64,000 nucleotides of DNA from Ensifer adhaerens. GTDB taxonomy: Bacteria; Pseudomonadota; Alphaproteobacteria; Rhizobiales; Rhizobiaceae. Shown piece after piece: positions 1 through 64,000 of the stretch. The stretch's first letter is position 1. Each line of letters opens with the position of its first letter. The stretch covers positions 515,763-579,762 of the forward strand of contig OCMG01000002.1 in the NCBI GenBank assembly GCA_900215285.1, written 5' to 3'. The position numbers and the translations under genes are program-made. Below the pieces are notes generated by a model. The model searched no databases. It was not told where the DNA came from and saw nothing but the letters and a program-made list of their open reading frames with translations.

Positions 1-693
1 GATGGCAGCCAGGAGTTCCGGCTCGCCCTTGCGGATGATGATACCCGAATAGTCCGCATTGCTCTCGGTAGCAACCACCTTCACCGGCGCATCCGGCTTG
101 TGCTTCTTGAAGTCGAGGAAGGACAGGCTGTCGTTGATGGTGGCATCGGCGCGGCCGGTCAGGACGAGCTGGATCGACTGGTCGAACCCGTCAGTACCCA
201 CCAGTTCGGCACCATTGGATTCGGCAAGCTTTCCGAAGTTGCTGGTCAGCGACTGCGCCGCCTTCTTGCCCTTCAGATCTGCGAAGGACTTGATGGCGTC
301 GTTGTCCTGCTTGACGATCAGGACAGCCTTGGAGGCGATGTAGGGCTCGGAGAAATCATATTTCTTCTTGCGTGCTTCCGTGATGCCAACCTGGTTGATG
401 ACAGCGTCGTAGCGCTTGGCATCGAGACCCGCGATCAAACCGTCCCATTTGCCTTCGACGAATTCCGGCTTCACGCCGAGCTTCTTGGCAATCGCCTCGC
501 CGATCTCGACGTCGAAACCCACGAGCTTGCCAGTGGCGTCATGGTAGGTGAAGGGCGCATAAGTGCCCTCCGTGCCGATCTTGAACGTTTCTGCCTTCTT
601 GATCTCTTCGAGATTGGAGCCCGCATAGGCAGCACCCGCAAGCGCGATCTGGGCAATGGCGGCGGCGGCGAGAAGGGTACGGATCAGTTTCAT
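1..693 (-). CDS. Amino-acid ABC transporter substrate-binding protein, FliY/TcyA type (3' end outside window)
   Basis: Periplasmic binding protein of the SBP_bac_3 family that would deliver a polar amino acid, possibly cystine, to an ABC permease. Residues 1-25 form a signal peptide (MKLIRTLL, Ala-rich core, cleavage near AYAG). The mature part has family blocks FKIGTEGTYAPFTY, GFDVEIGEAIAKKLG and YDFSEPYI. The start at 693 is preceded by GGAAAC on the minus strand. 231 codons are present and no stop occurs, so roughly the last 30 residues lie beyond position 1. No permease or ATPase is visible here; they are probably further left. Family assignment is firm, substrate is inference. Confidence 0.9.
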   Translation of the reverse strand, partial: MKLIRTLLAAAAIAQIALAGAAYAGSNLEEIKKAETFKIGTEGTYAPFTYHDATGKLVGFDVEIGEAIAKKLGVKPEFVEGKWDGLIAGLDAKRYDAVINQVGITEARKKKYDFSEPYIASKAVLIVKQDNDAIKSFADLKGKKAAQSLTSNFGKLAESNGAELVGTDGFDQSIQLVLTGRADATINDSLSFLDFKKHKPDAPVKVVATESNADYSGIIIRKGEPELLAAI

Positions 694-1005
694 CAGTGTT
701 TCCAAACTTGTTCTTGCGGAATGATTTCCCGATGCGGACGACTATCGCATGTGCTGCGGTGCTAGGCTGCGCACAGGACTTCAATTTCCATCACTAACGG
801 CGAAGGATTTTCGGGGTTCCCCGAAATACGTGGAATATTTGCCTTCGTTTTGAGCAAATGGTCAACGTCCTGGCAATTCATGGACGTCGGTCTTCGTTCG
901 AGATTGGTCGGTCCGGAAACAGCCCTCGTCTCAACGTCGGCTAGAATGATCTTTCGGAGCAGGTATGTCGCCGGCACGCGTCGGTTGGTTCAGGGAGGCT
1001 TGATC
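694..1005. other. Divergent intergenic region between the amino-acid binding protein and an AraC regulator
   Basis: About 310 bases without a convincing gene. It must carry promoters for both flanking genes. It holds a perfect 18-bp inverted repeat at 809-826 and a looser one, ATTTGC at 837-842 with GCAAAT at 854-859. The reading frame of the downstream regulator stays open back to 850, but the composition there is poor and there is no ribosome site, so I do not count it as coding. Confidence 0.6.
809..826. promoter_or_regulatory. Perfect inverted repeat, candidate operator
   Basis: TTTCGGGG-TT-CCCCGAAA, 8-bp arms around a 2-bp centre, about 120 bp upstream of the divergent binding-protein start and 180 bp upstream of the regulator start. 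There is no T-run on either side, so it is unlikely to be a terminator. Which protein binds it is unknown. Confidence 0.45.
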
Positions 1006-2025
1006 TTGAAATCGCCGCGCAAAGATGGACGTCAGGCCGCCGTTGGCAAACGCCTGCAGGTTGGCTTCGTTTTGGCGCGATCCTTCACGCTGTCGGCCTT
1101 CGCATTGTTTGTCGATACGCTGAGACTGGCCAGTGACGAGGCGGACAAATCAGGCCGCATCCTTGCCGACTGGAAAGTGCTGGGCAGTACGCGACATCTC
1201 ATCACGTCAAGCTGTGGCGTTCAGGTCGCGCCGACCTCCGACTTTGTGGACCCTGCCGAGTTTGACTATGTGGCCGTGGTGGGCGGGCTTCTGCGGAACG
1301 ATCTGGCCGTCGATGATGCAACGCTCGGGTTCCTGAAGATGACGGCAACCAAGAATGTTCCCCTCATCGGCATTTGCACAGGCACGTTCATCCTTGCCGA
1401 AGCCGGGCTGATGCAGCAGCACGAGACCTGCGTCAGCTGGCTCCACTACCAGACGTTTCGCGAACGCTTTCCCGATCACGCCGTTCGAGCCGACCGTCTG
1501 TACAATCTCGACCACCAACGCGGCTCCTGTGCCGGAGGAAGCAGCGCAGCCGACCTTGCGGCTTCGATTGTCCGCCGCCATGTCGGTCGTGCCGCAGAGC
1601 GTAATGCACTGGAAGTCCTGCAGATCGACAAGGCGCGAACCGCATTCGACATACAGCCGCGCCGCCCGCTGGAGATCGAAAGCGGCGACGATCGGCTGCG
1701 CGCCGCGCTGATCCTGATGGAAAGCCATGTCGAAAAGAAAATATCGATCCCCGAAATAGCGAAATCGGTCGGCCTCTCGAGACGCCAGCTGGAACGGATC
1801 TTCATCGAGAACACCAGCAATACGCCCGCTGTCGTATATCAAAAGGTTCGAATGGAGCGGGCGCGGCAGTTGGTCCTGAAGACAAAGACGCCCCTGGTCG
1901 ATATTGCGGTGGAAGTGGGATTCACCGACGCGTCCTATTTCGCCAAGACGTTCAAAAAGGTATTCGGTCAGTCTCCCGGAGCGCTACGCTCCAAACGCGT
2001 GGCTCAAACCAACGACTTGCGCTAG
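1006..2025 (+). CDS. GlxA-family transcriptional regulator (DJ-1/PfpI-like domain plus AraC DNA-binding domain)
   Basis: Transcriptional regulator with an N-terminal class I amidotransferase-like (DJ-1/PfpI) domain at about residues 10-190, including the nucleophile-elbow-like segment GICTGTFILAEAGLM, and a C-terminal AraC domain with two helix-turn-helix units (ISIPEIAKSVGLSRRQLERI and VDIAVEVGFTDASYFAKTFK). I start it at TTG 1006 because AGGGAGG at 992-998 sits at good spacing; TTG 1000 is an alternative. Length of about 339 residues fits the family. It probably controls the divergent amino-acid transporter or a neighbouring amine pathway, which is inference. Confidence 0.85.
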   Translation: MKSPRKDGRQAAVGKRLQVGFVLARSFTLSAFALFVDTLRLASDEADKSGRILADWKVLGSTRHLITSSCGVQVAPTSDFVDPAEFDYVAVVGGLLRNDLAVDDATLGFLKMTATKNVPLIGICTGTFILAEAGLMQQHETCVSWLHYQTFRERFPDHAVRADRLYNLDHQRGSCAGGSSAADLAASIVRRHVGRAAERNALEVLQIDKARTAFDIQPRRPLEIESGDDRLRAALILMESHVEKKISIPEIAKSVGLSRRQLERIFIENTSNTPAVVYQKVRMERARQLVLKTKTPLVDIAVEVGFTDASYFAKTFKKVFGQSPGALRSKRVAQTNDLR

Positions 2026-2057
2026 ACTCCGTCTGTCGAGGTAAAAGGGAGGCTTTG

Positions 2058-2363
2058 ATGCAGGATCCGAAACAGTGGCGGCATATGCGGAGCGCCCCGA
2101 AAGACGGTAGCCGCATTCTCGTGACCATCCGCCCGTCCGAACAGGGGCCTGCCGAAGTGGATCTCGTGTTCTGGTCATCCGGAGACAGATACGGGATCGA
2201 GGGATGGCGCGCCTCGGATTCCGTGCCCGGCAGAGTCGTCGAATATGCGGAGACCGAGTTGAAATGCTGGATGCCAATGCCCTCGGCCAGCCTTGAGCGC
2301 AACGATGCGCCCGCTCCCTGGGACGGCGATGACACCGATGAACTGGATGGGTCCGGCATCTGA
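2058..2363 (+). CDS. Conserved hypothetical protein, 101 aa
   Basis: Small soluble protein starting at ATG 2058 behind AAAAGGGAGG. The N-terminus has the pattern WRHMRSAPKDGSRILV, which recalls small alphaproteobacterial proteins of the 'W.P(I/M)..APKDG..I' type, followed by VFWSSGDRYGIEGWRAS. The acidic C-terminus ends DGDDTDELDGSGI. No catalytic motif, membrane segment or signal peptide is visible. It follows the AraC regulator by 32 bp on the same strand and may be cotranscribed. Function unknown. Confidence 0.7.
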   Translation: MQDPKQWRHMRSAPKDGSRILVTIRPSEQGPAEVDLVFWSSGDRYGIEGWRASDSVPGRVVEYAETELKCWMPMPSASLERNDAPAPWDGDDTDELDGSGI

Positions 2364-2495
2364 TCCGGGCCACCATCACTTGTCACCGGGCGATGCCATG
2401 ATTGCGCTCGGGCTAACCATGGTCTGTTCGCCCACCCCGACATCAGTTCGTTGATGATGGCGCCTTCTTTCCGTCCATAACGGTCGCAATGGGTC

Positions 2496-3380
2496 TCAGC
2501 CCATCCGTTCCGAGGCATAGGAGCCGGGGCTAGCAGGGAAGACGACGGTGCGGTTGCCGTTCATGAAGACCCGGTGATGGATATGGGCGTGGATGGCGCG
2601 GGCGAGAACCTGGCTCTCCACATCGCGGCCGATCGAGACATAGTCGGCCGCCGATTGTGCGTGCGTGATACGCGCCACGTCCTGCTCGATGATCGGGCCT
2701 TCATCGAGATCGGCCGTCACATAATGCGCCGTCGCACCGATCAGCTTCACGCCGCGCTCGAAGGCCTGCTTGTAGGGGTTGGCGCCCTTGAAGCTCGGCA
2801 GGAAGGAATGGTGGATGTTGATGATGCGGCCGGACATCTTCTTGCAGATATCGTCGGAGAGCACCTGCATGTAACGGGCGAGCACGATGAGCTCGGCTCC
2901 GGATGCATTGACGATGTCCATCAGGCGGGCTTCGGCTTCCGGCTTGTTGGCCTTCGTCACGTTGACATGATGGAAAGGGATGTCGTGGTTGACGACGACC
3001 TTCTGGTAATCGAAGTGGTTGGAGACGACACCGACGATATCGATGGGCAGCGCGCCGATCTTCCAGCGGTAGAGAAGGTCGTTCAGGCAGTGCCCGAAGC
3101 GGGACACCATCAGCAGGACCTTCATCTTCTCCTGACCGTCGTGGAAGCGGGCCACCATGCCGTATTGCTTCTCGATCGCCTTGAAGCCGGAGACGATCTC
3201 CTCGATGGTCGCGCCTTCCTGGCTCGTGAAGGTCAGGCGCATGAAGAACATGCCCGTGTCGAGATCGTCGAACTGCGAAGAGTCGACGATGTAGCAGCCC
3301 TTCTCGGCCAGGAAGCCGGTGATCGCGGCGACAATCCCGCGCGTAGATTTGCAGGTCACAGTCAGAACATAGCTCGTCAT
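2496..3380 (-). CDS. purU: Formyltetrahydrofolate deformylase
   Basis: PurU hydrolyses 10-formyl-THF to formate and THF. Residues 1-80 form an ACT domain (MTSYVLTVTCKSTRGIVAAI). The C-terminal part is a formyltransferase-type domain with the HHSFLPSFKGANPY block around residues 200-215 and GATAHYVTADLDEGPII further on; the His and the Asp of these blocks are the usual catalytic residues. 294 aa is full length. GGAGGAAAATCACC precedes the start. Sitting beside an N-methylglutamate dehydrogenase-type cluster, it probably releases one-carbon units made by amine demethylation as formate. Confidence 0.95.
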   Translation of the reverse strand: MTSYVLTVTCKSTRGIVAAITGFLAEKGCYIVDSSQFDDLDTGMFFMRLTFTSQEGATIEEIVSGFKAIEKQYGMVARFHDGQEKMKVLLMVSRFGHCLNDLLYRWKIGALPIDIVGVVSNHFDYQKVVVNHDIPFHHVNVTKANKPEAEARLMDIVNASGAELIVLARYMQVLSDDICKKMSGRIINIHHSFLPSFKGANPYKQAFERGVKLIGATAHYVTADLDEGPIIEQDVARITHAQSAADYVSIGRDVESQVLARAIHAHIHHRVFMNGNRTVVFPASPGSYASERMG

Positions 3381-3474
3381 GGTGATTTTCCTCCGCCGCT
3401 TCCGGCCAAAACGTCTCATTTGCGGCGAAGGAAGCTCTTCGGCGCATGGTTCAATGCGGACATGTCTTGACTGC

Positions 3475-4782
3475 TCAGATATCGAGCGTGCTGTCGCGTT
3501 CCCACTGCGTGAAATGCGAGCAGTAGGTATTCCATTCCTGGTGCTTCAGCTTCAGATAGGCCTTGGAGAAGTCGAGGCCGAGCGCCTTCTGAAGCTCGGC
3601 ATCCTTCTCGTATTCCCGCAGCGCGTCGAGAAGATTGAGCGGCAGCTTCGGCGCATCCTTGACCGTATGGCCTTCGCGGTACATGTCGATATCGTAATGT
3701 GGACCAGGATCTGCCTGCGAGCGAAGGCCGGACAAACCGGCGGCGATAATGATTGCCTGCAAGAGATAAGGGTTCACCGCGCCATCCGGCAGGCGCAGTT
3801 CGAAGCGGCCCGGTCCGGGCACGCGCACCATGTGGGTGCGGTTGTTGCCGGTCCAGGTCACGGTATTCGGTGCCCAGGTTGCGCCCGAAACAGTGCGCGG
3901 CGCATTGATGCGCTTATAGGAATTGACCGTCGGGTTGGTCACGGCCGCCAGCGCGGAGGCATGTTTCATGATGCCGCCGAGGAAGGTCTTGCCCTTGGCG
4001 GAAAGTCCGAACGGCATGCTCTTGTCGGCAAAGGCGTTGACCCCGCCCTCCAGATCCCAGACCGAGATATGGGCGTGGCAACCGTTGCCGGTCAGTCCCT
4101 TGAACGGCTTCGGCATGAAGGTGGCGCGAAGCCCATGTTTTTCGGCAACCGACTTGACCATGAATTTGAAGAAGGAATGCTTGTCGGCGGTCTGGAGCGC
4201 GTCGTCATATTCCCAGTTCATTTCGAACTGGCCATTCGCATCTTCATGGTCGTTCTGGTAAGGCTTCCAGCCCAGTTCCAGCATGTAATCGCATATTTCC
4301 GCGATGACATCGTAGCGCCGCATGACCGCCTGCTGGTCGTAGCAGGGCTTTTCGGCGCTGTCGAAGTCGTCCGAGATTTTCGTACCGTCCGGTGAAATCA
4401 GGAAGAATTCCGGCTCCACGCCCGTCTTGACACGCAGGCCTTCGCTGGCGGCCTCTGCGACCAGCTTTTTCAGGATGACGCGCGGTGCCTGTTCCACGGC
4501 CTGGTCCTCCATCACGCAGTCCGCGGCAACCCAGGCGACGTCCTTTTTCCAGGGAAGCTGGATCACGGAGGACGGGTCCGGAACGGCGAAGAGATCGGGA
4601 TGTGCCGGCGTCAGGTCGAGCCAGGTGGCAAAGCCGGCAAAGCCCGCGCCATCCTTCTGCATATCGGCAATGGCTTCAGCCGGCACCAGCTTGGCGCGTT
4701 GCGCGCCGAAGAGATCGGTGTAGCTGATCATGAAATATTTGATGCCCTTGTCTTTTGCAAAGGCAGCAAGATCCAGTGTCAT
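3475..4782 (-). CDS. glnT: Type III glutamine synthetase / gamma-glutamylmethylamide synthetase
   Basis: 435-residue glutamine synthetase of the GlnT type. An N-terminal beta-grasp domain (1-105) precedes the catalytic domain, which carries NDHEDANGQFEMNW, GNGCHAHISVW and RFELRLPDGAVNPYL for metal, glutamate and ATP binding. Classical GlnT ligates ammonia to glutamate. The close homologue GmaS uses methylamine. Because it is followed directly by three glutamate-synthase-like genes, with a four-subunit sarcosine-oxidase-like enzyme opposite, I favour GmaS activity; sequence alone cannot decide. ATG at 4782 lies behind GGGGAACGAG. The upstream gene ends 75 bp away across a strong hairpin. Confidence 0.88.
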   Translation of the reverse strand: MTLDLAAFAKDKGIKYFMISYTDLFGAQRAKLVPAEAIADMQKDGAGFAGFATWLDLTPAHPDLFAVPDPSSVIQLPWKKDVAWVAADCVMEDQAVEQAPRVILKKLVAEAASEGLRVKTGVEPEFFLISPDGTKISDDFDSAEKPCYDQQAVMRRYDVIAEICDYMLELGWKPYQNDHEDANGQFEMNWEYDDALQTADKHSFFKFMVKSVAEKHGLRATFMPKPFKGLTGNGCHAHISVWDLEGGVNAFADKSMPFGLSAKGKTFLGGIMKHASALAAVTNPTVNSYKRINAPRTVSGATWAPNTVTWTGNNRTHMVRVPGPGRFELRLPDGAVNPYLLQAIIIAAGLSGLRSQADPGPHYDIDMYREGHTVKDAPKLPLNLLDALREYEKDAELQKALGLDFSKAYLKLKHQEWNTYCSHFTQWERDSTLDI

Positions 4783-4831
4783 TCTCGTTCCCCTTTGGAT
4801 TATTCGAGACACTTCGATAATGCATGCAAGT

Positions 4832-4851
4832 CCCGGGCCCGTTGGCCCGGG
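4832..4851 (-). repeat. Intercistronic hairpin between glxD and glnT
   Basis: CCCGGGCC, loop CGTT, GGCCCGGG: an 8-bp perfect GC stem between the stop of the FMN glutamate-synthase-like gene and glnT. No T-run follows on the minus strand, so it more likely stabilises or sets relative amounts of the two mRNA parts than terminates. Confidence 0.5.
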
Positions 4852-4857
4852 CAAATG

Positions 4858-6186
4858 TCAGAAGCCTCCCTTGCCCGGGTACCAGCTGGTGCCGGCGAGC
4901 GGCACTTGCGCCATGGCGGCGGCCTCCATCGTCAGCGCGCAGAGGTCTTCAGGCTCCAGGTTGTGGAGGTGGTTCTTGCCGCAGGCGCGGGCGATCGTCT
5001 GCGCCTCCAGCGTCATGACCTTGAGATAGTTGGCAAGACGCCGGCCGGCAGCGACGGGATCGAGGCGGGCGGCAAGCTCCGGGTCCTGCGTGGTGATGCC
5101 GGCGGGGTCCTTGCCCTCATGCCAGTCGTCATAGGCGCCGGCGGTCGTGCCGAGTTGTCTGTACTCCTCTTCCCAGCGCGGATCGTTATCGCCGATGGCG
5201 ACCAGCGCCGCCGTGCCAATGGCGACGGCATCGGCGCCCAGCGCCAACGCCTTGGCAACGTCCGCACCCGACCGGATACCGCCCGAGATGATCAGCTGCA
5301 CCTTGCGATGCATACCGAGATCCTGCAGCGCCTGCACAGCGGGACGGATGCAGGCGAGCGTCGGCATGCCGACATTCTCGATGAACACATCCTGCGTTGC
5401 GGCCGTGCCGCCCTGCATGCCGTCGAGCACGACGACATCGGCCCCGGCCTTCACGGCCAGCGCGGTGTCGTAGTAAGGCCGCGCACCGCCGACCTTCACG
5501 TAGATCGGCTTTTCCCAATCGGTGATTTCACGCAGTTCCATGATCTTGATTTCAAGATCGTCCGGGCCGGTCCAGTCGGGATGGCGGCAGGCCGAGCGCT
5601 GGTCGATACCTTTGGGCAGATTGCGCATGTTCGCTACGCGATCGGAGATCTTCTGGCCGAGAAGCATGCCGCCGCCGCCGGGCTTCGCGCCTTGACCGAC
5701 CACGATCTCGATGGCGTCGGCGCGGCGCAGATCCTTGGGGTTCATGCCGTAGCGGGAGGGCAGATACTGGTAAACCAGCGTCTGCGAATGGCCGCGCTCC
5801 TCATCCGTCATGCCGCCATCGCCCGTCGTCGTGGACGTGCCGGCGAGCGTCGCGCCGCGACCGAGCGCCTCCTTGGCATTGCCCGAGAGCGCGCCGAAGC
5901 TCATGCCGGCAATGGTAATGGGCGTCTTGAGCGTGATCGGCTTCCTCGCGAAACGGCTGCCCAGAACGACGCTCGTGTCACATTTCTCGCGATAGCCTTC
6001 CAGCGGATAGCGCGAGATCGAGGCGCCGAGGAAAAGAAGATCATCGAAATGCGGAACCTTGCGCTTCGTGCCGCCGCCGCGAATGTCGTAGATGCCGGTG
6101 GCGGCAGCGCGTCGGATTTCGGCCAGCGTATGATCGTCGAACGTGGCGGACTTGCGGGGCGGGGTGGGTGGGTTGTGATAGCTCAT
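4858..6186 (-). CDS. glxD: FMN-binding glutamate-synthase-like protein, N-methylglutamate synthase subunit (GlxD/MgsC)
   Basis: 442-residue protein equivalent to the FMN/Fe-S catalytic barrel of glutamate synthase (GltB central part). Recognisable blocks are ITIAGMSFGALSGNAKEALG near residue 105, VVLDGMQGGTAATQDV near 290, and LIISGGIRSGADVAKALALG with the FMN phosphate site near 345. With the separate amidotransferase and GXGXG proteins encoded just upstream it would rebuild a three-piece synthase: MgsABC makes N-methylglutamate from gamma-glutamylmethylamide or methylamine. The gap to the GXGXG gene is 15 bp, so it is one operon. Rhizobial annotation calls this glxD. Confidence 0.88.
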   Translation of the reverse strand: MSYHNPPTPPRKSATFDDHTLAEIRRAAATGIYDIRGGGTKRKVPHFDDLLFLGASISRYPLEGYREKCDTSVVLGSRFARKPITLKTPITIAGMSFGALSGNAKEALGRGATLAGTSTTTGDGGMTDEERGHSQTLVYQYLPSRYGMNPKDLRRADAIEIVVGQGAKPGGGGMLLGQKISDRVANMRNLPKGIDQRSACRHPDWTGPDDLEIKIMELREITDWEKPIYVKVGGARPYYDTALAVKAGADVVVLDGMQGGTAATQDVFIENVGMPTLACIRPAVQALQDLGMHRKVQLIISGGIRSGADVAKALALGADAVAIGTAALVAIGDNDPRWEEEYRQLGTTAGAYDDWHEGKDPAGITTQDPELAARLDPVAAGRRLANYLKVMTLEAQTIARACGKNHLHNLEPEDLCALTMEAAAMAQVPLAGTSWYPGKGGF

Positions 6187-6201
6187 GATGTCCCCTTCGC
6201 C

Positions 6202-6888
6202 TCAATACGCGTCGGCATTGTCGATGTTGAAATTGTAGAGCTTGCGGGCCGAGCCGTAGCGCTTGAACTCCTCCGGCCGGACATCGCGGATGCCGGCCAT
6301 GTCCAGAAGTTCGGATAGCTTCTCGATATGCTCGGGGCGCATTTCCTTTTCGATGCAGTCCGCGCCGAGGCTCTTGACGGAGCCTCGCACGAAAAGCTTC
6401 GCTTCATAGAGACTGTCGCCCAGCGCATCGCCGGCATCGCCCAGCACGACGAGATGACCGGACTGGCCCATGAAGGCAGACATGTGGCCGATATTGCCGT
6501 GAACGACGATATCGATGCCTTTCATCGAGATGCCGCAGCGCGACGCCGCATTGCCCTTGATGACCAGGAGACCGCCGCGTCCCGTCGCACCGGCATACTG
6601 GCTGGCGTCACCCTCGATGGTGACCGAGCCGGACATCATGTTTTCGGCAACGCCGGGGCCGGCCGAGCCGCGAACGGTGACATTGCCGCCGTCGTTCATG
6701 CCGGCGCAGTAATAACCGACAGAACCCTTGATATCGACGGTGACGGGCGCATCGATGCCGACGGCGACCGCATGGGACCCGCGCGGATTGATGACTTCGA
6801 AGACGGTGTCGTTGGCGCCGTCGGGAAGCCCGTGCAGCGCACTGTTCAGTTCACGTAGGGGCGTGATGGAAAGGTCAAAAACAGGCAT
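6202..6888 (-). CDS. glxC: GXGXG-motif protein, glutamate synthase alpha-domain 3 (GlxC/MgsB)
   Basis: 228-residue right-handed beta-helix protein equal to the C-terminal structural domain of GltB. It shows repeated G-x-x-G turns (GSVGYYCAGMNDGGNVTVRG, YAGATGRGGLLVIKGNAAS, GNIGHMSAFMGQSGHLVVLG). It has no catalytic residues of its own; in glutamate synthases the domain links ammonia tunnel and FMN barrel. The C-terminal tail (RPEEFKRYGSARKLYNF) resembles the linker to the FMN protein. It lies between the amidotransferase (31 bp away) and the FMN subunit (15 bp). Confidence 0.88.
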   Translation of the reverse strand: MPVFDLSITPLRELNSALHGLPDGANDTVFEVINPRGSHAVAVGIDAPVTVDIKGSVGYYCAGMNDGGNVTVRGSAGPGVAENMMSGSVTIEGDASQYAGATGRGGLLVIKGNAASRCGISMKGIDIVVHGNIGHMSAFMGQSGHLVVLGDAGDALGDSLYEAKLFVRGSVKSLGADCIEKEMRPEHIEKLSELLDMAGIRDVRPEEFKRYGSARKLYNFNIDNADAY

Positions 6889-6919
6889 GGAAGAAGCTCT
6901 CTCGATTGTGTTGCGCCTG

Positions 6920-7828
6920 TCAGGCGGCCTTCTCGTGATCCCAGAAATAGACGGTGGCGGGCTCCGGCTCCCAGATGCGGGCATTCTCGATTCCGGGGAG
7001 ATTGACCAGTGCGCGATATTCGGAACCGAAGGCCACGTATTGGTCGGTCTCGGCCATGACCGCCGGCTTGCAGGCGATGGGATCGCGCAGCACGCCGAAG
7101 CCGGACTTGGTGCCGACGACGAAGGTGAAGAACCCGTCGAGATCGTCGAGCGCACCGGTCAGCGCCTCACCCAGATCCTTTCCCTTGGCCATTTCGGCGG
7201 TGAGATAGGCAGCGGCCACTTCCGAGTCGTTCTGGGTCTCGAAGGTCATGCCTTCGCGCACCAGTTCGCGGCGCAGGTTGTTGTGGTTCGAGAGCGAGCC
7301 GTTATGCACCAGGCACTGGTCCGAACCGGTCGAGAAGGGATGAGCGCCGAGCGTGGTGACGGCCGATTCCGTCGCCATGCGGGTGTGGCCGATGCCGTGC
7401 GTGCCGGACATGCCGCTGACGGCAAAGCGCGAGACGACATCCTTCGGCAGGCCGATTTCCTTGTAGATCTCGATCGTGTCGCCGCTGCTCATGACGCGGA
7501 TATCCGGGCGCAGCGAAGAGATCGCTGCGCGACCCTCGTCCAGCTTGTCCTTGTCGAGCGTCACCACCGCATGGGTGCTCTTGACCTCGATGGAAACCGG
7601 CACGCCGAGCGCGCCCTTGAGCGCCTCGTCCAGCCCGGCAAAATCCTTCGCCGGCGTGGCCGACTGCAGCGTGATCTTTGCCGTCTTGCCGTTATCGCTG
7701 CCGTAGATCGCAATGCCCGCGCTGTCCGGACCGCGATCGGTCATCGTGATCAGCATGGATGACAAAAGAGCGCCAAGCTCAGGCTCCAGCGCCTTATCCT
7801 TCAAGAAGAGACCGACAATCCCGCACAT
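6920..7828 (-). CDS. glxB: Class II glutamine amidotransferase, GltB N-terminal-like (GlxB/MgsA)
   Basis: 302-residue Ntn hydrolase. The start at 7828 (MCGIVGLF) puts Cys2 at the N-terminus after Met removal, as the family's nucleophile requires, and GGAGG lies upstream. The usual blocks follow: MTDRGPDSAGIAIYG, TRMATESAVTTLGAHPF, CLVHNGSLSNHNNLRREL and NDSEVAAAYL. It would hydrolyse glutamine or gamma-glutamylmethylamide and pass the amine to the GXGXG and FMN subunits. It is the first gene of the minus-strand glxBCD-glnT-purU run. A 94-bp AT-rich leader separates it from the regulator gene. Confidence 0.88.
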   Translation of the reverse strand: MCGIVGLFLKDKALEPELGALLSSMLITMTDRGPDSAGIAIYGSDNGKTAKITLQSATPAKDFAGLDEALKGALGVPVSIEVKSTHAVVTLDKDKLDEGRAAISSLRPDIRVMSSGDTIEIYKEIGLPKDVVSRFAVSGMSGTHGIGHTRMATESAVTTLGAHPFSTGSDQCLVHNGSLSNHNNLRRELVREGMTFETQNDSEVAAAYLTAEMAKGKDLGEALTGALDDLDGFFTFVVGTKSGFGVLRDPIACKPAVMAETDQYVAFGSEYRALVNLPGIENARIWEPEPATVYFWDHEKAA

Positions 7829-7922
7829 GCCCCAGACCTCCATTTTCGCGTCTGCAAAAATGGCTATCAGGTTCGATTTCCGATTTCAACCCAAAAGAAT
7901 AATTTTTTCTTCTAAGGCAATT

Positions 7923-8609
7923 TCAGTCGATCTTGCCGCGCTGCGGGTAACAGATGATCGACAGATATTTTGCCGGCAGTTTCACGAGCTTTTCCGGCCC
8001 GTGCGGAGCATCCGCATCGAAGAACAGGCTGTCGCCTGGCTGCATGGGGAAAAGCTGGTCGCTGTGGCGATAAACCACCTCGCCCTCGAGCATGTAGAGA
8101 AACTCCATGCCCTCATGCTGGAAGGTCGGAAACACATCCGAATCCGCCGTCAGGCTGATCAGATAGGGTTCGACGATGACGCCGCTCGAATTGTTGTCGA
8201 TATGGCCGAGCAGATTATATTGATGGCCGGCGCGCGTGCCGCGCCGCTCAAGCTCGACACCCTGCCCTGCCTTGACGAAGACCGCATTGCGCGGCTCTTC
8301 ATAGCCGCGGAAAAAGGCCGTGAGCGGTACACCAAGCGCCCGCGACAGTGATTGCAGCGTCGTCAGCGACGGCGAAATATTGCCGTTCTCGATCTTCGAT
8401 AGCATGCCGAGCGAAATGCCTGTCGCTGCCGCAAGATCGGTGACGGTGATGCCGAGCTTCTTGCGATAGGCGCGGACCTCGTGACCGATCGCCATTTCAA
8501 GATTGTTTTCCTTCGGCTCTCGCACCGCATGTGGATCTTGCGAAAATGCCGGCTTCGCGGCGTGGGCTTCCTCGTCTTTTGTCGTCTTCTTATCGGCCTT
8601 GCTTTTCAT
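7923..8609 (-). CDS. XRE-family regulator with C-terminal cupin domain
   Basis: 228 residues. A Lys-rich tail (1-40) is followed by a helix-turn-helix at about 45-100 (VTDLAAATGISLGMLSKIENG, SLTTLQSLSRALGVPLTAFF) and a cupin barrel at 110-228 (FPTFQHEGMEFLYMLEGEVV, MQPGDSLFFDADAPHGPEKL). Such proteins often sense small metabolites, for example PuuR-like control of amine use. It lies between the glxBCD operon and the glxA-like regulator, on the same strand. Control of the methylamine genes is inference from position. Confidence 0.88.
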   Translation of the reverse strand: MKSKADKKTTKDEEAHAAKPAFSQDPHAVREPKENNLEMAIGHEVRAYRKKLGITVTDLAAATGISLGMLSKIENGNISPSLTTLQSLSRALGVPLTAFFRGYEEPRNAVFVKAGQGVELERRGTRAGHQYNLLGHIDNNSSGVIVEPYLISLTADSDVFPTFQHEGMEFLYMLEGEVVYRHSDQLFPMQPGDSLFFDADAPHGPEKLVKLPAKYLSIICYPQRGKID

Positions 8610-8678
8610 TCCGCATCCCTTTTGACGGCGTCGGAAGAACTCTATCGTCAGAGTGAAATTTTCTCAACTCCGACGAAA

Positions 8679-9638
8679 TCAACCGTGGCGGGTCTGTCCC
8701 GGCGCCATTCCATATTGGGCGCGATAGGCGCGGGAGAAATGCGCACCGCTGGAAAAGCCGGTGGCAATGGCGATTTCCGAGATGGAAAGCGGGCTCTGTT
8801 CGAGCAGCCTCCTTGCGTGCTGCAAGCGGATCAGCCGGTATTGATCCAGGAATGTAACGCCCAGATGGGCGGCAAAAAGCCGATCGAGATGACGCGGCGT
8901 CACGCCGGCAATCCGCGCCATGGCAGCCCGATCGAGCGGCATCTCGATCGTCTCCTCCATCTTTTCAAGCACGCTGAGCAGGCCCGGGTGATGCACGCCA
9001 TAGCGCTCGGCGAGAGACCCGCGCTGCGGCGCGGTCGGCTCGCTGACTTCGGCATGCAGATACCAGTCGCTGACGCGCCGGGCAAAATCCGCGCCCATTC
9101 GCTCGGCAATCAACACATGCATCATGTCAAGCGGCGCGATGCCGCCGCCGCAGGTGATGCGGTTGCCGTCGATGACGAAGCGCGCCTGCCGGGGGGTGAG
9201 CGTTGGAAAGGACTCCATGAGCGCCGGCGCATGCTCCCAGTGAATGGTGAAGTCGCGCTCCGCCAGAAGCCCGGCGGCGGCGAGCAGATAAGGGCCGCCG
9301 GAAATGCCGCCGATCCGCACGCCCTCACGCGCCAGCTGGCGCAGACAGGCAAGCACGCCCGGGTAATGCCAGTCCATCGGCGACCCGCCAGCGCACACAA
9401 AGACCGTGCCCAATCCCGAGCCCCGACCGGGAAGCGGCTCGGCCGGCACCGGCACGCCGCCTGAGGACAGCGACGGTCCGCCATCCGGTGAATAGACCGA
9501 GAGCCGGTAAATCTCCCGGCCCGCCAGCAAATTGGCGGCGCGCAAAGGTTCCGTCGCCGATGCAAAGGACATCAGCGCAAAACCTGGAAGCAGGATGAAG
9601 CCGATCGTCTGGACGTTTCGGATATCTGGTGAGGCCAT
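8679..9638 (-). CDS. glxA: GlxA-family AraC transcriptional regulator, divergent from the sox operon
   Basis: 319-residue GlxA-type regulator. The N-terminal DJ-1/PfpI-like domain (8-180) has IGGISGGPYLLAAAGLLAER and CGGGIAPLDMMHVLIAERMG. The C-terminal AraC domain (215-315) has AAMARIAGVTPRHLDRLFAA and ISEIAIATGFSSGAHFSRAY. Close relatives (GbdR, SouR) activate genes for glycine betaine, dimethylglycine and sarcosine breakdown. It is transcribed away from soxB with 88 bp between starts, the usual arrangement for a local activator. Note that the elbow residue usually Cys is Gly here (SGGPYL). Confidence 0.88.
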   Translation of the reverse strand: MASPDIRNVQTIGFILLPGFALMSFASATEPLRAANLLAGREIYRLSVYSPDGGPSLSSGGVPVPAEPLPGRGSGLGTVFVCAGGSPMDWHYPGVLACLRQLAREGVRIGGISGGPYLLAAAGLLAERDFTIHWEHAPALMESFPTLTPRQARFVIDGNRITCGGGIAPLDMMHVLIAERMGADFARRVSDWYLHAEVSEPTAPQRGSLAERYGVHHPGLLSVLEKMEETIEMPLDRAAMARIAGVTPRHLDRLFAAHLGVTFLDQYRLIRLQHARRLLEQSPLSISEIAIATGFSSGAHFSRAYRAQYGMAPGQTRHG

Positions 9639-9675
9639 GTCTCTTTTTTATCGAAAGAGGTCCCTTTCCTGCAAG

Positions 9676-9696
9676 TGACAAATCCGCTTTCTGTCA
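9676..9696. promoter_or_regulatory. Inverted repeat in the glxA-soxB divergent promoter
   Basis: TGACA, 11-bp spacer, TGTCA, 30 bp upstream of the soxB start and 38 bp from the glxA-like start. A likely landing site for the divergent GlxA/AraC regulator. Arms are short, so this is tentative. Confidence 0.35.
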
Positions 9697-9726
9697 TCAT
9701 GAGGCAAGTTCAAAGCGGGATCGCCC

Positions 9727-10977
9727 ATGCGCTACTCAGCCCTTTCCGTCTTTCTCAATGGCCTTCGCGGCAATAAAGGCTGGGCGCCTGCCTGGCGGCA
9801 GCCGCAGCCGAAGCCGCATTACGATGTGATCATCGTCGGCGGGGGCGGGCATGGCCTGTCGACGGCCTATTACCTCGCCAAGACCTTCGGCATCACCAAT
9901 GTCGCCGTGCTGGAAAAGGGCTATCTCGGCTCCGGCAATATCGGCCGCAACACGACGATCATCCGCTCGAACTACCTCCTGCCGGGCAACAACCCGTTCT
10001 ACGAGCTTTCGATGAAGCTCTGGGAAGGGCTGGAGCAGGATTTCAACTTCAACGCCATGGTCTCCCAGCGCGGCGTGCTCAATCTTTTCCATTCGGACGC
10101 CCAGCGCGACGCCTATACGCGCCGCGGCAACGCGATGCGCCTGCATGGCGTCGACGCCGAACTGCTGGACCGGCAGGCGGTGCAGGCGAAATTGCCGTTC
10201 CTTGATTATGACAATGCGCGCTTCCCCATCATGGGTGGCCTGCTCCAGCCGCGCGGCGGCACGGTGCGCCACGATGCCGTGGCCTGGGGTTATGCGCGCG
10301 GCGCCGACAGCCGCGGCGTCGACATCATCACTCATTGCGAAGTGACGGGTATCCGGCGCGAAAACGGCCGCGTCACCGGCGTCGAGACGACGAAGGGCTT
10401 TATCGGCTGCGGCAAGCTGGCGCTGGCGGCGGCGGGCAATTCGACCGTGGTCGCCGATATGGCGGGCCTGCGCCTGCCTATCGAAAGCCATGTCCTGCAG
10501 GCTTTCGTGTCCGAGGGGCTGAAACCCTTCATCGATTGCGTCGTCACCTTCGGCGCCGGCCATTTCTATGTGTCACAGTCCGACAAGGGCGGTCTCGTCT
10601 TCGGCGGCGACATCGACGGCTATAACTCCTATGCGCAGCGCGGCAATCTCGCCACCGTCGAACATGTCGCCGAGGCGGGCGTCGCCATGATCCCCTCGCT
10701 GACGCGGGTGCGCTACCTGCGAACCTGGGGCGGCATCATGGACATGAGCATGGACGGCTCGCCAATCATCGATCGCACCCCTATCGACAATCTCTATCTG
10801 AACGCCGGCTGGTGCTATGGCGGCTTCAAGGCCACGCCGGCATCCGGCTATTGCTACGCCCATCTCATCGCCCGCAACGAGCCGCACGAGACGGCGACGC
10901 AGATGCGGCTCGATCGCTTTCAGCGCGGTTACCAGATGGATGAAAAAGGCGTCGGCGCACAGCCGAACCTGCATTGA
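9727..10977 (+). CDS. soxB: Sarcosine oxidase / N-methylglutamate dehydrogenase beta subunit (SoxB/MgdA)
   Basis: 416-residue FAD-dependent amine oxidase (DAO family), catalytic subunit of a four-subunit enzyme that oxidises an N-methyl amino acid. The dinucleotide fold is YDVIIVGGGGHGLSTAYYL at 32-50; SGNIGRNTTIIRSNYLLPGN follows. His182 in RHDAVAWGYARGAD lies where the heterotetrameric enzymes bind FMN covalently (inference by position). Length is typical. First gene of soxBDAG, 12 bp before soxD. Given glxBCD and the GmaS-like gene nearby, N-methylglutamate is a better substrate guess than sarcosine. Confidence 0.92.
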   Translation: MRYSALSVFLNGLRGNKGWAPAWRQPQPKPHYDVIIVGGGGHGLSTAYYLAKTFGITNVAVLEKGYLGSGNIGRNTTIIRSNYLLPGNNPFYELSMKLWEGLEQDFNFNAMVSQRGVLNLFHSDAQRDAYTRRGNAMRLHGVDAELLDRQAVQAKLPFLDYDNARFPIMGGLLQPRGGTVRHDAVAWGYARGADSRGVDIITHCEVTGIRRENGRVTGVETTKGFIGCGKLALAAAGNSTVVADMAGLRLPIESHVLQAFVSEGLKPFIDCVVTFGAGHFYVSQSDKGGLVFGGDIDGYNSYAQRGNLATVEHVAEAGVAMIPSLTRVRYLRTWGGIMDMSMDGSPIIDRTPIDNLYLNAGWCYGGFKATPASGYCYAHLIARNEPHETATQMRLDRFQRGYQMDEKGVGAQPNLH

Positions 10978-10989
10978 GGAGATGAGACC

Positions 10990-11268
10990 ATGGCAAGCCT
11001 GATCACCTGCCCTCACTGCGGCCAGCGCCCGAAGGAAGAATTCACCATCAGGGGCGATGCGAGCCTCACCCGCCCCGCCCCCGATGCCGGCGCGGATGTG
11101 TGGTACGACTATGTCTACCTGCGCGACAATCCGAAGGGCATGCACAAGGAATATTGGCATCATTCCTCCGGCTGCCGCCGCTGGCTGATCGTCGAGCGCG
11201 ATACCGTCACGCACAAGGTCCACGCCGTCAGCGATGCCGCGCTTGCCAAGCTCGGAGGTGCGGCATGA
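10990..11268 (+). CDS. soxD: Sarcosine oxidase / N-methylglutamate dehydrogenase delta subunit (SoxD/MgdB)
   Basis: 92-residue subunit with the zinc ligands of the family: CPHCG at 7-11, then HHSSGCRRWLIVERD. Structural subunit of the heterotetramer. It begins behind GAGGAGATGAGACC, 12 bp after soxB, and its TGA overlaps the soxA ATG (ATGA), which points to coupled translation. Confidence 0.93.
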   Translation: MASLITCPHCGQRPKEEFTIRGDASLTRPAPDAGADVWYDYVYLRDNPKGMHKEYWHHSSGCRRWLIVERDTVTHKVHAVSDAALAKLGGAA

Positions 11269-14198
11269 GCAGCCATCGCCTCTCCATCGGCGGGCGGATC
11301 GACCGCGCCCGCAGCATCAAGTTCACTTTTGACGGCAAGGCCTTGACCGGCCATCCCGGCGATACGCTGGCCTCGGCGCTGCTCGCCAACGGCGTCCAGC
11401 TTGTTGGCCGCAGCTTCAAATACCACCGCCCACGCGGCATCCTGACGGCAGGTGCGGCCGAGCCCAACGCGCTGGTCACCACCGGCACCGGCGGGCGCAC
11501 GGAAGCCAATACGCGCGCCACGATGATAGAACTGCACGAGGGACTCACGGCCCGCAGCCAGAACCGCTGGCCCTCGCTCAGCTTCGACATCGGCGCGGTC
11601 AACGGCCTGTTCTCGCCCTTTCTGAGCGCTGGCTTCTACTACAAAACCTTCATGTGGCCGGCGGGCTTCTGGGAAAAGGTCTACGAGCCGCTGATCCGAA
11701 AGGCTGCGGGCCTCGGAAAGGCGAGCTATGAAGCCGATCCGGATTCCTACGAGAAATGCTGGGCGCATTGCGATCTGCTCGTCATCGGCGCGGGCCCCGC
11801 AGGTCTTGCGGCGGCGCTGACCGCCGGTCGGGTCGGCGCGCGTGTGCTGCTGGCCGATGAAGGCTTCGCTTTCGGCGGAACCCTGCTCACCGATGGCGAT
11901 GCACGGCTGAGCGCCATGCTTGCCGAGCTTGAAGCCCTACCGAATGTGCAATGCCTTCCGCGCACCACCGTCATCGGCTGGTATGACGACAATGTCTTCG
12001 GCGCGGTCGAGCGCGTGCAGAAACATGTCGCGGAACCCGATCCAAGCCTGCCCGTCGAGCGGCTCTGGCGCATCATCGCGAAACAGGCGATCCTGGCGAG
12101 CGGCGCGGAAGAACGCCCGCTCGTCTTTGGCGGCAATGATATACCCGGCGTCATGATGGCGGGTGCGATGCGCAGCTATCTTCGGCGTCAGGCCGTCGCG
12201 CCGGGCAAGCGCGTCGTGGTCTTCACCACCAACAATGCGGGCTATCGGACCGCTTCCGATCTCGAGGCCGCCGGAATCGAGGTGGCCGCAATCGTTGATC
12301 CGCGCAGCGCGGGCGAACCCGGCTGGAACGGCAAGGCGAAAGTGCTGACCAATAGCTGCATCGTTGATGCGCTGGGCGGCAGGTCGGTCAGCGGCGTCAG
12401 CCTTTCCGGCGCGTCCGGCGTGCAGAGGTTTGAGGCCGATGCGGTCGCCATGTCGGGCGGCTGGAGCCCGGTCATTCATCTGGCCTGCCATCGTGGCGCA
12501 AAGCCGGTCTGGTCGGAAAGACACGGCGCCTTCCTCGCGCCCGAACGGCAGGAGGGATTGACGATTGCCGGCTCGGCGGCGGGCCTTTCAACGACCGACT
12601 CCTGCCTCGCCGATGGTGCGCTGAAGGCCGCCGAAGCGCTCCAGATCCTCGGCTTTGCCAAGATTGACCCGGCCTTTACGACCGCCGGCACCGAACAACC
12701 CGCCGCGACACCCTTCTGGTTCGCCAAGGGCAGCAAGGGCAAGGCCTTTGTCGATTACCAGAACGACGTGAACCTCAAGGATCTCGGCCTTGCCGTGCGC
12801 GAGGGCTATGGCGATGTCGAGCTCGCCAAACGTTATACTACGAACGGCATGGCGACTGATCAGGGCAAGCTCTCCAACATCAACGCCATCGGCATTCTCG
12901 CAGAAGCACGCGGCGTCTCGCCCGGCGAGGTCGGCACGACGACCTTCCGCCCCTTCTACACGCCTGTCTCCTTCGGCGCGCTCACAGGCGCATCGCGCGG
13001 CAAACATTTCCAGCCGGTGCGCAAGTCGCCGCTGCATGACTGGGCGAAGAAGAACGGCGCGACCGTTGTCGAAACAGGGCTCTGGTACCGCGCCGCCTGG
13101 TTCCCGCGCGCGGGCGAAACGACCTGGCGCGACAGCGTCGATCGGGAAGTGCTGAATATCCGGAAAAATGCCGGGCTTTGCGATGTCTCGACGCTCGGCA
13201 AGATCGAGATTTTCGGCAAGGACGCCGCCGCCTTCCTCGACCGGGTCTATTGCAACGGCTTCGCCAAGCTCCCCATCGGCAAGGCGCGCTACGGCATCAT
13301 GCTCCGTGAAGACGGAATGATCTATGATGACGGCACGACGAGCCGCTTCAGCGACGATCATTTCTTTATGACGACGACGACGGCGCTCGCCGCCGGCGTG
13401 CTCACCCATCTGGAATTCTGCGCCCAGACGCTCTGGCCGGAACTGGAGGTGCATTTCGCCTCCTCGACCGACCAATGGGCGCAGATGGCGGTTGCGGGTC
13501 CGAAATCCCGCGCGATCCTCTCCGAGATCGTCGATGAGGATATTTCGGATGCCGTCTTCCCCTTCATGAGCGCGCGCACCGTCTCGCTTTTCGGCGGCAA
13601 ACTCGAGGGGCGGCTCTTCCGCATCTCTTTCTCGGGCGAACTGGCTTACGAACTCGGCGTGCCGGCGGGCTATGGGGAATCTGTCGCCGACGCGATCATG
13701 CAGGCGGGGGAGAAACACGGCATTTGCGCCTATGGCGCTGAAGCGCTCGGAGTCATGCGTATCGAGAAGGGCCATGTCACCCATGCCGAGATCAATGGCA
13801 CGGTGACGCCCGGCGATCTCGGCTTCGGCCGCATGGTCTCCACAACAAAGCCGGACTTCATCGGCAAGGTCATGCTTGCGCGCGAAGGCATGCAGGCGCC
13901 CGATCGCCCACGCCTCGTCGGCGTCAAGCCGCTGGACCCGAAGGCGAGCTTCCGCACGGGCTCGCATATTCTGTCAGCCGGCGCGGCGGCAACGCTCGAA
14001 AACGACCAGGGCTATGTCACCTCAAGCTGCTTCTCGCCCAATCTCGGGCACACGATCGGCCTCGCGCTGATCAAGAACGGTCCGGAACGGATCGGCGAAA
14101 AGGTCATGATCTGGAACGGCCTGCGCAACGAATTTACCGAAGGGGTCATTTGCAGCCCCGTCTTCATCGACCCGGAAAACGAGAAGCTCCATGCCTGA
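11265..14198 (+). CDS. soxA: Sarcosine oxidase / N-methylglutamate dehydrogenase alpha subunit (SoxA/MgdC)
   Basis: 977 residues. Domains in order: a 2Fe-2S-ferredoxin-like N-terminus (20-100, FTFDGKALTGHPGDTLASAL, GRSFKYHRPRGI), an NAD/FAD Rossmann domain near 170-430 (LLVIGAGPAGLAAALTAGRV), and a C-terminal folate-binding GCV-T domain near 600-970 (KSPLHDWAKKNGATVVETGL, GYGESVADAIMQAG). The folate domain would capture the methyl-derived formaldehyde as 5,10-methylene-THF, which fits purU nearby. It overlaps soxD by 4 bp and soxG by 8 bp. Confidence 0.93.
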   Translation: MSSHRLSIGGRIDRARSIKFTFDGKALTGHPGDTLASALLANGVQLVGRSFKYHRPRGILTAGAAEPNALVTTGTGGRTEANTRATMIELHEGLTARSQNRWPSLSFDIGAVNGLFSPFLSAGFYYKTFMWPAGFWEKVYEPLIRKAAGLGKASYEADPDSYEKCWAHCDLLVIGAGPAGLAAALTAGRVGARVLLADEGFAFGGTLLTDGDARLSAMLAELEALPNVQCLPRTTVIGWYDDNVFGAVERVQKHVAEPDPSLPVERLWRIIAKQAILASGAEERPLVFGGNDIPGVMMAGAMRSYLRRQAVAPGKRVVVFTTNNAGYRTASDLEAAGIEVAAIVDPRSAGEPGWNGKAKVLTNSCIVDALGGRSVSGVSLSGASGVQRFEADAVAMSGGWSPVIHLACHRGAKPVWSERHGAFLAPERQEGLTIAGSAAGLSTTDSCLADGALKAAEALQILGFAKIDPAFTTAGTEQPAATPFWFAKGSKGKAFVDYQNDVNLKDLGLAVREGYGDVELAKRYTTNGMATDQGKLSNINAIGILAEARGVSPGEVGTTTFRPFYTPVSFGALTGASRGKHFQPVRKSPLHDWAKKNGATVVETGLWYRAAWFPRAGETTWRDSVDREVLNIRKNAGLCDVSTLGKIEIFGKDAAAFLDRVYCNGFAKLPIGKARYGIMLREDGMIYDDGTTSRFSDDHFFMTTTTALAAGVLTHLEFCAQTLWPELEVHFASSTDQWAQMAVAGPKSRAILSEIVDEDISDAVFPFMSARTVSLFGGKLEGRLFRISFSGELAYELGVPAGYGESVADAIMQAGEKHGICAYGAEALGVMRIEKGHVTHAEINGTVTPGDLGFGRMVSTTKPDFIGKVMLAREGMQAPDRPRLVGVKPLDPKASFRTGSHILSAGAAATLENDQGYVTSSCFSPNLGHTIGLALIKNGPERIGEKVMIWNGLRNEFTEGVICSPVFIDPENEKLHA

Positions 14199-14742
14199 AG
14201 CTCCGACATCAAAGCCGGTTCTTGCCGGAAAGCCCGCGCTTAGCGACGTCGGCATCACGCTGACGGCGCTGCCTGAGGGACATCTCCTGCAGATCATGGG
14301 AACGACCACCCATGAGGCGCTGGAGGGTATTCTTTCGGCTGCGGGACTCGGCGACAGCGCCATCCGCTCCGGAGGTTACCGTCAGTGGTACGTGGTGGGC
14401 GACAAGGCCCTGCCTGCCACCACCGTCCGCAAGCTTTCGGACGCATTGCCGGTGGGTGCCTGGTTGTCCGACCAGAGCCATGGCCGGGTGCGGATCAGGC
14501 TTGCCGGCCGCCATGCTGTCGAACTGCTGGCAAGAGGAACCGCAGTCGACCTGCACCCCAGCGCCTTCACGGAAGGACAGTCTGCCATCACGCTCTTCGG
14601 CCACGTGACCATCCACCTGACGCGCACCGGGACAGCGGAATTCGAACTCTCGGTCCTGCGCAGCTTTGCGGAGGCTCTTTATGACGAACTTGCGCATCTG
14701 GCGCGCTCCACGCTTGTCCCGGCCGCCCTTCAAGACATGTGA
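14191..14742 (+). CDS. soxG: Sarcosine oxidase / N-methylglutamate dehydrogenase gamma subunit (SoxG/MgdD)
   Basis: 183-residue SoxG. The conserved core is GGYRQWYVVGDKALPA around 65-80, SDQSHGRVRIRLAGRHAVEL near 92 and LHPSAFTEGQSAITLFGHV near 118. It closes the enzyme over the alpha subunit's folate domain. It begins 8 bp inside soxA. It is the last gene of this operon; a convergent ABC ATPase gene ends 15 bp downstream. No folD follows within the window. Confidence 0.92.
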   Translation: MPEAPTSKPVLAGKPALSDVGITLTALPEGHLLQIMGTTTHEALEGILSAAGLGDSAIRSGGYRQWYVVGDKALPATTVRKLSDALPVGAWLSDQSHGRVRIRLAGRHAVELLARGTAVDLHPSAFTEGQSAITLFGHVTIHLTRTGTAEFELSVLRSFAEALYDELAHLARSTLVPAALQDM

Positions 14743-14757
14743 GATCTGCCCTCCCGT

Positions 14758-15762
14758 TTATCGGGTCAGAACCTTCCCATCTGCAGCAAACCGATGCTGG
14801 CGGCTGTGGTCCGGCGTCGCAAACACCGTTTCGTCGGGCTTGTAGTCGTGTTCGCCGAACAGGCGGACCGTGACCAGCCCGGCCTTTTCGGTTTCCAGAT
14901 ACACGATCGTATCGGCGCCCAGATGCTCCACATGGCTGATCACGCCGCGCCACTCGCCCTCTGTCCGCGAAAGGGCCATATGCTCTGGACGGATGCCGAT
15001 GGTCTTTGCATCTGAAAGTCCCAGGCGGGCCGCTTCGATGAAATTCATCTGCGGCGAGCCGATGAAGCCGGCGACAAAGAGATTGGCGGGCCTGTTATAC
15101 AGTTCCATCGGCGAACCCACCTGCTCGATCTGACCGGCATTCAGCACGACGATCTTGTCGGCAAGCGTCATGGCCTCGACCTGATCATGAGTCACATAGA
15201 TCATCGTCGCCTTCAGCCGGCGATGCAGAGCGGCGATCTCAAGGCGCGTCTGGACACGCAGCGCCGCATCGAGATTCGATAGGGGTTCGTCGAAGAGGAA
15301 AAGTTTCGGCTCGCGTACGATGGCGCGGCCGATGGCGACGCGCTGGCGCTGCCCGCCGGAAAGCTCGGCCGGCCGTCGCTCCAGATATGGATCGAGCGAG
15401 AGCATGGCGGAGGCCGCCTTGACGCGCTCGTCGATCAGCGCCCTGGGGCTGCCCGCCTGTTTCAGTCCGAGAGCCATGTTGTCGCGCACGTTCAGGTGTG
15501 GATAGAGCGCATAGGACTGGAAGACCATGGCGATACCCCGTTTGGCCGGCGGCGTCCCCGAAACATCCTGCCCGTCGATCACCACGGCACCGGAGGTTAT
15601 GTCCTCCAGACCCGCAATCGTGCGCAGCAGCGTCGATTTCCCGCAGCCGGAAGGACCAACGAAGATGACAAACTCCCCGTCCTTCACGTCGAGATCGATG
15701 CCCTTCAACACTTCATGAGTGCCGTAAGCCTTGCGGATGGATTTCAGTTGGAGATTTCCCAC
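14758..15762 (-). CDS. Carbohydrate ABC transporter ATP-binding protein (MsmK/UgpC type)
   Basis: 334-residue CUT1 ATPase. Walker A is GPSGCGKST at 36-44, the signature [10 protein letters not shown] lies near 133, Walker [13 protein letters not shown] near 154, and the switch His in [17 protein letters not shown] short TOBE region follows ([10 protein letters not shown]). It powers the two permeases encoded upstream. It is the last gene of the murQ-SBP-permease-permease-Gfo/Idh run and lies 15 bp after the oxidoreductase. Substrate is probably an amino sugar such as MurNAc or GlcNAc, by context only. Confidence 0.9.
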
Positions 15763-15777
15763 GGTGTTCTCCGGGCG

Positions 15778-16833
15778 TCAGAGGTGGATCAGCTTGCCGG
15801 TGCGGACGCTCTCATCTGCCGCGAGGCAGATCCGAAGCGACTGAACGGCATCATCCATGTGGCGATTGAGGTCGAGATCCTCACGAATGGCTTTCAGAAC
15901 ATAGGCCTGTTCCAGATCACAAAGCTGCTGATGACCTGGCTCGTCGTCCATGCGCAGCAATTCGTCAGGGGTCGAAAAGGCGCCGTCTGGGCCTGTTGCC
16001 GCCTTGTGGAGGCGGATGACGGAGGTTTTCGTGTGCGTATCGATGTCGTCGGACTTGGCGTTCGGATCCATGACAATGGAAACGCAGCCCCCGGGCGAAA
16101 TCACATCCTTCACGAAGAAAGCCGTCTCCGACATCATCGGCCCCCAGCCTGCTTCATACCAGCCAACCGAGCCGTCGTCGAATGTGACCTGCAGGTGGCC
16201 GTAATTGTACATGTCCGGCGCGATCTCGTCGGAGAGGCGCAGGCCCATACCCCGCACGGAAATCGGCTTTGCGTCCGTGATCTGGCACATGACGTCGACA
16301 TAGTGGACACCGCAATCGACGATCGGCGGCGTGGTCTTCATCAATGCCTTGTGCGTTTCCCAGGTCTTGCCGGAGGACTGTTGATTGAGGTTCATGCGGA
16401 AAACATAAGGTCCGCCGAGATCACGCGAAAGCGCGATCAGCGTCTGCCAGCTTGAATGGTGGCGCAGGATGTAGCCGATGACGAGCTTGCGGCCATTGGC
16501 GCGGGCGCAGGCCACGACCCGCTCGGCATCGGCAACCGTGGTCGCAAGCGGCTTCTCGACGAAGACATGCGCGCCCGCCTCCATGGCCATGACGGCAAAG
16601 TCCGCGTGGCTGTCGGAATAGGTGTTGATCGAGCAAAGGTCCGGGTTCAGCTCCTTGAGCGCCTCGGGGAAAGACGGCCTGATCGCTTTGCCGGCAAGCG
16701 CTGCCGGCAGATCGACCGTCGAGCGGTTGACAAGTCCGACAATCTCGAAGCCGGAGTTCCCGGCATAGGCAAGAGCGTGCGAGAGCCCCATGTTGCCAAG
16801 GCCGGCAACAAGAACGCGGATGGGTTCAGTCAT
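15778..16833 (-). CDS. Gfo/Idh/MocA-family oxidoreductase
   Basis: 351-residue NAD(P)-dependent sugar dehydrogenase-like protein. The N-terminal Rossmann fold is VLVAGLGNMGLSHALAYAGN (8-27), followed by the family lysine motif EKPLATT near 94 and the C-terminal alpha/beta domain with HYVDVMCQITDAKPISVRGM. Its start overlaps the permease stop by 4 bp, so it is translated with the importer. It may epimerise or oxidise an imported amino sugar before phosphorylation. The substrate is not evident. Confidence 0.88.
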   Translation of the reverse strand: MTEPIRVLVAGLGNMGLSHALAYAGNSGFEIVGLVNRSTVDLPAALAGKAIRPSFPEALKELNPDLCSINTYSDSHADFAVMAMEAGAHVFVEKPLATTVADAERVVACARANGRKLVIGYILRHHSSWQTLIALSRDLGGPYVFRMNLNQQSSGKTWETHKALMKTTPPIVDCGVHYVDVMCQITDAKPISVRGMGLRLSDEIAPDMYNYGHLQVTFDDGSVGWYEAGWGPMMSETAFFVKDVISPGGCVSIVMDPNAKSDDIDTHTKTSVIRLHKAATGPDGAFSTPDELLRMDDEPGHQQLCDLEQAYVLKAIREDLDLNRHMDDAVQSLRICLAADESVRTGKLIHL

Positions 16834-17669
16834 TTCACGGCTCCTGCGGTGATGCCTCGGATCAGCTGGCGCGAGAAGAGGACATAGAGGACGAGAACGG
16901 GAAAGATGGCGAGCGACAGCGCCGCCAGCACGGCATTCCAGTCGGTGACGAACTGGCCGATGAAGGTCTGCGCTCCCAGCGTCACCGTCTTCGTGCTTTC
17001 GCCGGGCGCCAGGATCAACGGGAACCAGAGGTCGTTCCAGATCGGGATCATGGTGAACACGGCGACCGTCGCCATCGCGGGGCGGATCAGAGGCAGGACG
17101 AGGCGGAAGAAGATGGCGTATTCGGAAAGTCCGTCTATGCGCCCGGCGCTCTTCAGGTCGTCCGAAACGGTGCGCATGAATTCCGACAGGATGAAGACGG
17201 CAAGCGGCAGGCCCTGCGCGGTGTATACCAGGACGAGCGAAACCAGGGTGTTGACGAGGTTCAGCGCCACCATTTCCTGCAGGATGCCGATCGTGCCGAG
17301 GCGGATCGGGATCATGATACCCAGCGCGAGATAAAGCCCCATCAGCAGATTGCCGCGAAAGCGATATTCGGACAGAGCAAAGGCCGCCATCGCACCGAAG
17401 AGCAGCACACAGAAGATCGAGGCAACTGTCACGATCAGGGAATTCTGGAAATATCCGAAGAAGTCGCCCTGCCCGAGCACGGTGTAGTAACCTGTCAGAG
17501 AAAATGTCGTCGGCAGGGGCGGAGTGAGCGGCGATCGGAAGATATCGTTGCGCGTCTTGAACGAATTCATGATCGTCAGCACGACCGGGAACAGCGCGAT
17601 GATCGTGTAGATGATCAGCGCGACGTGAACGAAGGCGAGACGGGTTCGTGAAATTCGGGCATGGGCCAT
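16830..17669 (-). CDS. Carbohydrate ABC transporter permease, MalG type
   Basis: 279-residue inner-membrane permease with six predicted helices, starting with LAFVHVALIIYTIIALFPVV at 11-30. The EAA-loop equivalent is LKSAGRIDGLSEYAIFFRLV near 190, which docks to the ATPase. It forms the channel with the MalF-type partner encoded 10 bp upstream. Confidence 0.9.
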   Translation of the reverse strand: MAHARISRTRLAFVHVALIIYTIIALFPVVLTIMNSFKTRNDIFRSPLTPPLPTTFSLTGYYTVLGQGDFFGYFQNSLIVTVASIFCVLLFGAMAAFALSEYRFRGNLLMGLYLALGIMIPIRLGTIGILQEMVALNLVNTLVSLVLVYTAQGLPLAVFILSEFMRTVSDDLKSAGRIDGLSEYAIFFRLVLPLIRPAMATVAVFTMIPIWNDLWFPLILAPGESTKTVTLGAQTFIGQFVTDWNAVLAALSLAIFPVLVLYVLFSRQLIRGITAGAVK

Positions 17670-17679
17670 GGCGACACCG

Positions 17680-18630
17680 TCAGAATTGATAGCGGCGCAT
17701 GCGCCGCTGGATGCCGAAGAGATAAAGCGAGACGCCGGCGAGAATGATCAGGAACATGACGGTCGCGATCGTCGCGCCCATGGTCCGGTCACCGAGCTGG
17801 AGCTGGAAACCGAAGAAAGTGCGGTAAAGCAGCGTGCCGAGGATATCGGTCGAGCCATCGGGCCCGGCAAGCGCGCCCTGCACGGTGTAGATCAGGTCGA
17901 AAGCATTGAAATTGCCGACGAAGGTGAGGATCGAAATGATGCCGATGGATGGCAGGATCAGCGGCAGCTTGATCTTCCAGAACTGGCTCCAGCCGGTAAT
18001 GCCGTCACATTCTGCAGCCTCCAGCACCTCGTCCGGGATGTTGAGCAGCGCCGCGTAGATCAGCATCATGGGGATGCCGACATATTGCCAGACGGAGATC
18101 AACGAGACCGCAATCAGCGCGCTGCCGGGTTTGCCGAGCCACGGCGCGAACAGAAATTTCAGATCGACAAGGCTCAGCAGATACGGCGTGACGCCCCAGA
18201 TCGGCGAAAGGATCAGCTTCCAGATGAAGCCGACGATCACGAAGGACAGCAGCGTCGGCAGAAAGATCGCGGTCCGGTAGAAGCCGGCAAAGCGGAGCCT
18301 GTGAATCGACAGAAGCGCGGCCAGCGCCACACCGATCGGGTTCTGCACGAGCATGTGGATGATGAAGAAGATGAGGTTGTTCTTCAGCGCATTCCAGAAG
18401 TCAGCGGCCCAGCCCTCGTTACCGAACAGCGTGCGGAAATTGTCGAGACCGACAAACACTTCAGTCCCCTGCACCTCCTTGTAGAACGAGAGAAACAGGG
18501 TTCCACCCAGCGGCAGGATCATGATCGCCGTATAGACAAGAACTGCCGGGCCCAGGAATACCGCGATATGCCAGCGAATCGGCTGGCGGCGCGGCATCGC
18601 AACCTCGTTTCCCACCTGCTCGCCCTGCAT
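17680..18630 (-). CDS. Carbohydrate ABC transporter permease, MalF type
   Basis: 316-residue permease with six helices (first IAVFLGPAVLVYTAIMILPL). The EAA loop is VLEAAECDGITGWSQFWKIK. I chose ATG 18630 because CGAGGG lies just before it; an upstream in-frame start at 18690 would add 20 residues that have no membrane character, and ATG 18597 would give 305 aa. A terminator-like hairpin separates it from the binding-protein gene. Confidence 0.88.
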   Translation of the reverse strand: MQGEQVGNEVAMPRRQPIRWHIAVFLGPAVLVYTAIMILPLGGTLFLSFYKEVQGTEVFVGLDNFRTLFGNEGWAADFWNALKNNLIFFIIHMLVQNPIGVALAALLSIHRLRFAGFYRTAIFLPTLLSFVIVGFIWKLILSPIWGVTPYLLSLVDLKFLFAPWLGKPGSALIAVSLISVWQYVGIPMMLIYAALLNIPDEVLEAAECDGITGWSQFWKIKLPLILPSIGIISILTFVGNFNAFDLIYTVQGALAGPDGSTDILGTLLYRTFFGFQLQLGDRTMGATIATVMFLIILAGVSLYLFGIQRRMRRYQF

Positions 18631-18699
18631 GCTGCCCTCGTGCAAAATGATCGACCAAACACCGGCGCGCGTCCTTCGCCGGATCTTCAAAGAAGTGAG

Positions 18700-18732
18700 A
18701 AAAAGGGCTCCGTCCCGACAGGAACGGAGCCC
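18700..18732 (-). terminator. Terminator-like hairpin between binding-protein and permease genes
   Basis: On the minus strand GGGCTCCGT pairs with ACGGAGCCC (18705-18713 with 18724-18732, 9-bp perfect arms, 10-nt loop) and is followed at once by TTTTT. It lies six bases after the binding-protein stop codon. It probably gives partial termination so the binding protein is made in excess over the permeases. Confidence 0.65.
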
Positions 18733-18738
18733 GTCAGT

Positions 18739-19998
18739 TTACTTCGCGGGTTTGTACCAGCCGTCGAGGCCCTTTTGCAGCTTTTCGGCCGCCTGTTCAG
18801 GCGTATCGGTCCCATTGATCACATTGGCCGATTCGGTCCAGGTCTCGTTTTCGAGGTTCGGCGTGCCGCGCGACAGGATCTGGTAGGTCGAGCGGATGGT
18901 CGACTTGCAGTCCTTGCGCCAGGAAACGAACTCCTGGGCGAGCGGGTCCTTCATCTCGACGGCGGTCGAGTTCAGGCTGAAGAAGCCGGGCAGTGCATTG
19001 GCATAGATCGTGGCGAATTCCGGCGAAGCGACCCAGGCAAGGAAGGCCTTGGCGGCTTCCGGATGCTTGGTCTTGGCATTCATGCCCATGCCGATATCCG
19101 TATGGTCGGAAATGTAGCAGGCATCGCCTTCCTTGGGGACCGGCGGCGGGAAGGCGCCCATCTTGAACTGGGCCTGCGTGTTGAAGCCAGAGATTTCCCA
19201 GGAGCCGGCGGGATAGATCGCCGCGCGGCCGAGCGTGAAGAGGTTCTGGCTGTCAGGATAGGATTGCGCTTCGAAACCGTCACCCAGATAGGGCTTCCAC
19301 TTGGCCAGTTCCTTGAAGGGTTGAACCCACTGCGGATCGGTCAGCTTTTCCTTGCCGGCGATCAGTGCCTTGCGGCCATCTTCGCCGTGCCAGTAGTTCG
19401 GGCCGATATTCTGGTAGCCCATAGTGGCGGCTTCCCAGAGGTCCTTGGTGCCCATGGCCATCGGAATGTAGGTGCCATCCTTCTTGATCGCGTCGAGGAC
19501 CTTGAAAAATTCCTCTTCCGTCTTCGGTGGCTTCAGGCCGAGCTTGTCGAAGGCATCCTTGTTGTAGATGAAGCCGTGGATGACCGAGGCCATCGGCACA
19601 CAGAACGTGGCCTTGCCGTCGTCGGTCTGCCAGGCGGATTTGGCGACGGGCGAGAAATTGCCCATGCCGTCAAGGTTCGTCAGATCCGTCAGGAAGCCCT
19701 TATTGTAGAGCTCGAGCGAGGCGTCGAACGGGCGGCAGGAAATCAGGTCGCCGGCCGTGCCCGAAGCGAGCTTGGCGTTCAGTGCGGCATTGTATTCCGT
19801 GGGCGCCATGGGCGTGAAATTGATCTTGATGCCCGGATGCTTGGCTTCGAAGGCCGGGATGATCTTCTCCTTCCAGATGGCGAGATCGTCATTGCGCCAG
19901 CTTTCGATCGTCAGCGTCGCGTCCTCGGCATGCACGACGGACGCGAGGCCCGAAAGCACCGTCGCCGCGAGAAGACTTGTTTTGATCAGACGGTTCAT
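18739..19998 (-). CDS. Carbohydrate ABC transporter substrate-binding protein (SBP_bac_1)
   Basis: 419-residue periplasmic binding protein. Signal peptide 1-24 (MNRLIKTSLLAATVLSGLAS, cleavage near VHAED). The mature part begins TLTIESWRNDDLAIWKEKII, typical of cluster 1 sugar binders; AAIYPAGSWEISGFN and GMGMNAKTKHPEAAKAFLAW follow. ATG 19998 has AGGGAGAACGAG upstream. It sits between murQ (52 bp upstream) and the permeases, so an amino sugar or muropeptide sugar is the likely ligand. Confidence 0.9.
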   Translation of the reverse strand: MNRLIKTSLLAATVLSGLASVVHAEDATLTIESWRNDDLAIWKEKIIPAFEAKHPGIKINFTPMAPTEYNAALNAKLASGTAGDLISCRPFDASLELYNKGFLTDLTNLDGMGNFSPVAKSAWQTDDGKATFCVPMASVIHGFIYNKDAFDKLGLKPPKTEEEFFKVLDAIKKDGTYIPMAMGTKDLWEAATMGYQNIGPNYWHGEDGRKALIAGKEKLTDPQWVQPFKELAKWKPYLGDGFEAQSYPDSQNLFTLGRAAIYPAGSWEISGFNTQAQFKMGAFPPPVPKEGDACYISDHTDIGMGMNAKTKHPEAAKAFLAWVASPEFATIYANALPGFFSLNSTAVEMKDPLAQEFVSWRKDCKSTIRSTYQILSRGTPNLENETWTESANVINGTDTPEQAAEKLQKGLDGWYKPAK

Positions 19999-20050
19999 TC
20001 TCGTTCTCCCTCTTTGCCAGATGCCAAGGCGGCATCGGATTGTTGCAGTC

Positions 20051-20950
20051 TTAATGTCCGGTGCGCGCCATTTCGAGCGCTCGCCTGAAATTCTGGTTAC
20101 AGCTCGCCAGCAGACGTTCCGCGCCTTCCGCCGATTTCGCACCGGAGGCAAGCAGCGTCGCGATCTTCACCGACCCGCCCGCCAGCGTCAGGTAGCGCGC
20201 CGCCTTGTCGGGATCGACGCCGGAAATTTCAGAAACGATGCGGCAGGCCCGGCCAAGCAATTTGATGTTGTCAGCCTTGAGGTTGATCATATAGCCGTCA
20301 TGGACGTGGCCGAGCCGGATCGCCATCAATGTTGACAGCATGTTGAGTGCTATTTTCTGTGCTGTGCCCGCACCCATCCGGGTGGAACCGGCAACGACTT
20401 CGGCAGGCGTTTCGAGCAGTATGGCGACATCACTCAAGGCATGCAGTGCTGCATCGCGGTTATTGGCCATGCCGATGACCGCCGCACTCCGCTCCCGCGC
20501 CGCCCGGGCAATAGCCAATGTGTAGGGTGTCGAACCGCTGGCCGTGACGCAGACAACGCAGTCGTCTTCCGTCAGATTCACCGGCTCCAGGTCGCGCAAC
20601 GCCAGAGCCTCGTCGTCCTCGTAACCGCCGGCGAGATCGGAGAGGCTCGCAGCGCCGCCAGCCAGCAGAATCTTCACATCCGCGAGCGCCAGTCCGAAGG
20701 TGCCAGGCAGTTCCAGCCCATCCGCAAGCGCCATCAGGCCGGAACTTCCCGCGCCGGCGTAAATCAGGCGTCCGCCCCGGGTGAGCCTTTCCGCAGCCAA
20801 CTCACCAGCGCGGGAGATGGCGGGAATCGCGGCGCGGACTGCCTCGGCAGCCTTCAGCTGCGCATCTTCGATCATGGCCAGGATCATCTCGGACGGCAAA
20901 CCGTCGAGACCCTGCGCGTGTCCGTGCCTTGCTTCAGTTGCGCCCGGCAT
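20051..20950 (-). CDS. murQ: N-acetylmuramic acid 6-phosphate etherase
   Basis: MurQ cleaves the lactyl ether of MurNAc-6-P to GlcNAc-6-P and D-lactate. The 299-residue SIS-fold protein has RLIYAGAGSSGLMALADGLE, the catalytic-Glu block DGLELPGTFG, and the signature GSTRMGAGTAQKIALNMLST. First gene of the minus-strand importer operon, divergent from the kinase-GntR-SIS-nagA operon. Its presence points to MurNAc, not only GlcNAc, as an imported substrate. Confidence 0.93.
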   Translation of the reverse strand: MPGATEARHGHAQGLDGLPSEMILAMIEDAQLKAAEAVRAAIPAISRAGELAAERLTRGGRLIYAGAGSSGLMALADGLELPGTFGLALADVKILLAGGAASLSDLAGGYEDDEALALRDLEPVNLTEDDCVVCVTASGSTPYTLAIARAARERSAAVIGMANNRDAALHALSDVAILLETPAEVVAGSTRMGAGTAQKIALNMLSTLMAIRLGHVHDGYMINLKADNIKLLGRACRIVSEISGVDPDKAARYLTLAGGSVKIATLLASGAKSAEGAERLLASCNQNFRRALEMARTGH

Positions 20951-20970
20951 GCCGTGCTCCCCTTGTTTTC

Positions 20971-21006
20971 GGTATTAATGCCATTAAAATACCACTTGTC
21001 TAGTGG
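20971..21006. promoter_or_regulatory. Candidate GntR operators near the murQ start
   Basis: GGTATTAATGCC at 20971-20982 is palindromic but for one pair. CCACT-TGTCT-AGTGG at 20992-21006 is a perfect 5-bp inverted repeat that resembles the dre/NagR type of GntR-HutC site. Both lie within 60 bp of the murQ start and probably bind the GntR regulator encoded across the divergent promoter. Confidence 0.5.
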
Positions 21007-21057
21007 AAATTTACCAAATCCCAAAATCGGCCCCACAAAGAAATCTAGGAATTTCGC

Positions 21058-21092
21058 AAAATTCTTAAATTACAGATATTTAGAAGAATTTT
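21058..21092. repeat. AT-rich inverted repeat in the murQ-kinase intergenic region
   Basis: AAAATTCTT at 21058-21066 and AAGAATTTT at 21084-21092, 9-bp perfect arms, 17-bp spacer, in the middle of the 209-bp divergent region. It could be a bent promoter or a binding site. Confidence 0.35.
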
Positions 21093-21115
21093 ATCTCACC
21101 TCGGGAAATTGGGCT

Positions 21116-21138
21116 TGGTAAATGGTATTTTTTTGGTA
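21116..21138 (+). promoter_or_regulatory. Triple TGGTA direct repeat before the kinase gene
   Basis: TGGTA at 21116, 21123 and 21134; the last two are 11 bp apart, about one helical turn, and each extends to TGGTATT or TGGTATC. The complement (AATACCA) also occurs near 20988. Probably further GntR half-sites, 20-40 bp upstream of the kinase start. Confidence 0.4.
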
Positions 21139-21159
21139 TCATTTCCGCAGGAGGCCAGA

Positions 21160-22032
21160 ATGGCGGAATATTTCATCGGAATTGACGGGGGCGGGACGAG
21201 CTGCCGCGCGGCCGTTGCGGATGCCTCGGGCCGAATCCTCGGCCGCGCCAAAGGCGGCGCAGCCAACATCCTCACCAATCTGGATGGCGCGTTGTCCAAC
21301 CTGACCTCGACCGCACAGGATGCCCTGCGGGCTGCCGGTCTCGACCGCGCGCTGAATGAAATTCCGGCGTTTCTCGGATTGGCTGGCGCCAATGTCGCAG
21401 AACAAACCGAAGCGCTTCAGGCTCGGCTGCCCTTCAAGGCAGCCCGCGTCGACACCGATGGGCTGATCGCCCTTCAGGGCGCGTTCGGGGACGAGGACGG
21501 AATTGTGGCCATTCTCGGCACCGGCTCGGTCTACATCACGCGCCATGCAGGCAATGTTTCGTATACCGGCGGCTGGGGCTTCATGCTGGGCGACCTCGGT
21601 GGCGGCGCGCGCGTCGGCCGTGCACTGCTTCAGGAATGTCTTCTGGTTCACGACCGCGTGCGCAGGAACTCGGCCCTCATCGAGTCAACCATGAAAGAAT
21701 TCGATCACGATCCCATCCGGCTCGTGACCTTCGCCCATGAAGCCGACCCCAGCGATTTCGGCCGCTTTGCGCCCGCGATCTTCGAGGCGGCAGCACAGGG
21801 CGACGCCGCGGGCACTGCCCTCGTCCGGGGCGCCGTCGCGGCCGTTGATGAAGCGCTGGATGCTGCCGCCGGTGATAGTCCCTGCGGCATATGCCTGCTC
21901 GGCGGTCTTTCCGCGCTCTATCCGTCCTGGCTTTCCGAACGACATCGTGCCCGTCTGGTCGCGCCGCGCAACGATGCGCTTGGCGGAGCCGTATCGCTCG
22001 CGATTTCGACTTTCAGCACGGAGGCGCATTGA
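21160..22032 (+). CDS. BadF/BadG/BcrA/BcrD-type amino-sugar kinase (NagK/MurK-like)
   Basis: 290-residue ASKHA-fold kinase. The phosphate-1 loop is FIGIDGGGTSCRAAVADASG at 4-23; AILGTGSVYI and GGWGFMLGDLGGGARVGRAL follow. The family includes eukaryotic GlcNAc kinase and clostridial MurK, which phosphorylates both GlcNAc and MurNAc. ATG 21160 follows GCAGGAGG. It would make GlcNAc-6-P or MurNAc-6-P for NagA and MurQ. Its TGA overlaps the GntR ATG by one base. Confidence 0.88.
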   Translation: MAEYFIGIDGGGTSCRAAVADASGRILGRAKGGAANILTNLDGALSNLTSTAQDALRAAGLDRALNEIPAFLGLAGANVAEQTEALQARLPFKAARVDTDGLIALQGAFGDEDGIVAILGTGSVYITRHAGNVSYTGGWGFMLGDLGGGARVGRALLQECLLVHDRVRRNSALIESTMKEFDHDPIRLVTFAHEADPSDFGRFAPAIFEAAAQGDAAGTALVRGAVAAVDEALDAAAGDSPCGICLLGGLSALYPSWLSERHRARLVAPRNDALGGAVSLAISTFSTEAH

Positions 22033-22787
22033 TGACTGCCCTGTCGACGATCCTGCCGCTTGAAGGCCTGCAGGCGAATGGTTCCGGGCCACTCTATGTC
22101 AAGCTGCGCCAGTCGCTGGAAAAGGCGATACGCAGCGGCACGCTGCAACAGGGCGAGGCACTGCCAGCGGAACGCGACATCGCCGATTACGCCAGCATCA
22201 GTCGCGTCACCGTCCGCAAGGCGGTCGACGAGCTCGTGCAGGACGGGCTTCTGGTGCGCCGCCACGGCTCCGGCACGTTTGTGGCCAAGCCGGTCTCGAA
22301 GGTGGAGCAACCACTATCCCGCCTCACCTCGTTCACGGAAGACATGGCGCGGCGCGGCCTCTCCACACGGTCCGAGTGGCTGGAGCGCGGCCTCTTTGCT
22401 CCCTCCCCGGAAGAGATGATGATGCTGGGGCTGGGACCCGGCGCGCTGGTGGCGCGCTTCGCGCGTCTTCGCCTTGGCGACGACAATCCCCTCGCGATTG
22501 AGCGTGCCAGCGTGCTGGCCGAATACATGCCAGATCCCGATGCCGTCACCAGCTCGCTTTATGCTGCGCTGGAGAGACGCAACGCGCGCCCCGTCCGCGC
22601 CATCCAGCGTATCTCGGCCTGCAACATCAAGAGCCAGGACGCCGAGCTGCTGGGCGTCTCGGAAGGAGCCGCGGGACTGTCCATCCAGCGAATTTCCTAC
22701 CTGCCTTCCGGCAAGGTGGTGGAGCTCACCCGATCGCTTTATCGCGGTGACGCCTATGACTTCGTTGCCGAACTGACATTGGGATGA
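22032..22787 (+). CDS. GntR-family regulator, HutC subfamily (UTRA domain)
   Basis: 251 residues. Winged helix at 15-85 (LPAERDIADYASISRVTVRK, DGLLVRRHGSGTFVA), UTRA effector domain 100-245 (RISYLPSGKVVELTRSLYRG near the end). HutC-type relatives NagR and DasR bind GlcN-6-P or GlcNAc-6-P. It is coupled to the kinase by a TGATG overlap and lies inside the operon it most likely represses. Candidate sites lie in the divergent promoter 1 kb upstream. Confidence 0.9.
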   Translation: MTALSTILPLEGLQANGSGPLYVKLRQSLEKAIRSGTLQQGEALPAERDIADYASISRVTVRKAVDELVQDGLLVRRHGSGTFVAKPVSKVEQPLSRLTSFTEDMARRGLSTRSEWLERGLFAPSPEEMMMLGLGPGALVARFARLRLGDDNPLAIERASVLAEYMPDPDAVTSSLYAALERRNARPVRAIQRISACNIKSQDAELLGVSEGAAGLSIQRISYLPSGKVVELTRSLYRGDAYDFVAELTLG

Positions 22788-22822
22788 TCCCGCATGGCGA
22801 GCAAGACGAGAAGGACAGATGC

Positions 22823-23848
22823 ATGACCACCACGCACATGCGGCAGGAAATCGATGAAATTCCCGACGCCGTCGCCCGTCTGCTGGAAAGCTCGGGTTCG
22901 GCGCTTGCTGACGCCGGCAGGGCGCTGAGAAATGCAAACCCGGCCTTCGTCGCCACCATTGCGCGGGGGTCTTCAGACCACGCGTCGCTCTTTCTCAAAT
23001 ACGCCACCGAACTCGTGGCCGGCCGTGCGGTCGCATCACTCGGCCCATCGCTTGCTTCGATCTATGGCGCCACACTGGACCTCAAGCAGGCCGCCGTATT
23101 TGCCGTCTCGCAATCCGGCCGCAGCCCGGACATCGTGTCCATGCTGCAAAGCGCTGCACGGTCGGGCGCGTTGACGCTGACATTGACCAATGCAGCCGGC
23201 TCGCCGCTGTGGGATGCCGCTGACGTCAGGATCGATATTGCCGCCGGACCGGAACTCGCGGTCGCCGCCACCAAGTCCTATGTGAACTCCGCAGTGGCGG
23301 GGCTTGCGGTTCTGGCCCATTGGGCAAACGACGATGCGCTGGTGACCGCACTGGAGGCCTTGCCAAGCCATTTGCGGGATGCCCGCGCGCTGGACTGGAG
23401 CGCGTTGACGCCCGTTCTGGAGCAGGCGGGCTCCCTCTATGTCCTGGGACGCGGACCGGCATTGGCCATTGCCTCGGAAGCAGCTCTGAAATTCAAGGAG
23501 ACCTCGGACATGCATGCCGAGGCCTATTCATCGGCAGAGGTAATGCATGGACCGGTCGCACTTGTGAGCCCCGGCTTTCCGGTCCTGGTTCTTGCTGCCC
23601 GCGACGCTGCCGAACGGTCTGCCGTGGACGCCGCGGATGCGCTTGCAGCCAAGGGCGCAGCCGCGTTCGTGACCTCGAAACTGGCGGAGCGGGCGCATCG
23701 TCTGCCCTTTATCGAAACCGGTCATCCGCTGACGGACGCGCTTTCTCTCATCGTTCCATTCTATGGCTTTGCAGAGGACCTGTCGCGGCGACGAGGCTAT
23801 GATCCCGACCAGCCGGTGGCGCTCAAGAAAGTGACAGAAACGCAATGA
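22823..23848 (+). CDS. SIS-domain glucosamine-6-phosphate deaminase / GlmS-like isomerase
   Basis: 341 residues, two SIS domains, equal to the isomerase half of GlmS without the glutaminase. The first domain has ARGSSDHASLFLKYATE and SQSGRSPDIVSMLQSA, the second LGRGPALAIASEAALKFKET and AYSSAEVMHGPVALV. Such proteins (NagB-II, AgaS) deaminate GlcN-6-P to fructose-6-P and ammonia. No NagB-I gene is in the locus, so this one closes the pathway. ATG 22823 has GAGAAGGACAG upstream; nagA overlaps its end by 4 bp. Confidence 0.88.
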   Translation: MTTTHMRQEIDEIPDAVARLLESSGSALADAGRALRNANPAFVATIARGSSDHASLFLKYATELVAGRAVASLGPSLASIYGATLDLKQAAVFAVSQSGRSPDIVSMLQSAARSGALTLTLTNAAGSPLWDAADVRIDIAAGPELAVAATKSYVNSAVAGLAVLAHWANDDALVTALEALPSHLRDARALDWSALTPVLEQAGSLYVLGRGPALAIASEAALKFKETSDMHAEAYSSAEVMHGPVALVSPGFPVLVLAARDAAERSAVDAADALAAKGAAAFVTSKLAERAHRLPFIETGHPLTDALSLIVPFYGFAEDLSRRRGYDPDQPVALKKVTETQ

Positions 23849-25008
23849 CTTCGACAACCGCGATACGGGGTGCCCGCATTTTTGACGGCAGCAACTGGCA
23901 GGAAGGTAAGGTCCTTCTCATCAGCGGCGACCGGTTTGCCGGCATCGTTGAACCGGATGACGTTCCCGCCGGCACACGCGAGATCGATTATGACGGACAA
24001 TGGATCGTTCCGGGCTTTATCGACCTGCAGGTGAATGGTGGTGGCGGCGCGCAGTTCGGCGATGTGACCTCGCTCGACGCAATCCGCACCATCACCGCAG
24101 CCCATGCACGCTTCGGCACCACCAAGCTCCTGCCGACACTGATTACAGACACGCCGGAGACGACGGAACTGGCGCTGCAGGCAGGGCGGGAGGCCCATGA
24201 GGCGCGGGTTCCCGGCTATCTCGGTCTGCATCTCGAAGGACCACACCTGTCACTTGCTCGCAAGGGTGCGCATGATCCGGCGTTGATCCGTCCCATGGAG
24301 TCGGCCGACGTCGAGCGCCTGCTGCACCACCGTTCTGACGTAGGCGTGCTGCTGACTACACTCGCGCCGGAGAACGCCTCCATAGAGCAGGTGCGAAGCC
24401 TGACGGATGCCGGCATCCTCGTCAGTCTCGGGCATACGGCCGCCGAGGCAAAAACGGCACAGGCGTATTTCGCCGCCGGGGCGAGCATGGTCACGCATCT
24501 GTTCAACGCCATGAGTCCGCTGACCCATCGTGAGCCGGGGCTCGTGGGAGCAGCCCTTCACGAGCCCTCTGTCTTTGCGGGGCTTATCGCAGACGGCTAT
24601 CATGTCGACGCGATCGCGATGGGAATAGCGCTCCGCGCCAAGGTTGGGCCGGGTCGCATTTTCCTGGTGACCGACGCCATGTCGCCGATCGGCACGGAGA
24701 TGGCGGGCCTTCTGCTCAATGGCCGGCAAATCTATCGCCGCGATGGCCGCTTGATCCTGGAAGACGGCACGCTGGCGGGTGCAGATATCGATATGCTCGG
24801 ATGCGTCAGATCGGTGATCCGGCTTCTCGGCATGCCCCTGGAGGAGGTCCTTCGCATGGCCTCGCTCTATCCAGCGCAGGCAGTGCATCTGCAGCGCACA
24901 CACGGTCGGATCGCCGCAGGTTTCGTAGCCGATTTCGTCGTCCTGACCCCCGGTCTCGATCACATCGCAACCTGGATTGACGGAACGCGGTGCGCCCCAA
25001 ATCCTTAG
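23845..25008 (+). CDS. nagA: N-acetylglucosamine-6-phosphate deacetylase
   Basis: NagA hydrolyses GlcNAc-6-P to GlcN-6-P and acetate. 387 residues with an amidohydrolase barrel. Metal and substrate blocks are GLHLEGPHLSLARKGAHDP near 130, SLGHTAAEAKTAQAYFAAGA near 195, THLFNAMSPLTHREPGLVGA near 215, DGYHVDAIA near 252 and FLVTDAMSPIG near 273. Translationally coupled to the SIS gene (ATGA). It ends 33 bp before the convergent glycerate kinase gene. Confidence 0.94.
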   Translation: MTSTTAIRGARIFDGSNWQEGKVLLISGDRFAGIVEPDDVPAGTREIDYDGQWIVPGFIDLQVNGGGGAQFGDVTSLDAIRTITAAHARFGTTKLLPTLITDTPETTELALQAGREAHEARVPGYLGLHLEGPHLSLARKGAHDPALIRPMESADVERLLHHRSDVGVLLTTLAPENASIEQVRSLTDAGILVSLGHTAAEAKTAQAYFAAGASMVTHLFNAMSPLTHREPGLVGAALHEPSVFAGLIADGYHVDAIAMGIALRAKVGPGRIFLVTDAMSPIGTEMAGLLLNGRQIYRRDGRLILEDGTLAGADIDMLGCVRSVIRLLGMPLEEVLRMASLYPAQAVHLQRTHGRIAAGFVADFVVLTPGLDHIATWIDGTRCAPNP

Positions 25009-25041
25009 AGCGCCAGTAATCTAACTCTTGGTTTTCCGAGC

Positions 25042-26313
25042 TCAAAGCAGAGCAGCCGAGCGGGCCTCAATGACGACAGCGCGGAAGTCGTTGACATTGG
25101 TGAGCGTCGGTCCCGTCACCACCTGCCCTCCAATGGCATGAAAGAAGCTATGCGCATCGTTTGCCACAAGAGCGACCCGCGCATCAAGACCGACCGCTTC
25201 GGCAGTCTCCAGGGTGCGGGGCCCGATAATCGCGCCAGCAACCTCGGCTGCGCCATCGACACCATCAGTGTCGCAGGCAATCGCATAAATGCCATCGGCG
25301 CCTTGCAGGCCTATGGCAAGCGCCAGACAGAACTCGGCATTCGGGCCACCAACACCGTCGCCACGGCGCGTGACCGTCAATTCACCTCCGGAAAGCAACA
25401 GGACCGGCCGGCTGCCGGGCGATAGCACTCGTCGAATCTGAAGAGCGAGTTCTGCCTGCGCGCTTGCTTCCGTCCGCGCTTCGCCCTCAAGGGCATCGCC
25501 TAACAGACGCACATCATATCCTGCCTTTTCCGCCAGTTCCGCAGCGGCAGCAAGCGATTGCTTCGGCGCGGCATAGATCACGTTTTCGACGCGGGACAGG
25601 CGCGGATCGTCGGGGGACAGAACGCGATTGGGACCAGCAAGCGCGGCCCGAACGCTTGCCGGGACATCGATTTTCCATTGTTCGAGGATCGCCAGGGCAT
25701 CGGCGGGCGTCGAGGCATCCCCCACCGTCGGCCCGGACCCGATGAAAGCCGGGTCGTCGCCCGGCACATCGGAAATCAGTAGCGAGAGCATGCGCGCCGG
25801 ATAGGCCGCCGCCGCCAGCTGCCCGCCCTTCACGCGGCTCAGATGCTTGCGGACGGTGTTCATTTTGTCGATGGCTGCGCCCGAAGCCAGAAGGGCCGCG
25901 TTGACCGCCTGCTTCTCGGCAAGGCTCACGCCGTCGGCCGGCGCGACCAGAAGCGCGGAGGCGCCGCCGGAGATGAGCGCCAGAACGAAATCACTCTCGC
26001 CCGCCGTCTTCACAAGTTCGAGCATGCGGGCGGTGGCGGCAAGCCCGCTTTCGTCCGGCACCGGATGCGCCGCTTCGACGATCTCGATCCCCCGACATGG
26101 CCGGTTGTAACCGTAGCGCGTGATGACCAGCCCCTCGCACGGCCCCCAGGCCGCCTCGACCGCCTCGGCCATGCGGGCACTGGCCTTGCCGGCGCCGACG
26201 ACGATCACGCGGCCTTGCGGGCGCTCTGGCAGGAAGCGCGCGAGCGAGCGCATGGGGTCGGCCACCTCCACCGCCTTGTCAAAGAGCTGTCGCAGGAAGG
26301 CTTCCGTTGTCAT
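25042..26313 (-). CDS. Glycerate kinase of the MOFRL family (GckA/TtuD type)
   Basis: 423 residues with an N-terminal glycerate-kinase-like domain (VIVVGAGKASARMAEAVEAA near 35, LALISGGASALLVAPADG near 105, NTVRKHLSRVKGGQLAAAAY near 150) and a C-terminal MOFRL domain (LLLSGGELTVTRRGDGVGGP near 315). It phosphorylates D-glycerate, usually to 2-phosphoglycerate; TtuD was once called hydroxypyruvate reductase. It overlaps the LacI gene by 4 bp and ends the long minus-strand cluster, so glycerate or tartronate semialdehyde is a likely product of that pathway. Confidence 0.9.
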   Translation of the reverse strand: MTTEAFLRQLFDKAVEVADPMRSLARFLPERPQGRVIVVGAGKASARMAEAVEAAWGPCEGLVITRYGYNRPCRGIEIVEAAHPVPDESGLAATARMLELVKTAGESDFVLALISGGASALLVAPADGVSLAEKQAVNAALLASGAAIDKMNTVRKHLSRVKGGQLAAAAYPARMLSLLISDVPGDDPAFIGSGPTVGDASTPADALAILEQWKIDVPASVRAALAGPNRVLSPDDPRLSRVENVIYAAPKQSLAAAAELAEKAGYDVRLLGDALEGEARTEASAQAELALQIRRVLSPGSRPVLLLSGGELTVTRRGDGVGGPNAEFCLALAIGLQGADGIYAIACDTDGVDGAAEVAGAIIGPRTLETAEAVGLDARVALVANDAHSFFHAIGGQVVTGPTLTNVNDFRAVVIEARSAALL

Positions 26314-27323
26314 GTGCGCTTTCCGCCGCTGGAGTCGCGAACGATCAGTTCCACCGGCGTCCTGTGTTCGGTGATGGGGGGGTGGCTGTCTTCCAGCCAG
26401 TCGAGCACGGTTGCGGCGACGTCCTTCCCGAAGCCGGCAATGTCGCAGCGTACCGAGGTCAGCGGCGGATAGACCTGCGCGCATTCCTCGATATCGTCGA
26501 AGCCGACGATGCGGAAATCCTCGCCTACCTTCCGCCCGATCCGGGCGCAGCCGGAGAGCAGGCCCAGCGCCACAAGGTCGGAGAAACAGATGGCCGCATC
26601 GATGTCCGGATGGTCCCGCGTCAGGATGGCCGCCGCCTCGTGGCCGAAGGCGCGGCTGGCGCGACCGGAGAGCACGAAGGGTTCGATGCCGGCCTCGGCC
26701 ATCACCTCGAAATAACCGGACATGCGCTCCTGCGCCACCGCCCGGCCCTCAAGACCACCGACGAAGGCGACGCGCTTCGCGCCGCCCCGCACCAGATGTT
26801 CTGCCGCAAGACGGCTGCCTGAAAGATAATCGGGCGCCGAAAAGGGGAAAAGCTCGATGCGCGGATCGACCTTGCGCAACACCTGCATGGTCGGAATATT
26901 GGCACGCGCAATCGCTTCGAAGGTTGCGGCCTCCTCGCCATAGGCGGGCGAGATGATCAGCGCCGACACGCCGTGCTCGATGATCGCCGAAACCACCTGC
27001 GCCTGAATGGCAGGGTCCTCGTCCGTGTTGGCAAGCACGGTCGCATAGCCGCGCGCGGAAAGCGCCATCTGCAGCGAGGTGGCGAATTCGGTGAAGAACG
27101 GGTTGCGCAAGTCGTTGATGACGAGGCCGATCAGACCGACATTGGCCGAACGCAGATTGGCCGCCGAGCGATTGTAGACATAGCCGAGCTTGTCCATCGC
27201 CTCGCGGACCAGAACGCGCTTTTCCTCCCGCACCAGCGGGCTTTGCTGCAACACGAGGCTGACGGTCGATTTCGACACCCCCGCCTCGCGCGCTACGTCC
27301 ACAATGGTCGGTCTGCGCTCCAT
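26310..27323 (-). CDS. LacI-family transcriptional regulator
   Basis: 337 residues. LacI helix-turn-helix at 5-30 (TIVDVAREAGVSKSTVSLVL), hinge helix NRSAANLRS, then a periplasmic-binding-like effector domain (VGLIGLVINDLRNPFFTEFA, IVGFDDIEECAQVYPPLTSV). It lies between the DUF993 gene (9 bp) and glycerate kinase (4-bp overlap). It most likely responds to a carbohydrate brought in by the 33-37 kb importer. The paired LacI-type palindromes at 41929-41967 are the best candidate sites. Confidence 0.9.
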   Translation of the reverse strand: MERRPTIVDVAREAGVSKSTVSLVLQQSPLVREEKRVLVREAMDKLGYVYNRSAANLRSANVGLIGLVINDLRNPFFTEFATSLQMALSARGYATVLANTDEDPAIQAQVVSAIIEHGVSALIISPAYGEEAATFEAIARANIPTMQVLRKVDPRIELFPFSAPDYLSGSRLAAEHLVRGGAKRVAFVGGLEGRAVAQERMSGYFEVMAEAGIEPFVLSGRASRAFGHEAAAILTRDHPDIDAAICFSDLVALGLLSGCARIGRKVGEDFRIVGFDDIEECAQVYPPLTSVRCDIAGFGKDVAATVLDWLEDSHPPITEHRTPVELIVRDSSGGKRT

Positions 27324-27332
27324 GTGGCGAAC

Positions 27333-28496
27333 CTATTCGATTCCGTGGAGCGCAAGCAAGGTTCGCATCCTGTGGACGGCGAGATCTGGCATCGCGAGCA
27401 GCCCCGCCTGATCCGCCAGCCGGAAAACCACCGCATAGTGCGTGATGTCGCGGCTCGACTGGAAACCGGCCGGCATGATGAAATGCGTCTGGAATCCGTT
27501 GAGCCAGGCGAGAAACGCGATGCCTGCCTTGTAGAAGCGCGTCGGCGCGCGGAAGATTTCGCGGCTGAGCGGAACGGTCGGTGCAAATAGCCGGTGATAG
27601 GTCTCACTGTCGCCCTCAGCGAGTGCTTCGAGAGCTTGGCTCGCTGCCGGCGCAATCGCCGCGAAAATGCCGAGCAGCGCATGCGAATAATGCTGCCCGT
27701 CGCCTTCGATCAACGCCGCATAGTTGAAGTCGTCGCCCGTATAGAGCCGCACGCCAGCCGGCAGGCGCGCGCGGAAAGCCTCTTCATGCGCCTGATCGAG
27801 CAGCGAAATCTTGATGCCGTCGACCTTGGCAGGATTTTCCGCAATCAGATCCAGCACGAAATCGCTCGCGTCCGCGACATCGCTCGTGCCCCAATAGCCT
27901 GCAAGCGCCGGATCGAACATGTCGCCGAGCCAATGCAGGATGACGGGCTGAGCCGCGCCATCGATCAGTCGGCGATAGACCTTGCGATAGATGTCGCGGC
28001 CCGCGCCAATGGCGGTGAAGGCGCGCGAGGCCATGAGGATCAGCTGCCCGCCCGCCGCCTCAATAGCGGAGGCCTGCGTTTCGTAAGCCTTGAGGATCGC
28101 ATCGGCATCCCGGAGATCGGCAAGCGCGACGTGATCCGTGCCCGCCCCGCAGGCGACGCGCGGCTTTTGGCTATGGGCTTTCGCAGCGACCATCGTCCGT
28201 TCGATCAGTTCCTTCGCCGTGAGCCAGTCCACGCCCATGCCACGCTGGGCCGTGTCCATCGCTTCGGCGAGGCCGAGACCCTGGTCCCAGAGCCCTTGCC
28301 GAAAGGCGAGCGTCGCGTCCCAATCGACCGCCGGGCGCGTGTCCCAGGGGCTGTGCTCGCGCAAGGGATCGGAAACGACATGGGCGGCGGCAAAGGCGGT
28401 GCGGGTGAACGGCACGCGCGGCGCGCGGGGCACAAGCGGCGTTCCGGTGAGCGAATAGGCTTCGAGCGTGTGATCGGCCTTCGGCAGTTTCAGCAT
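27333..28496 (-). CDS. DUF993 / dihydrodipicolinate-synthase-like protein
   Basis: 387 residues, probably a TIM-barrel class I aldolase or lyase relative. Recognisable parts are DTAQRGMGVDWLTAKELIER near 82, ILHWLGDMFDPALAGYWGTS near 186, and VDGIKISLLDQAHEEAFRAR near 224, where the Lys of DGIKIS is placed like the Schiff-base lysine of the DHDPS family. The reaction is not known to me. In sugar clusters it might cleave a keto-acid or keto-sugar. It sits between the Dabb protein and LacI genes. Confidence 0.8.
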   Translation of the reverse strand: MLKLPKADHTLEAYSLTGTPLVPRAPRVPFTRTAFAAAHVVSDPLREHSPWDTRPAVDWDATLAFRQGLWDQGLGLAEAMDTAQRGMGVDWLTAKELIERTMVAAKAHSQKPRVACGAGTDHVALADLRDADAILKAYETQASAIEAAGGQLILMASRAFTAIGAGRDIYRKVYRRLIDGAAQPVILHWLGDMFDPALAGYWGTSDVADASDFVLDLIAENPAKVDGIKISLLDQAHEEAFRARLPAGVRLYTGDDFNYAALIEGDGQHYSHALLGIFAAIAPAASQALEALAEGDSETYHRLFAPTVPLSREIFRAPTRFYKAGIAFLAWLNGFQTHFIMPAGFQSSRDITHYAVVFRLADQAGLLAMPDLAVHRMRTLLALHGIE

Positions 28497-28505
28497 GGGT
28501 GCCTC

Positions 28506-28823
28506 CTATTCATGAACCGGCAGATCGAAGACAAGAATGCCGTCGAGCCCGCCCTCGGCATGGGCGACAAGCTTCGCGCCGAGCGCCTTGTGATCGGGGT
28601 GGGTCTGGTAGGCTTCCAGCGCGTCCCAGCCGTCGAAATCGACCACGAAGCCGTGCATGTAGCCGCGTTCGATCTTTTCGGGACTCTCGCTTCGGCCCGA
28701 AGTGATGGCCAGCACGCCGGAGATTTTCGAGCGGATGGCTTCCAGTTCTTCGAACATGACCGCGACCTGAGCCTCGGTGACGTCAGCGCGGAAGCGAATG
28801 AGAACGATATGGCGGATCATCAT
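28506..28823 (-). CDS. Dabb-family (stress-responsive A/B barrel) protein
   Basis: 105-residue ferredoxin-like alpha/beta barrel protein. The N-terminus MMIRHIVLIRFRADVTEAQV and the centre YMHGFVVDFDGWDALEAYQT are typical of the Dabb fold, which includes small cyclases and heme-independent decarboxylases as well as proteins of unknown role. AGAGGA lies before ATG 28823. It sits 9 bp from the DUF993 gene and 13 bp from the GMC gene, so it is part of the pathway, perhaps acting on an unstable oxidised sugar. Function unproven. Confidence 0.8.
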   Translation of the reverse strand: MMIRHIVLIRFRADVTEAQVAVMFEELEAIRSKISGVLAITSGRSESPEKIERGYMHGFVVDFDGWDALEAYQTHPDHKALGAKLVAHAEGGLDGILVFDLPVHE

Positions 28824-28836
28824 TTGAGCGTTCCTC

Positions 28837-30423
28837 TCAGAGGCCATGGGCGGCGCGGATCATGTCGGCGGCTTTTTCCGCGATCATGATCGTCGGCGCA
28901 TTCGTGTTGGACGAGACCAGCGTCGGCATGATCGAGGCATCGACGACGCGCAGGCGTTCGATTCCGTTGAAGCGCAATTGCGGATCGACGACGGCGGCGG
29001 GATCAGCCCCCATGCGGCATGTACCGGCGGGGTGGTGATCGGTCTTGGCGTGGCGGCAGGCGTAGTTGAAATAATCTTGTTCCGTCCGCACCTCCGGCCC
29101 CGGCAGGCGTTCCGCCTTCACATAGGGCTTCAGCGCATCCTGCCGCATGATCTCCTGCGCGAGCTTCAGGCCCTTGATCGACATCTCGCGGTCGTAAGGA
29201 TCGGCCCAGTAATTTGGGTCGATCAGCGGTGCGGCCAGCGGATCGGAGGAGGCAAGCCGCACGGTGCCGCGCGAGCGCGGGCGCAGATAGGCGGAATTCA
29301 GCGTCACGCCGCCATTTTCCATCGCAGTCACGCCGGCCTCGATGCCGGAACCGAGCCCGAGATGGAACTGGATATCCGGCGAACGGGCCTCCGGATCGGC
29401 ATACCAGAAGCCACCCGTCTCGAAGAGGCTGGAGGCCACCGGCCCCTTTTTCTGAAGGAGATATTGCAGGCCGGCAAGCACCGACAGATGCGGCTTGGCA
29501 TAGCGGTCATACGTGTGCGGGCCACTGCATTCGGCAATCACGAAGAGATCGACATGGTCCTGAAGGTTCGAGCCGACGCCCGGCTGGTCATGGACGACCG
29601 GCAGGCCAACGGAGCGCAGGTGATCCGCCGGGCCGATGCCGGAGAGCATCAGCAGGCGCGGACTGCCGATGGCGCCCGACGACATGATGATCTCGACATC
29701 GGCGCGAATGATCCCCTCACCCGACACCTCGACACCGACCGCCTTGCCGTTCTCGACGATGACACGCAGGATCTGCGCGCCGGTCTTGATCGTGAGGTTC
29801 GGCCGATGGCGGGCCGGGTTCAGATAGGCGACCGAGGCCGAGGACCGGCGCACATTGCGCTGCGTCAGCTGGTAATAGCCGACGCCGTCCTGCTTCTCGC
29901 CGGTCATATCCTCGTTGGTCGGAATGCCGAGCTGCCCGGCGGCCCTGAAATAGGCCTCGCAGATCGGCAGCGGAGCGGCCGGCTTGCTGACACCCAGCGG
30001 GCCGCCCTTGCCGTGATAGCGGTTATCATAGGTGTCGTTGTCTTCCGCCTTGCGGAAATAGGGCAGCACGTCCTCATAAGACCAGCCCTCGCAGCCCATC
30101 TGCCGCCAGTCGTCATAGTCGAGCGCATTGCCGCGCGTGTAGATCTGCGCATTGATGGTCGAGCCGCCGCCCAGAACCTTGGCCTGGGTGTAGCGGATCA
30201 CCATGTTGTTCATGTGCTTCTGCGGCACGCTGTGCCAGCCCCAGCTGCCGATGCCCTTGGTCATTTTCGCAAAGCCCGCCGGCATATGGTAGAACGGATG
30301 CCAATCACGCCCGCCTGCCTCCAGCAACAGCACGCGCGCCTTGGGGTTTTCCGAAAGCCGGGCCGCCAGCACCGAGCCGGCCGACCCGCCGCCGCAGATG
30401 ATGAAATCGTAAGACGTCTGCAT
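28837..30423 (-). CDS. GMC-family FAD oxidoreductase, choline-dehydrogenase-like
   Basis: 528 residues. FAD fold YDFIICGGGSAGSVLAARLS at 5-24, GMC signatures VLGGGSTINAQIYTRGNALD near 84 and SSGAIGSPRLLMLSGIGPAD near 257, and C-terminal active-site HHPAGTCRMGADPAAVVDPQ with NTNAPTIMIAEKAADMI. No signal peptide, so cytoplasmic or peripheral. It oxidises an alcohol of unknown identity. ATG 30423 is preferred to 30465 since the FAD motif begins at once. A palindromic repeat lies immediately upstream. Confidence 0.9.
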   Translation of the reverse strand: MQTSYDFIICGGGSAGSVLAARLSENPKARVLLLEAGGRDWHPFYHMPAGFAKMTKGIGSWGWHSVPQKHMNNMVIRYTQAKVLGGGSTINAQIYTRGNALDYDDWRQMGCEGWSYEDVLPYFRKAEDNDTYDNRYHGKGGPLGVSKPAAPLPICEAYFRAAGQLGIPTNEDMTGEKQDGVGYYQLTQRNVRRSSASVAYLNPARHRPNLTIKTGAQILRVIVENGKAVGVEVSGEGIIRADVEIIMSSGAIGSPRLLMLSGIGPADHLRSVGLPVVHDQPGVGSNLQDHVDLFVIAECSGPHTYDRYAKPHLSVLAGLQYLLQKKGPVASSLFETGGFWYADPEARSPDIQFHLGLGSGIEAGVTAMENGGVTLNSAYLRPRSRGTVRLASSDPLAAPLIDPNYWADPYDREMSIKGLKLAQEIMRQDALKPYVKAERLPGPEVRTEQDYFNYACRHAKTDHHPAGTCRMGADPAAVVDPQLRFNGIERLRVVDASIMPTLVSSNTNAPTIMIAEKAADMIRAAHGL

Positions 30424-30440
30424 TTTCTGAACCTCTACAA

Positions 30441-30477
30441 GCAATTCCAGCGAAACCGGTTTCACGTCCGGAATTGC
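30441..30477. repeat. Nested palindromic intergenic repeat (RIME-like)
   Basis: GCAATTCC (30441-30448) pairs with GGAATTGC (30470-30477), and inside lies the perfect 12-bp palindrome GAAACCGGTTTC (30452-30463). The form matches short palindromic elements common between rhizobial genes. It fills most of the 62-bp gap between the SDR and GMC genes. Only one copy was seen in this window. Confidence 0.55.
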
Positions 30478-30485
30478 GCAAAAAT

Positions 30486-31244
30486 CTAAAGCCTCTGCAG
30501 CGAGAGACCGCCGTCGACCGGGATCACCGCGCCACTGGAAAAGGCCATCTGCCCAGTGGCGAGCGGCACCACGGCCGCGCCGATATCGCCCGGCTGCCCC
30601 CAGCGCGCCGCCGGGACCAGCCCGCCCTCAATCCGCGCGGTGTATTTGTCCTTCACACCCGCCGTCATGCCGGTCTCGATGATGCCGGGGCGAAGTTCGA
30701 AGACGCCGATGCCGTGCGGTGCCATGCGCACCGCAAACAGTTGCGCCATCATCGAAGCCGCCGATTTCGACAGGCAATATTCTGCCCGCTCGATGGAAAT
30801 CATCTCGGCGCTGACGGAGGTCACGAAGAGCATGGAGCGGTAGTGGTCGCTGACGTTGGCCAGCATGTGCCGCGCCGCCGCTTGCGCCAGGAAGAAGGCC
30901 CCGCGCAGGTTGATGTCGAAGACGAAATCGAAGCTCTCCGGCACCATGTCCAGCATGTCGCCCCGCACCTTCGCCGGCACGCCGGCATTGGAGACGAAGG
31001 TATCGATCGGCCCCATGGCACGAACGACATCGGCAATGCAGGCTTCGGCATGCGTAACGTCGCGCAGGTCATGCTGGAAATAGCGCGCGTCGGCGCCGAG
31101 TGCAGCGAGCGCCTCGCCGACGAGATCGTTTTCCGACGCGACTTCGGCCACCAGCGCCACCCGGAAACCGGCCGCGACAAGCGCCTCAGCGATGCCGAAA
31201 CCGATGCCCTGCTGGCCGCCGGTGATGAGAGCAAGCGGGCTCAT
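30486..31244 (-). CDS. SDR-family oxidoreductase, 3-ketoacyl-ACP-reductase-like
   Basis: 252-residue classical short-chain dehydrogenase. Cofactor motif TGGQQGIGFGIAEAL at 8-22, VSNAGVPAKV near 87, catalytic Ser in VTSVSAEMIS and the YxxxK pair in YCLSKSA near 153, C-terminal GAVIPVDGGLSLQRL. Cofactor NAD or NADP cannot be told. Its start overlaps the next GMC gene's stop by 4 bp. A second oxidation or reduction step of the cluster's sugar-like substrate is likely. Confidence 0.9.
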   Translation of the reverse strand: MSPLALITGGQQGIGFGIAEALVAAGFRVALVAEVASENDLVGEALAALGADARYFQHDLRDVTHAEACIADVVRAMGPIDTFVSNAGVPAKVRGDMLDMVPESFDFVFDINLRGAFFLAQAAARHMLANVSDHYRSMLFVTSVSAEMISIERAEYCLSKSAASMMAQLFAVRMAPHGIGVFELRPGIIETGMTAGVKDKYTARIEGGLVPAARWGQPGDIGAAVVPLATGQMAFSSGAVIPVDGGLSLQRL

Positions 31245-32740
31245 GCCGTGGCCTCCGTTTCCAGAATATGTCTCGCCATGCGCAGCGAGAGTGCTGCAAT
31301 CGTCAGCGCCGGGTTGACCGCAGCCGAGGTCGGCAGGACGGAAGCATCCGCTATGAAGAGATTGCGATGATCGTGGCTGCGGCCGAAGGAATTGACGACG
31401 CTCGACGCCGGGTCGCTCCCCATCCGCGCCGTCCCGCATTGATGCGAGGGCGTGCGGCGGTCGAAGGGGCGGGACATGACGACGGGATAGCCGGCCTTGC
31501 GCAGCAGTGCCTTCAGCTTCTCGACCAGCTGCAGATGCGCCTCCCAGTTCGAGCGCTTCCAGTCGAGCACGATCTGCCCGTTGCGCAGCGTCACCCGGCT
31601 TTGCGGGTTCGGCAGATCTTCCGACATGGCGTAGAGATCGACCGCACGGGCGGCGATCCAGTCCGCAATCGCTCCGGGCAGCGGCGAATTGGCCTTCAGG
31701 ATCGTGCCGGTGATCTTGCCCAGCAACTGGATATTGCCCAGCGGCTCGCCATTCGGCCCGCCGGTCAGGTAGAAGTCGTTGACCATCAGGGTCTTCTGAT
31801 AGACCGAATTGTTCTTCCGGAACGGATGCAGGGCCAGAACGGCCGAGCAATTGTGGTTCATGAAATTGCGGCCGACCTGGTCGGAGCTGTTGGCGAGCCC
31901 GTTCGGGTAGCGCTCACTGTCGGAGGCGAGCAGGATCGAGGCCGAGCGGACGGCACCCGCCGCCAGCACGATGACGGGCGCTTCGAGCACCTTTCGCTGA
32001 CCCGCTTCAAGGACCTCGACGCCCGTGATCAGCCCATCCGCCCCGGCAATCAGCCGCGTGACTTCGCAGCCTGTCCGAAGCGTCACGTTCGGGTGTTTCA
32101 AGGCCTCTTCCAGCCCCACCGTCTCGGCGTCCATCTTGCCGCCGCAGGTATTGGGATAGGCATCCCAGGTCGTCTGTCCGGCCTTCAGCCAGCGCTCGAT
32201 ATCGACGCCGAGCGGCAGCGAGGCCGGGTGCAGGCCGACGCGCTTCAGGCGCTGGCGCAGATCCGCAATTGGGGCCTCGTCACGGACTGGCGCATAGGGA
32301 TAGGTGCCGGAATGGCGCGGTTCGGTCGGGTCGTCGCCGAGTTCGCCGCGCACCTGATAGAGCGTTTCCGCCTGCTGGTAGAAGGGCTCGATCTCGTCAT
32401 AGGAAAGCGGCCAGCCCGGCGTTGTGCCGCCCATGTGGCGGAGCGGGCTGAAGTCCTCCTTGCGGTAGCGGATGAGCACCGCGCCGTAGAATTTCGAATT
32501 GCCGCCGACATTGTAATAGTTGCCGGGATTGAATGGCCTTCCCTCGCCGTCCAGCCATTCTTCCTTGGGGCGGAAGTGGCCGCGGGCGAAAATCGAAGCC
32601 GCATCCCGATCGGCGGGAGAGGGTTGCAGCCGCTCGCCCTTTTCGAGGATCAGGATGCGGCGCCGGGAGGAGGCCAGGGCTGCGGCCAAGGTCGCGCCCC
32701 CCATTCCGGAACCGATAATGATGATGTCGTGCTCGCTCAC
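31241..32740 (-). CDS. GMC-family FAD oxidoreductase, glucoside 3-dehydrogenase / gluconate 2-dehydrogenase-like
   Basis: 499 residues. FAD motif DIIIIGSGMGGATLAAALAS at 4-23, YYNVGGNSKFYGAVLIRYRK near 91, and a C-terminal block SHQCGTARMGSDPASSVVNS with NLFIADASVLPTSAAVNPAL carrying the His/Asn active-site pair. This C-terminal pattern is that of sugar 3-dehydrogenases and gluconate 2-dehydrogenase large subunits. No Tat signal and no small gamma subunit gene lie nearby, so it probably works in the cytoplasm. A 3-keto-glycoside intermediate is a reasonable guess. Confidence 0.87.
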   Translation of the reverse strand: MSEHDIIIIGSGMGGATLAAALASSRRRILILEKGERLQPSPADRDAASIFARGHFRPKEEWLDGEGRPFNPGNYYNVGGNSKFYGAVLIRYRKEDFSPLRHMGGTTPGWPLSYDEIEPFYQQAETLYQVRGELGDDPTEPRHSGTYPYAPVRDEAPIADLRQRLKRVGLHPASLPLGVDIERWLKAGQTTWDAYPNTCGGKMDAETVGLEEALKHPNVTLRTGCEVTRLIAGADGLITGVEVLEAGQRKVLEAPVIVLAAGAVRSASILLASDSERYPNGLANSSDQVGRNFMNHNCSAVLALHPFRKNNSVYQKTLMVNDFYLTGGPNGEPLGNIQLLGKITGTILKANSPLPGAIADWIAARAVDLYAMSEDLPNPQSRVTLRNGQIVLDWKRSNWEAHLQLVEKLKALLRKAGYPVVMSRPFDRRTPSHQCGTARMGSDPASSVVNSFGRSHDHRNLFIADASVLPTSAAVNPALTIAALSLRMARHILETEATA

Positions 32741-33849
32741 GGCTTGATCCGTTCCTCGGATGCGGGATCGAAGGCGACGGCCTTCTCCATGTTGACGGCA
32801 AAGTCGAACCGCTGGCCGGCGCGGATATCGGTATCGGCACGCATGCGTGCGATCACATCCTTGCCAGAGAGCGACATGGTGACGAATGTATCGGAGCCCG
32901 CTGGCTCGGTCACGATGACATCGTTGGTCAGCGGCACGATATTGTTGGACTTGCGGTCCGCCCCTTCCGGGTCGGTGATCGCTTCCGGGCGGATGCCGAG
33001 CAGGATATTCTTGCCATCCCAGGCGGTGAGGTTCTGCTGGCTGAAGCGCAGATGCTGGGCCTCGCCCTTCGCGTCCTTGACCTCCGCATACGGCATGCCG
33101 TCCTTCACGACGACTTTCGCGGAGATGACATTCATCGCCGGGCTGCCCATGAAGGTAGCGACGAAGACATTGGCCGGCGTGTCGTAGATCTCCTTCGGCG
33201 TGCCGAGCTGCTGGATATAGCCCTTGTACATGACGGCAATGCGCGTCGAGAGCGTCATTGCCTCGATCTGGTCATGCGTCACATAGACGATGGTCGTCTT
33301 CAGCTTTTCATGCAGCTTCTTGATCTCGGTGCGCATGTCGACACGCAGTTTCGCATCGAGGTTCGACAGCGGCTCGTCGAAGAGGAAGACATCCGGATCG
33401 CGCACCAGGGCGCGGCCCATGGCGACACGCTGGCGCTGGCCGCCGGAAAGCTGGCCGGGCTTGCGGTCCAGCAGGTGGTCGATCTGCAGCAGCTTCGCCA
33501 CATCGCCCAGCGACTTGTCGCGCTCCGGCTTCGGCACGCCGTGCATTTCGAGACCGAAAGTGATGTTCTGCGCCACCGTCATGTTGGGATAGAGCGCGTA
33601 GCTCTGGAACACCATGGCGATATTACGCTTGGATGGGTGCACGCCATTGATGACGCGGCCCTTGATCGAGATGTCGCCCGACGAAATGCCCTCAAGCCCC
33701 GCGATCATGCCGAGCAGTGTGGATTTCCCGCAGCCCGAGGGGCCGACGAGGACGAGGAACTCGCCCTCCTCGATGGAGATATCCACGCGATGCAGCACTT
33801 CCAGCTTGCCGTAGGACTTGGTGACGTTTGCGATGTCGAGAAAGCCCAT
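32737..33849 (-). CDS. Carbohydrate ABC transporter ATP-binding protein (UgpC/MalK type)
   Basis: 370 residues. Walker [10 protein letters not shown] at 36-44, signature [19 protein letters not shown] near 134, Walker [16 protein letters not shown] near 155, TOBE regulatory part from 240 on (LLGIRPEAITDPEGADRKSN). Energises the two permeases encoded just upstream. The 3' end overlaps the GMC gene by 4 bp, linking import and oxidation in one transcript. Confidence 0.92.
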   Translation of the reverse strand: MGFLDIANVTKSYGKLEVLHRVDISIEEGEFLVLVGPSGCGKSTLLGMIAGLEGISSGDISIKGRVINGVHPSKRNIAMVFQSYALYPNMTVAQNITFGLEMHGVPKPERDKSLGDVAKLLQIDHLLDRKPGQLSGGQRQRVAMGRALVRDPDVFLFDEPLSNLDAKLRVDMRTEIKKLHEKLKTTIVYVTHDQIEAMTLSTRIAVMYKGYIQQLGTPKEIYDTPANVFVATFMGSPAMNVISAKVVVKDGMPYAEVKDAKGEAQHLRFSQQNLTAWDGKNILLGIRPEAITDPEGADRKSNNIVPLTNDVIVTEPAGSDTFVTMSLSGKDVIARMRADTDIRAGQRFDFAVNMEKAVAFDPASEERIKP

Positions 33850-33854
33850 GGTTC

Positions 33855-34733
33855 TTATCCTTTGACAGAGCCCGCCATCAGGCCGCGCACGAAATAGCGT
33901 CCGGCGACGATGTAGACGAAGAGAGTGGGAAGGGCGGCGATGATCGCGCCCGCGAAATGGACGTTATATTCCTTCACGCCCGTGGAGGACTGGACGAGAT
34001 TGTTGAGCGCCGCCGTCATCGGCTGGCTGGTGCCGCCGAAGGAAACACCGAACAGGAAGTCGTTCCAGATATTGGTGAACTGCCAGATGACGGAGACGAC
34101 AGTGATCGGCCCGGAAATCGGGAGCAGAATGCGCCAGAAGATGCGGAAGAACCCCGCGCCATCGATCTGCGCCGCCCGCACCAGTTCGGTCGGGAACGTG
34201 GCGTAGTAGTTGCGATAGTAGAGCGTCGTGAAGCCGATGCCGTAGACGACATGGACAAGCACGAGGCCCGGCACAGTGCCGGCGAGCCCGAGCTTGCCGA
34301 GAACCATCGCCATGGGGATGAGCACGATCTGGAACGGGATGAAGCAGGAAAACAGCATCAGTCCGAAGACGATCGTGTCAAAGCGGAAGCGCCACTTGGT
34401 CAGCACATAGCCGTTGAGCGCACCAATGACGGTCGAGATCGCCACGGCCGGCACGACCATGAGGATCGAGTTGAGGAAGTAAGGCTCAAGACCCGTCGGC
34501 GAGACACCGATCTGGGCGGTGGACCAGGCGGATTTCCAGGCCTCCAGCGTCCAGGTCTGCGGCAGCGCCATCATGTTGCCGCCGGTGACTTCCGCGAGCG
34601 GCTTCAGCGAGTTCACCACCATGACGTAAAGCGGCAGCAGGTAGAACAACGCGAAAAGCAGAAGCAGGAGATAGATGAAGGTGCGGGTGATCCGGCCGGT
34701 ATTGACGGCGGTATCCTGGCTGACGGCGGACAT
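33855..34733 (-). CDS. Carbohydrate ABC transporter permease, MalG type
   Basis: 292-residue permease, six helices (first FIYLLLLLFALFYLLPLYVM at 19-38). The EAA loop is LVRAAQIDGAGFFRIFWRIL. Overlaps its MalF-type partner by one base and lies 5 bp before the ATPase gene. Closest in form to glucose/mannose GtsC-type permeases. Confidence 0.9.
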   Translation of the reverse strand: MSAVSQDTAVNTGRITRTFIYLLLLLFALFYLLPLYVMVVNSLKPLAEVTGGNMMALPQTWTLEAWKSAWSTAQIGVSPTGLEPYFLNSILMVVPAVAISTVIGALNGYVLTKWRFRFDTIVFGLMLFSCFIPFQIVLIPMAMVLGKLGLAGTVPGLVLVHVVYGIGFTTLYYRNYYATFPTELVRAAQIDGAGFFRIFWRILLPISGPITVVSVIWQFTNIWNDFLFGVSFGGTSQPMTAALNNLVQSSTGVKEYNVHFAGAIIAALPTLFVYIVAGRYFVRGLMAGSVKG

Positions 34734-35626
34734 TATTGCTTCTCCTTCAGCTCGGCATAGAGATAGGGAACCATGATGGCGGCAATCGTCATCAGCATGA
34801 TCACGGCGGACGCTGCCCCGATGCCCATCTGGTTGCGGGTGAATGTGTAGGAATACATGAAGGTCGCCGGCATTTCGGTCGCCCGCCCGGGACCGCCGCC
34901 CGTCAGGGCGATGACGAGGTCGTAGGACTTGATGGCGAGGTGGCTCAGAATGACGAAGGATGAGAGGAAGGCCGGGCGCAGCATGGGAATGACGATGCGG
35001 CGGTAAAGCTGGAAGCTCGATGCGCCGTCGATCTGCGCCGCCTTCAGGATCTCGTTGTCGATGCCGCGAAGACCCGCGAGGAACATGGCCATGACGAAGC
35101 CGCTGGTCTGCCAGACGGCGGCGATCACGATCGTGTAGATCGCCATCTCGCTATCCTTGATCCAGGTGAAGGAAAAGCTCTCCCAGCCCCAGAGATGCAT
35201 GACATGTTCGAGCCCTATGCCCGGATCGAGGAACCATTTCCACGCCGTGCCCGTCACGATGAAGGAGAGCGCCATCGGGTAGAGATAGATGGGGCGCAAC
35301 ACGCCCTCGCCGCGGATCTTCTGATCGAGGAAGATCGCGAGCATCAGGCCGAGCACGGTGCAGATGACGATGTAGAGGCTGGCGAAGATGCCGATATTGA
35401 CGATGGCGATGTGCCAGTTTTCCAGCGCCCAGAGCTTGCGGTAATTCTCCCAGCCGACGAGCGTGTAGTTCGGCAGCATCTTGGAGCCGGTGAACGACAG
35501 GAAGACGGTGAAGATAATGAAGCCGTAGACGAAAAGCAGCGTCACGGCGAAGGACGGCGCCAGCACGATCTTGGGCAGCCAGTCCTGTATGCGCGTGCGA
35601 AGATCGGCCTCTGCTGAGCTGGCCAT
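34733..35626 (-). CDS. Carbohydrate ABC transporter permease, MalF type
   Basis: 297-residue permease with six helices (first LAPSFAVTLLFVYGFIIFTV). EAA loop ILKAAQIDGASSFQLYRRIV near 195. Separated from the binding-protein gene by 109 bp with a GC hairpin. Confidence 0.9.
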   Translation of the reverse strand: MASSAEADLRTRIQDWLPKIVLAPSFAVTLLFVYGFIIFTVFLSFTGSKMLPNYTLVGWENYRKLWALENWHIAIVNIGIFASLYIVICTVLGLMLAIFLDQKIRGEGVLRPIYLYPMALSFIVTGTAWKWFLDPGIGLEHVMHLWGWESFSFTWIKDSEMAIYTIVIAAVWQTSGFVMAMFLAGLRGIDNEILKAAQIDGASSFQLYRRIVIPMLRPAFLSSFVILSHLAIKSYDLVIALTGGGPGRATEMPATFMYSYTFTRNQMGIGAASAVIMLMTIAAIMVPYLYAELKEKQ

Positions 35627-35696
35627 GTCGGGTCTCCCATGGAATGTCGTTTTGCCGGCTGGAACCGGAATTCTCCGCGCGAAGCGGGCGGAGATG

Positions 35697-35719
35697 GAGG
35701 GCGGCGGAGCGCCGCCCTC
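35697..35719 (-). repeat. Intercistronic hairpin after the binding-protein gene
   Basis: GAGGGCGGC, 5-nt loop, GCCGCCCTC: a perfect 9-bp GC stem 16 bp after the binding-protein stop. No T-run follows, so it probably protects the upstream mRNA from 3' decay and lets the binding protein be made in excess. Confidence 0.55.
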
Positions 35720-35735
35720 TTCTCACGTTACAGGC

Positions 35736-36989
35736 TTACTTGGCCGCAGCAACCGCATCGGCCAGAGCCTTGGCAGCTTCGGCACCGGTCTTGAAGCCAC
35801 CGTTGAATGCCTTGGTGACGACGTCATAGACCGCGTTCTTGACCGCAGCGGGCGCCGCATGGCCATGAGCCATGGAGCCTAGCAGCGTGCCGTTCTTGTT
35901 GGCTTCGGCCAGATCCTTGATGCCCTTCTTGCCGCAATCGTCAAACGCCGTATCCGGAACATCGGTGCGGGCAGGAACCGAACCCTTGACCACGTTGAAG
36001 GCCGACTGGAATTTCGGGCTTTCGATGGAGGATGCCATTTCCATCTGCGCCTTGATCTTGTCGTCGCCCTTCACGTTGAACATCGCGAACTGGTCGGAGT
36101 TGAAGGTGACGGCCCCTTGAGTGCCGGGGAAGCGGATGCAGACGAAATCCTTGTCCGGCTTCTGACCGGCTTTCAGGAACTCGCCCTTGGCCCAGTCGCC
36201 CATGATCTGCATGCCTGCCTTGCCGTTGATGACCATGGCAGAGGCGAGGTTCCAGTCGCGGCCGGAGAAGTTGTCGTCCACATAGGTGCGCAGCTTCATG
36301 AGGCGCGTGAAGGCATCCGCCATCTTGTCGCCGCCGAGCGTTGCCGGATCGAGATCGATAAAGGCCTTCTTGTAGAAATCCGTGCCTTCGGACAGCACGA
36401 CGCCGTCGAAAATCGTGGCTTCCTGCCAGGGCTGGCCGCCATGCGCCAGCGGCGTGATGCCGTCAGCCTTCATCTTGTCGAGAACGGCAATCAGCTGATC
36501 CCAATTTTCCGGAGCCTTCATGCCGGTCTTGTCGAGAGCGGCCTTGCTGATCCAGATCCAGTTGGTCGAGTGCACATTGACCGGAGCGGCAATCCAGTGG
36601 CCGTCATACTTCGAGAACTTCTGCAGCGCGGCCGGAATGACCTTGTCCCAGCCTTCCTTGGAGGCAACGCCGTCGAGATTGCCGAGTGCGCCCTGCTGGG
36701 CCCAGTCGAGAATGTCGAAGCCGAGCATCTGCACGGCGGTCGGCGGGTTGCCGGCCGTGACGCGGGCGCGCAGAGCGGTCATCGCCGCTTCGCCGCCGCC
36801 GCCGGCAACCGGCATGTCGACCCAGCCGATGCCCTTGGCCTTGAGGTCTTCCTTCAGAACGTTGAGCGCTGCGGCCTCGCCGCCGGACGTCCACCAGTGC
36901 AGGACTTCGACATCGGTTGCGTGGGAAAGCGTGGTGGTGGCTGCGAGCACGGCCGCGGTGGCCAGTGCCGTCTTGATGAAGCTACGCAT
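35736..36989 (-). CDS. Carbohydrate ABC transporter substrate-binding protein, glucose/mannose-binding type
   Basis: 417 residues. Signal peptide 1-24 ([20 protein letters not shown], cleavage after SHA). The mature start [20 protein letters not shown] and the blocks [20 protein letters not shown] and LVHGGQPW-like [17 protein letters not shown] are those of GtsA-type glucose/mannose binders. Strong AAGGAGGAG ribosome site before ATG 36989. An aldose, glucoside or cyclitol is the likely ligand; exact identity is open. Confidence 0.9.
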
Positions 36990-37042
36990 GTACTCCTCCT
37001 TATAGTGCGTTTGCGTGACTTTTTATGCGTCCTGAAAGCCTG

Positions 37043-38572
37043 TCAGCTCCTCACCCAGTTCGGCCGTGTCCGGCCGACCCGCATGACGACGGTTTTGACT
37101 TCCAGGAATTCGTCGAGGCCGTAGGGGCCGATTTCGCGGCCCTGGCCGCTTTGCTTGAACCCGCCGAAGGTGAGCTCGGGGAAGCCGTCCATCCAGGTAT
37201 TGGTCCAGACGGTTCCAGCCTGCACGCGGCGGGAAAATTCAAGGCAGGTGTGGACGTTCTCGCTCCAGACGCCGGCCGAGAGACCGTAAGAGGCGTCATT
37301 GACGAGGTCGATCGCCTCTTCGAGCGTACGGAAGGTCAGCACCGAGAGAACCGGACCGAAGACTTCCTCGCGGGCAATCGGCATGTCGGCCGTTACGCCG
37401 GTGACGACGGTCGGCTGGTAGAAGCGGCCGGGCAATTCGGCAATCGGCAGCGCCGTGCCGCCGAGCTCGACCTTAGCGCCAGCTGCGACGGCGGCGCGCA
37501 CATAGCCGTCGATCTTCTCCTGATGGGCCGACGAGATGATCGCGCCGACCTGCGTGTCGGGATTGAGCGGATCGCCGAAGGCGACCTTCTTCGACAGCGC
37601 CACGACGCGGGCAACGAAAGCTTCTGCAATGTCTTCATGCACGATGATGCGGCTGCCGGAATTGCAGCATTCGCCGGCGTTGAAATAGACGCCGAAGGTG
37701 ACGGCATCGGCGGCGGAGTCGAGGTCGGCATCCGGGAAAATCACCTGCGGGTTCTTGCCGCCCAGCTCCAGCGCCACCTTCTTCAGAGTGCCCGACGCTG
37801 CCGCCATGATCGCCTTGCCGACCGCCGTCGAGCCGGTGAAGGTCACCATGTCTACGTCTGCATGTTCAGACATGACCTGACCGACCGGCTGGCCGAAGCC
37901 GAGGACGATATTGACGACGCCGGCAGGCAGGCCCGCCTCTGTGAGGAGATCGGCCAGCATCACGGTCGTCGAGGGCGTCATTTCGGACGGCTTGACGACG
38001 CAGGTGCAGCCGGCGGCAAGCGCGAAGGGCAGCTTCTGGCTGAGAATCCAGAAGGGGAAGTTCCAGGGCGTAATGATCGAGACGACGCCGATCGGCTCCT
38101 TCAGCACGACGCCGAGCATCTGCTCACCCAGCGAATTGTGGCTGTCGCCATGAAGCGTCCGGGCAAGCGACGCGGCATAGCGCCAGAGATCGGCAGCGCC
38201 AGAGACTTCGCCGCGCGCCTGCGTGATCGGCTTGCCGCTTTCCAGCGTTTCGAGGATCGCCATGCGCTCGGCATTGGCCTCGATCAGATCGGCGACCTTG
38301 AGCAGCACGGTCGCCCGCTCCTTGCCGGAAACGCGGCTCCAGATGCCGGCATCGAAGGCCTTGCGCGCGGCGGCGATGGCGCGTTCCGCATCCTCGCGCC
38401 CGCCCTTGGCCGAGCGGCTGACGACAACGCCATGTGAGGGCGAGACGCGCTCGAACATCGCACCGTCCGCACTGTCACACGATTCGCCGTCGATGAAATG
38501 ACGGCCCTCGAACGGGCTTGCAGGAAGCGCGATGCTGGCGGTGGTGATGATGGTCAGGTCATTCATGGTCAT
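37043..38572 (-). CDS. Aldehyde dehydrogenase family protein
   Basis: 509 residues, NAD(P)-dependent aldehyde to acid oxidation. Cofactor-binding WNFPFWILSQKLPFALAAGC near 170 and GSTAVGKAIMAAASG, general-base Glu in ALELGGKNPQ near 270, nucleophile Cys in NAGECCNSGSRI near 305, and C-terminal FGGFKQSGQGREIGPYGLDE. Start 38572 gives an ATGA overlap with the crotonase gene; ATG 38566 is equally possible. It ends 53 bp before the binding-protein gene, within the same long transcription unit. Confidence 0.92.
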   Translation of the reverse strand: MTMNDLTIITTASIALPASPFEGRHFIDGESCDSADGAMFERVSPSHGVVVSRSAKGGREDAERAIAAARKAFDAGIWSRVSGKERATVLLKVADLIEANAERMAILETLESGKPITQARGEVSGAADLWRYAASLARTLHGDSHNSLGEQMLGVVLKEPIGVVSIITPWNFPFWILSQKLPFALAAGCTCVVKPSEMTPSTTVMLADLLTEAGLPAGVVNIVLGFGQPVGQVMSEHADVDMVTFTGSTAVGKAIMAAASGTLKKVALELGGKNPQVIFPDADLDSAADAVTFGVYFNAGECCNSGSRIIVHEDIAEAFVARVVALSKKVAFGDPLNPDTQVGAIISSAHQEKIDGYVRAAVAAGAKVELGGTALPIAELPGRFYQPTVVTGVTADMPIAREEVFGPVLSVLTFRTLEEAIDLVNDASYGLSAGVWSENVHTCLEFSRRVQAGTVWTNTWMDGFPELTFGGFKQSGQGREIGPYGLDEFLEVKTVVMRVGRTRPNWVRS

Positions 38573-39336
38573 TGTCCGGAAAATGTGGGTTTGCGCTTTT
38601 CCCTGAAGGCGGCAACGCCTTCATTGCGGTCGTCGCTGGCGGAAATGGCGGCGCTGCCCAGCGCCTCGATCATCGCGCCGGCGTCTTCGTCCTTCGCCGC
38701 ATGGATCATCGATTTGGCGATCTCGACGGCGCGGGGCGACAGCTCGGTGACACGCGCGGCCATCGCTTCGGCGAGCCCTCGCACATCCTCCCCCACCTCG
38801 GCCGCGAAACCGAATTGCAGCGCCCGCTCGGCGCTGATACGGCGGCCGAAGAGCGCCATTTCCTTCAGCACCGGCTCGGGCAGCAGCCGCGCGAGGCGCT
38901 GCGTGCCCGACCAGCCCGGCACGATACCGACGGCGGCCTCGGGCAGCGCAATCGTCGCGCGGGGCGTCATCACGCGGATGTCACAGGCGGCCGCCAGCTC
39001 CAGCCCGCCGCCGAAGGCGTGGCCGTTGAGAACCGCAATCGTCGGCTTGGCAAGCCGCGCAAGCCGGTCGAAAATGCGGTGGCCGCCCCGCACCCAGTGG
39101 CGGGCGAATTCCGCCGGCGTCAGGTCGCCCCAGCCATTGATATCCGCGCCCGAGCAGAAGGCCTTCTCGCCCTCGGCAGTGACGAGAACGCAGGCGATCT
39201 GCGTGTCGCGCTCGATGACGTCCAGATGGGCGGCCAGCCGCGCCAGCATGTCGACCGTGAAAGCATTGAGCTTCGCCGGATTATCGAGCCGGATTTCCGC
39301 AATGCGGCCGCGAATGTCGAGATGAACGTCGCTCAT
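38569..39336 (-). CDS. Enoyl-CoA hydratase/isomerase (crotonase) family protein
   Basis: 255 residues. Oxyanion-hole segments FCSGADINGW near 61 and HAFGGGLELAAACDIRV near 102, and the acid-base Glu in LPEAAVGIVPGWSGTQRLAR near 125. It may hydrate, isomerise or cleave (retro-Claisen) a CoA ester. Its 4-bp overlaps with the CoA-transferase and ALDH genes imply coupled synthesis. A crotonase in a sugar-import operon is unusual. Confidence 0.9.
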   Translation of the reverse strand: MSDVHLDIRGRIAEIRLDNPAKLNAFTVDMLARLAAHLDVIERDTQIACVLVTAEGEKAFCSGADINGWGDLTPAEFARHWVRGGHRIFDRLARLAKPTIAVLNGHAFGGGLELAAACDIRVMTPRATIALPEAAVGIVPGWSGTQRLARLLPEPVLKEMALFGRRISAERALQFGFAAEVGEDVRGLAEAMAARVTELSPRAVEIAKSMIHAAKDEDAGAMIEALGSAAISASDDRNEGVAAFREKRKPTFSGQ

Positions 39337-40904
39337 GGCGTCCACCCCATCGGCTGATCACCAAAGAGGCTCGCCGGCATGGTCGTGGCGTTTTCGGCGA
39401 CTCGGACGCGGCCCTGCGATGCGCCGACGATATCGGCCTGCGGATCGATGCCCGGCATGATCTCGGTCGCGACCAGGCCGCCGTCGCCGAGGCGCATGAC
39501 GCAGCGCTCGGTGATGTAGAGCACGTCCTGCCCCTGCGACCGCGCGCGATTGCCGGAGAAGGTGACATGCTCGACCCGCTCGACCATCTTGGTGAACTTG
39601 CCGGGTTTGGCGACGCGGATGCCGCTGTCGCTCAATGCGATGTCCGCGCCGGCCTCGAACCAGCCGGAGAAGACGATCTTCTTCGCATGCGCCGTGATAT
39701 CCACGAAGCCGCCGCAACCGGCCGTGAGATACGGCTTCTTGCCGAGCTTGGAGACGTTCACATTGCCCTCAACATCGACCTCGAGGAAGGAGAGGAAGGA
39801 GACGTCGAAGCCGGCACCCTGAAAATATATGAACTGCTGCGGCGAGGGCACATAGGCATCCGCATTGGAAGCGCAGCCGAAGGCGAAATCGGTGAGCGGC
39901 ATGCCGCCGACCGCGCCCTGTTCGATGGCCCAGGTGACGGCATCCGGATGGCCTTCTTCAAGCAGGATGCGCGGCACCTGCGCGCTGATGCCGAAGCCGA
40001 GATTGGCCGTCATGCCGCCCTTGAGTTCCATCGCCGCGCGGCGCGCAATGACCTTTTCGACGCCGTGCTCGGCGAGCTTAAAGCTCGACCACGGCCGCAT
40101 GATCTGCCCGGAAATCGCCGGATCATAAGGCGTTTCGCAGGTCTGTTTCTGATGTGGATCGACAACGACGAGATCGACGAGATGGCCGGGCACGCGGACA
40201 TCGTGTGGCCGCAGGCTCCCGGCCGCCGTGGTGCGGCTGACCTGCGCAATCACGAGGCCGCCATGGTTGCGAACCGTGATCGCCTGCTCCAGCCCGCCGA
40301 GATAGGCACCCTCGTGCTCATAGGTGAGATTGCCGCGCTCGTCCGCGGTGGTGGCGCGCAGGATGCAGACATTGGGCACGATATTCGGGAAATGCAGCCA
40401 GGTCTCGCCGCCGAACTCGACGCGCGACACGATCGGCTGAGCCGCGCCCTTTGCATTCATCGCACAGCCTTCGCGGACCGGATCAACGAAGGTTTCGAGA
40501 CCGACGCGCGTCAGCACCCCGGGACGGCGCGCGGCGGCTTCGCGATGCATGTCGAACATCACGCCCGAGGGCACGTTGTAGGCGGCAACCCGATCCTCGA
40601 CGATCATCTTCCAGATTTCCGGCATCGGCAGGTTCGACGGCCCGGAGGGATAGGAGCCGGCGAGAACGCGCGTCAGCAGCCCATCCTTGGCAATGTGGTC
40701 CATGCCCTTGACGCCATACATGTCGCCGGCGGCAATGGGATGCAGCGTGGTGAGACCGCGCGGATGGCCTTGCGCCTCGAAGCGCTCGCCCAGCGCCTTC
40801 AGCACCAGATCGGGACAGCCGAGTGCGGAGGAGGAGGAGACGGTGACCACCGCGCCATCGGGAATGCGCGCAACGGCTTCTGCCGCGCTGACGACCTTGC
40901 TCAC
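39333..40904 (-). CDS. Fused two-domain CoA-transferase (propionate/acetoacetate CoA-transferase type)
   Basis: 523 residues holding both halves of class I CoA-transferases. The N-terminal half (1-275) has MTVSSSS-like VVTVSSSSALGCPDLVLKAL and GGLEQAITVRNHGGLVIAQV. The C-terminal half (300-523) has GFGISAQVPRILLEEGHPD and WAIEQGAVGGMPLTDFAF, where the Glu of EQGAVGG is the likely thioester-forming residue. It would activate a carboxylic acid to its CoA ester for the adjacent crotonase. Overlaps both neighbours by 4 bp. Confidence 0.9.
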   Translation of the reverse strand: MSKVVSAAEAVARIPDGAVVTVSSSSALGCPDLVLKALGERFEAQGHPRGLTTLHPIAAGDMYGVKGMDHIAKDGLLTRVLAGSYPSGPSNLPMPEIWKMIVEDRVAAYNVPSGVMFDMHREAAARRPGVLTRVGLETFVDPVREGCAMNAKGAAQPIVSRVEFGGETWLHFPNIVPNVCILRATTADERGNLTYEHEGAYLGGLEQAITVRNHGGLVIAQVSRTTAAGSLRPHDVRVPGHLVDLVVVDPHQKQTCETPYDPAISGQIMRPWSSFKLAEHGVEKVIARRAAMELKGGMTANLGFGISAQVPRILLEEGHPDAVTWAIEQGAVGGMPLTDFAFGCASNADAYVPSPQQFIYFQGAGFDVSFLSFLEVDVEGNVNVSKLGKKPYLTAGCGGFVDITAHAKKIVFSGWFEAGADIALSDSGIRVAKPGKFTKMVERVEHVTFSGNRARSQGQDVLYITERCVMRLGDGGLVATEIMPGIDPQADIVGASQGRVRVAENATTMPASLFGDQPMGWTP

Positions 40905-41905
40905 TTCATGCCTCCATAATTGATTGTCACGCGGGCGCCGGTCTCGGCGGCCTCGCGCACCGCAACCGCCACGGCGAGCGACTTGACGCCATCGATGCCG
41001 GTTGCGGCAGGCTGGCCCTCGCCCCGCACAGCGGCCTCGAATTCGGCGACGCCGGTGATGTAGAGATCGTGCCCATCGAAGGGGATCGCGTGGCGGCCCG
41101 CCGCATCGACCAGTTCGATCTCGCCGACCGGCTTCTGGGTCATCACGCCACGCGCGAAGATGGAGCCCTGCGTGCCGTGAACCTCAAGCCCGCTGCCGGC
41201 GAAAGGATGGGTGAAGCTTTCGTGGCTCATGACCATCGCGCCGGAGGGCATGGCCCAGACCGACATGGCGGAATCCTCGACCCCCTGCCCCATGCCGGAA
41301 CTCGTTGCCTGCGCGACGACCGAGACCGGGTCTTCGTCCAGCAGGAAACGGACAACATCGGCGTCGTGGACGGTGATATCCGGAATAACGCCCCCACCTT
41401 CCGCCGCCGAATTGATGCGCCACCCTTGCAGGTTCTCCGGCAGATGCACGGCATGGAAGACCCGCACCGACAGGACCTTGCCGACGCGGCCCTCGCGGAT
41501 CAGCGCGCGGACCGCGCGATGGCTGCGGGAGCAGCGCAGGTGATGGTTCGTCGCAAAGGTGACGCCCGCCTCCTCGGCGGCGCGCACCATGGCGGCGGCA
41601 TCGGGAACCGTCATCGCCAGCGGCTTTTCGCAAAGCACATGCTTGCCGGCTGCAATGGCGGCCAGCGCCTGCAGGAGATGCTTTTCATTCGTCGTGGAAA
41701 TATAGACGGCATCGATAGCCGGATCGGCCAATGCCTCGTTCAGGTCGGTGCCGCAGGCGGGAATGTCGTGCTCGCGGGCGTAAGCGTCCGCACGGTCGCG
41801 GGAGCCGCTGACGACACGTGCAACCTCACCGCCCGCTTGAGCGCGGATCGCCCGGATCATGTGCTGCGACGCGATCGTACTCGCGCCCACCAGGGCCCAT
41901 CGCAT
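40901..41905 (-). CDS. Gfo/Idh/MocA-family oxidoreductase, first gene of the cluster
   Basis: 334 residues. Rossmann start MRWALVGASTIASQHMIRAI, the family motif EKPLAMTV near 93, HHLRCSRSHRAVRALIREGR near 121, and GGGVIPDITVHDADVVRFLL near 170. These enzymes oxidise or reduce a sugar or cyclitol carbon with NAD(P). The start follows GGGAGGAAAGC and lies just below the tandem operators at 41929-41967, so it is the promoter-proximal gene of the 17-kb run. Confidence 0.9.
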   Translation of the reverse strand: MRWALVGASTIASQHMIRAIRAQAGGEVARVVSGSRDRADAYAREHDIPACGTDLNEALADPAIDAVYISTTNEKHLLQALAAIAAGKHVLCEKPLAMTVPDAAAMVRAAEEAGVTFATNHHLRCSRSHRAVRALIREGRVGKVLSVRVFHAVHLPENLQGWRINSAAEGGGVIPDITVHDADVVRFLLDEDPVSVVAQATSSGMGQGVEDSAMSVWAMPSGAMVMSHESFTHPFAGSGLEVHGTQGSIFARGVMTQKPVGEIELVDAAGRHAIPFDGHDLYITGVAEFEAAVRGEGQPAATGIDGVKSLAVAVAVREAAETGARVTINYGGMK

Positions 41906-41928
41906 GCTTTCCTCCCGAAATGCTTCTT

Positions 41929-41967
41929 ATTTGGATCGTTCCAATATCGATATGGAACGATCCAAAT
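41929..41967 (-). promoter_or_regulatory. Tandem LacI-type operators forming a perfect 15-bp inverted repeat
   Basis: ATTTGGATCGTTCCA and its exact reverse complement TGGAACGATCCAAAT flank a 9-bp spacer. Each arm is itself close to a LacI palindrome with central CG (TTGGATCGTTCCAA, 12 of 14 paired). The two CG centres are 21 bp apart, two helical turns, so two dimers or a tetramer could bind one face. It covers the region just downstream of a perfect -35 box for the Gfo/Idh gene. Confidence 0.75.
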
Positions 41968-41975
41968 TTTGTCAA
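41947..41975 (-). promoter_or_regulatory. Sigma-70-like promoter of the 25-42 kb cluster
   Basis: On the minus strand TTGACA (41970-41975) is followed after 17 bp by TATCGA, a weak -10. One operator lies between -35 and -10 and the other across the start region, the layout of tight repression. The -10 assignment is uncertain. Confidence 0.5.
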
Positions 41976-42073
41976 GAGTGAATTTTCGAAAGGTCCTTCC
42001 ATCTGGCATCTGGCTCAATACCGACAAGAATCATCTCGCGCGACGAAAGCCTTAGAAGCCTGAAGCCTTTCCT

Positions 42074-43489
42074 TCATCGCTTGAAGAGGACGGGAACCGA
42101 AAACGGCCATTGGCTTCGTCCCACTTCCCCCGGGATGGGCGGAAACGGCGACGCCCTCCGAACGGCTTCCACCGCCGCCTGATCCAACACCGTTGATCCC
42201 GAACTTGACACGACACGGATTCCGGTGGCGCTGCCGTCGGCAAGGACCGTGAAGGCAACCTGAGCCTGACCGCCCCGGCCAGAGACGGAGCTTCGGGGAT
42301 ATTTCAATGCACGTCTCAGCTTGGCCGCGACCTTGCCCGGGTAGTTGGAAACCGCGGCATTGCCGGGATCAGGGCGCGTGCCGCCATTGGCATTGGCGGA
42401 GGCGCCCCGCTGAGCGCTGGCTTCAGCCTCACCAGCCTCGCCCTTCTGCTTCTTTCGTGCGGCGCTTCTGGCCTCCCTGTCGACATCAGCCTGTTTGCGG
42501 GCAGAAACCGCCTTGTCGGCAGGCTTCGGCTTTTCGACCTTCTTGGGGGGCGGCATTTTCTTCTCGGCCAGCCTCTTCTCGGGCTGATGTTGCTGTGTCG
42601 GGTTCTGAGGCTTGGTCACGGGCTCCACCGCAGCCGGCGGGGCGTTGACCGGCTCCTCGGGCGTGGCTTCAGCCGCCACCTGCGCCGACGCCGCCAGTTC
42701 GCCATTTTCAGAAACGGTGCTGGGATCGATGGCGAGGCTTTCGGTTGCTGCGACATGATCAGTCGTGGCTTCGGGCGCCACGTCCGGTACGGCCCGCGGA
42801 AGCTGTTCAGGTGCAGCCTCAGCAGCCTGGGGCTCGGCCGGGGGACTGACAGCGGTCGCCTCCAGAACCGGTCTCGGCTCCGAGACGGCCGGACTTTCCT
42901 CGATGGGCTCGACGGTCGGCTCTACCGCCGCTGCCTCGACAGGTGGTTCATCTGCCTCGACCGGTTTGGTTTCGTCCGCTGGCGATGCCGTCTCCTCGCC
43001 GTCGGCCTGACCGGCTGCCAGACTGTCAAAGGCCTGATCACCGATGAGCATGACGGAAACCGCGCCCCCGCCGGCAATGTTCACCTGATCCGGCGCAGGC
43101 ATGGCAAGGAAGAAAACGGCGCAGGCAAGGTGCAGCGCCACGGAAGCAAGCAGGCAGATCTTCAGAGCTTTCGATCGCGCTCCTGCCTGCAGATCGACGA
43201 CAGCCTCGTCTGCGAACGGCACGTCAGCAACAGGTTTGAAGTCGACACCCAGATCGCGCTGATCAGCCCTGTCGAGCCAGTCGTCCGCCCGGTCAATCGT
43301 ATGGCCATGCGGCCAATCCACCGTGGGAGCAATATCAGATCGCGCACCGGCCGGCATGGCGGGCACGGGCAGCGGGGTCCAGGCGCGAGGGGCCCGGCGG
43401 TCTCCGCGCCAGACCTTGCGCCGCTGCGGTTCGACAACGGAACCCGACAGGGCCGTTCGCCCAGGCTTTCCCAAATGCGGATCTTTCAT
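42074..43489 (-). CDS. tonB: TonB-family energy transducer with a long cytoplasmic N-terminus
   Basis: 471 residues, links the inner-membrane proton force to the heme receptor. Residues 1-108 are cytoplasmic, far longer than the usual 10-30. One helix lies at 110-130 (ICLLASVALHLACAVFFLAM), then a Pro/Glu/Ala-rich periplasmic spacer and a Lys-rich stretch (KKMPPPKKVEKPKPADKAVS). The C-terminal TonB domain at 390-471 has NYPGKVAAKLRRALKYPRSS and VAFTVLADGSATGIRVVSSS. AGGAGGTTCTCGTC precedes the ATG. Last gene of the hmu operon; exbB and exbD are not in the window. Confidence 0.92.
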   Translation of the reverse strand: MKDPHLGKPGRTALSGSVVEPQRRKVWRGDRRAPRAWTPLPVPAMPAGARSDIAPTVDWPHGHTIDRADDWLDRADQRDLGVDFKPVADVPFADEAVVDLQAGARSKALKICLLASVALHLACAVFFLAMPAPDQVNIAGGGAVSVMLIGDQAFDSLAAGQADGEETASPADETKPVEADEPPVEAAAVEPTVEPIEESPAVSEPRPVLEATAVSPPAEPQAAEAAPEQLPRAVPDVAPEATTDHVAATESLAIDPSTVSENGELAASAQVAAEATPEEPVNAPPAAVEPVTKPQNPTQQHQPEKRLAEKKMPPPKKVEKPKPADKAVSARKQADVDREARSAARKKQKGEAGEAEASAQRGASANANGGTRPDPGNAAVSNYPGKVAAKLRRALKYPRSSVSGRGGQAQVAFTVLADGSATGIRVVSSSGSTVLDQAAVEAVRRASPFPPIPGEVGRSQWPFSVPVLFKR

Positions 43490-43515
43490 GACGAGAACCT
43501 CCTGCGGCCCGGAGG

Positions 43516-43941
43516 CTAAAGGCCGAATTCGATACCGGATCTGTTGGCTGTGGCGAGCGCCGCTTCGCAGGCGTCGGCTTCACCGGCGACGCCATCGCAG
43601 CTCTTCACCGCATTGACGAGAATGCGCGAATAGGTTGCGCATGGTCCGCCAGATATATCGAACTGTCGCACCGTCGTGCGTCCCTTTTGCAGTCGTCCGA
43701 AATTCAACACCGTCAACCGCTCCACTCCGCCCGCCTTGTTGAAGAAGGCAAATTCGAAGGCCGCCTTGGATATTTCCGCCGGCATGCCGTTTGTCAGCAG
43801 GAAGGTCACGCGACAACTGTCCTTGGCATCCGCCAGCGCATTGAGTTCGATCTTCAGTTCGGGTTTTTCCTGCGCCATGCCTGGCGTCACCAGCAGCAGG
43901 CTCAGACTTGCGGAGCGGCAAAGGCTTCGTAAAACACTCAT
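43516..43941 (-). CDS. Secreted hypothetical protein between hmuV and tonB
   Basis: 141 residues with a signal peptide (1-23, SLCRSASLSLLLVTPGMAQE). The mature part has AKDSCRVTFLLTNGMPAEIS, FAFFNKAGGVERLTVLNFGR, and four cysteines besides any in the signal that could pair. No enzyme motif. ATG 43941 is preceded by AAGGAG; ATG 43959 would give an ATGA overlap with hmuV and six more residues. It sits where rhizobial hmu loci carry a conserved unnamed ORF. A periplasmic helper in heme uptake is possible, unproven. Confidence 0.78.
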   Translation of the reverse strand: MSVLRSLCRSASLSLLLVTPGMAQEKPELKIELNALADAKDSCRVTFLLTNGMPAEISKAAFEFAFFNKAGGVERLTVLNFGRLQKGRTTVRQFDISGGPCATYSRILVNAVKSCDGVAGEADACEAALATANRSGIEFGL

Positions 43942-43955
43942 GGGTGAGGACTCCT

Positions 43956-44771
43956 TCATTCGGCGGCGAAAGCCAGTCTTGGCGCAGAGAGCGCTGATTG
44001 CGGCAGGACGAAGAGACCAGCGCTCGGCGCAACGTTGGGATGAAGGGGGCAACCGAACACGTCGGCAAGCATCTCGGCCCGCAAAACGTCAGCCGGAGTT
44101 CCCGCACCGGCAACGCGCCCATCCTTCATCAGCACGACCCGGTCGGCATACATGGCGCTGAGATTAAGGTCGTGCATGACCGCGATGACACCCCCGCCGG
44201 CATTTGCATAGGCTTGAGCCAGGTCCATCAGCGCGATCTGGTGGCGGATGTCGAGACTGGCCACCGGCTCATCCATGATCAGCCAGCGGGGCCCTACGCT
44301 GCTCACTGGCTCCCAGATCTGGCACAACACGCGGGCAAGCTGGACACGCTGGCGCTCCCCACCTGAGAGCGTCTGGATGCGCCGTGGACCAAAGCCCGGA
44401 AGGCCGACACGATCCAGCGCGGCCTCGATGAGGGCAGTCGGGTCTGCGGGGCGGGTCGCCCCGGCCGTGACCCCAAGGCCCACCACTTCAGCCACCGTGA
44501 ACGGGAAGGCAACGGTCGTCTCTTGCGCCAGCACTGCGCGCTGGGCTGCAAGCTGCCAGCCTTTGTAGTCGCGCATGTCTCGCCCGTTGATGGCGATTGT
44601 GCCTGAGGCAGCAATCTCGCCGGAGATCGCCTTGACCAGAGTCGACTTTCCTGAGCCGTTGGGGCCGGCGATCACGGTTACCTCACCCGCGCGCGCGTCA
44701 AAGTCCACAGCGTGAAGGACTGTTTTCCTGTCATAGCGGACGCTCAGCTCTTGTGCCGAAATCATACTCAT
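43956..44771 (-). CDS. hmuV: Heme ABC transporter ATP-binding protein
   Basis: 271 residues. Walker A GPNGSGKSTL near 36-45, signature LSGGERQRVQLARVL near 137, Walker B RWLIMDEPVASLDIRHQIAL near 162, switch His in VMHDLNLSAMYADRV. Drives the HmuU permease. The QLAAQRAVLAQETTVAFPFT segment is typical of heme and siderophore ATPases. It lies 12 bp after hmuU. Confidence 0.94.
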   Translation of the reverse strand: MSMISAQELSVRYDRKTVLHAVDFDARAGEVTVIAGPNGSGKSTLVKAISGEIAASGTIAINGRDMRDYKGWQLAAQRAVLAQETTVAFPFTVAEVVGLGVTAGATRPADPTALIEAALDRVGLPGFGPRRIQTLSGGERQRVQLARVLCQIWEPVSSVGPRWLIMDEPVASLDIRHQIALMDLAQAYANAGGGVIAVMHDLNLSAMYADRVVLMKDGRVAGAGTPADVLRAEMLADVFGCPLHPNVAPSAGLFVLPQSALSAPRLAFAAE

Positions 44772-44783
44772 CCGATGCCTTCC

Positions 44784-45881
44784 TTACAGATCGAGCAGGT
44801 TGCGGCGGCGAAGCAGCAACCACAGGAAGAAGGGCGCGCCGGCCAGCGCCGTGATAATGCCGATGGGCAGTTCAGCGGGCGCGGCGACCGTGCGCGCGAC
44901 CGCATCAGCCAGCACCAGAAGCGCGCCGCCAAGCAGCGCCGAGGCCGGGAGCAGGACACGATGGTTCGGGCCCACCGCCAGTCTGAGAATGTGTGGAACG
45001 ACGATTCCGACAAATCCGATACCGCCGCTGACGGCGACCGAAACGCCAGTCATCGCCGCAACGATGACGATGGCGGAGCGCTTCAGCCGCTCGACGGAAA
45101 TGCCCATGTGCCAGGCTGCCGCCTCGCCGAGAGCCAGCGCGTTGAGCCCGCGCGCCATGAATGGCAAAACGGAAAAGGATGCGCCGACGACGAGGGTCAG
45201 CATGGCAATGCGTGGCCAGGTCGCGCCGCCCAGCGAGCCCATGCTCCAGAACGTGAGGTCACGCAGTTGCTTGTCGTCGGCCATGTAGACGAGAAGCCCC
45301 GTCGCCGAGTTCGACAGTGCCCCGAGCGCGATGCCGGCAAGCAGCATGGTGGCAATCGAGGTCCGCCCGAGCCGGGTCGAAAGTCCGTAAAGGACGGTCG
45401 TCGTCAGCAGACCGCCGAGAAAGGCTGCGCCGGGAAGCGCGGCATAGGCGAAGGCCCCTGCAACCGGCAGCGCCAATGCACCACCCAGCACAATCATCAC
45501 TGCCGCGCCAAGGCCTGCGCCTGCCGAAACGCCAGCGAGACCGGGATCGGCAAGCGGATTACGGAAAATGCCCTGCATGACCGCGCCGGAAACAGCCAGC
45601 GCGGCCCCAACCAGCAGCCCCATGACGACGCGCGGCAATCGGATCTGTTCGACGATCAGCAGATCGCGCGGCGCAATCGCGTCGTGTGCAGCCAGCCCCA
45701 GCCAGTGCGCGGCAACCGCGAGCGCAGATGCATTCGAGGCCCCTGCCGTCAGCGAGACGCCGGCGGAGAGAAAGACTCCGATCACCAGAAGCGCAAGCAC
45801 AGCCTGTGGCAGCGCAGTTCCTTGCGACCTTTCTCGCTTCCCCTCGCGTTCACCGGCTGTGGCTGTCGCGGCCATCCTCAT
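44784..45881 (-). CDS. hmuU: Heme ABC transporter permease (FecCD family)
   Basis: 365 residues with about ten helices. FecCD hallmarks are LPRVVMGLLVGAALAVSGAV, GIFRNPLADPGLAGVSAGAG near 110, and GGIGFVGIVVPHILRLAVGP near 285. The first 25 residues are charged and lack membrane character, so a later start is possible. Overlaps hmuT by 4 bp. Confidence 0.93.
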   Translation of the reverse strand: MRMAATATAGEREGKRERSQGTALPQAVLALLVIGVFLSAGVSLTAGASNASALAVAAHWLGLAAHDAIAPRDLLIVEQIRLPRVVMGLLVGAALAVSGAVMQGIFRNPLADPGLAGVSAGAGLGAAVMIVLGGALALPVAGAFAYAALPGAAFLGGLLTTTVLYGLSTRLGRTSIATMLLAGIALGALSNSATGLLVYMADDKQLRDLTFWSMGSLGGATWPRIAMLTLVVGASFSVLPFMARGLNALALGEAAAWHMGISVERLKRSAIVIVAAMTGVSVAVSGGIGFVGIVVPHILRLAVGPNHRVLLPASALLGGALLVLADAVARTVAAPAELPIGIITALAGAPFFLWLLLRRRNLLDL

Positions 45882-46765
45882 TCTCCCGGTTTGCGCGCGC
45901 CATAAAGCGCGTCATGCAGGGCGACGATGGCATCGGCCGTGCGCGGGCCGAAGCCGAGCAGATACATCCCGTCCATCCGCACGATCCGTTTCGCCTTGCC
46001 GGCGGGCGTTTCGGCAATCGCCGGCAGAGCCAGAACCGCATCGTCGCTGGCGGAATGGTCTCCTGTCGGGTTCATCATCAATATGATGTCAGGCGCGGCG
46101 GCGATGACGGCCTCGTCGCTGACAGGCTTGTAGCCGTCGATGTCGGAGAGCACGTTCTCTGCCCCCGCCATTCTGATGATCCCGTCAGCCTGCGTGCCTG
46201 CGCCCGAGGCCATGAGGCGACCCTCTCGGGGCGACAGAATAAAGAGAACGCGTGCCTTTTTGCCGTTTGCCTGCGAAGACGCCACGGCCTTGTCGAGCGC
46301 GGTTTTCACCGTGTCGGAAAGCAACTTTGCCTTATCCTCGACACCAAGCGCTGACCCGACCGCCTCGATCTTGTCGATGATGGCCTTGCGGTCGAAGCCA
46401 TCGGGGATCGCGACCATGTGCACACCGGCTGACTTCAGCGCCTCCAGCGCCGGCGGCGGGCCGGCCCCGTCGAGCATCAGGATCAGATCGGGATTGAGCG
46501 AGAGTACCCCTTCCGGAGACAGCGCGCGGATATAGCCCGTATCAGGAAGCTCCAGCGCCTCCGCCGGGTAGACGCTGGTCGAGTCGCGACCGACGAGGCG
46601 ACCCTCCTCACCGAGCGCATAGACAATCTCCGTGACCGATCCGCCGATGGCGACGATACGGGAAGCCTTCGCCTCGGCGGCCTGCGCCATCGCCGGCACA
46701 AGGAGGGCCATGGCAAGCGCTGCGACTCGAGACAAGACGGCGAGATGGGTCTTCACGATGCTCAT
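45878..46765 (-). CDS. hmuT: Periplasmic heme-binding protein of the HmuTUV transporter
   Basis: 295 residues, class III binding protein. Signal peptide 1-30 (AALAMALLVPAMAQAAEA). Mature blocks RIVAIGGSVTEIVYALGEEG, LVGRDSTSVYPAEALELPDT and GYIRALSPEGVLSLNPDLIL carry the Tyr-containing heme pocket of the HmuT/PhuT type. TGATG overlap with hmuS. Takes heme from the receptor and hands it to HmuU. Confidence 0.93.
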   Translation of the reverse strand: MSIVKTHLAVLSRVAALAMALLVPAMAQAAEAKASRIVAIGGSVTEIVYALGEEGRLVGRDSTSVYPAEALELPDTGYIRALSPEGVLSLNPDLILMLDGAGPPPALEALKSAGVHMVAIPDGFDRKAIIDKIEAVGSALGVEDKAKLLSDTVKTALDKAVASSQANGKKARVLFILSPREGRLMASGAGTQADGIIRMAGAENVLSDIDGYKPVSDEAVIAAAPDIILMMNPTGDHSASDDAVLALPAIAETPAGKAKRIVRMDGMYLLGFGPRTADAIVALHDALYGARKPGE

Positions 46766-47817
46766 CACGCCGCCTGCGATTCTGTCGCGACCGGGAGACT
46801 TTCCACCAGAGACCGCCAGGCGCTCCGCTCGTCCTGGCCTTCGATCCGTTTGCCGAAGAACTGAATGACAAGCTCCCCCCTGGCGTCGAAGGCCTCCACG
46901 GAAGTCACATGGCCGCCATCCACCGGCTTGCGCACGGCCCAGACGTCGACGATGCGATCCTGCCGCAGATGCAGATGGAAAGTCTCGTCCATGACATTGA
47001 GCCACGGCCCCATCGTTGCGATGCGCTCAACCGGCCCGGAATGGATCTGGATGCAACCGCGATTGCCGACAAAGCACATGATGGGCAGCGCAATCTCCGC
47101 GGCACCTTCAAGCAACGGCAAGATCGCCGCACGATCGAGTTTCCAGGCATAGTCAGATCCGATGCTGGAAATCGCCTTGTGACGCGAAAGCTTGAGCGTG
47201 TTCAGCATGCCGGGGAACTGGTGCGTGTCGGTCATGGCCGACCAACGCGTCTTCAACTCTTCCAGCGGCACGTCGGCATCGTTCTCGAACTTTTCGACGC
47301 TGGAGGGCGTGATGGAGAGCGGCGCAACCTCCCCCTGAAGCGCCAGCTCAAGCGCAAGCGTCTTCCATGCCTCGACATTGCTGTCGCCACGCAGATGGAT
47401 CTTGTGCAGCGCCTCGCCATGCGCGTCGAAGAACTGGAAGCTGCGCTTCACCATCTCGCCGGTATTGTTCTCGACTGCAAAGCCGTAGGCCCAATGCCGC
47501 GGGAACATGCGCATGTCGATCTGAGCACCCAGCATCATCGCCGCATGCTTGCCGGCTCGGAAGTTGTCGTAAACGCCGATCTTTTCGTGCACGGCATGTT
47601 CGTTGCGGGTCAGCGCCGTGACAGGCCCCAGGCGCTCGATCCGCGGAAAAACGTGGCTGAATTCGGTCGTGATCCGGAAGGTGCCATGGCCGATCCAGGC
47701 CTCCACATATTCAGCCTCGGAAATTCCGAGCTTGGCCGCGATCTCGCGTTCGCGCATCTTCGGATTGTCGATCTTCGCCTGCCGGATCGCGGCAGCGTTC
47801 AGTCTTGCCCCAGTCAT
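46765..47817 (-). CDS. hmuS: Hemin-degrading / heme-trafficking factor
   Basis: 350-residue ChuS/HmuS protein made of two similar halves, cytoplasmic, which binds imported heme and passes it on or degrades it. Landmarks are EREIAAKLGISEAEYVEAWI near 27, NNTGEMVKRSFQFFDAHGEA near 115 in the first half, and a matching FDARGELVIQFFGKRIEGQ in the second. Start at ATG 47817 (GAGAGAGGC upstream); a GTG at 47832 would add five residues and overlap hmuP. Confidence 0.93.
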   Translation of the reverse strand: MTGARLNAAAIRQAKIDNPKMREREIAAKLGISEAEYVEAWIGHGTFRITTEFSHVFPRIERLGPVTALTRNEHAVHEKIGVYDNFRAGKHAAMMLGAQIDMRMFPRHWAYGFAVENNTGEMVKRSFQFFDAHGEALHKIHLRGDSNVEAWKTLALELALQGEVAPLSITPSSVEKFENDADVPLEELKTRWSAMTDTHQFPGMLNTLKLSRHKAISSIGSDYAWKLDRAAILPLLEGAAEIALPIMCFVGNRGCIQIHSGPVERIATMGPWLNVMDETFHLHLRQDRIVDVWAVRKPVDGGHVTSVEAFDARGELVIQFFGKRIEGQDERSAWRSLVESLPVATESQAA

Positions 47818-47828
47818 CTTAGCCTCTC

Positions 47829-48008
47829 TCACTTGTTGAGGATCAGCTTGCCCTGGCGTGTGATACGGAGCCGGTAGATCTCCCCGTTATGCTCGATCTC
47901 GATCTCGCGCGCGGCGCCAAACAGATCAGCCGTGGAGTAGGCTGTTGTCTTCTTTGGTGTCACGCTACGGTCGTCGCGCATCGGGTCGATCTTGTCTGCT
48001 CTGTGCAT
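47829..48008 (-). CDS. hmuP: Hemin uptake protein HmuP/HemP
   Basis: 59 residues with the HemP domain at the C-terminus: [20 protein letters not shown] then [14 protein letters not shown]. In rhizobia HmuP is a small activator needed for full receptor-gene expression together with Irr. The start is uncertain: ATG 48008 chosen, GTG 48062 (77 aa) and ATG 47981 (50 aa) also in frame, none with a strong ribosome site. First gene of the minus-strand heme operon, 12 bp before hmuS. Confidence 0.85.
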
Positions 48009-48077
48009 TGGCCTGGCTTGCTTTTCCGTGGGCCTGGCTGGCTGCGAGCTGGCTGGGCACATCCTTTCTTCAATACT

Positions 48078-48092
48078 TGACTCGTATATTCA
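48078..48092. promoter_or_regulatory. Iron-responsive operator 1 (TGA-N9-TCA)
   Basis: TGACTCGTATATTCA fits the RirA-type iron-responsive operator seen in Rhizobiaceae. On the minus strand it overlaps a possible hmuP -10 (TATACG) 17 bp from TTGCGC, so it would repress the hmuP operon when iron is plentiful. Confidence 0.65.
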
Positions 48093-48115
48093 TATTAATT
48101 AAACGGCGCAATACA

Positions 48116-48130
48116 TGACTAAAAAAATCA
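48116..48130. promoter_or_regulatory. Iron-responsive operator 2 (TGA-N9-TCA)
   Basis: TGACTAAAAAAATCA, extended to the palindrome CATGA...TCATG at 48114-48132. It lies 65 bp upstream of the receptor start, likely controlling the receptor promoter, with a 38-bp offset from operator 1. Confidence 0.65.
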
Positions 48131-48196
48131 TGTTTGTTTTAACGCCAGCCAGCCTCCTTCGCAAGCCAGCGCTCACACTTGTAAGGAGAGGATTTC

Positions 48197-50326
48197 ATGG
48201 GGACGCTTCAGGCGCGCAATACGTGGCTTTTGGCTTGCGCAGCAGTACTAGTCGTACAGGGCGCTGCCGCTCAGGACGCGGCAAACAACTCAAACGGCAC
48301 GACCGCCGACAACAAGAAGGGACGCGTGACCCTGCTTGAAAGGCTTGTCGTGGGCGCCGGCAAGGACAAGGTGGCCATAGATACACCGCAGGCTGTAACG
48401 GTCCTCGATCAGGACGACCTCGACCGCGACCAAGCGATGACGATTGGCGACTTCTTCAAGAGCGTGCCGGGACTGACCATCGTCGGATCGGATCGCGTCG
48501 CGGGACAGGCCTTCAATATTCGCGGCATCGGCGCCCTGGAGGCGGCGGATGAGTCGAAAATCCTGATCAATATCGACGGTGTCAACAAATTCTACGAGCA
48601 GTATCGCATGGGCTCGCTCTTCACGGAGCCGGAGCTTTACAAGCAGGTCGAAGTCCTGCGCGGCCCGGCTTCCTCGACGCTGTACGGCTCAGGCGCGCTC
48701 GGCGGTACCGTCAACTTCACCACGAAGGATGCATCCGATTTCCTGGAGCCGGGCCAGACGACGGCCGTCCGCACCAAGACGAGCTATGATTCCAACGGTA
48801 ACGGCCTCCTCGGCTCGCTGACCTGGGCGCAGCGCATGGGCGAGAACACGGAATTCCTCTTCTCGGGGAATTATCGCCAGTCCGGCCAGATCCAGACGGC
48901 GAGGGGTCAAAGCATTTCCGGCTCGGATTTCAATTCTTGGTCGGGCCTCGCCAAGGTGACGCATCATTTCGCCGATGATAACGAACAGGTGATCCGCCTC
49001 TCCTACCAGCAATGGCAGAGCAACCTGAATGACACGGATTACTCCCAGACCGGCACGCTGACCTTCGGGACGATCGACCGCGACGTGTCCGACAAGACGT
49101 TCAATTTCTCCTATGAGAACCCGGCCAGCGACAATCCCTGGCTCGATCTGAAATTCTCGGTTGCCTACTCGGATACGTCCGTCGACCAAAAGGACGCCAA
49201 GCTGCCGGCGAGCATGGCATCGCTGGCCACCAACGCGCTCTTCCTTCCTTCGAAATATGCTTACAAGACCTTCAGCACGCGGCTTGAAAACACCATCGAG
49301 ACGTCCGGCGAAGGCTTTGCCAATCATCTGACGACGGGGATCCAGTTCTCGCACCAGACCCGTGTGGGTGAAACGACGACGACCGGCAACGCCATCTCCT
49401 TCCACCCGCAGGGCACAGATACCCGCATGGGCCTCTATGTGCAGGACGAGTTTGTCTGGGCTGACAAGCTGACGATTATTCCCGGCATTCGCTCCGATTT
49501 CGTCTGGCAATCACCCGACAAGCGGATTGCGGGCGCGCGTGACGTCGACGACGTCGCACTTTCGCCGAAGATCGCCGCGCACTACAAGATAAACGAGACG
49601 GTCTCGGTCTTCGGTTCCGCAGCGCATACCGAGCGCATGCCGACGCTGGACGAGCTTTACTCCTGGGCGGCCGGCACCGGAACTGGCTCCTATCCCGGCG
49701 GTCGCGCTCCGAGCCTAACACTGCAGAAGGAAAAGTCGGACAATTACGAACTGGGCTTTGCGCTTTCTGGTGCCGATCTCGTGCAGGCCGGCGACAGCGC
49801 GCAGCTGAAATTCACCGCGTTTCATAACAACCTGACCAACATGATCAGCACCAACCCGCTGACCACCAGCAGAACGGCCGTCCCCTACTACGTAAATATT
49901 GGCAAGGCGCTGATCCGCGGCATCGAGGTCGAGGCGGCCTATGACTCCGACTTCGTCTTCGCCTCCGCCGCCTGGAGCATGATGACGGGCGCGGACCTCG
50001 TGAAGCATACCGCACTCACCACGATTCCGGCCAACAGCGTCAGCGCCACGGTCGGCGGCCGCCTACCCGAGAAAAACCTGGAATTCGGCTGGAACGCCTT
50101 CTTTGCCGCGCCGATCAATACAGGCGCGACAACCGGGCCGTTCCAGGCCTACCAACTCCACGGCGTCTTCCTGGCATGGAAGCCGGATGAAGGCATGCTC
50201 AAGGGGCTTGAATTGCGTGCCGGCATCGACAACCTCTTCAACCAGCCCTACCAGAACAACCTTTCGGGCGATCCCGGCAAGGGGCGCACCTTCAAGGTCT
50301 CGCTCGCCAAGCTCACTGGCTGGTAA
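48197..50326 (+). CDS. hmuR: TonB-dependent heme/hemoglobin outer-membrane receptor
   Basis: 709 residues. Signal peptide 1-24 (cleavage near GAAAQD), TonB box region VTLLERLVVGAG near 45, plug domain with DFFKSVPGLTIVGSDRVAGQ, NIRGIGALEAADESKILINI and VEVLRGPASSTLYGSGALGG, then the 22-strand barrel ending FKVSLAKLTGW with terminal aromatic residue. Heme receptors usually have FRAP and NPNL boxes; here the matching place reads HTERMPTLDELY, so the boxes are degenerate. GTAAGGAGAGG precedes ATG 48197. Confidence 0.93.
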   Translation: MGTLQARNTWLLACAAVLVVQGAAAQDAANNSNGTTADNKKGRVTLLERLVVGAGKDKVAIDTPQAVTVLDQDDLDRDQAMTIGDFFKSVPGLTIVGSDRVAGQAFNIRGIGALEAADESKILINIDGVNKFYEQYRMGSLFTEPELYKQVEVLRGPASSTLYGSGALGGTVNFTTKDASDFLEPGQTTAVRTKTSYDSNGNGLLGSLTWAQRMGENTEFLFSGNYRQSGQIQTARGQSISGSDFNSWSGLAKVTHHFADDNEQVIRLSYQQWQSNLNDTDYSQTGTLTFGTIDRDVSDKTFNFSYENPASDNPWLDLKFSVAYSDTSVDQKDAKLPASMASLATNALFLPSKYAYKTFSTRLENTIETSGEGFANHLTTGIQFSHQTRVGETTTTGNAISFHPQGTDTRMGLYVQDEFVWADKLTIIPGIRSDFVWQSPDKRIAGARDVDDVALSPKIAAHYKINETVSVFGSAAHTERMPTLDELYSWAAGTGTGSYPGGRAPSLTLQKEKSDNYELGFALSGADLVQAGDSAQLKFTAFHNNLTNMISTNPLTTSRTAVPYYVNIGKALIRGIEVEAAYDSDFVFASAAWSMMTGADLVKHTALTTIPANSVSATVGGRLPEKNLEFGWNAFFAAPINTGATTGPFQAYQLHGVFLAWKPDEGMLKGLELRAGIDNLFNQPYQNNLSGDPGKGRTFKVSLAKLTGW

Positions 50327-50340
50327 GCGCGAGCGGAGTG

Positions 50341-50369
50341 AAAAAGCGGGGAGGCTGAGGTCTCCCCGC
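50341..50369 (-). terminator. Rho-independent terminator of the minus-strand hypothetical gene, perhaps bidirectional
   Basis: GCGGGGAG (50346-50353) pairs with CTCCCCGC (50362-50369). On the minus strand it is followed by TTTTT, and it lies 18 bp after the hypothetical gene's stop. It could also stop hmuR transcripts coming the other way, though without a T-run on that side. Confidence 0.7.
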
Positions 50370-50386
50370 ATCGGCGGATGCGCCAA

Positions 50387-50746
50387 TCACTCGACATTGA
50401 TGCTAGGCAGATGTTGTTCCACCTGCCGTCGCTCCGCCTCCGGCAGTGAGGCGATGTGGGTTTGCCAGAATTGTTCCGCCTCCGGCAAATCCGGCTCCCA
50501 TTTTCGCGTGTCGGTGACATTGTCGTCCATCACCGCACGGCGGCGACCGCCTAGCTTCAGATAGGCCATTGCAAGTTCGTGGCTTGGCGTTTCCACGCCA
50601 TCTTCATTCCCCGCACCGGGTTGCTGCTGGAGTCCGCGCTCCGCCTGCCGAAAGGCGTCTTCTCTCTGCCTTGCGGCTGCCTTTCCGTCACCTGCCCGGC
50701 TATCGTCGCTGCCGCTTACGGGGGGGATCTCACGGTCTTTCACCAT
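50387..50746 (-). CDS. Hypothetical protein, 119 aa
   Basis: Hydrophilic protein without signal or helices. The N-terminal half is Gln/Ala/Arg-rich (GKAAARQREDAFRQAERGLQ), the C-terminal half more ordered (MAYLKLGGRRRAVMDDNVTD, LPEAEQFWQTHIASLPEAER). I do not recognise the family. Support comes from ATG 50746 behind AGGAAGAGACAGAG, the clear terminator just after the stop, and a GGAAC-N16-TGTT promoter-like sequence at 50806-50830 on the same strand. It may be a stress-related gene (inference). Confidence 0.6.
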   Translation of the reverse strand: MVKDREIPPVSGSDDSRAGDGKAAARQREDAFRQAERGLQQQPGAGNEDGVETPSHELAMAYLKLGGRRRAVMDDNVTDTRKWEPDLPEAEQFWQTHIASLPEAERRQVEQHLPSINVE

Positions 50747-50971
50747 CGGCTCTGTCTCTTCCTGAATAGGAGTTCTGCAGGCGACTGGCTGTCACCCGAT
50801 TGCCTAACAGGCCGAACTGCGGTTGGTTCCCACGCAGACCGGCCACAATCGAGAATGGAACTCTCGGAGGAGACGTTGACCGTACGGGTCGGCCGCCACC
50901 GGCTATCTCGGTTGCGTGTGCGGAAACCTCTCCCGCACGCTTGATGAGTAACTCGTCATGCCCGTTCTTCA

Positions 50972-50996
50972 GGAACAATTGCCGGCGTACGGGGTT
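50972..50996 (+). promoter_or_regulatory. Candidate EcfG-type (general stress response) promoter
   Basis: GGAAC at 50972-50976 and GGTT at 50993-50996 with a 16-bp spacer match the alphaproteobacterial EcfG pattern GGAAC-N16/17-CGTT but for one base. It lies 27 bp upstream of the small membrane protein start and could drive it with the glucose dehydrogenase gene. Confidence 0.35.
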
Positions 50997-51022
50997 TCAA
51001 AGCCAGTGATCGGGAGTACCCC

Positions 51023-51163
51023 ATGAACAATTGGCTATACTGGGTCGCGATTGTCGCGATCCTCATCATCGGCGCCGTCGTTTATTTTTCTTCGACCGGA
51101 ACGACAGACCAGCCCGCCAAGGACAGGCCCACGCCGCACGCAATCGATCAAGGGAATGGCTGA
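51023..51163 (+). CDS. Small single-pass membrane protein, 46 aa, upstream of gcd
   Basis: The ORF MNNWLYWVAIVAILIIGAVV is followed by YFSSTGTTDQPAKDRPTPHA and a short polar tail. One helix at 3-22 with N-terminal Asn/Trp, then a hydrophilic tail likely in the periplasm. GGGAG sits 7 bp before ATG 51023 and the TGA is 2 bp from the glucose dehydrogenase ATG, so the two are probably cotranslated. No family is recognised; it could anchor or assist the quinone-linked dehydrogenase. Confidence 0.65.
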   Translation: MNNWLYWVAIVAILIIGAVVYFSSTGTTDQPAKDRPTPHAIDQGNG

Positions 51164-51165
51164 CT

Positions 51166-53499
51166 ATGCTCGTGACTGCAACCTCGTTCGTCCTCGCCAT
51201 CATCGGCCTCGTGACCGTTGGCGGCGGGGTGTGGCTTCTGCTGCTGGGCGGCAGCTGGTTTTACGCCTTTGCAGGCATCATGTTTTTGCTGACCGCCCTT
51301 TTCCTGTGGCGACGTCGGCCGATTGCGCTGTGGCTCTATGCCTTTTTCGTGCTGGTCGCACTGGTCTGGGCCCTGTGGGAAGTCGGCCTTGACTGGTGGG
51401 CTCTCGTGCCGCGAGGAGGCATCATCATCCTGCTGGGCATCTGGCTCGCCATGCCGTGGATCATCCGGCCATTGCGCGCCAGCGCCACCGGGCGACGCCC
51501 GACCGCCGTCGCGGCCCCACTCGTGGCAAGCCTTGCAATCGCGATCATCGTGGCCGTGACCTCCATGTTCAACGCCCCGCATGACCTCGGCGGATCGCTT
51601 TCGACCGACATTGCCTCGCAAAATCCCGATCTCGGCGGCCAGGCCGCGCCCGGCGACTGGCCAAGTTACGGACGGACGGAATTCGGGCAGCGATACTCTC
51701 CGCTCAAGCAGATCAACGTCTCGAATGTCGGCAACCTGAAAGAAGCATGGCGCTTCCGCACCGGCGACATGAAGGGTCCCGACGACGTCGGCGAAACGAC
51801 CTATGAGGTCACTCCGCTGAAGATCGAAAACACCCTTTATCTGTGTACGCCGCACAATCACGCCATTGCGCTGGACGCAACGACCGGCGAGAAGAAATGG
51901 GCGTTCGATCCCAAGGTCGGTCTGAACAATGACCGACAGCACCAGACCTGCCGCGGTGTGACCTATTATCGTGATACGACGGCGGCAGCGAACGCGCCCT
52001 GCGCCCAGCGTATCTATCTGCCGACATCCGACGCCAGACTGATCGCGCTGGATGCCGCAAACGGCGAGGTTTGCCGGTCTTTCGGCGCCAACGGCGAATT
52101 GCATCTCGAACAGGGCATGAAATACGACCCGGCGGGCTATTATTACTCCACCTCACCGCCGATCATTGTCGACGACAAGATCATCATAGGCGGCGCGGTC
52201 AACGACAATTATTCCACCACCGAGCAATCGGGTGTCATCCGTGCGTTCGACGTGAAAACGGGTGCTCTCCTGTGGAACTGGGATTCCGGGAATCCGGGCG
52301 AGACGGCGCCGGTCCCTCCCGGGCAGACCTACACGACCAACTCTCCGAACAGTTGGTCCGTGTTCAGCGCCGATCCTGCCCTGGGTCTGGTTTACATTCC
52401 GCTGGGGAACAAGGTTCCCGATCAATTGGGCATGGGCCGCAGCGAGGCCGTGGAGAAATATTCATCTTCCATCGTCGCGCTGGACATCCGGACGGGCAAC
52501 GTGCGTTGGGTGCGTCAGACGGTGCATCACGATCTCTGGGACATGGACGTGCCGGCGCAGCCTGCGCTCGTTGATCTGACTGCCAGGGATGGAAGCACGG
52601 TCCCGGCGCTCGTTGCACCAACGAAACAGGGCGATATCTATGTTCTGGACCGTCGGACGGGCGAGCCCATTCTGCCGGTGAAGGAGGTTCCCGCTCCCGG
52701 CGGGGCGATCCCCGAAGACCGGGCAGCGTCAACGCAACCCGTGTCCGCGCTCTCGTTCAACCCGCCCCCCTTGCGTGAGCGGGACATGTGGGGTCTGACG
52801 CTCTTCGACCAGCTGGCCTGCAGGATCGAGTTCCACCAATATCGCTACGAGGGCCGCTACACGCCCCCGTCGCTGACCGGCACGATTGTCTATCCCGGCA
52901 ATTTCGGAACCTTCAACTGGGGCAGCATTGCCGTCGATCCACAACGGCAGGTCATGTTCGGAATGCCGACATATCTCGCCTTCATCTCGAAGCTCGTGCC
53001 GCGCGCCGATATCCCGCCAAAGGGTCAGGTCAAAGGCTCCGAGCAGGGACTGAACCGCAATGACGGCGCCCCTTACGGGGTGATCCTAAAACCCTTCCTC
53101 GGCCCTCTTCAGGTGCCCTGCCAGGCGCCACCGTGGGGCTATGTCGCCGGCGCGGATCTAAGAACCGGCACGATTGCGTATAAGCACAAGAACGGTACGG
53201 TCTACGACATGACTCCGCTGCCGCTACCCTTCAAGCTTGGCGTACCGGGTATCGGCGGGCCAATCATCACGCAGGGTGGCATCGCCTTCCTGGCCGCGGC
53301 CGTGGATGACTATTTCCGCGCCTATGACCTGACGACCGGCAAACAGCTATGGGAGGCGCGCCTGCCGGCGGGTGGACAGGCTACCCCCATGACCTATACG
53401 GGCAGCGACAACAAGCAATATGTCGTGCTTGTCGCGGGCGGGCATGGGTCGATCGGAACTAAGCCTGGCGACTACGTGATCGCCTATCGCCTCCCGTAG
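51166..53499 (+). CDS. gcd: Membrane-bound PQQ-dependent glucose dehydrogenase
   Basis: 777 residues. Five predicted helices in 1-140 (LLLLGGSWFYAFAGIMFLLT, PIALWLYAFFVLVALVWALW), then a periplasmic eight-bladed PQQ propeller from about 160 (GDWPSYGRTEFGQRYSPLKQ, NNDRQHQTCRGVTYY, RQTVHHDLWDMDVPAQPALV, GGHGSIGTKPGDYVIAYRLP). It oxidises glucose to gluconolactone in the periplasm, feeding ubiquinone. Length is close to E. coli Gcd. ATG 51166 follows AAGGGAATGG. PQQ biosynthesis genes are not in the window. Confidence 0.94.
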   Translation: MLVTATSFVLAIIGLVTVGGGVWLLLLGGSWFYAFAGIMFLLTALFLWRRRPIALWLYAFFVLVALVWALWEVGLDWWALVPRGGIIILLGIWLAMPWIIRPLRASATGRRPTAVAAPLVASLAIAIIVAVTSMFNAPHDLGGSLSTDIASQNPDLGGQAAPGDWPSYGRTEFGQRYSPLKQINVSNVGNLKEAWRFRTGDMKGPDDVGETTYEVTPLKIENTLYLCTPHNHAIALDATTGEKKWAFDPKVGLNNDRQHQTCRGVTYYRDTTAAANAPCAQRIYLPTSDARLIALDAANGEVCRSFGANGELHLEQGMKYDPAGYYYSTSPPIIVDDKIIIGGAVNDNYSTTEQSGVIRAFDVKTGALLWNWDSGNPGETAPVPPGQTYTTNSPNSWSVFSADPALGLVYIPLGNKVPDQLGMGRSEAVEKYSSSIVALDIRTGNVRWVRQTVHHDLWDMDVPAQPALVDLTARDGSTVPALVAPTKQGDIYVLDRRTGEPILPVKEVPAPGGAIPEDRAASTQPVSALSFNPPPLRERDMWGLTLFDQLACRIEFHQYRYEGRYTPPSLTGTIVYPGNFGTFNWGSIAVDPQRQVMFGMPTYLAFISKLVPRADIPPKGQVKGSEQGLNRNDGAPYGVILKPFLGPLQVPCQAPPWGYVAGADLRTGTIAYKHKNGTVYDMTPLPLPFKLGVPGIGGPIITQGGIAFLAAAVDDYFRAYDLTTGKQLWEARLPAGGQATPMTYTGSDNKQYVVLVAGGHGSIGTKPGDYVIAYRLP

Positions 53500-53577
53500 C
53501 GTGTTTCGGGACCGCACGCCAGTTTATGTCACGTCCCTCGTCGGGACCTGACGGGGGCAAGCGATCCGTTGCTGACA

Positions 53578-53613
53578 GAAGCGAGACCCGCGGCGAAGCT
53601 GCGGGTTCGCTTT
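53578..53613 (+). terminator. Possible terminator after gcd
   Basis: AGCGAGACCCGC and GCGGGTTCGCT (arms with one bulge) around a 9-nt loop, followed by a short TTT. It lies 80 bp after the gcd stop. Stem is good, T-run weak. Confidence 0.4.
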
Positions 53614-53708
53614 CACGGAGCCGCGGGAGGTTTGGCGCGCGGCCCTACACTTGGCCCAGGCTCGCAGTCTCTGTGCAGTCACCGGCCTAAGGGATTGACC
53701 GGCCATTT

Positions 53709-53730
53709 TATATCCACTATCCTGGATATA
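53709..53730 (+). promoter_or_regulatory. ArsR operator overlapping the arsR start
   Basis: TATATCCA, 6-bp spacer, TGGATATA: perfect 8-bp arms ending on the A of the ATG at 53730. A likely autoregulatory site of the ArsR repressor, and so of the whole arsR-acr3-arsC operon. Confidence 0.6.
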
Positions 53731-54095
53731 TGGATGAATTGAAAACGATTGCGGCATTGTCCGCTCTGGCCCAGTCCACGAGGCTGCAGACCTTCCGCTT
53801 GCTGGTTTCGCGCGAGCCGGAAGGCGTGCCGGCGGGAGAACTGGCGCGTCTGGTAGGCGTTCCCCAAAATACGATGTCCGCGCATCTGGCGACCCTGGCG
53901 CAGGCCGGGCTGGTGAAAGGCGAGCGGCAAAGCCGGTCGATCATCTATCGGGCCGAACTCGACGCTTTCCGCGAGGTTGCGCTCTACCTTCTCAAGGATT
54001 GCTGCGGTGGCAATGCGACACTGTGTGCGCCGCTGATCAACGAATTAACACCCTGCTGTTCGCCGCGAGCGGAAGCAGGCGCGCATCCAACCTGA
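53730..54095 (+). CDS. arsR: ArsR-family arsenic-responsive repressor
   Basis: 121 residues. Winged helix 5-90 with QSTRLQTFRLLVSREPEGVP and the recognition helix VPQNTMSAHLATLAQAGLVK. It lacks the classic ELCVCDL metal site. Instead C-terminal cysteines (KDCCGG near 91, LCAPL, PCCSP) are placed like those of the alternative arsenite-binding ArsR types. Start at ATG 53730 has no clear ribosome site and the operator reaches into it. It lies 12 bp before acr3. Confidence 0.9.
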   Translation: MDELKTIAALSALAQSTRLQTFRLLVSREPEGVPAGELARLVGVPQNTMSAHLATLAQAGLVKGERQSRSIIYRAELDAFREVALYLLKDCCGGNATLCAPLINELTPCCSPRAEAGAHPT

Positions 54096-54107
54096 CCAGG
54101 CGGCTTC

Positions 54108-55169
54108 ATGTCCACATTCGAACGTTTTCTCACAGTCTGGGTTGCGCTTTGCATCATTGCAGGCATCATGCTCGGCCATGCATTTCCAGCTCTGTTTCAT
54201 GCCTTTGGGGCGCTGGAAATTGCGCGCGTCAACCTTCCGGTGGCTGCGCTGATCTGGCTGATGATCATTCCCATGCTGCTCAAGATCGATTTCGCGGCGC
54301 TCCGCGAGGTGGGAAATCACTGGCGCGGCATCGGCGTAACGCTGCTGGTCAACTGGGCGATCAAGCCGTTTTCCATGGCGTTACTCGGATGGATCTTCAT
54401 CGGGTGGCTGTTCCGGCCTTTCTTGCCTGCCGCGCAGATCGAATCCTACATCGCCGGCCTCATCCTTCTGGCTGCGGCCCCTTGCACGGCCATGGTCTTC
54501 GTGTGGTCAAACCTTACGAAGGGCGAGCCACTTTTTACCCTGAGCCAGGTGGCGTTGAACGATGCAATCATGATCATCGCCTTCGCGCCCCTCGTCGCGC
54601 TTTTGCTGGGCCTCTCCGCCATCAGTGTTCCCTGGGAAACGCTCATTCTATCGGTCGCGCTCTATATCGTCATTCCGGTGGTCGTTTCACAGATGATTCG
54701 CCGCGCACTCGTTTCAGACGGCACGACCGGGCGGCTTGACCGGCTGCTTGCGCGGCTGCAGCCCCTGTCGCTCCTGGCTTTGCTTGCGACCTTGGTGCTC
54801 CTGTTCGGCTTCCAGGGCGAACAGATCACACGCCAGCCCACAGTCATCGCGCTGCTCGCGGTGCCGATCCTCATTCAGGTCTATTTCAATTCCGGCCTCG
54901 CCTATCTGCTCAATCGCTGGACCGGCGAGAAGCATTGTGTGGCGGGTCCCTCCGCATTGATCGGCGCCTCAAATTTCTTCGAGTTGGCGGTAGCGGCGGC
55001 CATCAGCCTCTTTGGCTTCGATTCCGGCGCCGCGCTGGCAACCGTGGTCGGGGTACTCATAGAAGTCCCGGTCATGCTGTCGGTGGTCTGGATCGTGAAC
55101 CGCTCCAAAGGCTGGTATGAGAGCGCTCCCGCCGTCATCCGCAACGCCTCCAGCAGCAAGGAAACATGA
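54108..55169 (+). CDS. arsB: ACR3-family arsenite efflux transporter
   Basis: 353 residues, ten helices, exports As(III). Family landmarks are PVAALIWLMIIPMLLKIDFA near 45, GLILLAAAPCTAMVFVWSNL with the conserved Cys near 125, LSQVALNDAIMIIAFAPLVA, and GPSALIGASNFFELAVAAAI with the conserved Glu near 295. Named acr3 or arsB in different systems. Overlaps arsC by 4 bp. Confidence 0.94.
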   Translation: MSTFERFLTVWVALCIIAGIMLGHAFPALFHAFGALEIARVNLPVAALIWLMIIPMLLKIDFAALREVGNHWRGIGVTLLVNWAIKPFSMALLGWIFIGWLFRPFLPAAQIESYIAGLILLAAAPCTAMVFVWSNLTKGEPLFTLSQVALNDAIMIIAFAPLVALLLGLSAISVPWETLILSVALYIVIPVVVSQMIRRALVSDGTTGRLDRLLARLQPLSLLALLATLVLLFGFQGEQITRQPTVIALLAVPILIQVYFNSGLAYLLNRWTGEKHCVAGPSALIGASNFFELAVAAAISLFGFDSGAALATVVGVLIEVPVMLSVVWIVNRSKGWYESAPAVIRNASSSKET

Positions 55170-55597
55170 CGATGCACGTCATCATCTATCACAACCCTGC
55201 CTGCGGCACGTCCCGCAACACGCTCGAACTGATCCGCCACGCGGGCATCGAGCCAAATGTGATTGAATATCTCAAGACTCCGCCGACTCTCGAGCAGTTG
55301 AAGACGATGATCGCCGATGCAGGTCTGACTGTCCGCGAGGCGATCCGCCAGAAGGGAACGCCGTATGCCGAGCTCGGGCTGGACAATCCGCAACTCGACG
55401 ACGAGACGCTCCTGGCGGCCATGATCGATCACCCGATCCTGATCAATCGGCCGTTTGTCATCACTCCGATGGGGACGCGGCTTTCTCGTCCTTCGGAACT
55501 GGTGCTCGACATCCTCCCCGCCGATGTGTTCAAGGGGCCCTTCGCGAAGGAAGACGGCGAACCCGTTCTCGATCAGGAGGGCAAGCGCCTCATCTGA
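55166..55597 (+). CDS. arsC: Glutaredoxin-dependent arsenate reductase
   Basis: 143 residues, Spx/ArsC fold. Active-site Cys13 in YHNPACGTSRNTLELIRHAG, the arginine motif LINRPFVITPMGTRLSRPSE with three Arg for oxyanion binding, and C-terminal VLDQEGKRLI. Reduces arsenate to arsenite, which ACR3 exports. ATGA overlap with acr3. Confidence 0.95.
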   Translation: MTMHVIIYHNPACGTSRNTLELIRHAGIEPNVIEYLKTPPTLEQLKTMIADAGLTVREAIRQKGTPYAELGLDNPQLDDETLLAAMIDHPILINRPFVITPMGTRLSRPSELVLDILPADVFKGPFAKEDGEPVLDQEGKRLI

Positions 55598-55828
55598 CCT
55601 TGCTTCCATCGACCTCCGGATATCTGGAAAAGACTGATCTCCAATTCCGGCGGCGGCAAAGAAAAGAAGCCTGACAAGCGGAGGATTGGGGCGCGGGCTC
55701 CCCGTGTGGACCATAGTGCTTGGGAATTGATCCGCATCAAGGGAACCCGCGACGGTGTCAGGCAGAAATTTGTTGATGCGGCAAGTTGCCGGCAGCCGAT
55801 CAAGACGTGATGAACTGTTGGGGGCCTC

Positions 55829-56233
55829 ATGCTGGAGTATGAAATCGAGGCGCGTCGCCTGGACGCGCGGGGAAGCGTAGCATCGACCAAGGAGGTTCAG
55901 GTGCCGCTGGATACCAGTCTTTCCGGCCGACCGGATGCCTTCAACCCGGCCGAGCTGCTGCTCGCCTCTGTTGCTGCTTGCATGATCAAGGGTATCGAGC
56001 GCGTGACGCCCATGCTGCAGTTCGAATGGCGCGGAGCCAGGGTGAAGCTGCATGGTGTGCGACAGGACAGTCCGCCCAAGATGCTATCCATCCGCTACGA
56101 GCTCATAGTCGATACCGAGGAGACGGATCAGCGCCTGGATCTGCTGCACCGCAATGTCCGCAAGTACGGCACGATCTCGAATACGATTGCGGAAGCTCTC
56201 GTGCTGGAAGGCACCGTCTCGCGAGGCTCCTGA
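55829..56233 (+). CDS. OsmC-like protein lacking the second active-site cysteine
   Basis: 134 residues, OsmC/Ohr fold. The helix with the first Cys is AELLLASVAACMIKGIERVT (Cys51). In true peroxide reductases a second Cys-Pro follows near 114; here the place reads RKYGTISNTI, so the dithiol pair is gone. It may bind small hydrophobic or thiol compounds. It stands alone 231 bp after arsC and converges on the GntR gene. That 231-bp gap holds no recognisable gene. Confidence 0.82.
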   Translation: MLEYEIEARRLDARGSVASTKEVQVPLDTSLSGRPDAFNPAELLLASVAACMIKGIERVTPMLQFEWRGARVKLHGVRQDSPPKMLSIRYELIVDTEETDQRLDLLHRNVRKYGTISNTIAEALVLEGTVSRGS

Positions 56234-56286
56234 AGGCGGACGCGCCGCCGGCACAGATCTCCGACCACGGAACGATTTCCCGCCGC

Positions 56287-56949
56287 TCAGGCGCTTTCGG
56301 AGGCTCTTTCGAAGGCCCTGAGGATGACACGTTCCGACAGCGTCAGATAATCACTCATGCGGCTTGACGCCTCGGCCGATCGGTCGGTCTCCACAAGCGC
56401 AACGATTTCGTCGTTCATGTCGATGAATGGTGCATGCAGGTGCTCCGGGTCGCCGAGAAGCCCGAAGCCGAGCCGAAGTTCTGCGGCGACGCCGGCGTAG
56501 AAGGCGCTGAGCCTGGCACTGTCGGACAAGTCGACGACCGCGGCGTGGAACGCCATGTTGGCGCTGCCGACGCCCTGCCAGTTCTTACTCTCACGGTGGA
56601 CCTTTGCCGTTTCCACAGCCTCACGCATGGCCTTGACCGCCGGATGAAGACGCCAGGCCTGTGCCAGCGCGCCGCATTCGATCAGCCGCCTGACGCGGTA
56701 GATGTCTATGATGGAGGCCATGCTGGGCACGCTCACGAAGACACCGCGATTTGCCTCGTGCTGCAGCAACCCTTCCTTCGTCAACAGCCGGAATGCTTCG
56801 CGAAGGGAGTTGCGGGAGACGTTGAGGCGTTCGCTGAATGCGGCTTCGGACAAACGCTGCCCGGGCTGCAGTTCGCCTGAAATCAGCATCGAGCGTATGT
56901 CTCTGGCGAGCCTATCCGCAACCGGCAAGCTCTCCGTCGTCTCCACCAT
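56287..56949 (-). CDS. GntR-family regulator, FadR/FCD subfamily
   Basis: 220 residues. Winged helix 10-75 (LQPGQRLSEAAFSERLNVSR, NSLREAFRLLTKEGLLQHEA), then a helical FCD domain 85-215 with metal-ligand-like residues (Asp/His in NMAFHAAVVDLSDSARL and HAPFIDMNDEI). FCD members sense organic acids. It is divergent from the 5-oxoprolinase cluster with 235 bp between, so it is its likely regulator. ATG 56949 chosen; the longer frame to 57030 has unlikely composition. Confidence 0.9.
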   Translation of the reverse strand: MVETTESLPVADRLARDIRSMLISGELQPGQRLSEAAFSERLNVSRNSLREAFRLLTKEGLLQHEANRGVFVSVPSMASIIDIYRVRRLIECGALAQAWRLHPAVKAMREAVETAKVHRESKNWQGVGSANMAFHAAVVDLSDSARLSAFYAGVAAELRLGFGLLGDPEHLHAPFIDMNDEIVALVETDRSAEASSRMSDYLTLSERVILRAFERASESA

Positions 56950-57053
56950 ATTGGTCTTTCCCCGAGTCCTGCAGGCCCGCCGCCCGAACGGAAGCGTGCA
57001 TAGCACAAATGTGCAGCATACGACATGCAATATTCGCCCAATTCTTCATCTTA

Positions 57054-57107
57054 TTGCACAGCAAAAATTCAGTTGTGCGCAGCAATATAATAAAATTGTT
57101 CAACAAT
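57054..57107. promoter_or_regulatory. Three TTG...CAA palindromes in the GntR-nramp divergent promoter
   Basis: TTGCACAGCAA (57054-57064), TTGTGCGCAGCAA (57073-57085) and the perfect ATTGTTCAACAAT (57095-57107). Spacing is about 20 bp between centres. Sites of this form suit FadR-type GntR dimers. They lie 105-155 bp from the GntR start and 78-131 bp from the transporter start. Confidence 0.45.
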
Positions 57108-57184
57108 ATTGACATTTCTGAAAGGCGATCCATGATGCAGCGCTGACATCCGCGAGGGGCGGATCAAGACAAGCGGAGAAAACA

Positions 57185-58426
57185 ATGACAGAATTCGCAG
57201 CCAACCATGCGGGAACGGTCGCAAGATCGCGGCGCGCCTCGCTGACCGCCGCCATTTTTCTCATGGCCACCTCGGCCATCGGACCCGGCTTCATTACGCA
57301 GACGGCCACCTTCACCAGCAAGCTGGGCGCGGCCTTCGCCTTCGGCATTCTCGCCTCCGTGGTGATCGACTTCGTCGTTCAGCTCAACATCTGGCGCATC
57401 GTGACGTTGACGCGCATGCGCGCCTCTGACCTAGCGAACGCCGCCATTCCCGGCTCGGGCTACCTGCTTGCCGTTCTCGTCATCGTCGGCGGCCTCTTCT
57501 TCAATATCGGCAATATCGGCGGCACTGGTCTCGGCCTGAACGCGCTTCTTGGAATTGATCCGAAGGTGGGCGGCGCGATCAGCGCGCTCTTCTCCATCGG
57601 CATTTTCCTCTACAAGCGCGCCGGAGTGGTGGTCGACCGGTTCATCATCTTCGCCGGCCTTCTCATGATCGTGCTGACGCTTTATGTGGCCTTTGTCTCT
57701 GCGCCGCCGGTCGCCATCGCGCTGAAGCAGACGTTCCTGCCGGATACGATCGACTTTGCCATGATCACCACTATCGTCGGCGGCACCGTTGGCGGTTACA
57801 TCACCTATTCCGGCGCGCACCGCCTTCTCGACCGCAACATGGTTGGGGTCGAAAACCTTCCCGCCGTCAACCGTGCCGCCCTCGCCGGCATCGCCGTGAC
57901 GGGTCTGATGCGCTACGTGCTTTTCCTGGCCATCTTCGGTGTTGTCGCAAGCGGTGTGACGATCGACATCTCCGGGCAGGCAGCAAATCCGGCGGCCCAG
58001 GCCTTCCGTGCTGCAGCCGGAGAAGTCGGCTTCAAGCTCTTCGGCATCATCTTTTGGGCAGCGGCCATCACGAGCGTGATCGGCGCGGCTTACACATCCG
58101 TCTCCTTCCTCACCGTGTTCAACAAGAGCTTGAGCGAACGCGCCCGTGACATGGCGACGGTCGTCTTCATCGCCGTATCACTCGTCGCCTACGTCCTGAT
58201 CACCACTCCGCCGGCCAAGATGCTTGTCTTTGTGGGCGGTCTGAACGGCCTGATCCTTCCGGTCGGCCTCAGCATCTTCCTGTATGCCGCCTGGAAGCGC
58301 TCCGATCTCATGGAGGGCTATCGCTACCCGCGCTGGCTGCTGACGCTCGGTGTCCTGACATGCGCCTTGACGTGGTACATGGGCTACAAGTCGGCAGGAG
58401 CGATCTTTGCCCTGATCGGCGCCTAA
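57185..58426 (+). CDS. Nramp-fold transporter (YcsG type) of the 5-oxoprolinase cluster
   Basis: 413 residues, about eleven helices with the LeuT/Nramp fold. The first helix has ATSAIGPGFITQTATFTSKL where metal-transporting Nramp has DPGN, and the sixth has GGTVGGYITYSGAHRLLDRN where they have MPH. Both metal-binding motifs are thus absent. Relatives occur next to pxpA in many bacteria, for example ycsG of Bacillus subtilis. Uptake of 5-oxoproline or a related lactam or amide is a better guess than metal transport. Confidence 0.87.
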   Translation: MTEFAANHAGTVARSRRASLTAAIFLMATSAIGPGFITQTATFTSKLGAAFAFGILASVVIDFVVQLNIWRIVTLTRMRASDLANAAIPGSGYLLAVLVIVGGLFFNIGNIGGTGLGLNALLGIDPKVGGAISALFSIGIFLYKRAGVVVDRFIIFAGLLMIVLTLYVAFVSAPPVAIALKQTFLPDTIDFAMITTIVGGTVGGYITYSGAHRLLDRNMVGVENLPAVNRAALAGIAVTGLMRYVLFLAIFGVVASGVTIDISGQAANPAAQAFRAAAGEVGFKLFGIIFWAAAITSVIGAAYTSVSFLTVFNKSLSERARDMATVVFIAVSLVAYVLITTPPAKMLVFVGGLNGLILPVGLSIFLYAAWKRSDLMEGYRYPRWLLTLGVLTCALTWYMGYKSAGAIFALIGA

Positions 58427-58450
58427 ATTCCGGAAAGAAGGAGACAGGTC

Positions 58451-59230
58451 ATGACACACCAAGACGCGGGGATCGATCTCAACAGCGACCTTGGCGAAAG
58501 CTATGGAGCCTGGCGGATGGGCGACGATGCGGCGATGCTGGCCATCGTCTCCAGCGCCAATATCGCCTGCGGCTTCCATGCCGGCGATCCGGCTGGGCTT
58601 TACCGCTCCGTCAAGGCGGCCGCCGCGCGCGGTGTTGCGGTGGGCGCCCATGTCTCCTATCCCGATCGCGTCGGCTTCGGCCGGCGTGACCTTGACGTGG
58701 TGGCTGACGATCTGACAGCGGATGTCATCTACCAGATCGGCGCGTTGAAGGGCATTGCCTCGGCTGCCGGAACAACGGTGACCTACGTGAAGCCGCATGG
58801 CGCGCTCTATAACCGCATCGCCTGGGACGCCAAGCAGGGACAGGCGGTGATCGACGCGATCCTCGCCATCGACCCGAGCCTCGTCCTGATGGGTCTTGCC
58901 AACGCGCCGATTCTCGATCTCGCCCGCAAGGCTGGACTTGAGGTCGTTGCCGAAGCCTTTGCCGACCGGGCCTACACGCCGAAGGGCGAACTGGTCTCGC
59001 GCCGCGAACCCGGCGCGGTGCTTCATGACAAGCACGAGATCGCCGAGCGGATGCTGCAGCTTGCACGCACTGGCACACTCGTCGCCATCGACGGATCGGC
59101 GATCGAAATTTCAGCACAGTCCATCTGCGTGCACGGCGACAGTCCCGGTGCCGTGGAGATCGCGCAGACGATCCGGCAGCGTTTTGAACGCGAAGGCGTC
59201 GCCGTCCGTCCCTTTGTCACAGGAGCCTGA
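58451..59230 (+). CDS. pxpA: 5-oxoprolinase subunit A (LamB/YcsF family)
   Basis: 259 residues. N-terminal [33 protein letters not shown] near 40 and [20 protein letters not shown] near 65 are diagnostic; VKPHGALYN near 117 completes the pocket. With PxpB and PxpC it hydrolyses 5-oxoproline to glutamate using ATP. 24 bp after the transporter gene and 4 bp before the DUF1445 gene. Confidence 0.94.
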
Positions 59231-59234
59231 TACA

Positions 59235-60044
59235 ATGGCCAATCCGATCGATTTTCTGTCGCATGCGGATGCCGATGCCGCCCGCGCAGCCCGTGCCGCC
59301 TACCGCCACGGTCGCGTCGAGCCGACATCGGGCATTGCGCCCGGCTTCACGCAGGCCAACATGATCGTGCTGCCGCGTGATTGGGCATTCGATTTCCTGC
59401 TCTATGCGCAGCGCAATCCGAAGCCCTGCCCGGTTCTCGACGTGTCCGATCCGGGCTCGCCGACAACGCTGCTTGCGCCGGGTGCCGATCTGCGAACGGA
59501 CCTGCCACTCTATCGTATCTGGCGCAACGGCAAGCTGGTCGAGGAAACGCCGGACGCCACCGCGGCCTGGGCAGAGCGCGACGATCTCGTGGCCTTTCTC
59601 ATCGGCTGCAGTTTCACCTTCGAAACGCCGATGGTGGAGGCTGGCATTGAAATCCGCCACATCACCGACAAGAGCAATGTGCCGATGTACCTGACCAACC
59701 GCGCCTGCCGGCCCGCCGGAAGGTTGAAGGGCAATATGGTCGTTTCCATGCGGCCGATCCCGGGCGACCGTGTGGCCGATGCAGCGACGATTTCAGGCCG
59801 CTTCCCGGCCGTGCATGGCTCGCCTGTGCATATAGGCGCGCCGCAGGAGCTGGGCATTGCCGATCTTGGCAAGCCCGACTTCGGTGACCCGGTACGTGTC
59901 GAGCCCGGTGAAGTGCCAGTCTTCTGGGCCTGTGGAGTGACGCCGCAGGCCGCTGTCATGGCGTCGGGCGTTCCGTTCGCCATCACTCATGCCCCGGGCT
60001 ACATGTTCATCACGGACATTCCCGATTCCGCCTACCACGTCTGA
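59235..60044 (+). CDS. DUF1445 / putative hydro-lyase (YcsI family)
   Basis: 269 residues. Typical blocks are [20 protein letters not shown] near 33, [20 protein letters not shown] near 120, [20 protein letters not shown] near 151, and a C-terminal [20 protein letters not shown] with [13 protein letters not shown]. Its family often sits in oxoprolinase clusters and is related to D-glutamate cyclase; it might convert D-glutamate to 5-oxo-D-proline. ATG 59235, 4 bp after pxpA, 7 bp before the PxpBC fusion. Confidence 0.88.
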
Positions 60045-60051
60045 GAAACCG

Positions 60052-61670
60052 ATGCGCATCCTCCCCGTCAGCCTCACCGTTATCCTTGTCGAACTCGCCG
60101 ATCTCGACGAAACGCTTGCGCTTTTCGCCTCGCTGACGGCCGAGCCCGTGGACGGCATTGCCGAAATGGTGCCGGCCGCGCGGACGCTGATGATCAGGTT
60201 CCGGCCCGGCACGATCGATGCCGCAGGTCTCGCGAAGGCGCTTGCCGCGCGCGATCGCTCTGCCACGCCACCGGCGGCCGGACAGCTGGTCGAAATACCT
60301 GTCCACTATGACGGTGAGGACCTGGAAGATGTCGCTGGGCTCACGGGGCTCAGCGTCGCGGAGGTGATCCACCGGCATACGGAGAACGAATTCACCGTGG
60401 CTTTCTGCGGTTTCGCGCCCGGTTTCGGCTATCTTGTCGGCGGCGATCCGGCATTGCATGTGCCGCGCCGCCAAAGCCCGCGCACCCGCATTCCGGCGGG
60501 CTCCGTGGCGCTCGCCGGTGCGTTCAGCGGGATTTACCCGCAAAACAGTCCCGGCGGCTGGCAGATCATCGGCACGACTCCGCTGAAGATGTGGGATATT
60601 GATCGTGAGCCCGGTGCACTCTTCCAACCCGGCTATCGGGTGCGTTTTCGTGGACGTGGCCAAGCTCGGCAAGACCCTGTCCATTCCCGGCACGCCGCAA
60701 AAGGCGAACAGGTGCCAGACCGCGGCACGCCGCATTTCGAGGTTCTGACAGCGCCGATGCCGGCGCTTTTTCAGGATCTGGGCCGGTTCGGGCAGACCGG
60801 ACAGGGCGTTTCGGCCTCAGGCGCACTCGATCACAGCGCCTTCAACGCTGCAAACCGCATCGTCGGCAACCCCGCCAATGCTCCCTGTCTGGAGCTGACA
60901 CTCGGCGGCTTCTCGTTCAGGAGCGCGGCCCGCGCCGTGATTGGCCTTGCCGGCGCGCCCTGCCTGATCACCATCGAAACAGCCGCCGGAAAGACATTCG
61001 GCGCAGAGGCCTATCGCCCGGTCTCGCTGGAGCCCGGCGATATCGTGACCCTCGGCCAGCCAGTGAAAGGCATGCGCAGCTATCTCGCCGTACGTGGCGG
61101 TTTCGCGGTCGAGCCGGTTCTCGGCAGCTTTGCGACCGATAGCCTGGCCGTGGTCGGCCCGAAGCCGGTGACGGCGGGCACGGTCCTTCCCCTGATCAGC
61201 GCGGCGCCACACCTTGCCAGTGTCTCGCTCGATGAGACTCCGGCCTTCGACCTGCCCCCGACCGGAGAAATCGTGACACTGGATGTCGTGCTCGGACCGC
61301 GCACGGACTGGTTCACGAAAAGGGGACTGGAAACGCTCAGCTCCCAGCTCTGGACGGTGACGCCGCAATCGAGCCGTGTCGGCATAAGGCTTTCCGGAGA
61401 CTTGCCCATCGAGCGCGTGGATACGGCCGAACTTCCGAGCGAAGGCACGGCAACCGGCCGATCCAGATCCCGCATAGCGGCCAGCCAGTGCTGTTTCTCG
61501 CCGATCACCCGCTGACGGGCGGCTATCCGGTTATTGGTACCGTCGCCGACTATCATCTCGACCTTGCGGGGCAGATCCCCGTCAACGCCAAAATCAAATT
61601 CCGCCCGATCGCTCCCTTCGCGGAGATTTCGACAACCGGACCGAATGACATTTCAGGAGACCAGCGATGA
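60052..61670 (+). pseudogene. 5-oxoprolinase subunits B and C fused (PxpB-PxpC, KipI-KipA), frameshifted
   Basis: About 539 codons. PxpB part 1-200 (FCGFAPGFGYLVGG, RTRIPAGSVALAGAFSGIYP) joined to PxpC part (APMPALFQDLGRFGQTGQGV, LELTLGGFSF). The first open frame stops at 61515, but the family C-terminus continues in another frame to 61670 (PVLFLADHPLTGGYPVIGTV), so one base is missing near 61456-61460. In the linker an extra T (60645-60648) and a lost base (about 60705) compensate each other and garble 19 residues; the corrected reading is FVDVAKLGKTLSIPGTPQKA. Corrected, its stop overlaps the next ATG (ATGA). Decay or sequencing error cannot be separated here. Confidence 0.85.
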
Positions 61671-63388
61671 AAAAAGTTCTGATTGCCAATCGCGGCGAGA
61701 TCGCGGTGCGCATCATTCGCGCCTGCCGTGATTACGGCATCCAGTCGGTCGCTGTTTATGCCGATCCCGATCAGGATGCGCTTTTCGTGCGGTTGGCCGA
61801 CGAGGCCTATGCGCTTGAGGGCGTGCGCCCGGCCGAAACCTATCTCGACATCGCCAAGTTGATCGACATTGCCAGACGGGCGGGCGCGGATGCTGTGCAT
61901 CCCGGCTATGGCTTCTTGTCTGAAAGGGCAGAATTCGCCCAGGCCGTGCTCGATGCCGGCCTGATCTGGATTGGCCCTGACCCTCACGTGATCGAAACGC
62001 TGGGGACAAGGTCAAGGCGCGCCAGATCGCCACCAGCGTCGGCGCGCCTCTCGTTGCCGGGAGCGACGGGCCTGTATCCTCTTCTGCCGAAGTAATCGAA
62101 TTCGCCAAGGCGCATGGTCTGCCTGTTGCCATCAAGGCCGCCCATGGGGGCGGCGGGCGCGGCTGAGGTCGCGTGGAAGATGGAAGAGATCGCGGATCTC
62201 TACGACTCCGCGGTGCGCGAAGCCACGGCCGCCTTCGGACGCGGCGAATGTTTCCTGGAACGCTTCCTCGACCGACCGCGACATATCGAGGCGCAGGTTC
62301 TGGCCGACAGGCACGGCAACGTGCTCGTTGTCGGAACGCGCGACTGCTCGTTGCAACGGCGCAACCAGAAGCTCATCGAGAAGCGCCTGCGCCGTTCCTC
62401 TCTCCGAACAGCGGCATAAGATTCATGATGCGGCCAGGTCGATCTGCGCGGCAGCGGGCTATTCGGGCGCCGGCACCGTCGAATTTCTGCTCGGCGTCGA
62501 CGGCACGATTTCATTTCTGGAGGTCAATACGCGACTGCAGGTCGAGCATCCGGTGACGGAGGAAACAACGGGCCTCGATCTCGTGATCGAACAGTTCCGC
62601 ATTGCCGAGGGCGAAAGGCTTCGCGTTCTGGAAACGCCGGAGCCGCGCGGACATTCGATGGAATTTCGTATCAACGCGGAAGATGCTGGCCGCGGCTTTC
62701 TGCCGACGCCCGGTGATATCGCTGTCTTCGATCCTCCGTCCGGCCCCGGGATCCGGCTGGATAGCGGCGTCGTCAGCGGCTCCTCCATTCCCGGCGTTTT
62801 CGATTCGCTGATGGCGAAGCTGATCGTCACGGGGGCCGATCGCGACCAGGTTCTGCGCCGCGCCCGGCGCGCCCTTCGCGAGTTCCGCATCGAAGGCGTG
62901 GCCACTGTCCTGCCCTTCCACCGCGCGGCGGTCGAGGCGGAAGACTTTACCGGCGCGAATGGTTTCAAGGTTCATACCCTGGATCGAGACCGATTTCGCC
63001 GCCATGCCCGACGCGATGGAGCGCCCGGTGCCCGTCGAAGACAGCTCCATGATCCGAACCTGGCTGGAGATCGACGGAAAACGCGCGTCCATCGGACTGC
63101 CAAGACTTCTTCTGGCAAGCATCGGAGCGGTTGGGCGCTCTGACACGACCATCTCCGAACAGGGCGAGCCGGCCCAACAGGGCGTCGTGACAGCGCCTGT
63201 TTTCAGGCACGCTTCAGAGTTTCAAGGTCGAAGGCGGCGCGACAGTTGCAGAGGGCGATCTTCTCGCCGTGATGGAAGCCATGAAGATGGAAACCCAGAT
63301 CCACGCGCCAAAAGCCGGAACCGTTCGGCTTCTGACCCGCGAAGGGGAGTATCTCCAGGCTGGCGCGTCTCTTCTGCGCGTCGAATGA
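61667..63388 (+). pseudogene. Biotin carboxylase-BCCP protein (AccC-like), multiply frameshifted
   Basis: About 574 codons. Order: biotin carboxylase N-domain ([20 protein letters not shown]), ATP-grasp ([40 protein letters not shown]), C-domain, and a C-terminal biotinyl domain with EAMKMET. Frames break near 62004, 62165 (two bases), 62380, 62405, 62980 and 63200 (an extra T); all active motifs survive once frames are joined. With the PxpBC fusion it has the parts of urea carboxylase in two chains. Either a very young pseudogene or a low-quality read. Confidence 0.85.
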
Positions 63389-63427
63389 TCAGAGCGGGGC
63401 AGACAGGACATTCGCCTGGCTTGTCCG

Positions 63428-64000
63428 TCAGACAGGCCGCAGTTTCGTGACATAGTTCTCAAAGACGTCCGAGAACCTGGCGACGCGCATCGGGAGTTTC
63501 TCATAAGGGGGATAATAGAGGGTCAGCCATAACGCCGTAGGTTCCCATTCCGGTAGAACGGGAACAAGCTTGCCGCTCGCAAGCGCTTCCTGGACGATGA
63601 AATACGGCAGGAGGGCGATGCCCACGCCATTTTCCGCCAGCCGGGCGGAGACTTCCCCGTTGTTTGTCGCCAGGACCTTTCCGGCGTGTATCTTTCTCGT
63701 CCGACCAGAATGCGACAATTCCCACTCTTCGGATAAAGCCTCCTCATCGAAGGCGATGCAGTGGGCATCATTCAGATCTTCCGGATCAAGCGGTGTCCCA
63801 TGCATGGCCAGATAGGCGGGTGATGTGACGAGAAGCCGCCGAATAGGCCGGATCTTTCGCCAGATCGTCGACTTGTCCTGCGGCGTCCGCGAGATGCGAA
63901 TGGCCAGGTCGAAGTCGCCGGAAACAATGTCAATGAAAGGTCGGTCAGCGACAGGGAAATCGTGATGTCGGGGTTCTCGGCCCGAAGGCCCGAGACGACA
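63428..64000 (-). pseudogene. LysR-family regulator, substrate-binding domain (partial, one frameshift)
   Basis: C-terminal about 190 codons of a LysR regulator running off the window. Effector-domain landmarks are AENPDITISLSLTD, FIDIVSGDFDLAIRIS, VTSPAYLAMHGTPLDPEDLN and VGIALLPYFIVQEALASGKL. The LSLTD block and the FIDIV block are in different frames, so one base is missing near 63938-63942. The helix-turn-helix is beyond 64000. Target unknown; it is convergent with the carboxylase gene, 39 bp away. Confidence 0.8.

Follow-up and report, generated by a model that had tools for sequence, protein, structure and literature searches.

A Putative Aerobic 1,5-Anhydrohexitol Operon Joining an Anhydrofructose Reductase-Family Gene to CoA-Ester Genes in Ensifer adhaerens

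Known Routes for Anhydro Sugars and Related Acids

1,5-Anhydro sugars, known from plants, from human blood and from the breakdown of starch, possess unusually stable rings; a 1,5-anhydrohexitol lacks a hydroxyl group at C1, so that its ring is unable to open. The enzyme 1,5-anhydro-D-fructose reductase (AFR) acts at C2, and the activity of its family is the NADPH-dependent reduction of anhydrofructose to anhydromannitol. According to a 2025 review (PMC12441222), which relays Kuhn et al. 2006, Sinorhizobium morelense uses AFR to convert anhydrofructose to anhydromannitol, followed by a proposed C1 hydroxylation to mannose. The same review states that the aerobic enzyme acting after anhydromannitol in Rhizobiaceae has yet to be identified, that no comparable oxidative route has been described for 1,5-anhydroglucitol, and that a probiotic against 1,5-anhydroglucitol neutropenia is unlikely to work without an aerobically acting enzyme. 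The locus described here, within a 64,000-nucleotide stretch of Ensifer adhaerens DNA (the window), shares with the S. morelense pathway an AFR-family enzyme and a Rhizobiaceae host. However, mannose is reached via a hydroxylase there, whereas a CoA-transferase and a crotonase, and no oxygenase domain, are found here. The glycyl-radical 1,5-anhydroglucitol pathway (YbiW/PflD), as presented in the review (PMC12441222), concerns the same substrate class but is anaerobic and acts on 6-phosphates, and the operon contains no glycyl-radical domain.

Other systems resemble parts of the locus. In the carnitine system of Escherichia coli (CaiB/CaiD/CaiA-Fix), a CoA-transferase and a crotonase act on the CoA ester of a hydroxy acid and the CoA is recycled. 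The same pairing is present here, and the related clusters termed type B add an acyl-CoA dehydrogenase, some of them also ETF; however, the carnitine transferase belongs to family III, whereas the present one is a family I, YdiF-like enzyme with a proposed sugar-like substrate. Catabolism of unsaturated uronates proceeds by GH88/GH105 to KDG and an Entner–Doudoroff end. There, as proposed here, a 4,5-unsaturated uronic ether is hydrated to KDG, and a GH88 homologue is found in Micrococcaceae operons, but the ether is produced by a polysaccharide lyase, whereas a CoA-activated dehydration of a compound with no C1 hemiacetal is proposed here. In the L-rhamnose/L-fucose diketo-hydrolase pathways, an SDR acts before a 2,4-diketo-3-deoxy acid is cut into pyruvate and a hydroxy acid; this order of SDR, then C–C cleavage, is the lower half proposed for the operon, in which DUF993 would cleave instead of an FAH-family hydrolase.

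Gene Content and LacI Control

Fifteen co-directional genes, one LacI gene among them, occupy the minus strand from 41905 down to 25042, and include every gene named in the initial annotation:

40901..41905, minus strand: AFR, Gfo/Idh/MocA protein assigned to the 1,5-anhydro-D-fructose reductase family (best PDB 2glx, 4koa)
39333..40904, minus strand: fused family I CoA-transferase, YdiF-like (PF01144; 2ahu, E 4e-93)
38569..39345, minus strand: crotonase, enoyl-CoA hydratase type (PF00378; best PDB 5zai)
37043..38572, minus strand: aldehyde dehydrogenase, ALDH (PF00171)
35736..36989, minus strand: CUT1 solute-binding protein, SBP (4r2b, E 7e-204)
34733..35626, minus strand: ABC permease 1 (PF00528)
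33855..34733, minus strand: ABC permease 2 (PF00528)
32737..33849, minus strand: UgpC/MalK-type ATPase (NF008653, above cut-off)
31241..32740, minus strand: GMC1 flavoprotein (PDB matches in the order FAD glucose dehydrogenase, fructose dehydrogenase, pyranose oxidase)
30486..31244, minus strand: SDR of the PRK12745 group (NF009386, above cut-off; 4da9)
28837..30423, minus strand: GMC2 flavoprotein, choline dehydrogenase-like (PF00732 and PF05199)
28506..28847, minus strand: Dabb protein (PF07876; PDB relatives weak)
27333..28496, minus strand: DUF993 (PF06187, 575 bits; 4dnh)
26310..27323, minus strand: LacI-family repressor (PF00356/PF13377)
25042..26313, minus strand: MOFRL-type glycerate kinase (PF13660 and PF05161)

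The GMC2 start is the first in-frame ATG, the ORF itself beginning with GTG at 30465, and the ALDH reached the cut-off of none of the 25 NCBIfam models listed. Pfam searches of the 15 genes found no oxygenase or P450, glycyl-radical, GH88 or thiolase domain, and reported no glycoside hydrolase, ThuA, DUF1080, or 3-ketoglycoside hydrolase or lyase domain. The genes are close-packed, as initially described, although the exact 4-bp overlap then given for most junctions occurs in only 5 of 14 (any overlap, 8 of 14), and the widest intergenic gaps are 109, 62 and 53 bp. A single transcription unit is plausible, and the grouping is not due to chance, since the gene set recurs in other species.

Upstream of the first gene lie the following predicted elements:

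41970..41975, minus strand: −35-like hexamer TTGACA (consensus match only), preceding the operators
41952..41965, minus strand: LacI-type operator TTGGATCGTTCCAT (palindrome scan)
41931..41944, minus strand: LacI-type operator TTGGAACGATCCAA (palindrome scan)

The twin sites span 41931–41965, directly downstream of TTGACA, and their core, TGGAWCGWTCCA, has just two copies in the 5.19 Mb genome, both at this twin operator, supporting the LacI control named in the initial annotation. No inverted repeats were detected in the promoter at strict settings, the operator being obtained by a looser palindrome scan. In a consensus scan of 24900–42300, the only promoter-like sites were a pair on the plus strand, a number that does not exceed what shuffled sequence gives; the proposed operon promoter, whose second hexamer is poor, was not among them.

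Enzyme Families, Linkage and Module Exchange

Against the PDB, the Gfo/Idh protein matched 2glx (E 1e-106) and 4koa (E 2e-104) far better than the next structure (E 6e-27), whereas inositol dehydrogenase models scored far under their cut-offs. It is 54% identical to its counterpart in a Sinorhizobium meliloti locus, which has a homologous gene order over the stretch examined and in which the Gfo/Idh gene is annotated as 1,5-anhydro-D-fructose reductase. K94, D176 and H180, which we take to be the catalytic residues, are invariant in 8 of 8 aligned sequences (alignment A1). By these comparisons the gene is a member of the AFR family, an assignment key to the operon that the initial annotation, having recognised the Gfo/Idh family, had missed.

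In the CoA-transferase, aligned with YdiF, the glutamate of EQGAVGG in the second half is kept in 8 of 8 sequences and presumably matches the YdiF active-site residue. The crotonase, aligned to 3-hydroxypropionyl-CoA dehydratase 5zai, retains E116 and E136 in 8 of 8 sequences, presumably the catalytic glutamate pair known in rat hydratase, suggesting that it is of the hydratase/dehydratase type. The nearest solved SBP, 4r2b, which we take to be glucose-bound, is followed by the sugar-binding proteins 5dvf, 5xpj and 8hqq and then by the glucose-binding protein 2b3b. The S. meliloti gene SMc04396, which probably encodes the corresponding SBP in that species, is reported to be dextrin-induced (PMC4960864), which together with the 4r2b match makes another glucose-like ligand possible.

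For DUF993, comparison with DHDPS by hhalign gave 96.5% (E 7e-10, 243 columns) when 30 more DHDPS sequences were added, but 3.7% with three DHDPS sequences only. K229 aligns to the Schiff-base lysine and is at least 98% identical among 125 partly redundant sequences, so that DUF993 is, by alignment, a DHDPS-superfamily protein with a Schiff-base lysine. DUF993 lacks GTTGE, the carboxylate motif of DHDPS, as well as the tyrosine of the YN motif, MDTAQRG and HWLGDMFDP standing at about these positions, and a plain KDG aldolase role was dropped for this reason. Pfam still describes DUF993 as a family of unknown function, and the term is absent from the open-licence literature searched.

Conservation was surveyed in 118 loci (117 without one duplicate). 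A set of 106 loci from 297 genomes was chosen by CoA-transferase matches, so that this gene is present in them by construction; one of the 106 is the window itself. Gene labels under the identity limits were dropped, antisense ORFs mask some genes, and absences are weaker than presences because many loci end at contig or fetched-stretch limits. Seven loci fitted no type (five "other" and two "A?"). The 297 genomes of the window's family gave 77 AFR matches, and in 72 of them the CoA-transferase follows immediately downstream, 69 of these 72 pairs being no more than 70 bp apart by match coordinates; AFR without an adjacent CoA-transferase was seen in the other five and, among the matches listed, in Janthinobacterium. 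The set of 106 includes 72 AFR-type loci, and the SBP is retained in 66 of these, although some loci are cut by contig ends; the proposed joining of a sugar-class importer to CoA chemistry is thus supported, and the co-conservation on which it had been staked is observed. No more than 10 of the 19 extended AFR loci contain the glycerate kinase.

Comparison of sequences indicates that the operon is conserved in plant-associated and other bacteria, counts beyond the window's family being lower bounds. AFR, CoA-transferase, crotonase, ALDH and GMC occur together, among the matches listed, in Arthrobacter sp. Y81 and a Rhodothermales MAG, and at least five Micrococcaceae loci were found in 245 genomes. 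An Arthrobacter GMC related to GMC1 is fused with a Gluconate_2-dh3 domain. Four of the five Micrococcaceae loci encode an unsaturated glucuronyl hydrolase (GH88) homologue and bear no SDR or DUF993 label. The Arthrobacter homologue matched 1vd5 (E 4e-43) with both Asp residues aligned, presumably the catalytic residues of unsaturated glucuronyl hydrolase; both are kept in 4 of 4, while chain 2ahf has N at the first position. Three of these four loci contain a kinase closest to KDG/KDGal kinase models, under their cut-offs; KDG kinase was likewise the best family, under cut-off, for an Arthrobacter locus (L186, 153 of 440 bits) and a Rhizobium locus (L159, 250 of 400 bits).

GMC1 is present and acyl-CoA dehydrogenase absent in 86 loci. 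Of these, 71 contain SDR and DUF993, 10 contain GFO_D/FAD genes with neither, five show other combinations, and the two sets never occur together (0 of 86). Nine of the ten loci without SDR and DUF993 also lack AFR. The operator core occurs anywhere in the locus in 72 of 80 AFR loci, 9 of 9 loci of the A3 variant and none of the 21 distinct loci of type B, these counts and those of module exclusion being free of phylogenetic correction and inflated by related genomes. In only 13 of the 80 AFR loci is the core found 300 bp or less from the AFR gene; mostly it stands before the LacI gene, and it also precedes divergent DUF993 genes.

A Proposed Pathway and Its Alternatives

From the observed identities of the genes, their conserved catalytic residues and linkage, the exchange of modules and the operator sites, we tentatively propose, at a little short of an even chance, that the operon encodes an aerobic catabolic pathway for 1,5-anhydrohexitols (1,5-anhydroglucitol, 1,5-anhydrofructose and 1,5-anhydromannitol). 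The substrate and every reaction are assigned from homology and context, the roles of DUF993 and Dabb being the weakest. A glucose-like sugar would be imported by the CUT1 system; GMC1, as a C2 oxidase or dehydrogenase, would oxidise anhydroglucitol to anhydrofructose, which AFR would reduce to anhydromannitol. GMC2, acting on the alcohol, and ALDH would then oxidise C6 to the uronic acid, from which the CoA-transferase would form a uronyl-CoA whose thioester acidifies C5-H. The crotonase, as a predicted C4-hydroxyl dehydratase of uronyl-CoA, would yield a 4,5-unsaturated enol ether, the CoA probably being recycled by the CoA-transferase through passage to the next acid. A role for the crotonase as retro-aldol lyase on anhydro-uronyl-CoA was rejected by reasoning, as it would leave an ether, and a deoxyribonate-type BKACE route was rejected because no such Pfam domain occurs in the operon.

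Exchangeable lower modules would open the enol ether. In Micrococcaceae, hydration of the ether by the GH88 homologue would yield D-KDG, and most of these loci have a gene resembling KDG kinase close by. In the window, oxidation of the allylic C3 hydroxyl by the SDR would give a vinylogous ester. DUF993, by Schiff-base chemistry and perhaps with Dabb, may hydrolyse this ester to pyruvate and D-glycerate by way of a 2,4-diketo-3-deoxy acid, and the glycerate kinase would phosphorylate the D-glycerate; aldol cleavage plus ALDH is a conceivable alternative. D-KDG or D-glycerate can arise only from the manno configuration at C2, which would account for the presence of AFR. Several points count against this pathway. 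The enol-ether opening is a step with no obvious enzyme in the window, and a crotonase usually adds water at the beta carbon. DUF993 lacks the DHDPS motifs, and the SBP may bind another glucose-like ligand. Kuhn et al. proposed C1 hydroxylation instead, the glycerate kinase is present in only part of the extended AFR loci, and ten loci lack SDR and DUF993. The operator core is mostly distant from AFR, some AFR matches have no CoA-transferase beside them, and the KDG kinase scores are under cut-off. The broader proposal, in which bacteria of several phyla use a catalytic cycle of CoA thioesters to open a chemically inert anhydro-sugar ring and DUF993 is a new Schiff-base ring hydrolase or C–C-cleaving enzyme, is offered with somewhat less assurance. 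In the open-licence literature searched, nothing was found on sugar-acyl-CoA chemistry or this gene neighbourhood, only unrelated papers mention 4R2B, 4KOA, 4DNH or PF06187, and among the anhydroglucitol matches listed nothing concerns the operon beyond the papers cited; the available parts of PMC3454389, PMC13259140 and PMC12108524 hold nothing decisive on it.

Other readings are less probable. An ordinary hexose or keto acid could be degraded by a CoA-linked retro-Claisen route, GMC1 and ALDH making a 3-keto aldonate that becomes a 3-ketoacyl-CoA and is cleaved by the crotonase into a short hydroxyacyl-CoA and an acid ending as glycerate. 3-Keto acids are substrates of family I CoA-transferases, the SBP is close to glucose/sugar-binding proteins, and an acyl-CoA/glycerate split suits the SDR and glycerate kinase. 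The crotonase here resembles a dehydratase, however; this unlikely route also gives no role to AFR despite its linkage to the CoA-transferase, and leaves the Micrococcaceae GH88 unexplained. The initial outline, in which a CoA ester is split into glycerate and an acyl-CoA, is half right: the glycerate end is plausible and keto-acid opening by DUF993/Dabb conceivable, given the Schiff-base lysine, but an acyl-CoA product is unlikely with no thiolase domain and the dehydratase glutamates kept.

That outline began from a glycoside, cyclitol or deoxy sugar possibly oxidised at C3. As a glycoside or disaccharide route, with GMC1 as glycoside 3-dehydrogenase followed by elimination or ring opening and splitting as a CoA ester, it is improbable: GMC1 falls within the broad sugar-GMC group, its Arthrobacter relative is fused as described above, and the A3 GFO_D is levoglucosan-dehydrogenase-like, under that model's cut-off, but the Gfo/Idh protein matches AFR, a C2 enzyme, far better than any other structure, and no 3-ketoglycoside hydrolase or lyase domain was reported, on which grounds a 3-ketoglycoside pathway was rejected. 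Equally improbable is that the published S. morelense route to mannose operates here and the CoA genes serve another compound, since the 15 genes of the operon contain no oxygenase or P450 domain, AFR and the CoA-transferase stay paired across phyla, and the hydroxylase is itself "still unidentified" in the review (PMC12441222). Least probable is an inositol- or quercitol-like cyclitol or deoxy-cyclitol pathway with ring cleavage by DUF993/Dabb, rejected on the inositol dehydrogenase scores against the strong AFR matches: cyclitols are often oxidised by Gfo/Idh and SDR enzymes and type C DUF993 clusters contain a sugar phosphate isomerase/epimerase-type gene, but the SBP is glucose-class and GMC2 with ALDH would have no primary alcohol.

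If the 1,5-anhydrohexitol pathway is correct, it would supply the aerobic route so far missing for both 1,5-anhydroglucitol and 1,5-anhydrofructose, and the operon offers named, testable genes for the gap after anhydromannitol. CoA-thioester chemistry would thereby enter sugar catabolism, and DUF993 would gain a predicted enzyme class and a position in a pathway.

Layout of the operon and its AFR gene

The operon comprises 15 co-directional genes. Of their 14 junctions, eight show some overlap, which in five is exactly 4 bp, and the widest gap measures 109 bp; a TonB-type gene lies upstream.

Features of the operon and its surroundings in the window
41905-25042, minus strand: operon, in the order Gfo/Idh, CoA-transferase, crotonase, ALDH, CUT1 solute-binding protein (SBP), two permeases, ATPase, GMC1 (first GMC flavoprotein), SDR, GMC2 (second GMC flavoprotein), Dabb, DUF993, LacI, glycerate kinase
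41970-41975: TTGACA, upstream of the first gene (Gfo/Idh)
41931-41944 and 41952-41965: two near-palindromes, each with CG at its centre and spaced by 21 bp, ahead of the Gfo/Idh gene
end at 25008, plus strand: nagA, convergent neighbour

A separate amino sugar operon-like set (21109-25008, plus strand), made up of GntR-like and BadF-kinase-like ORFs (both recognized by eye), a SIS-domain NagB-II-like gene and nagA, converges with the operon, leaving 33 bp between their ends.

The Gfo/Idh protein matched two 1,5-anhydro-D-fructose reductase (AFR) structures, 2glx (E 1e-106) and 4koa (E 2e-104), with the next match at E 6e-27, and its residues K94, D176 and H180 are invariant among eight homologues. 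In the window's family (297 genomes), AFR gave 77 matches in 74 genomes (E <= 1e-60) and the CoA-transferase 106 matches in 97 genomes (E <= 1e-120), while DUF993 was present in 112. AFR lies directly upstream of a CoA-transferase match on the same strand in 72 of its 77 occurrences, and in 69 of these the match coordinates lie no more than 70 bp apart. Extra AFR homologues next to genes for a CUT1 importer, GMC1, ALDH or GMC2, with no labelled CoA-transferase, were seen at four fetched loci (L155-L158; G200 and G073 contig C27), and perhaps belong to another anhydrosugar route.

Cluster types and the LacI-type operator

All 106 CoA-transferase loci (the window's included, some cut by contig ends) and 12 plasmid loci were compared, with ORFs labelled by BLAST to proteins of the window and of types B or C; one plasmid locus duplicated a fetched locus, leaving 117 distinct loci. 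These divide into 80 AFR-bearing loci (type A), nine of a GFO_D/FAD variant (A3), 21 with acyl-CoA dehydrogenase (B), two A? and five others. GMC1 is present and acyl-CoA dehydrogenase absent in 86 loci: 71 carry SDR and DUF993 with no GFO_D/FAD gene, 10 carry GFO_D, the FAD protein or both but lack SDR and DUF993, five show other combinations, and none holds both gene sets; the corresponding counts in the 106-locus set alone are 67, 9, 3 and 0 of 79. L048 is the one AFR-bearing locus among the ten GFO_D/FAD loci, and L063, a contig-end locus without GMC1, combines AFR with the FAD protein. The Rhizobium CCGE531 version (L048/L159) includes a class I FBP aldolase and a PfkB kinase whose best-matching family is KDG kinase (250 bits vs. 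a cut-off of 400), and the same kinase occurs in A3 locus L160. In extended stretches, the FAD protein was found in all nine A3 genomes and a glycerate kinase label in none of them, while 19 extended AFR loci contained SDR in every case and glycerate kinase in ten. The operon of Roseibium porphyridii (L033 and L047) sits on a small 49-kb plasmid beside nitrate assimilation genes; the bacterium was isolated from the red alga Porphyridium, and a glucan lyase can occur in red algae.

In type B clusters, found on S. meliloti pSymA and elsewhere, CoA-transferase, crotonase, GMC2, ALDH, SDR and DUF993 occur alongside acyl-CoA dehydrogenase, aldo/keto reductases and an AP_endonuc_2-type isomerase, and alongside ETF genes in 5 of 22 rows. 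Two of them, L041 (9063-23602) and L045 (8841-26278), represent a second kind of CoA-transferase/crotonase cluster, related to that of the window, in which acyl-CoA dehydrogenase and ETF genes give a layout resembling Cai/Fix; unlike the window's operon, they have a CUT2 importer and no LacI operator core.

Four operator matches were found in the window, both strands of two sites being counted, vs. 0.19 expected from shuffles, and the core TGGAWCGWTCCA is absent elsewhere in the 5.19-Mb genome. The promoter proposed for the operon was not among the sites picked up by a consensus scan. At any position in the fetched stretch, the core occurs in 72 of 80 AFR-type loci, 9/9 A3 loci and 0/21 distinct type B loci; loci of distant Gfo/Idh homologues gave a single occurrence in 1.11 Mb (66 loci), and the reversed, uncomplemented core used as a control gave none. 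The 300 bp preceding AFR itself contain the core in only 13 of the 80 loci, because the LacI gene comes first in most loci. Type A, A3 and A? loci together hold 122 sites, and the nearest gene downstream is LacI at 53, AFR at 27, DUF993 (all labels) at 23, CoA-transferase at nine and GMC2 at four, with none at six; DUF993 therefore falls within the regulon even where it is divergent. We infer that the operon's LacI protein binds this site. The operon is real, widespread and tightly linked, with a conserved operator.

Relatives beyond the family and the S. meliloti counterpart

Among the matches listed in a named-genome scan are AFR relatives from Zongyanglinia, Roseibacterium and an uncultured Rhodobacteraceae (L174, L175, L192), whose loci keep the window's gene order up to the ends of the sequence covered. 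Others among the matches listed are a Rhodothermales MAG (L183) with AFR, CoA-transferase, crotonase, GMC2, ALDH, SBP, permeases and GMC1, its ETF genes being divergent; Arthrobacter sp. Y81 (L186); and Janthinobacterium (L185), where AFR has no CoA-transferase nearby and the genome yielded none at E <= 1e-60 with the Arthrobacter protein as query. A gammaproteobacterial MAG carries AFR, importer, GMC1 and GMC2 on one contig and CoA-transferase, SDR and DUF993 on another.

In the Arthrobacter family the CoA-transferase was found in 5 of 245 genomes, that of L186 included (E <= 1e-140). In four of these loci there are AFR, CoA-transferase, a Gluconate_2-dh3/GMC fusion, crotonase, ALDH, a GH88 protein and GMC1, no SDR or DUF993 label and, in three, a KDG/KDGal-type kinase. 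The GH88 protein matched unsaturated glucuronyl hydrolase 1vd5 (E 4e-43), with both catalytic Asp residues aligned and kept in 4/4. The fusion in L186 (12687-14951) is a 755-aa Gluconate_2-dh3 and GMC oxidoreductase protein. The fifth locus, L254, comprises an SDR-type gene, DUF993, isomerase, CoA-transferase and crotonase; the ORF next to them begins like a GlxK-type glycerate kinase (by eye only).

An AFR search by Kuhn et al. in 2006 reportedly matched S. meliloti SMc04400. The S. meliloti locus L036 has leuB about 4.5 kb past DUF993; its record CP090106.1 (3.7 Mb, labelled pSymB) is chromosome-like, with leuB and the operon homologue. Since leuB is SMc04405 in PMC12542648, L036 would correspond to about SMc04390-04401. 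In the same source, SMc04132/33 and SMc04390-92 are among the genes lowered when phaR is mutated. PMC4960864 gives the putative sugar transporter gene SMc04396 as dextrin-induced, and in PMC4560400 SMc04401 is a regulator whose mean regulon size is 4.04. Fungal and red algal glucan lyases convert starch to anhydrofructose, as stated in PMC12441222, and a tie between the dextrin induction of SMc04396 and such anhydrofructose is speculative.

Catalytic residues and a proposed ring-opening route

Both crotonase glutamates and the EQGAVGG glutamate of the CoA-transferase are kept in 8/8 sequences, those of the crotonase across phyla, and the nearest crotonase structure is 3-hydroxypropionyl-CoA dehydratase. 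In the alignment of DUF993 with DHDPS-family enzymes (96.5%, E 7e-10), K229 falls at the position of the Schiff-base lysine, and MDTAQRG replaces the carboxylate motif GTTGE and HWLGDMFDP the YN tyrosine; DUF993 is therefore a DHDPS superfamily member, probably with a different substrate. Three loci have DUF993 without CoA genes (type C; L037, L038, L039), together with Gfo/Idh, an isomerase/epimerase-type gene, TTT or ABC importers and TetR regulators. In L037 and L038, DUF993 is preceded by genes for a Gfo/Idh protein and an enolase-superfamily member, an order that fits a 2-keto-3-deoxy acid and a dehydrogenase ahead of DUF993; L039 has no enolase-like gene.

In Rhizobiaceae, anhydrofructose is reduced to anhydromannitol, the manno isomer being the AFR product, and the following enzyme is called unidentified in PMC12441222, which also says that an analogous oxidative route for 1,5-anhydroglucitol is undescribed and gives the anaerobic route as a glycyl radical one. 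The 1,5-anhydrohexitol ring cannot open because C1 bears no hydroxyl. Oxidation of C6 by GMC2 and ALDH, followed by CoA ester formation, would render the C5-H acidic, whereupon the crotonase could eliminate the C4 hydroxyl to give a 4,5-unsaturated uronic ether, the substrate type of the GH88 carried by the actinobacterial operons. Its hydration would yield a 2-keto-3-deoxy acid, which by Fischer projections would be D-erythro (D-KDG) from 1,5-anhydro-D-mannitol and the L-threo acid from the gluco isomer; likewise, C1-C3 would become D-glycerate from the manno isomer only. In the window, the SDR could instead oxidise the allylic C3 hydroxyl to a vinylogous ester, leading through a 2,4-diketo-3-deoxy acid to pyruvate and D-glycerate; DUF993 would provide the Schiff-base catalysis and glycerate kinase the last step. 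This role for DUF993 is doubtful and CoA-driven ring opening a tentative proposal, while the substrate class is rather probably a 1,5-anhydrohexitol, which the operon would serve to catabolise aerobically.
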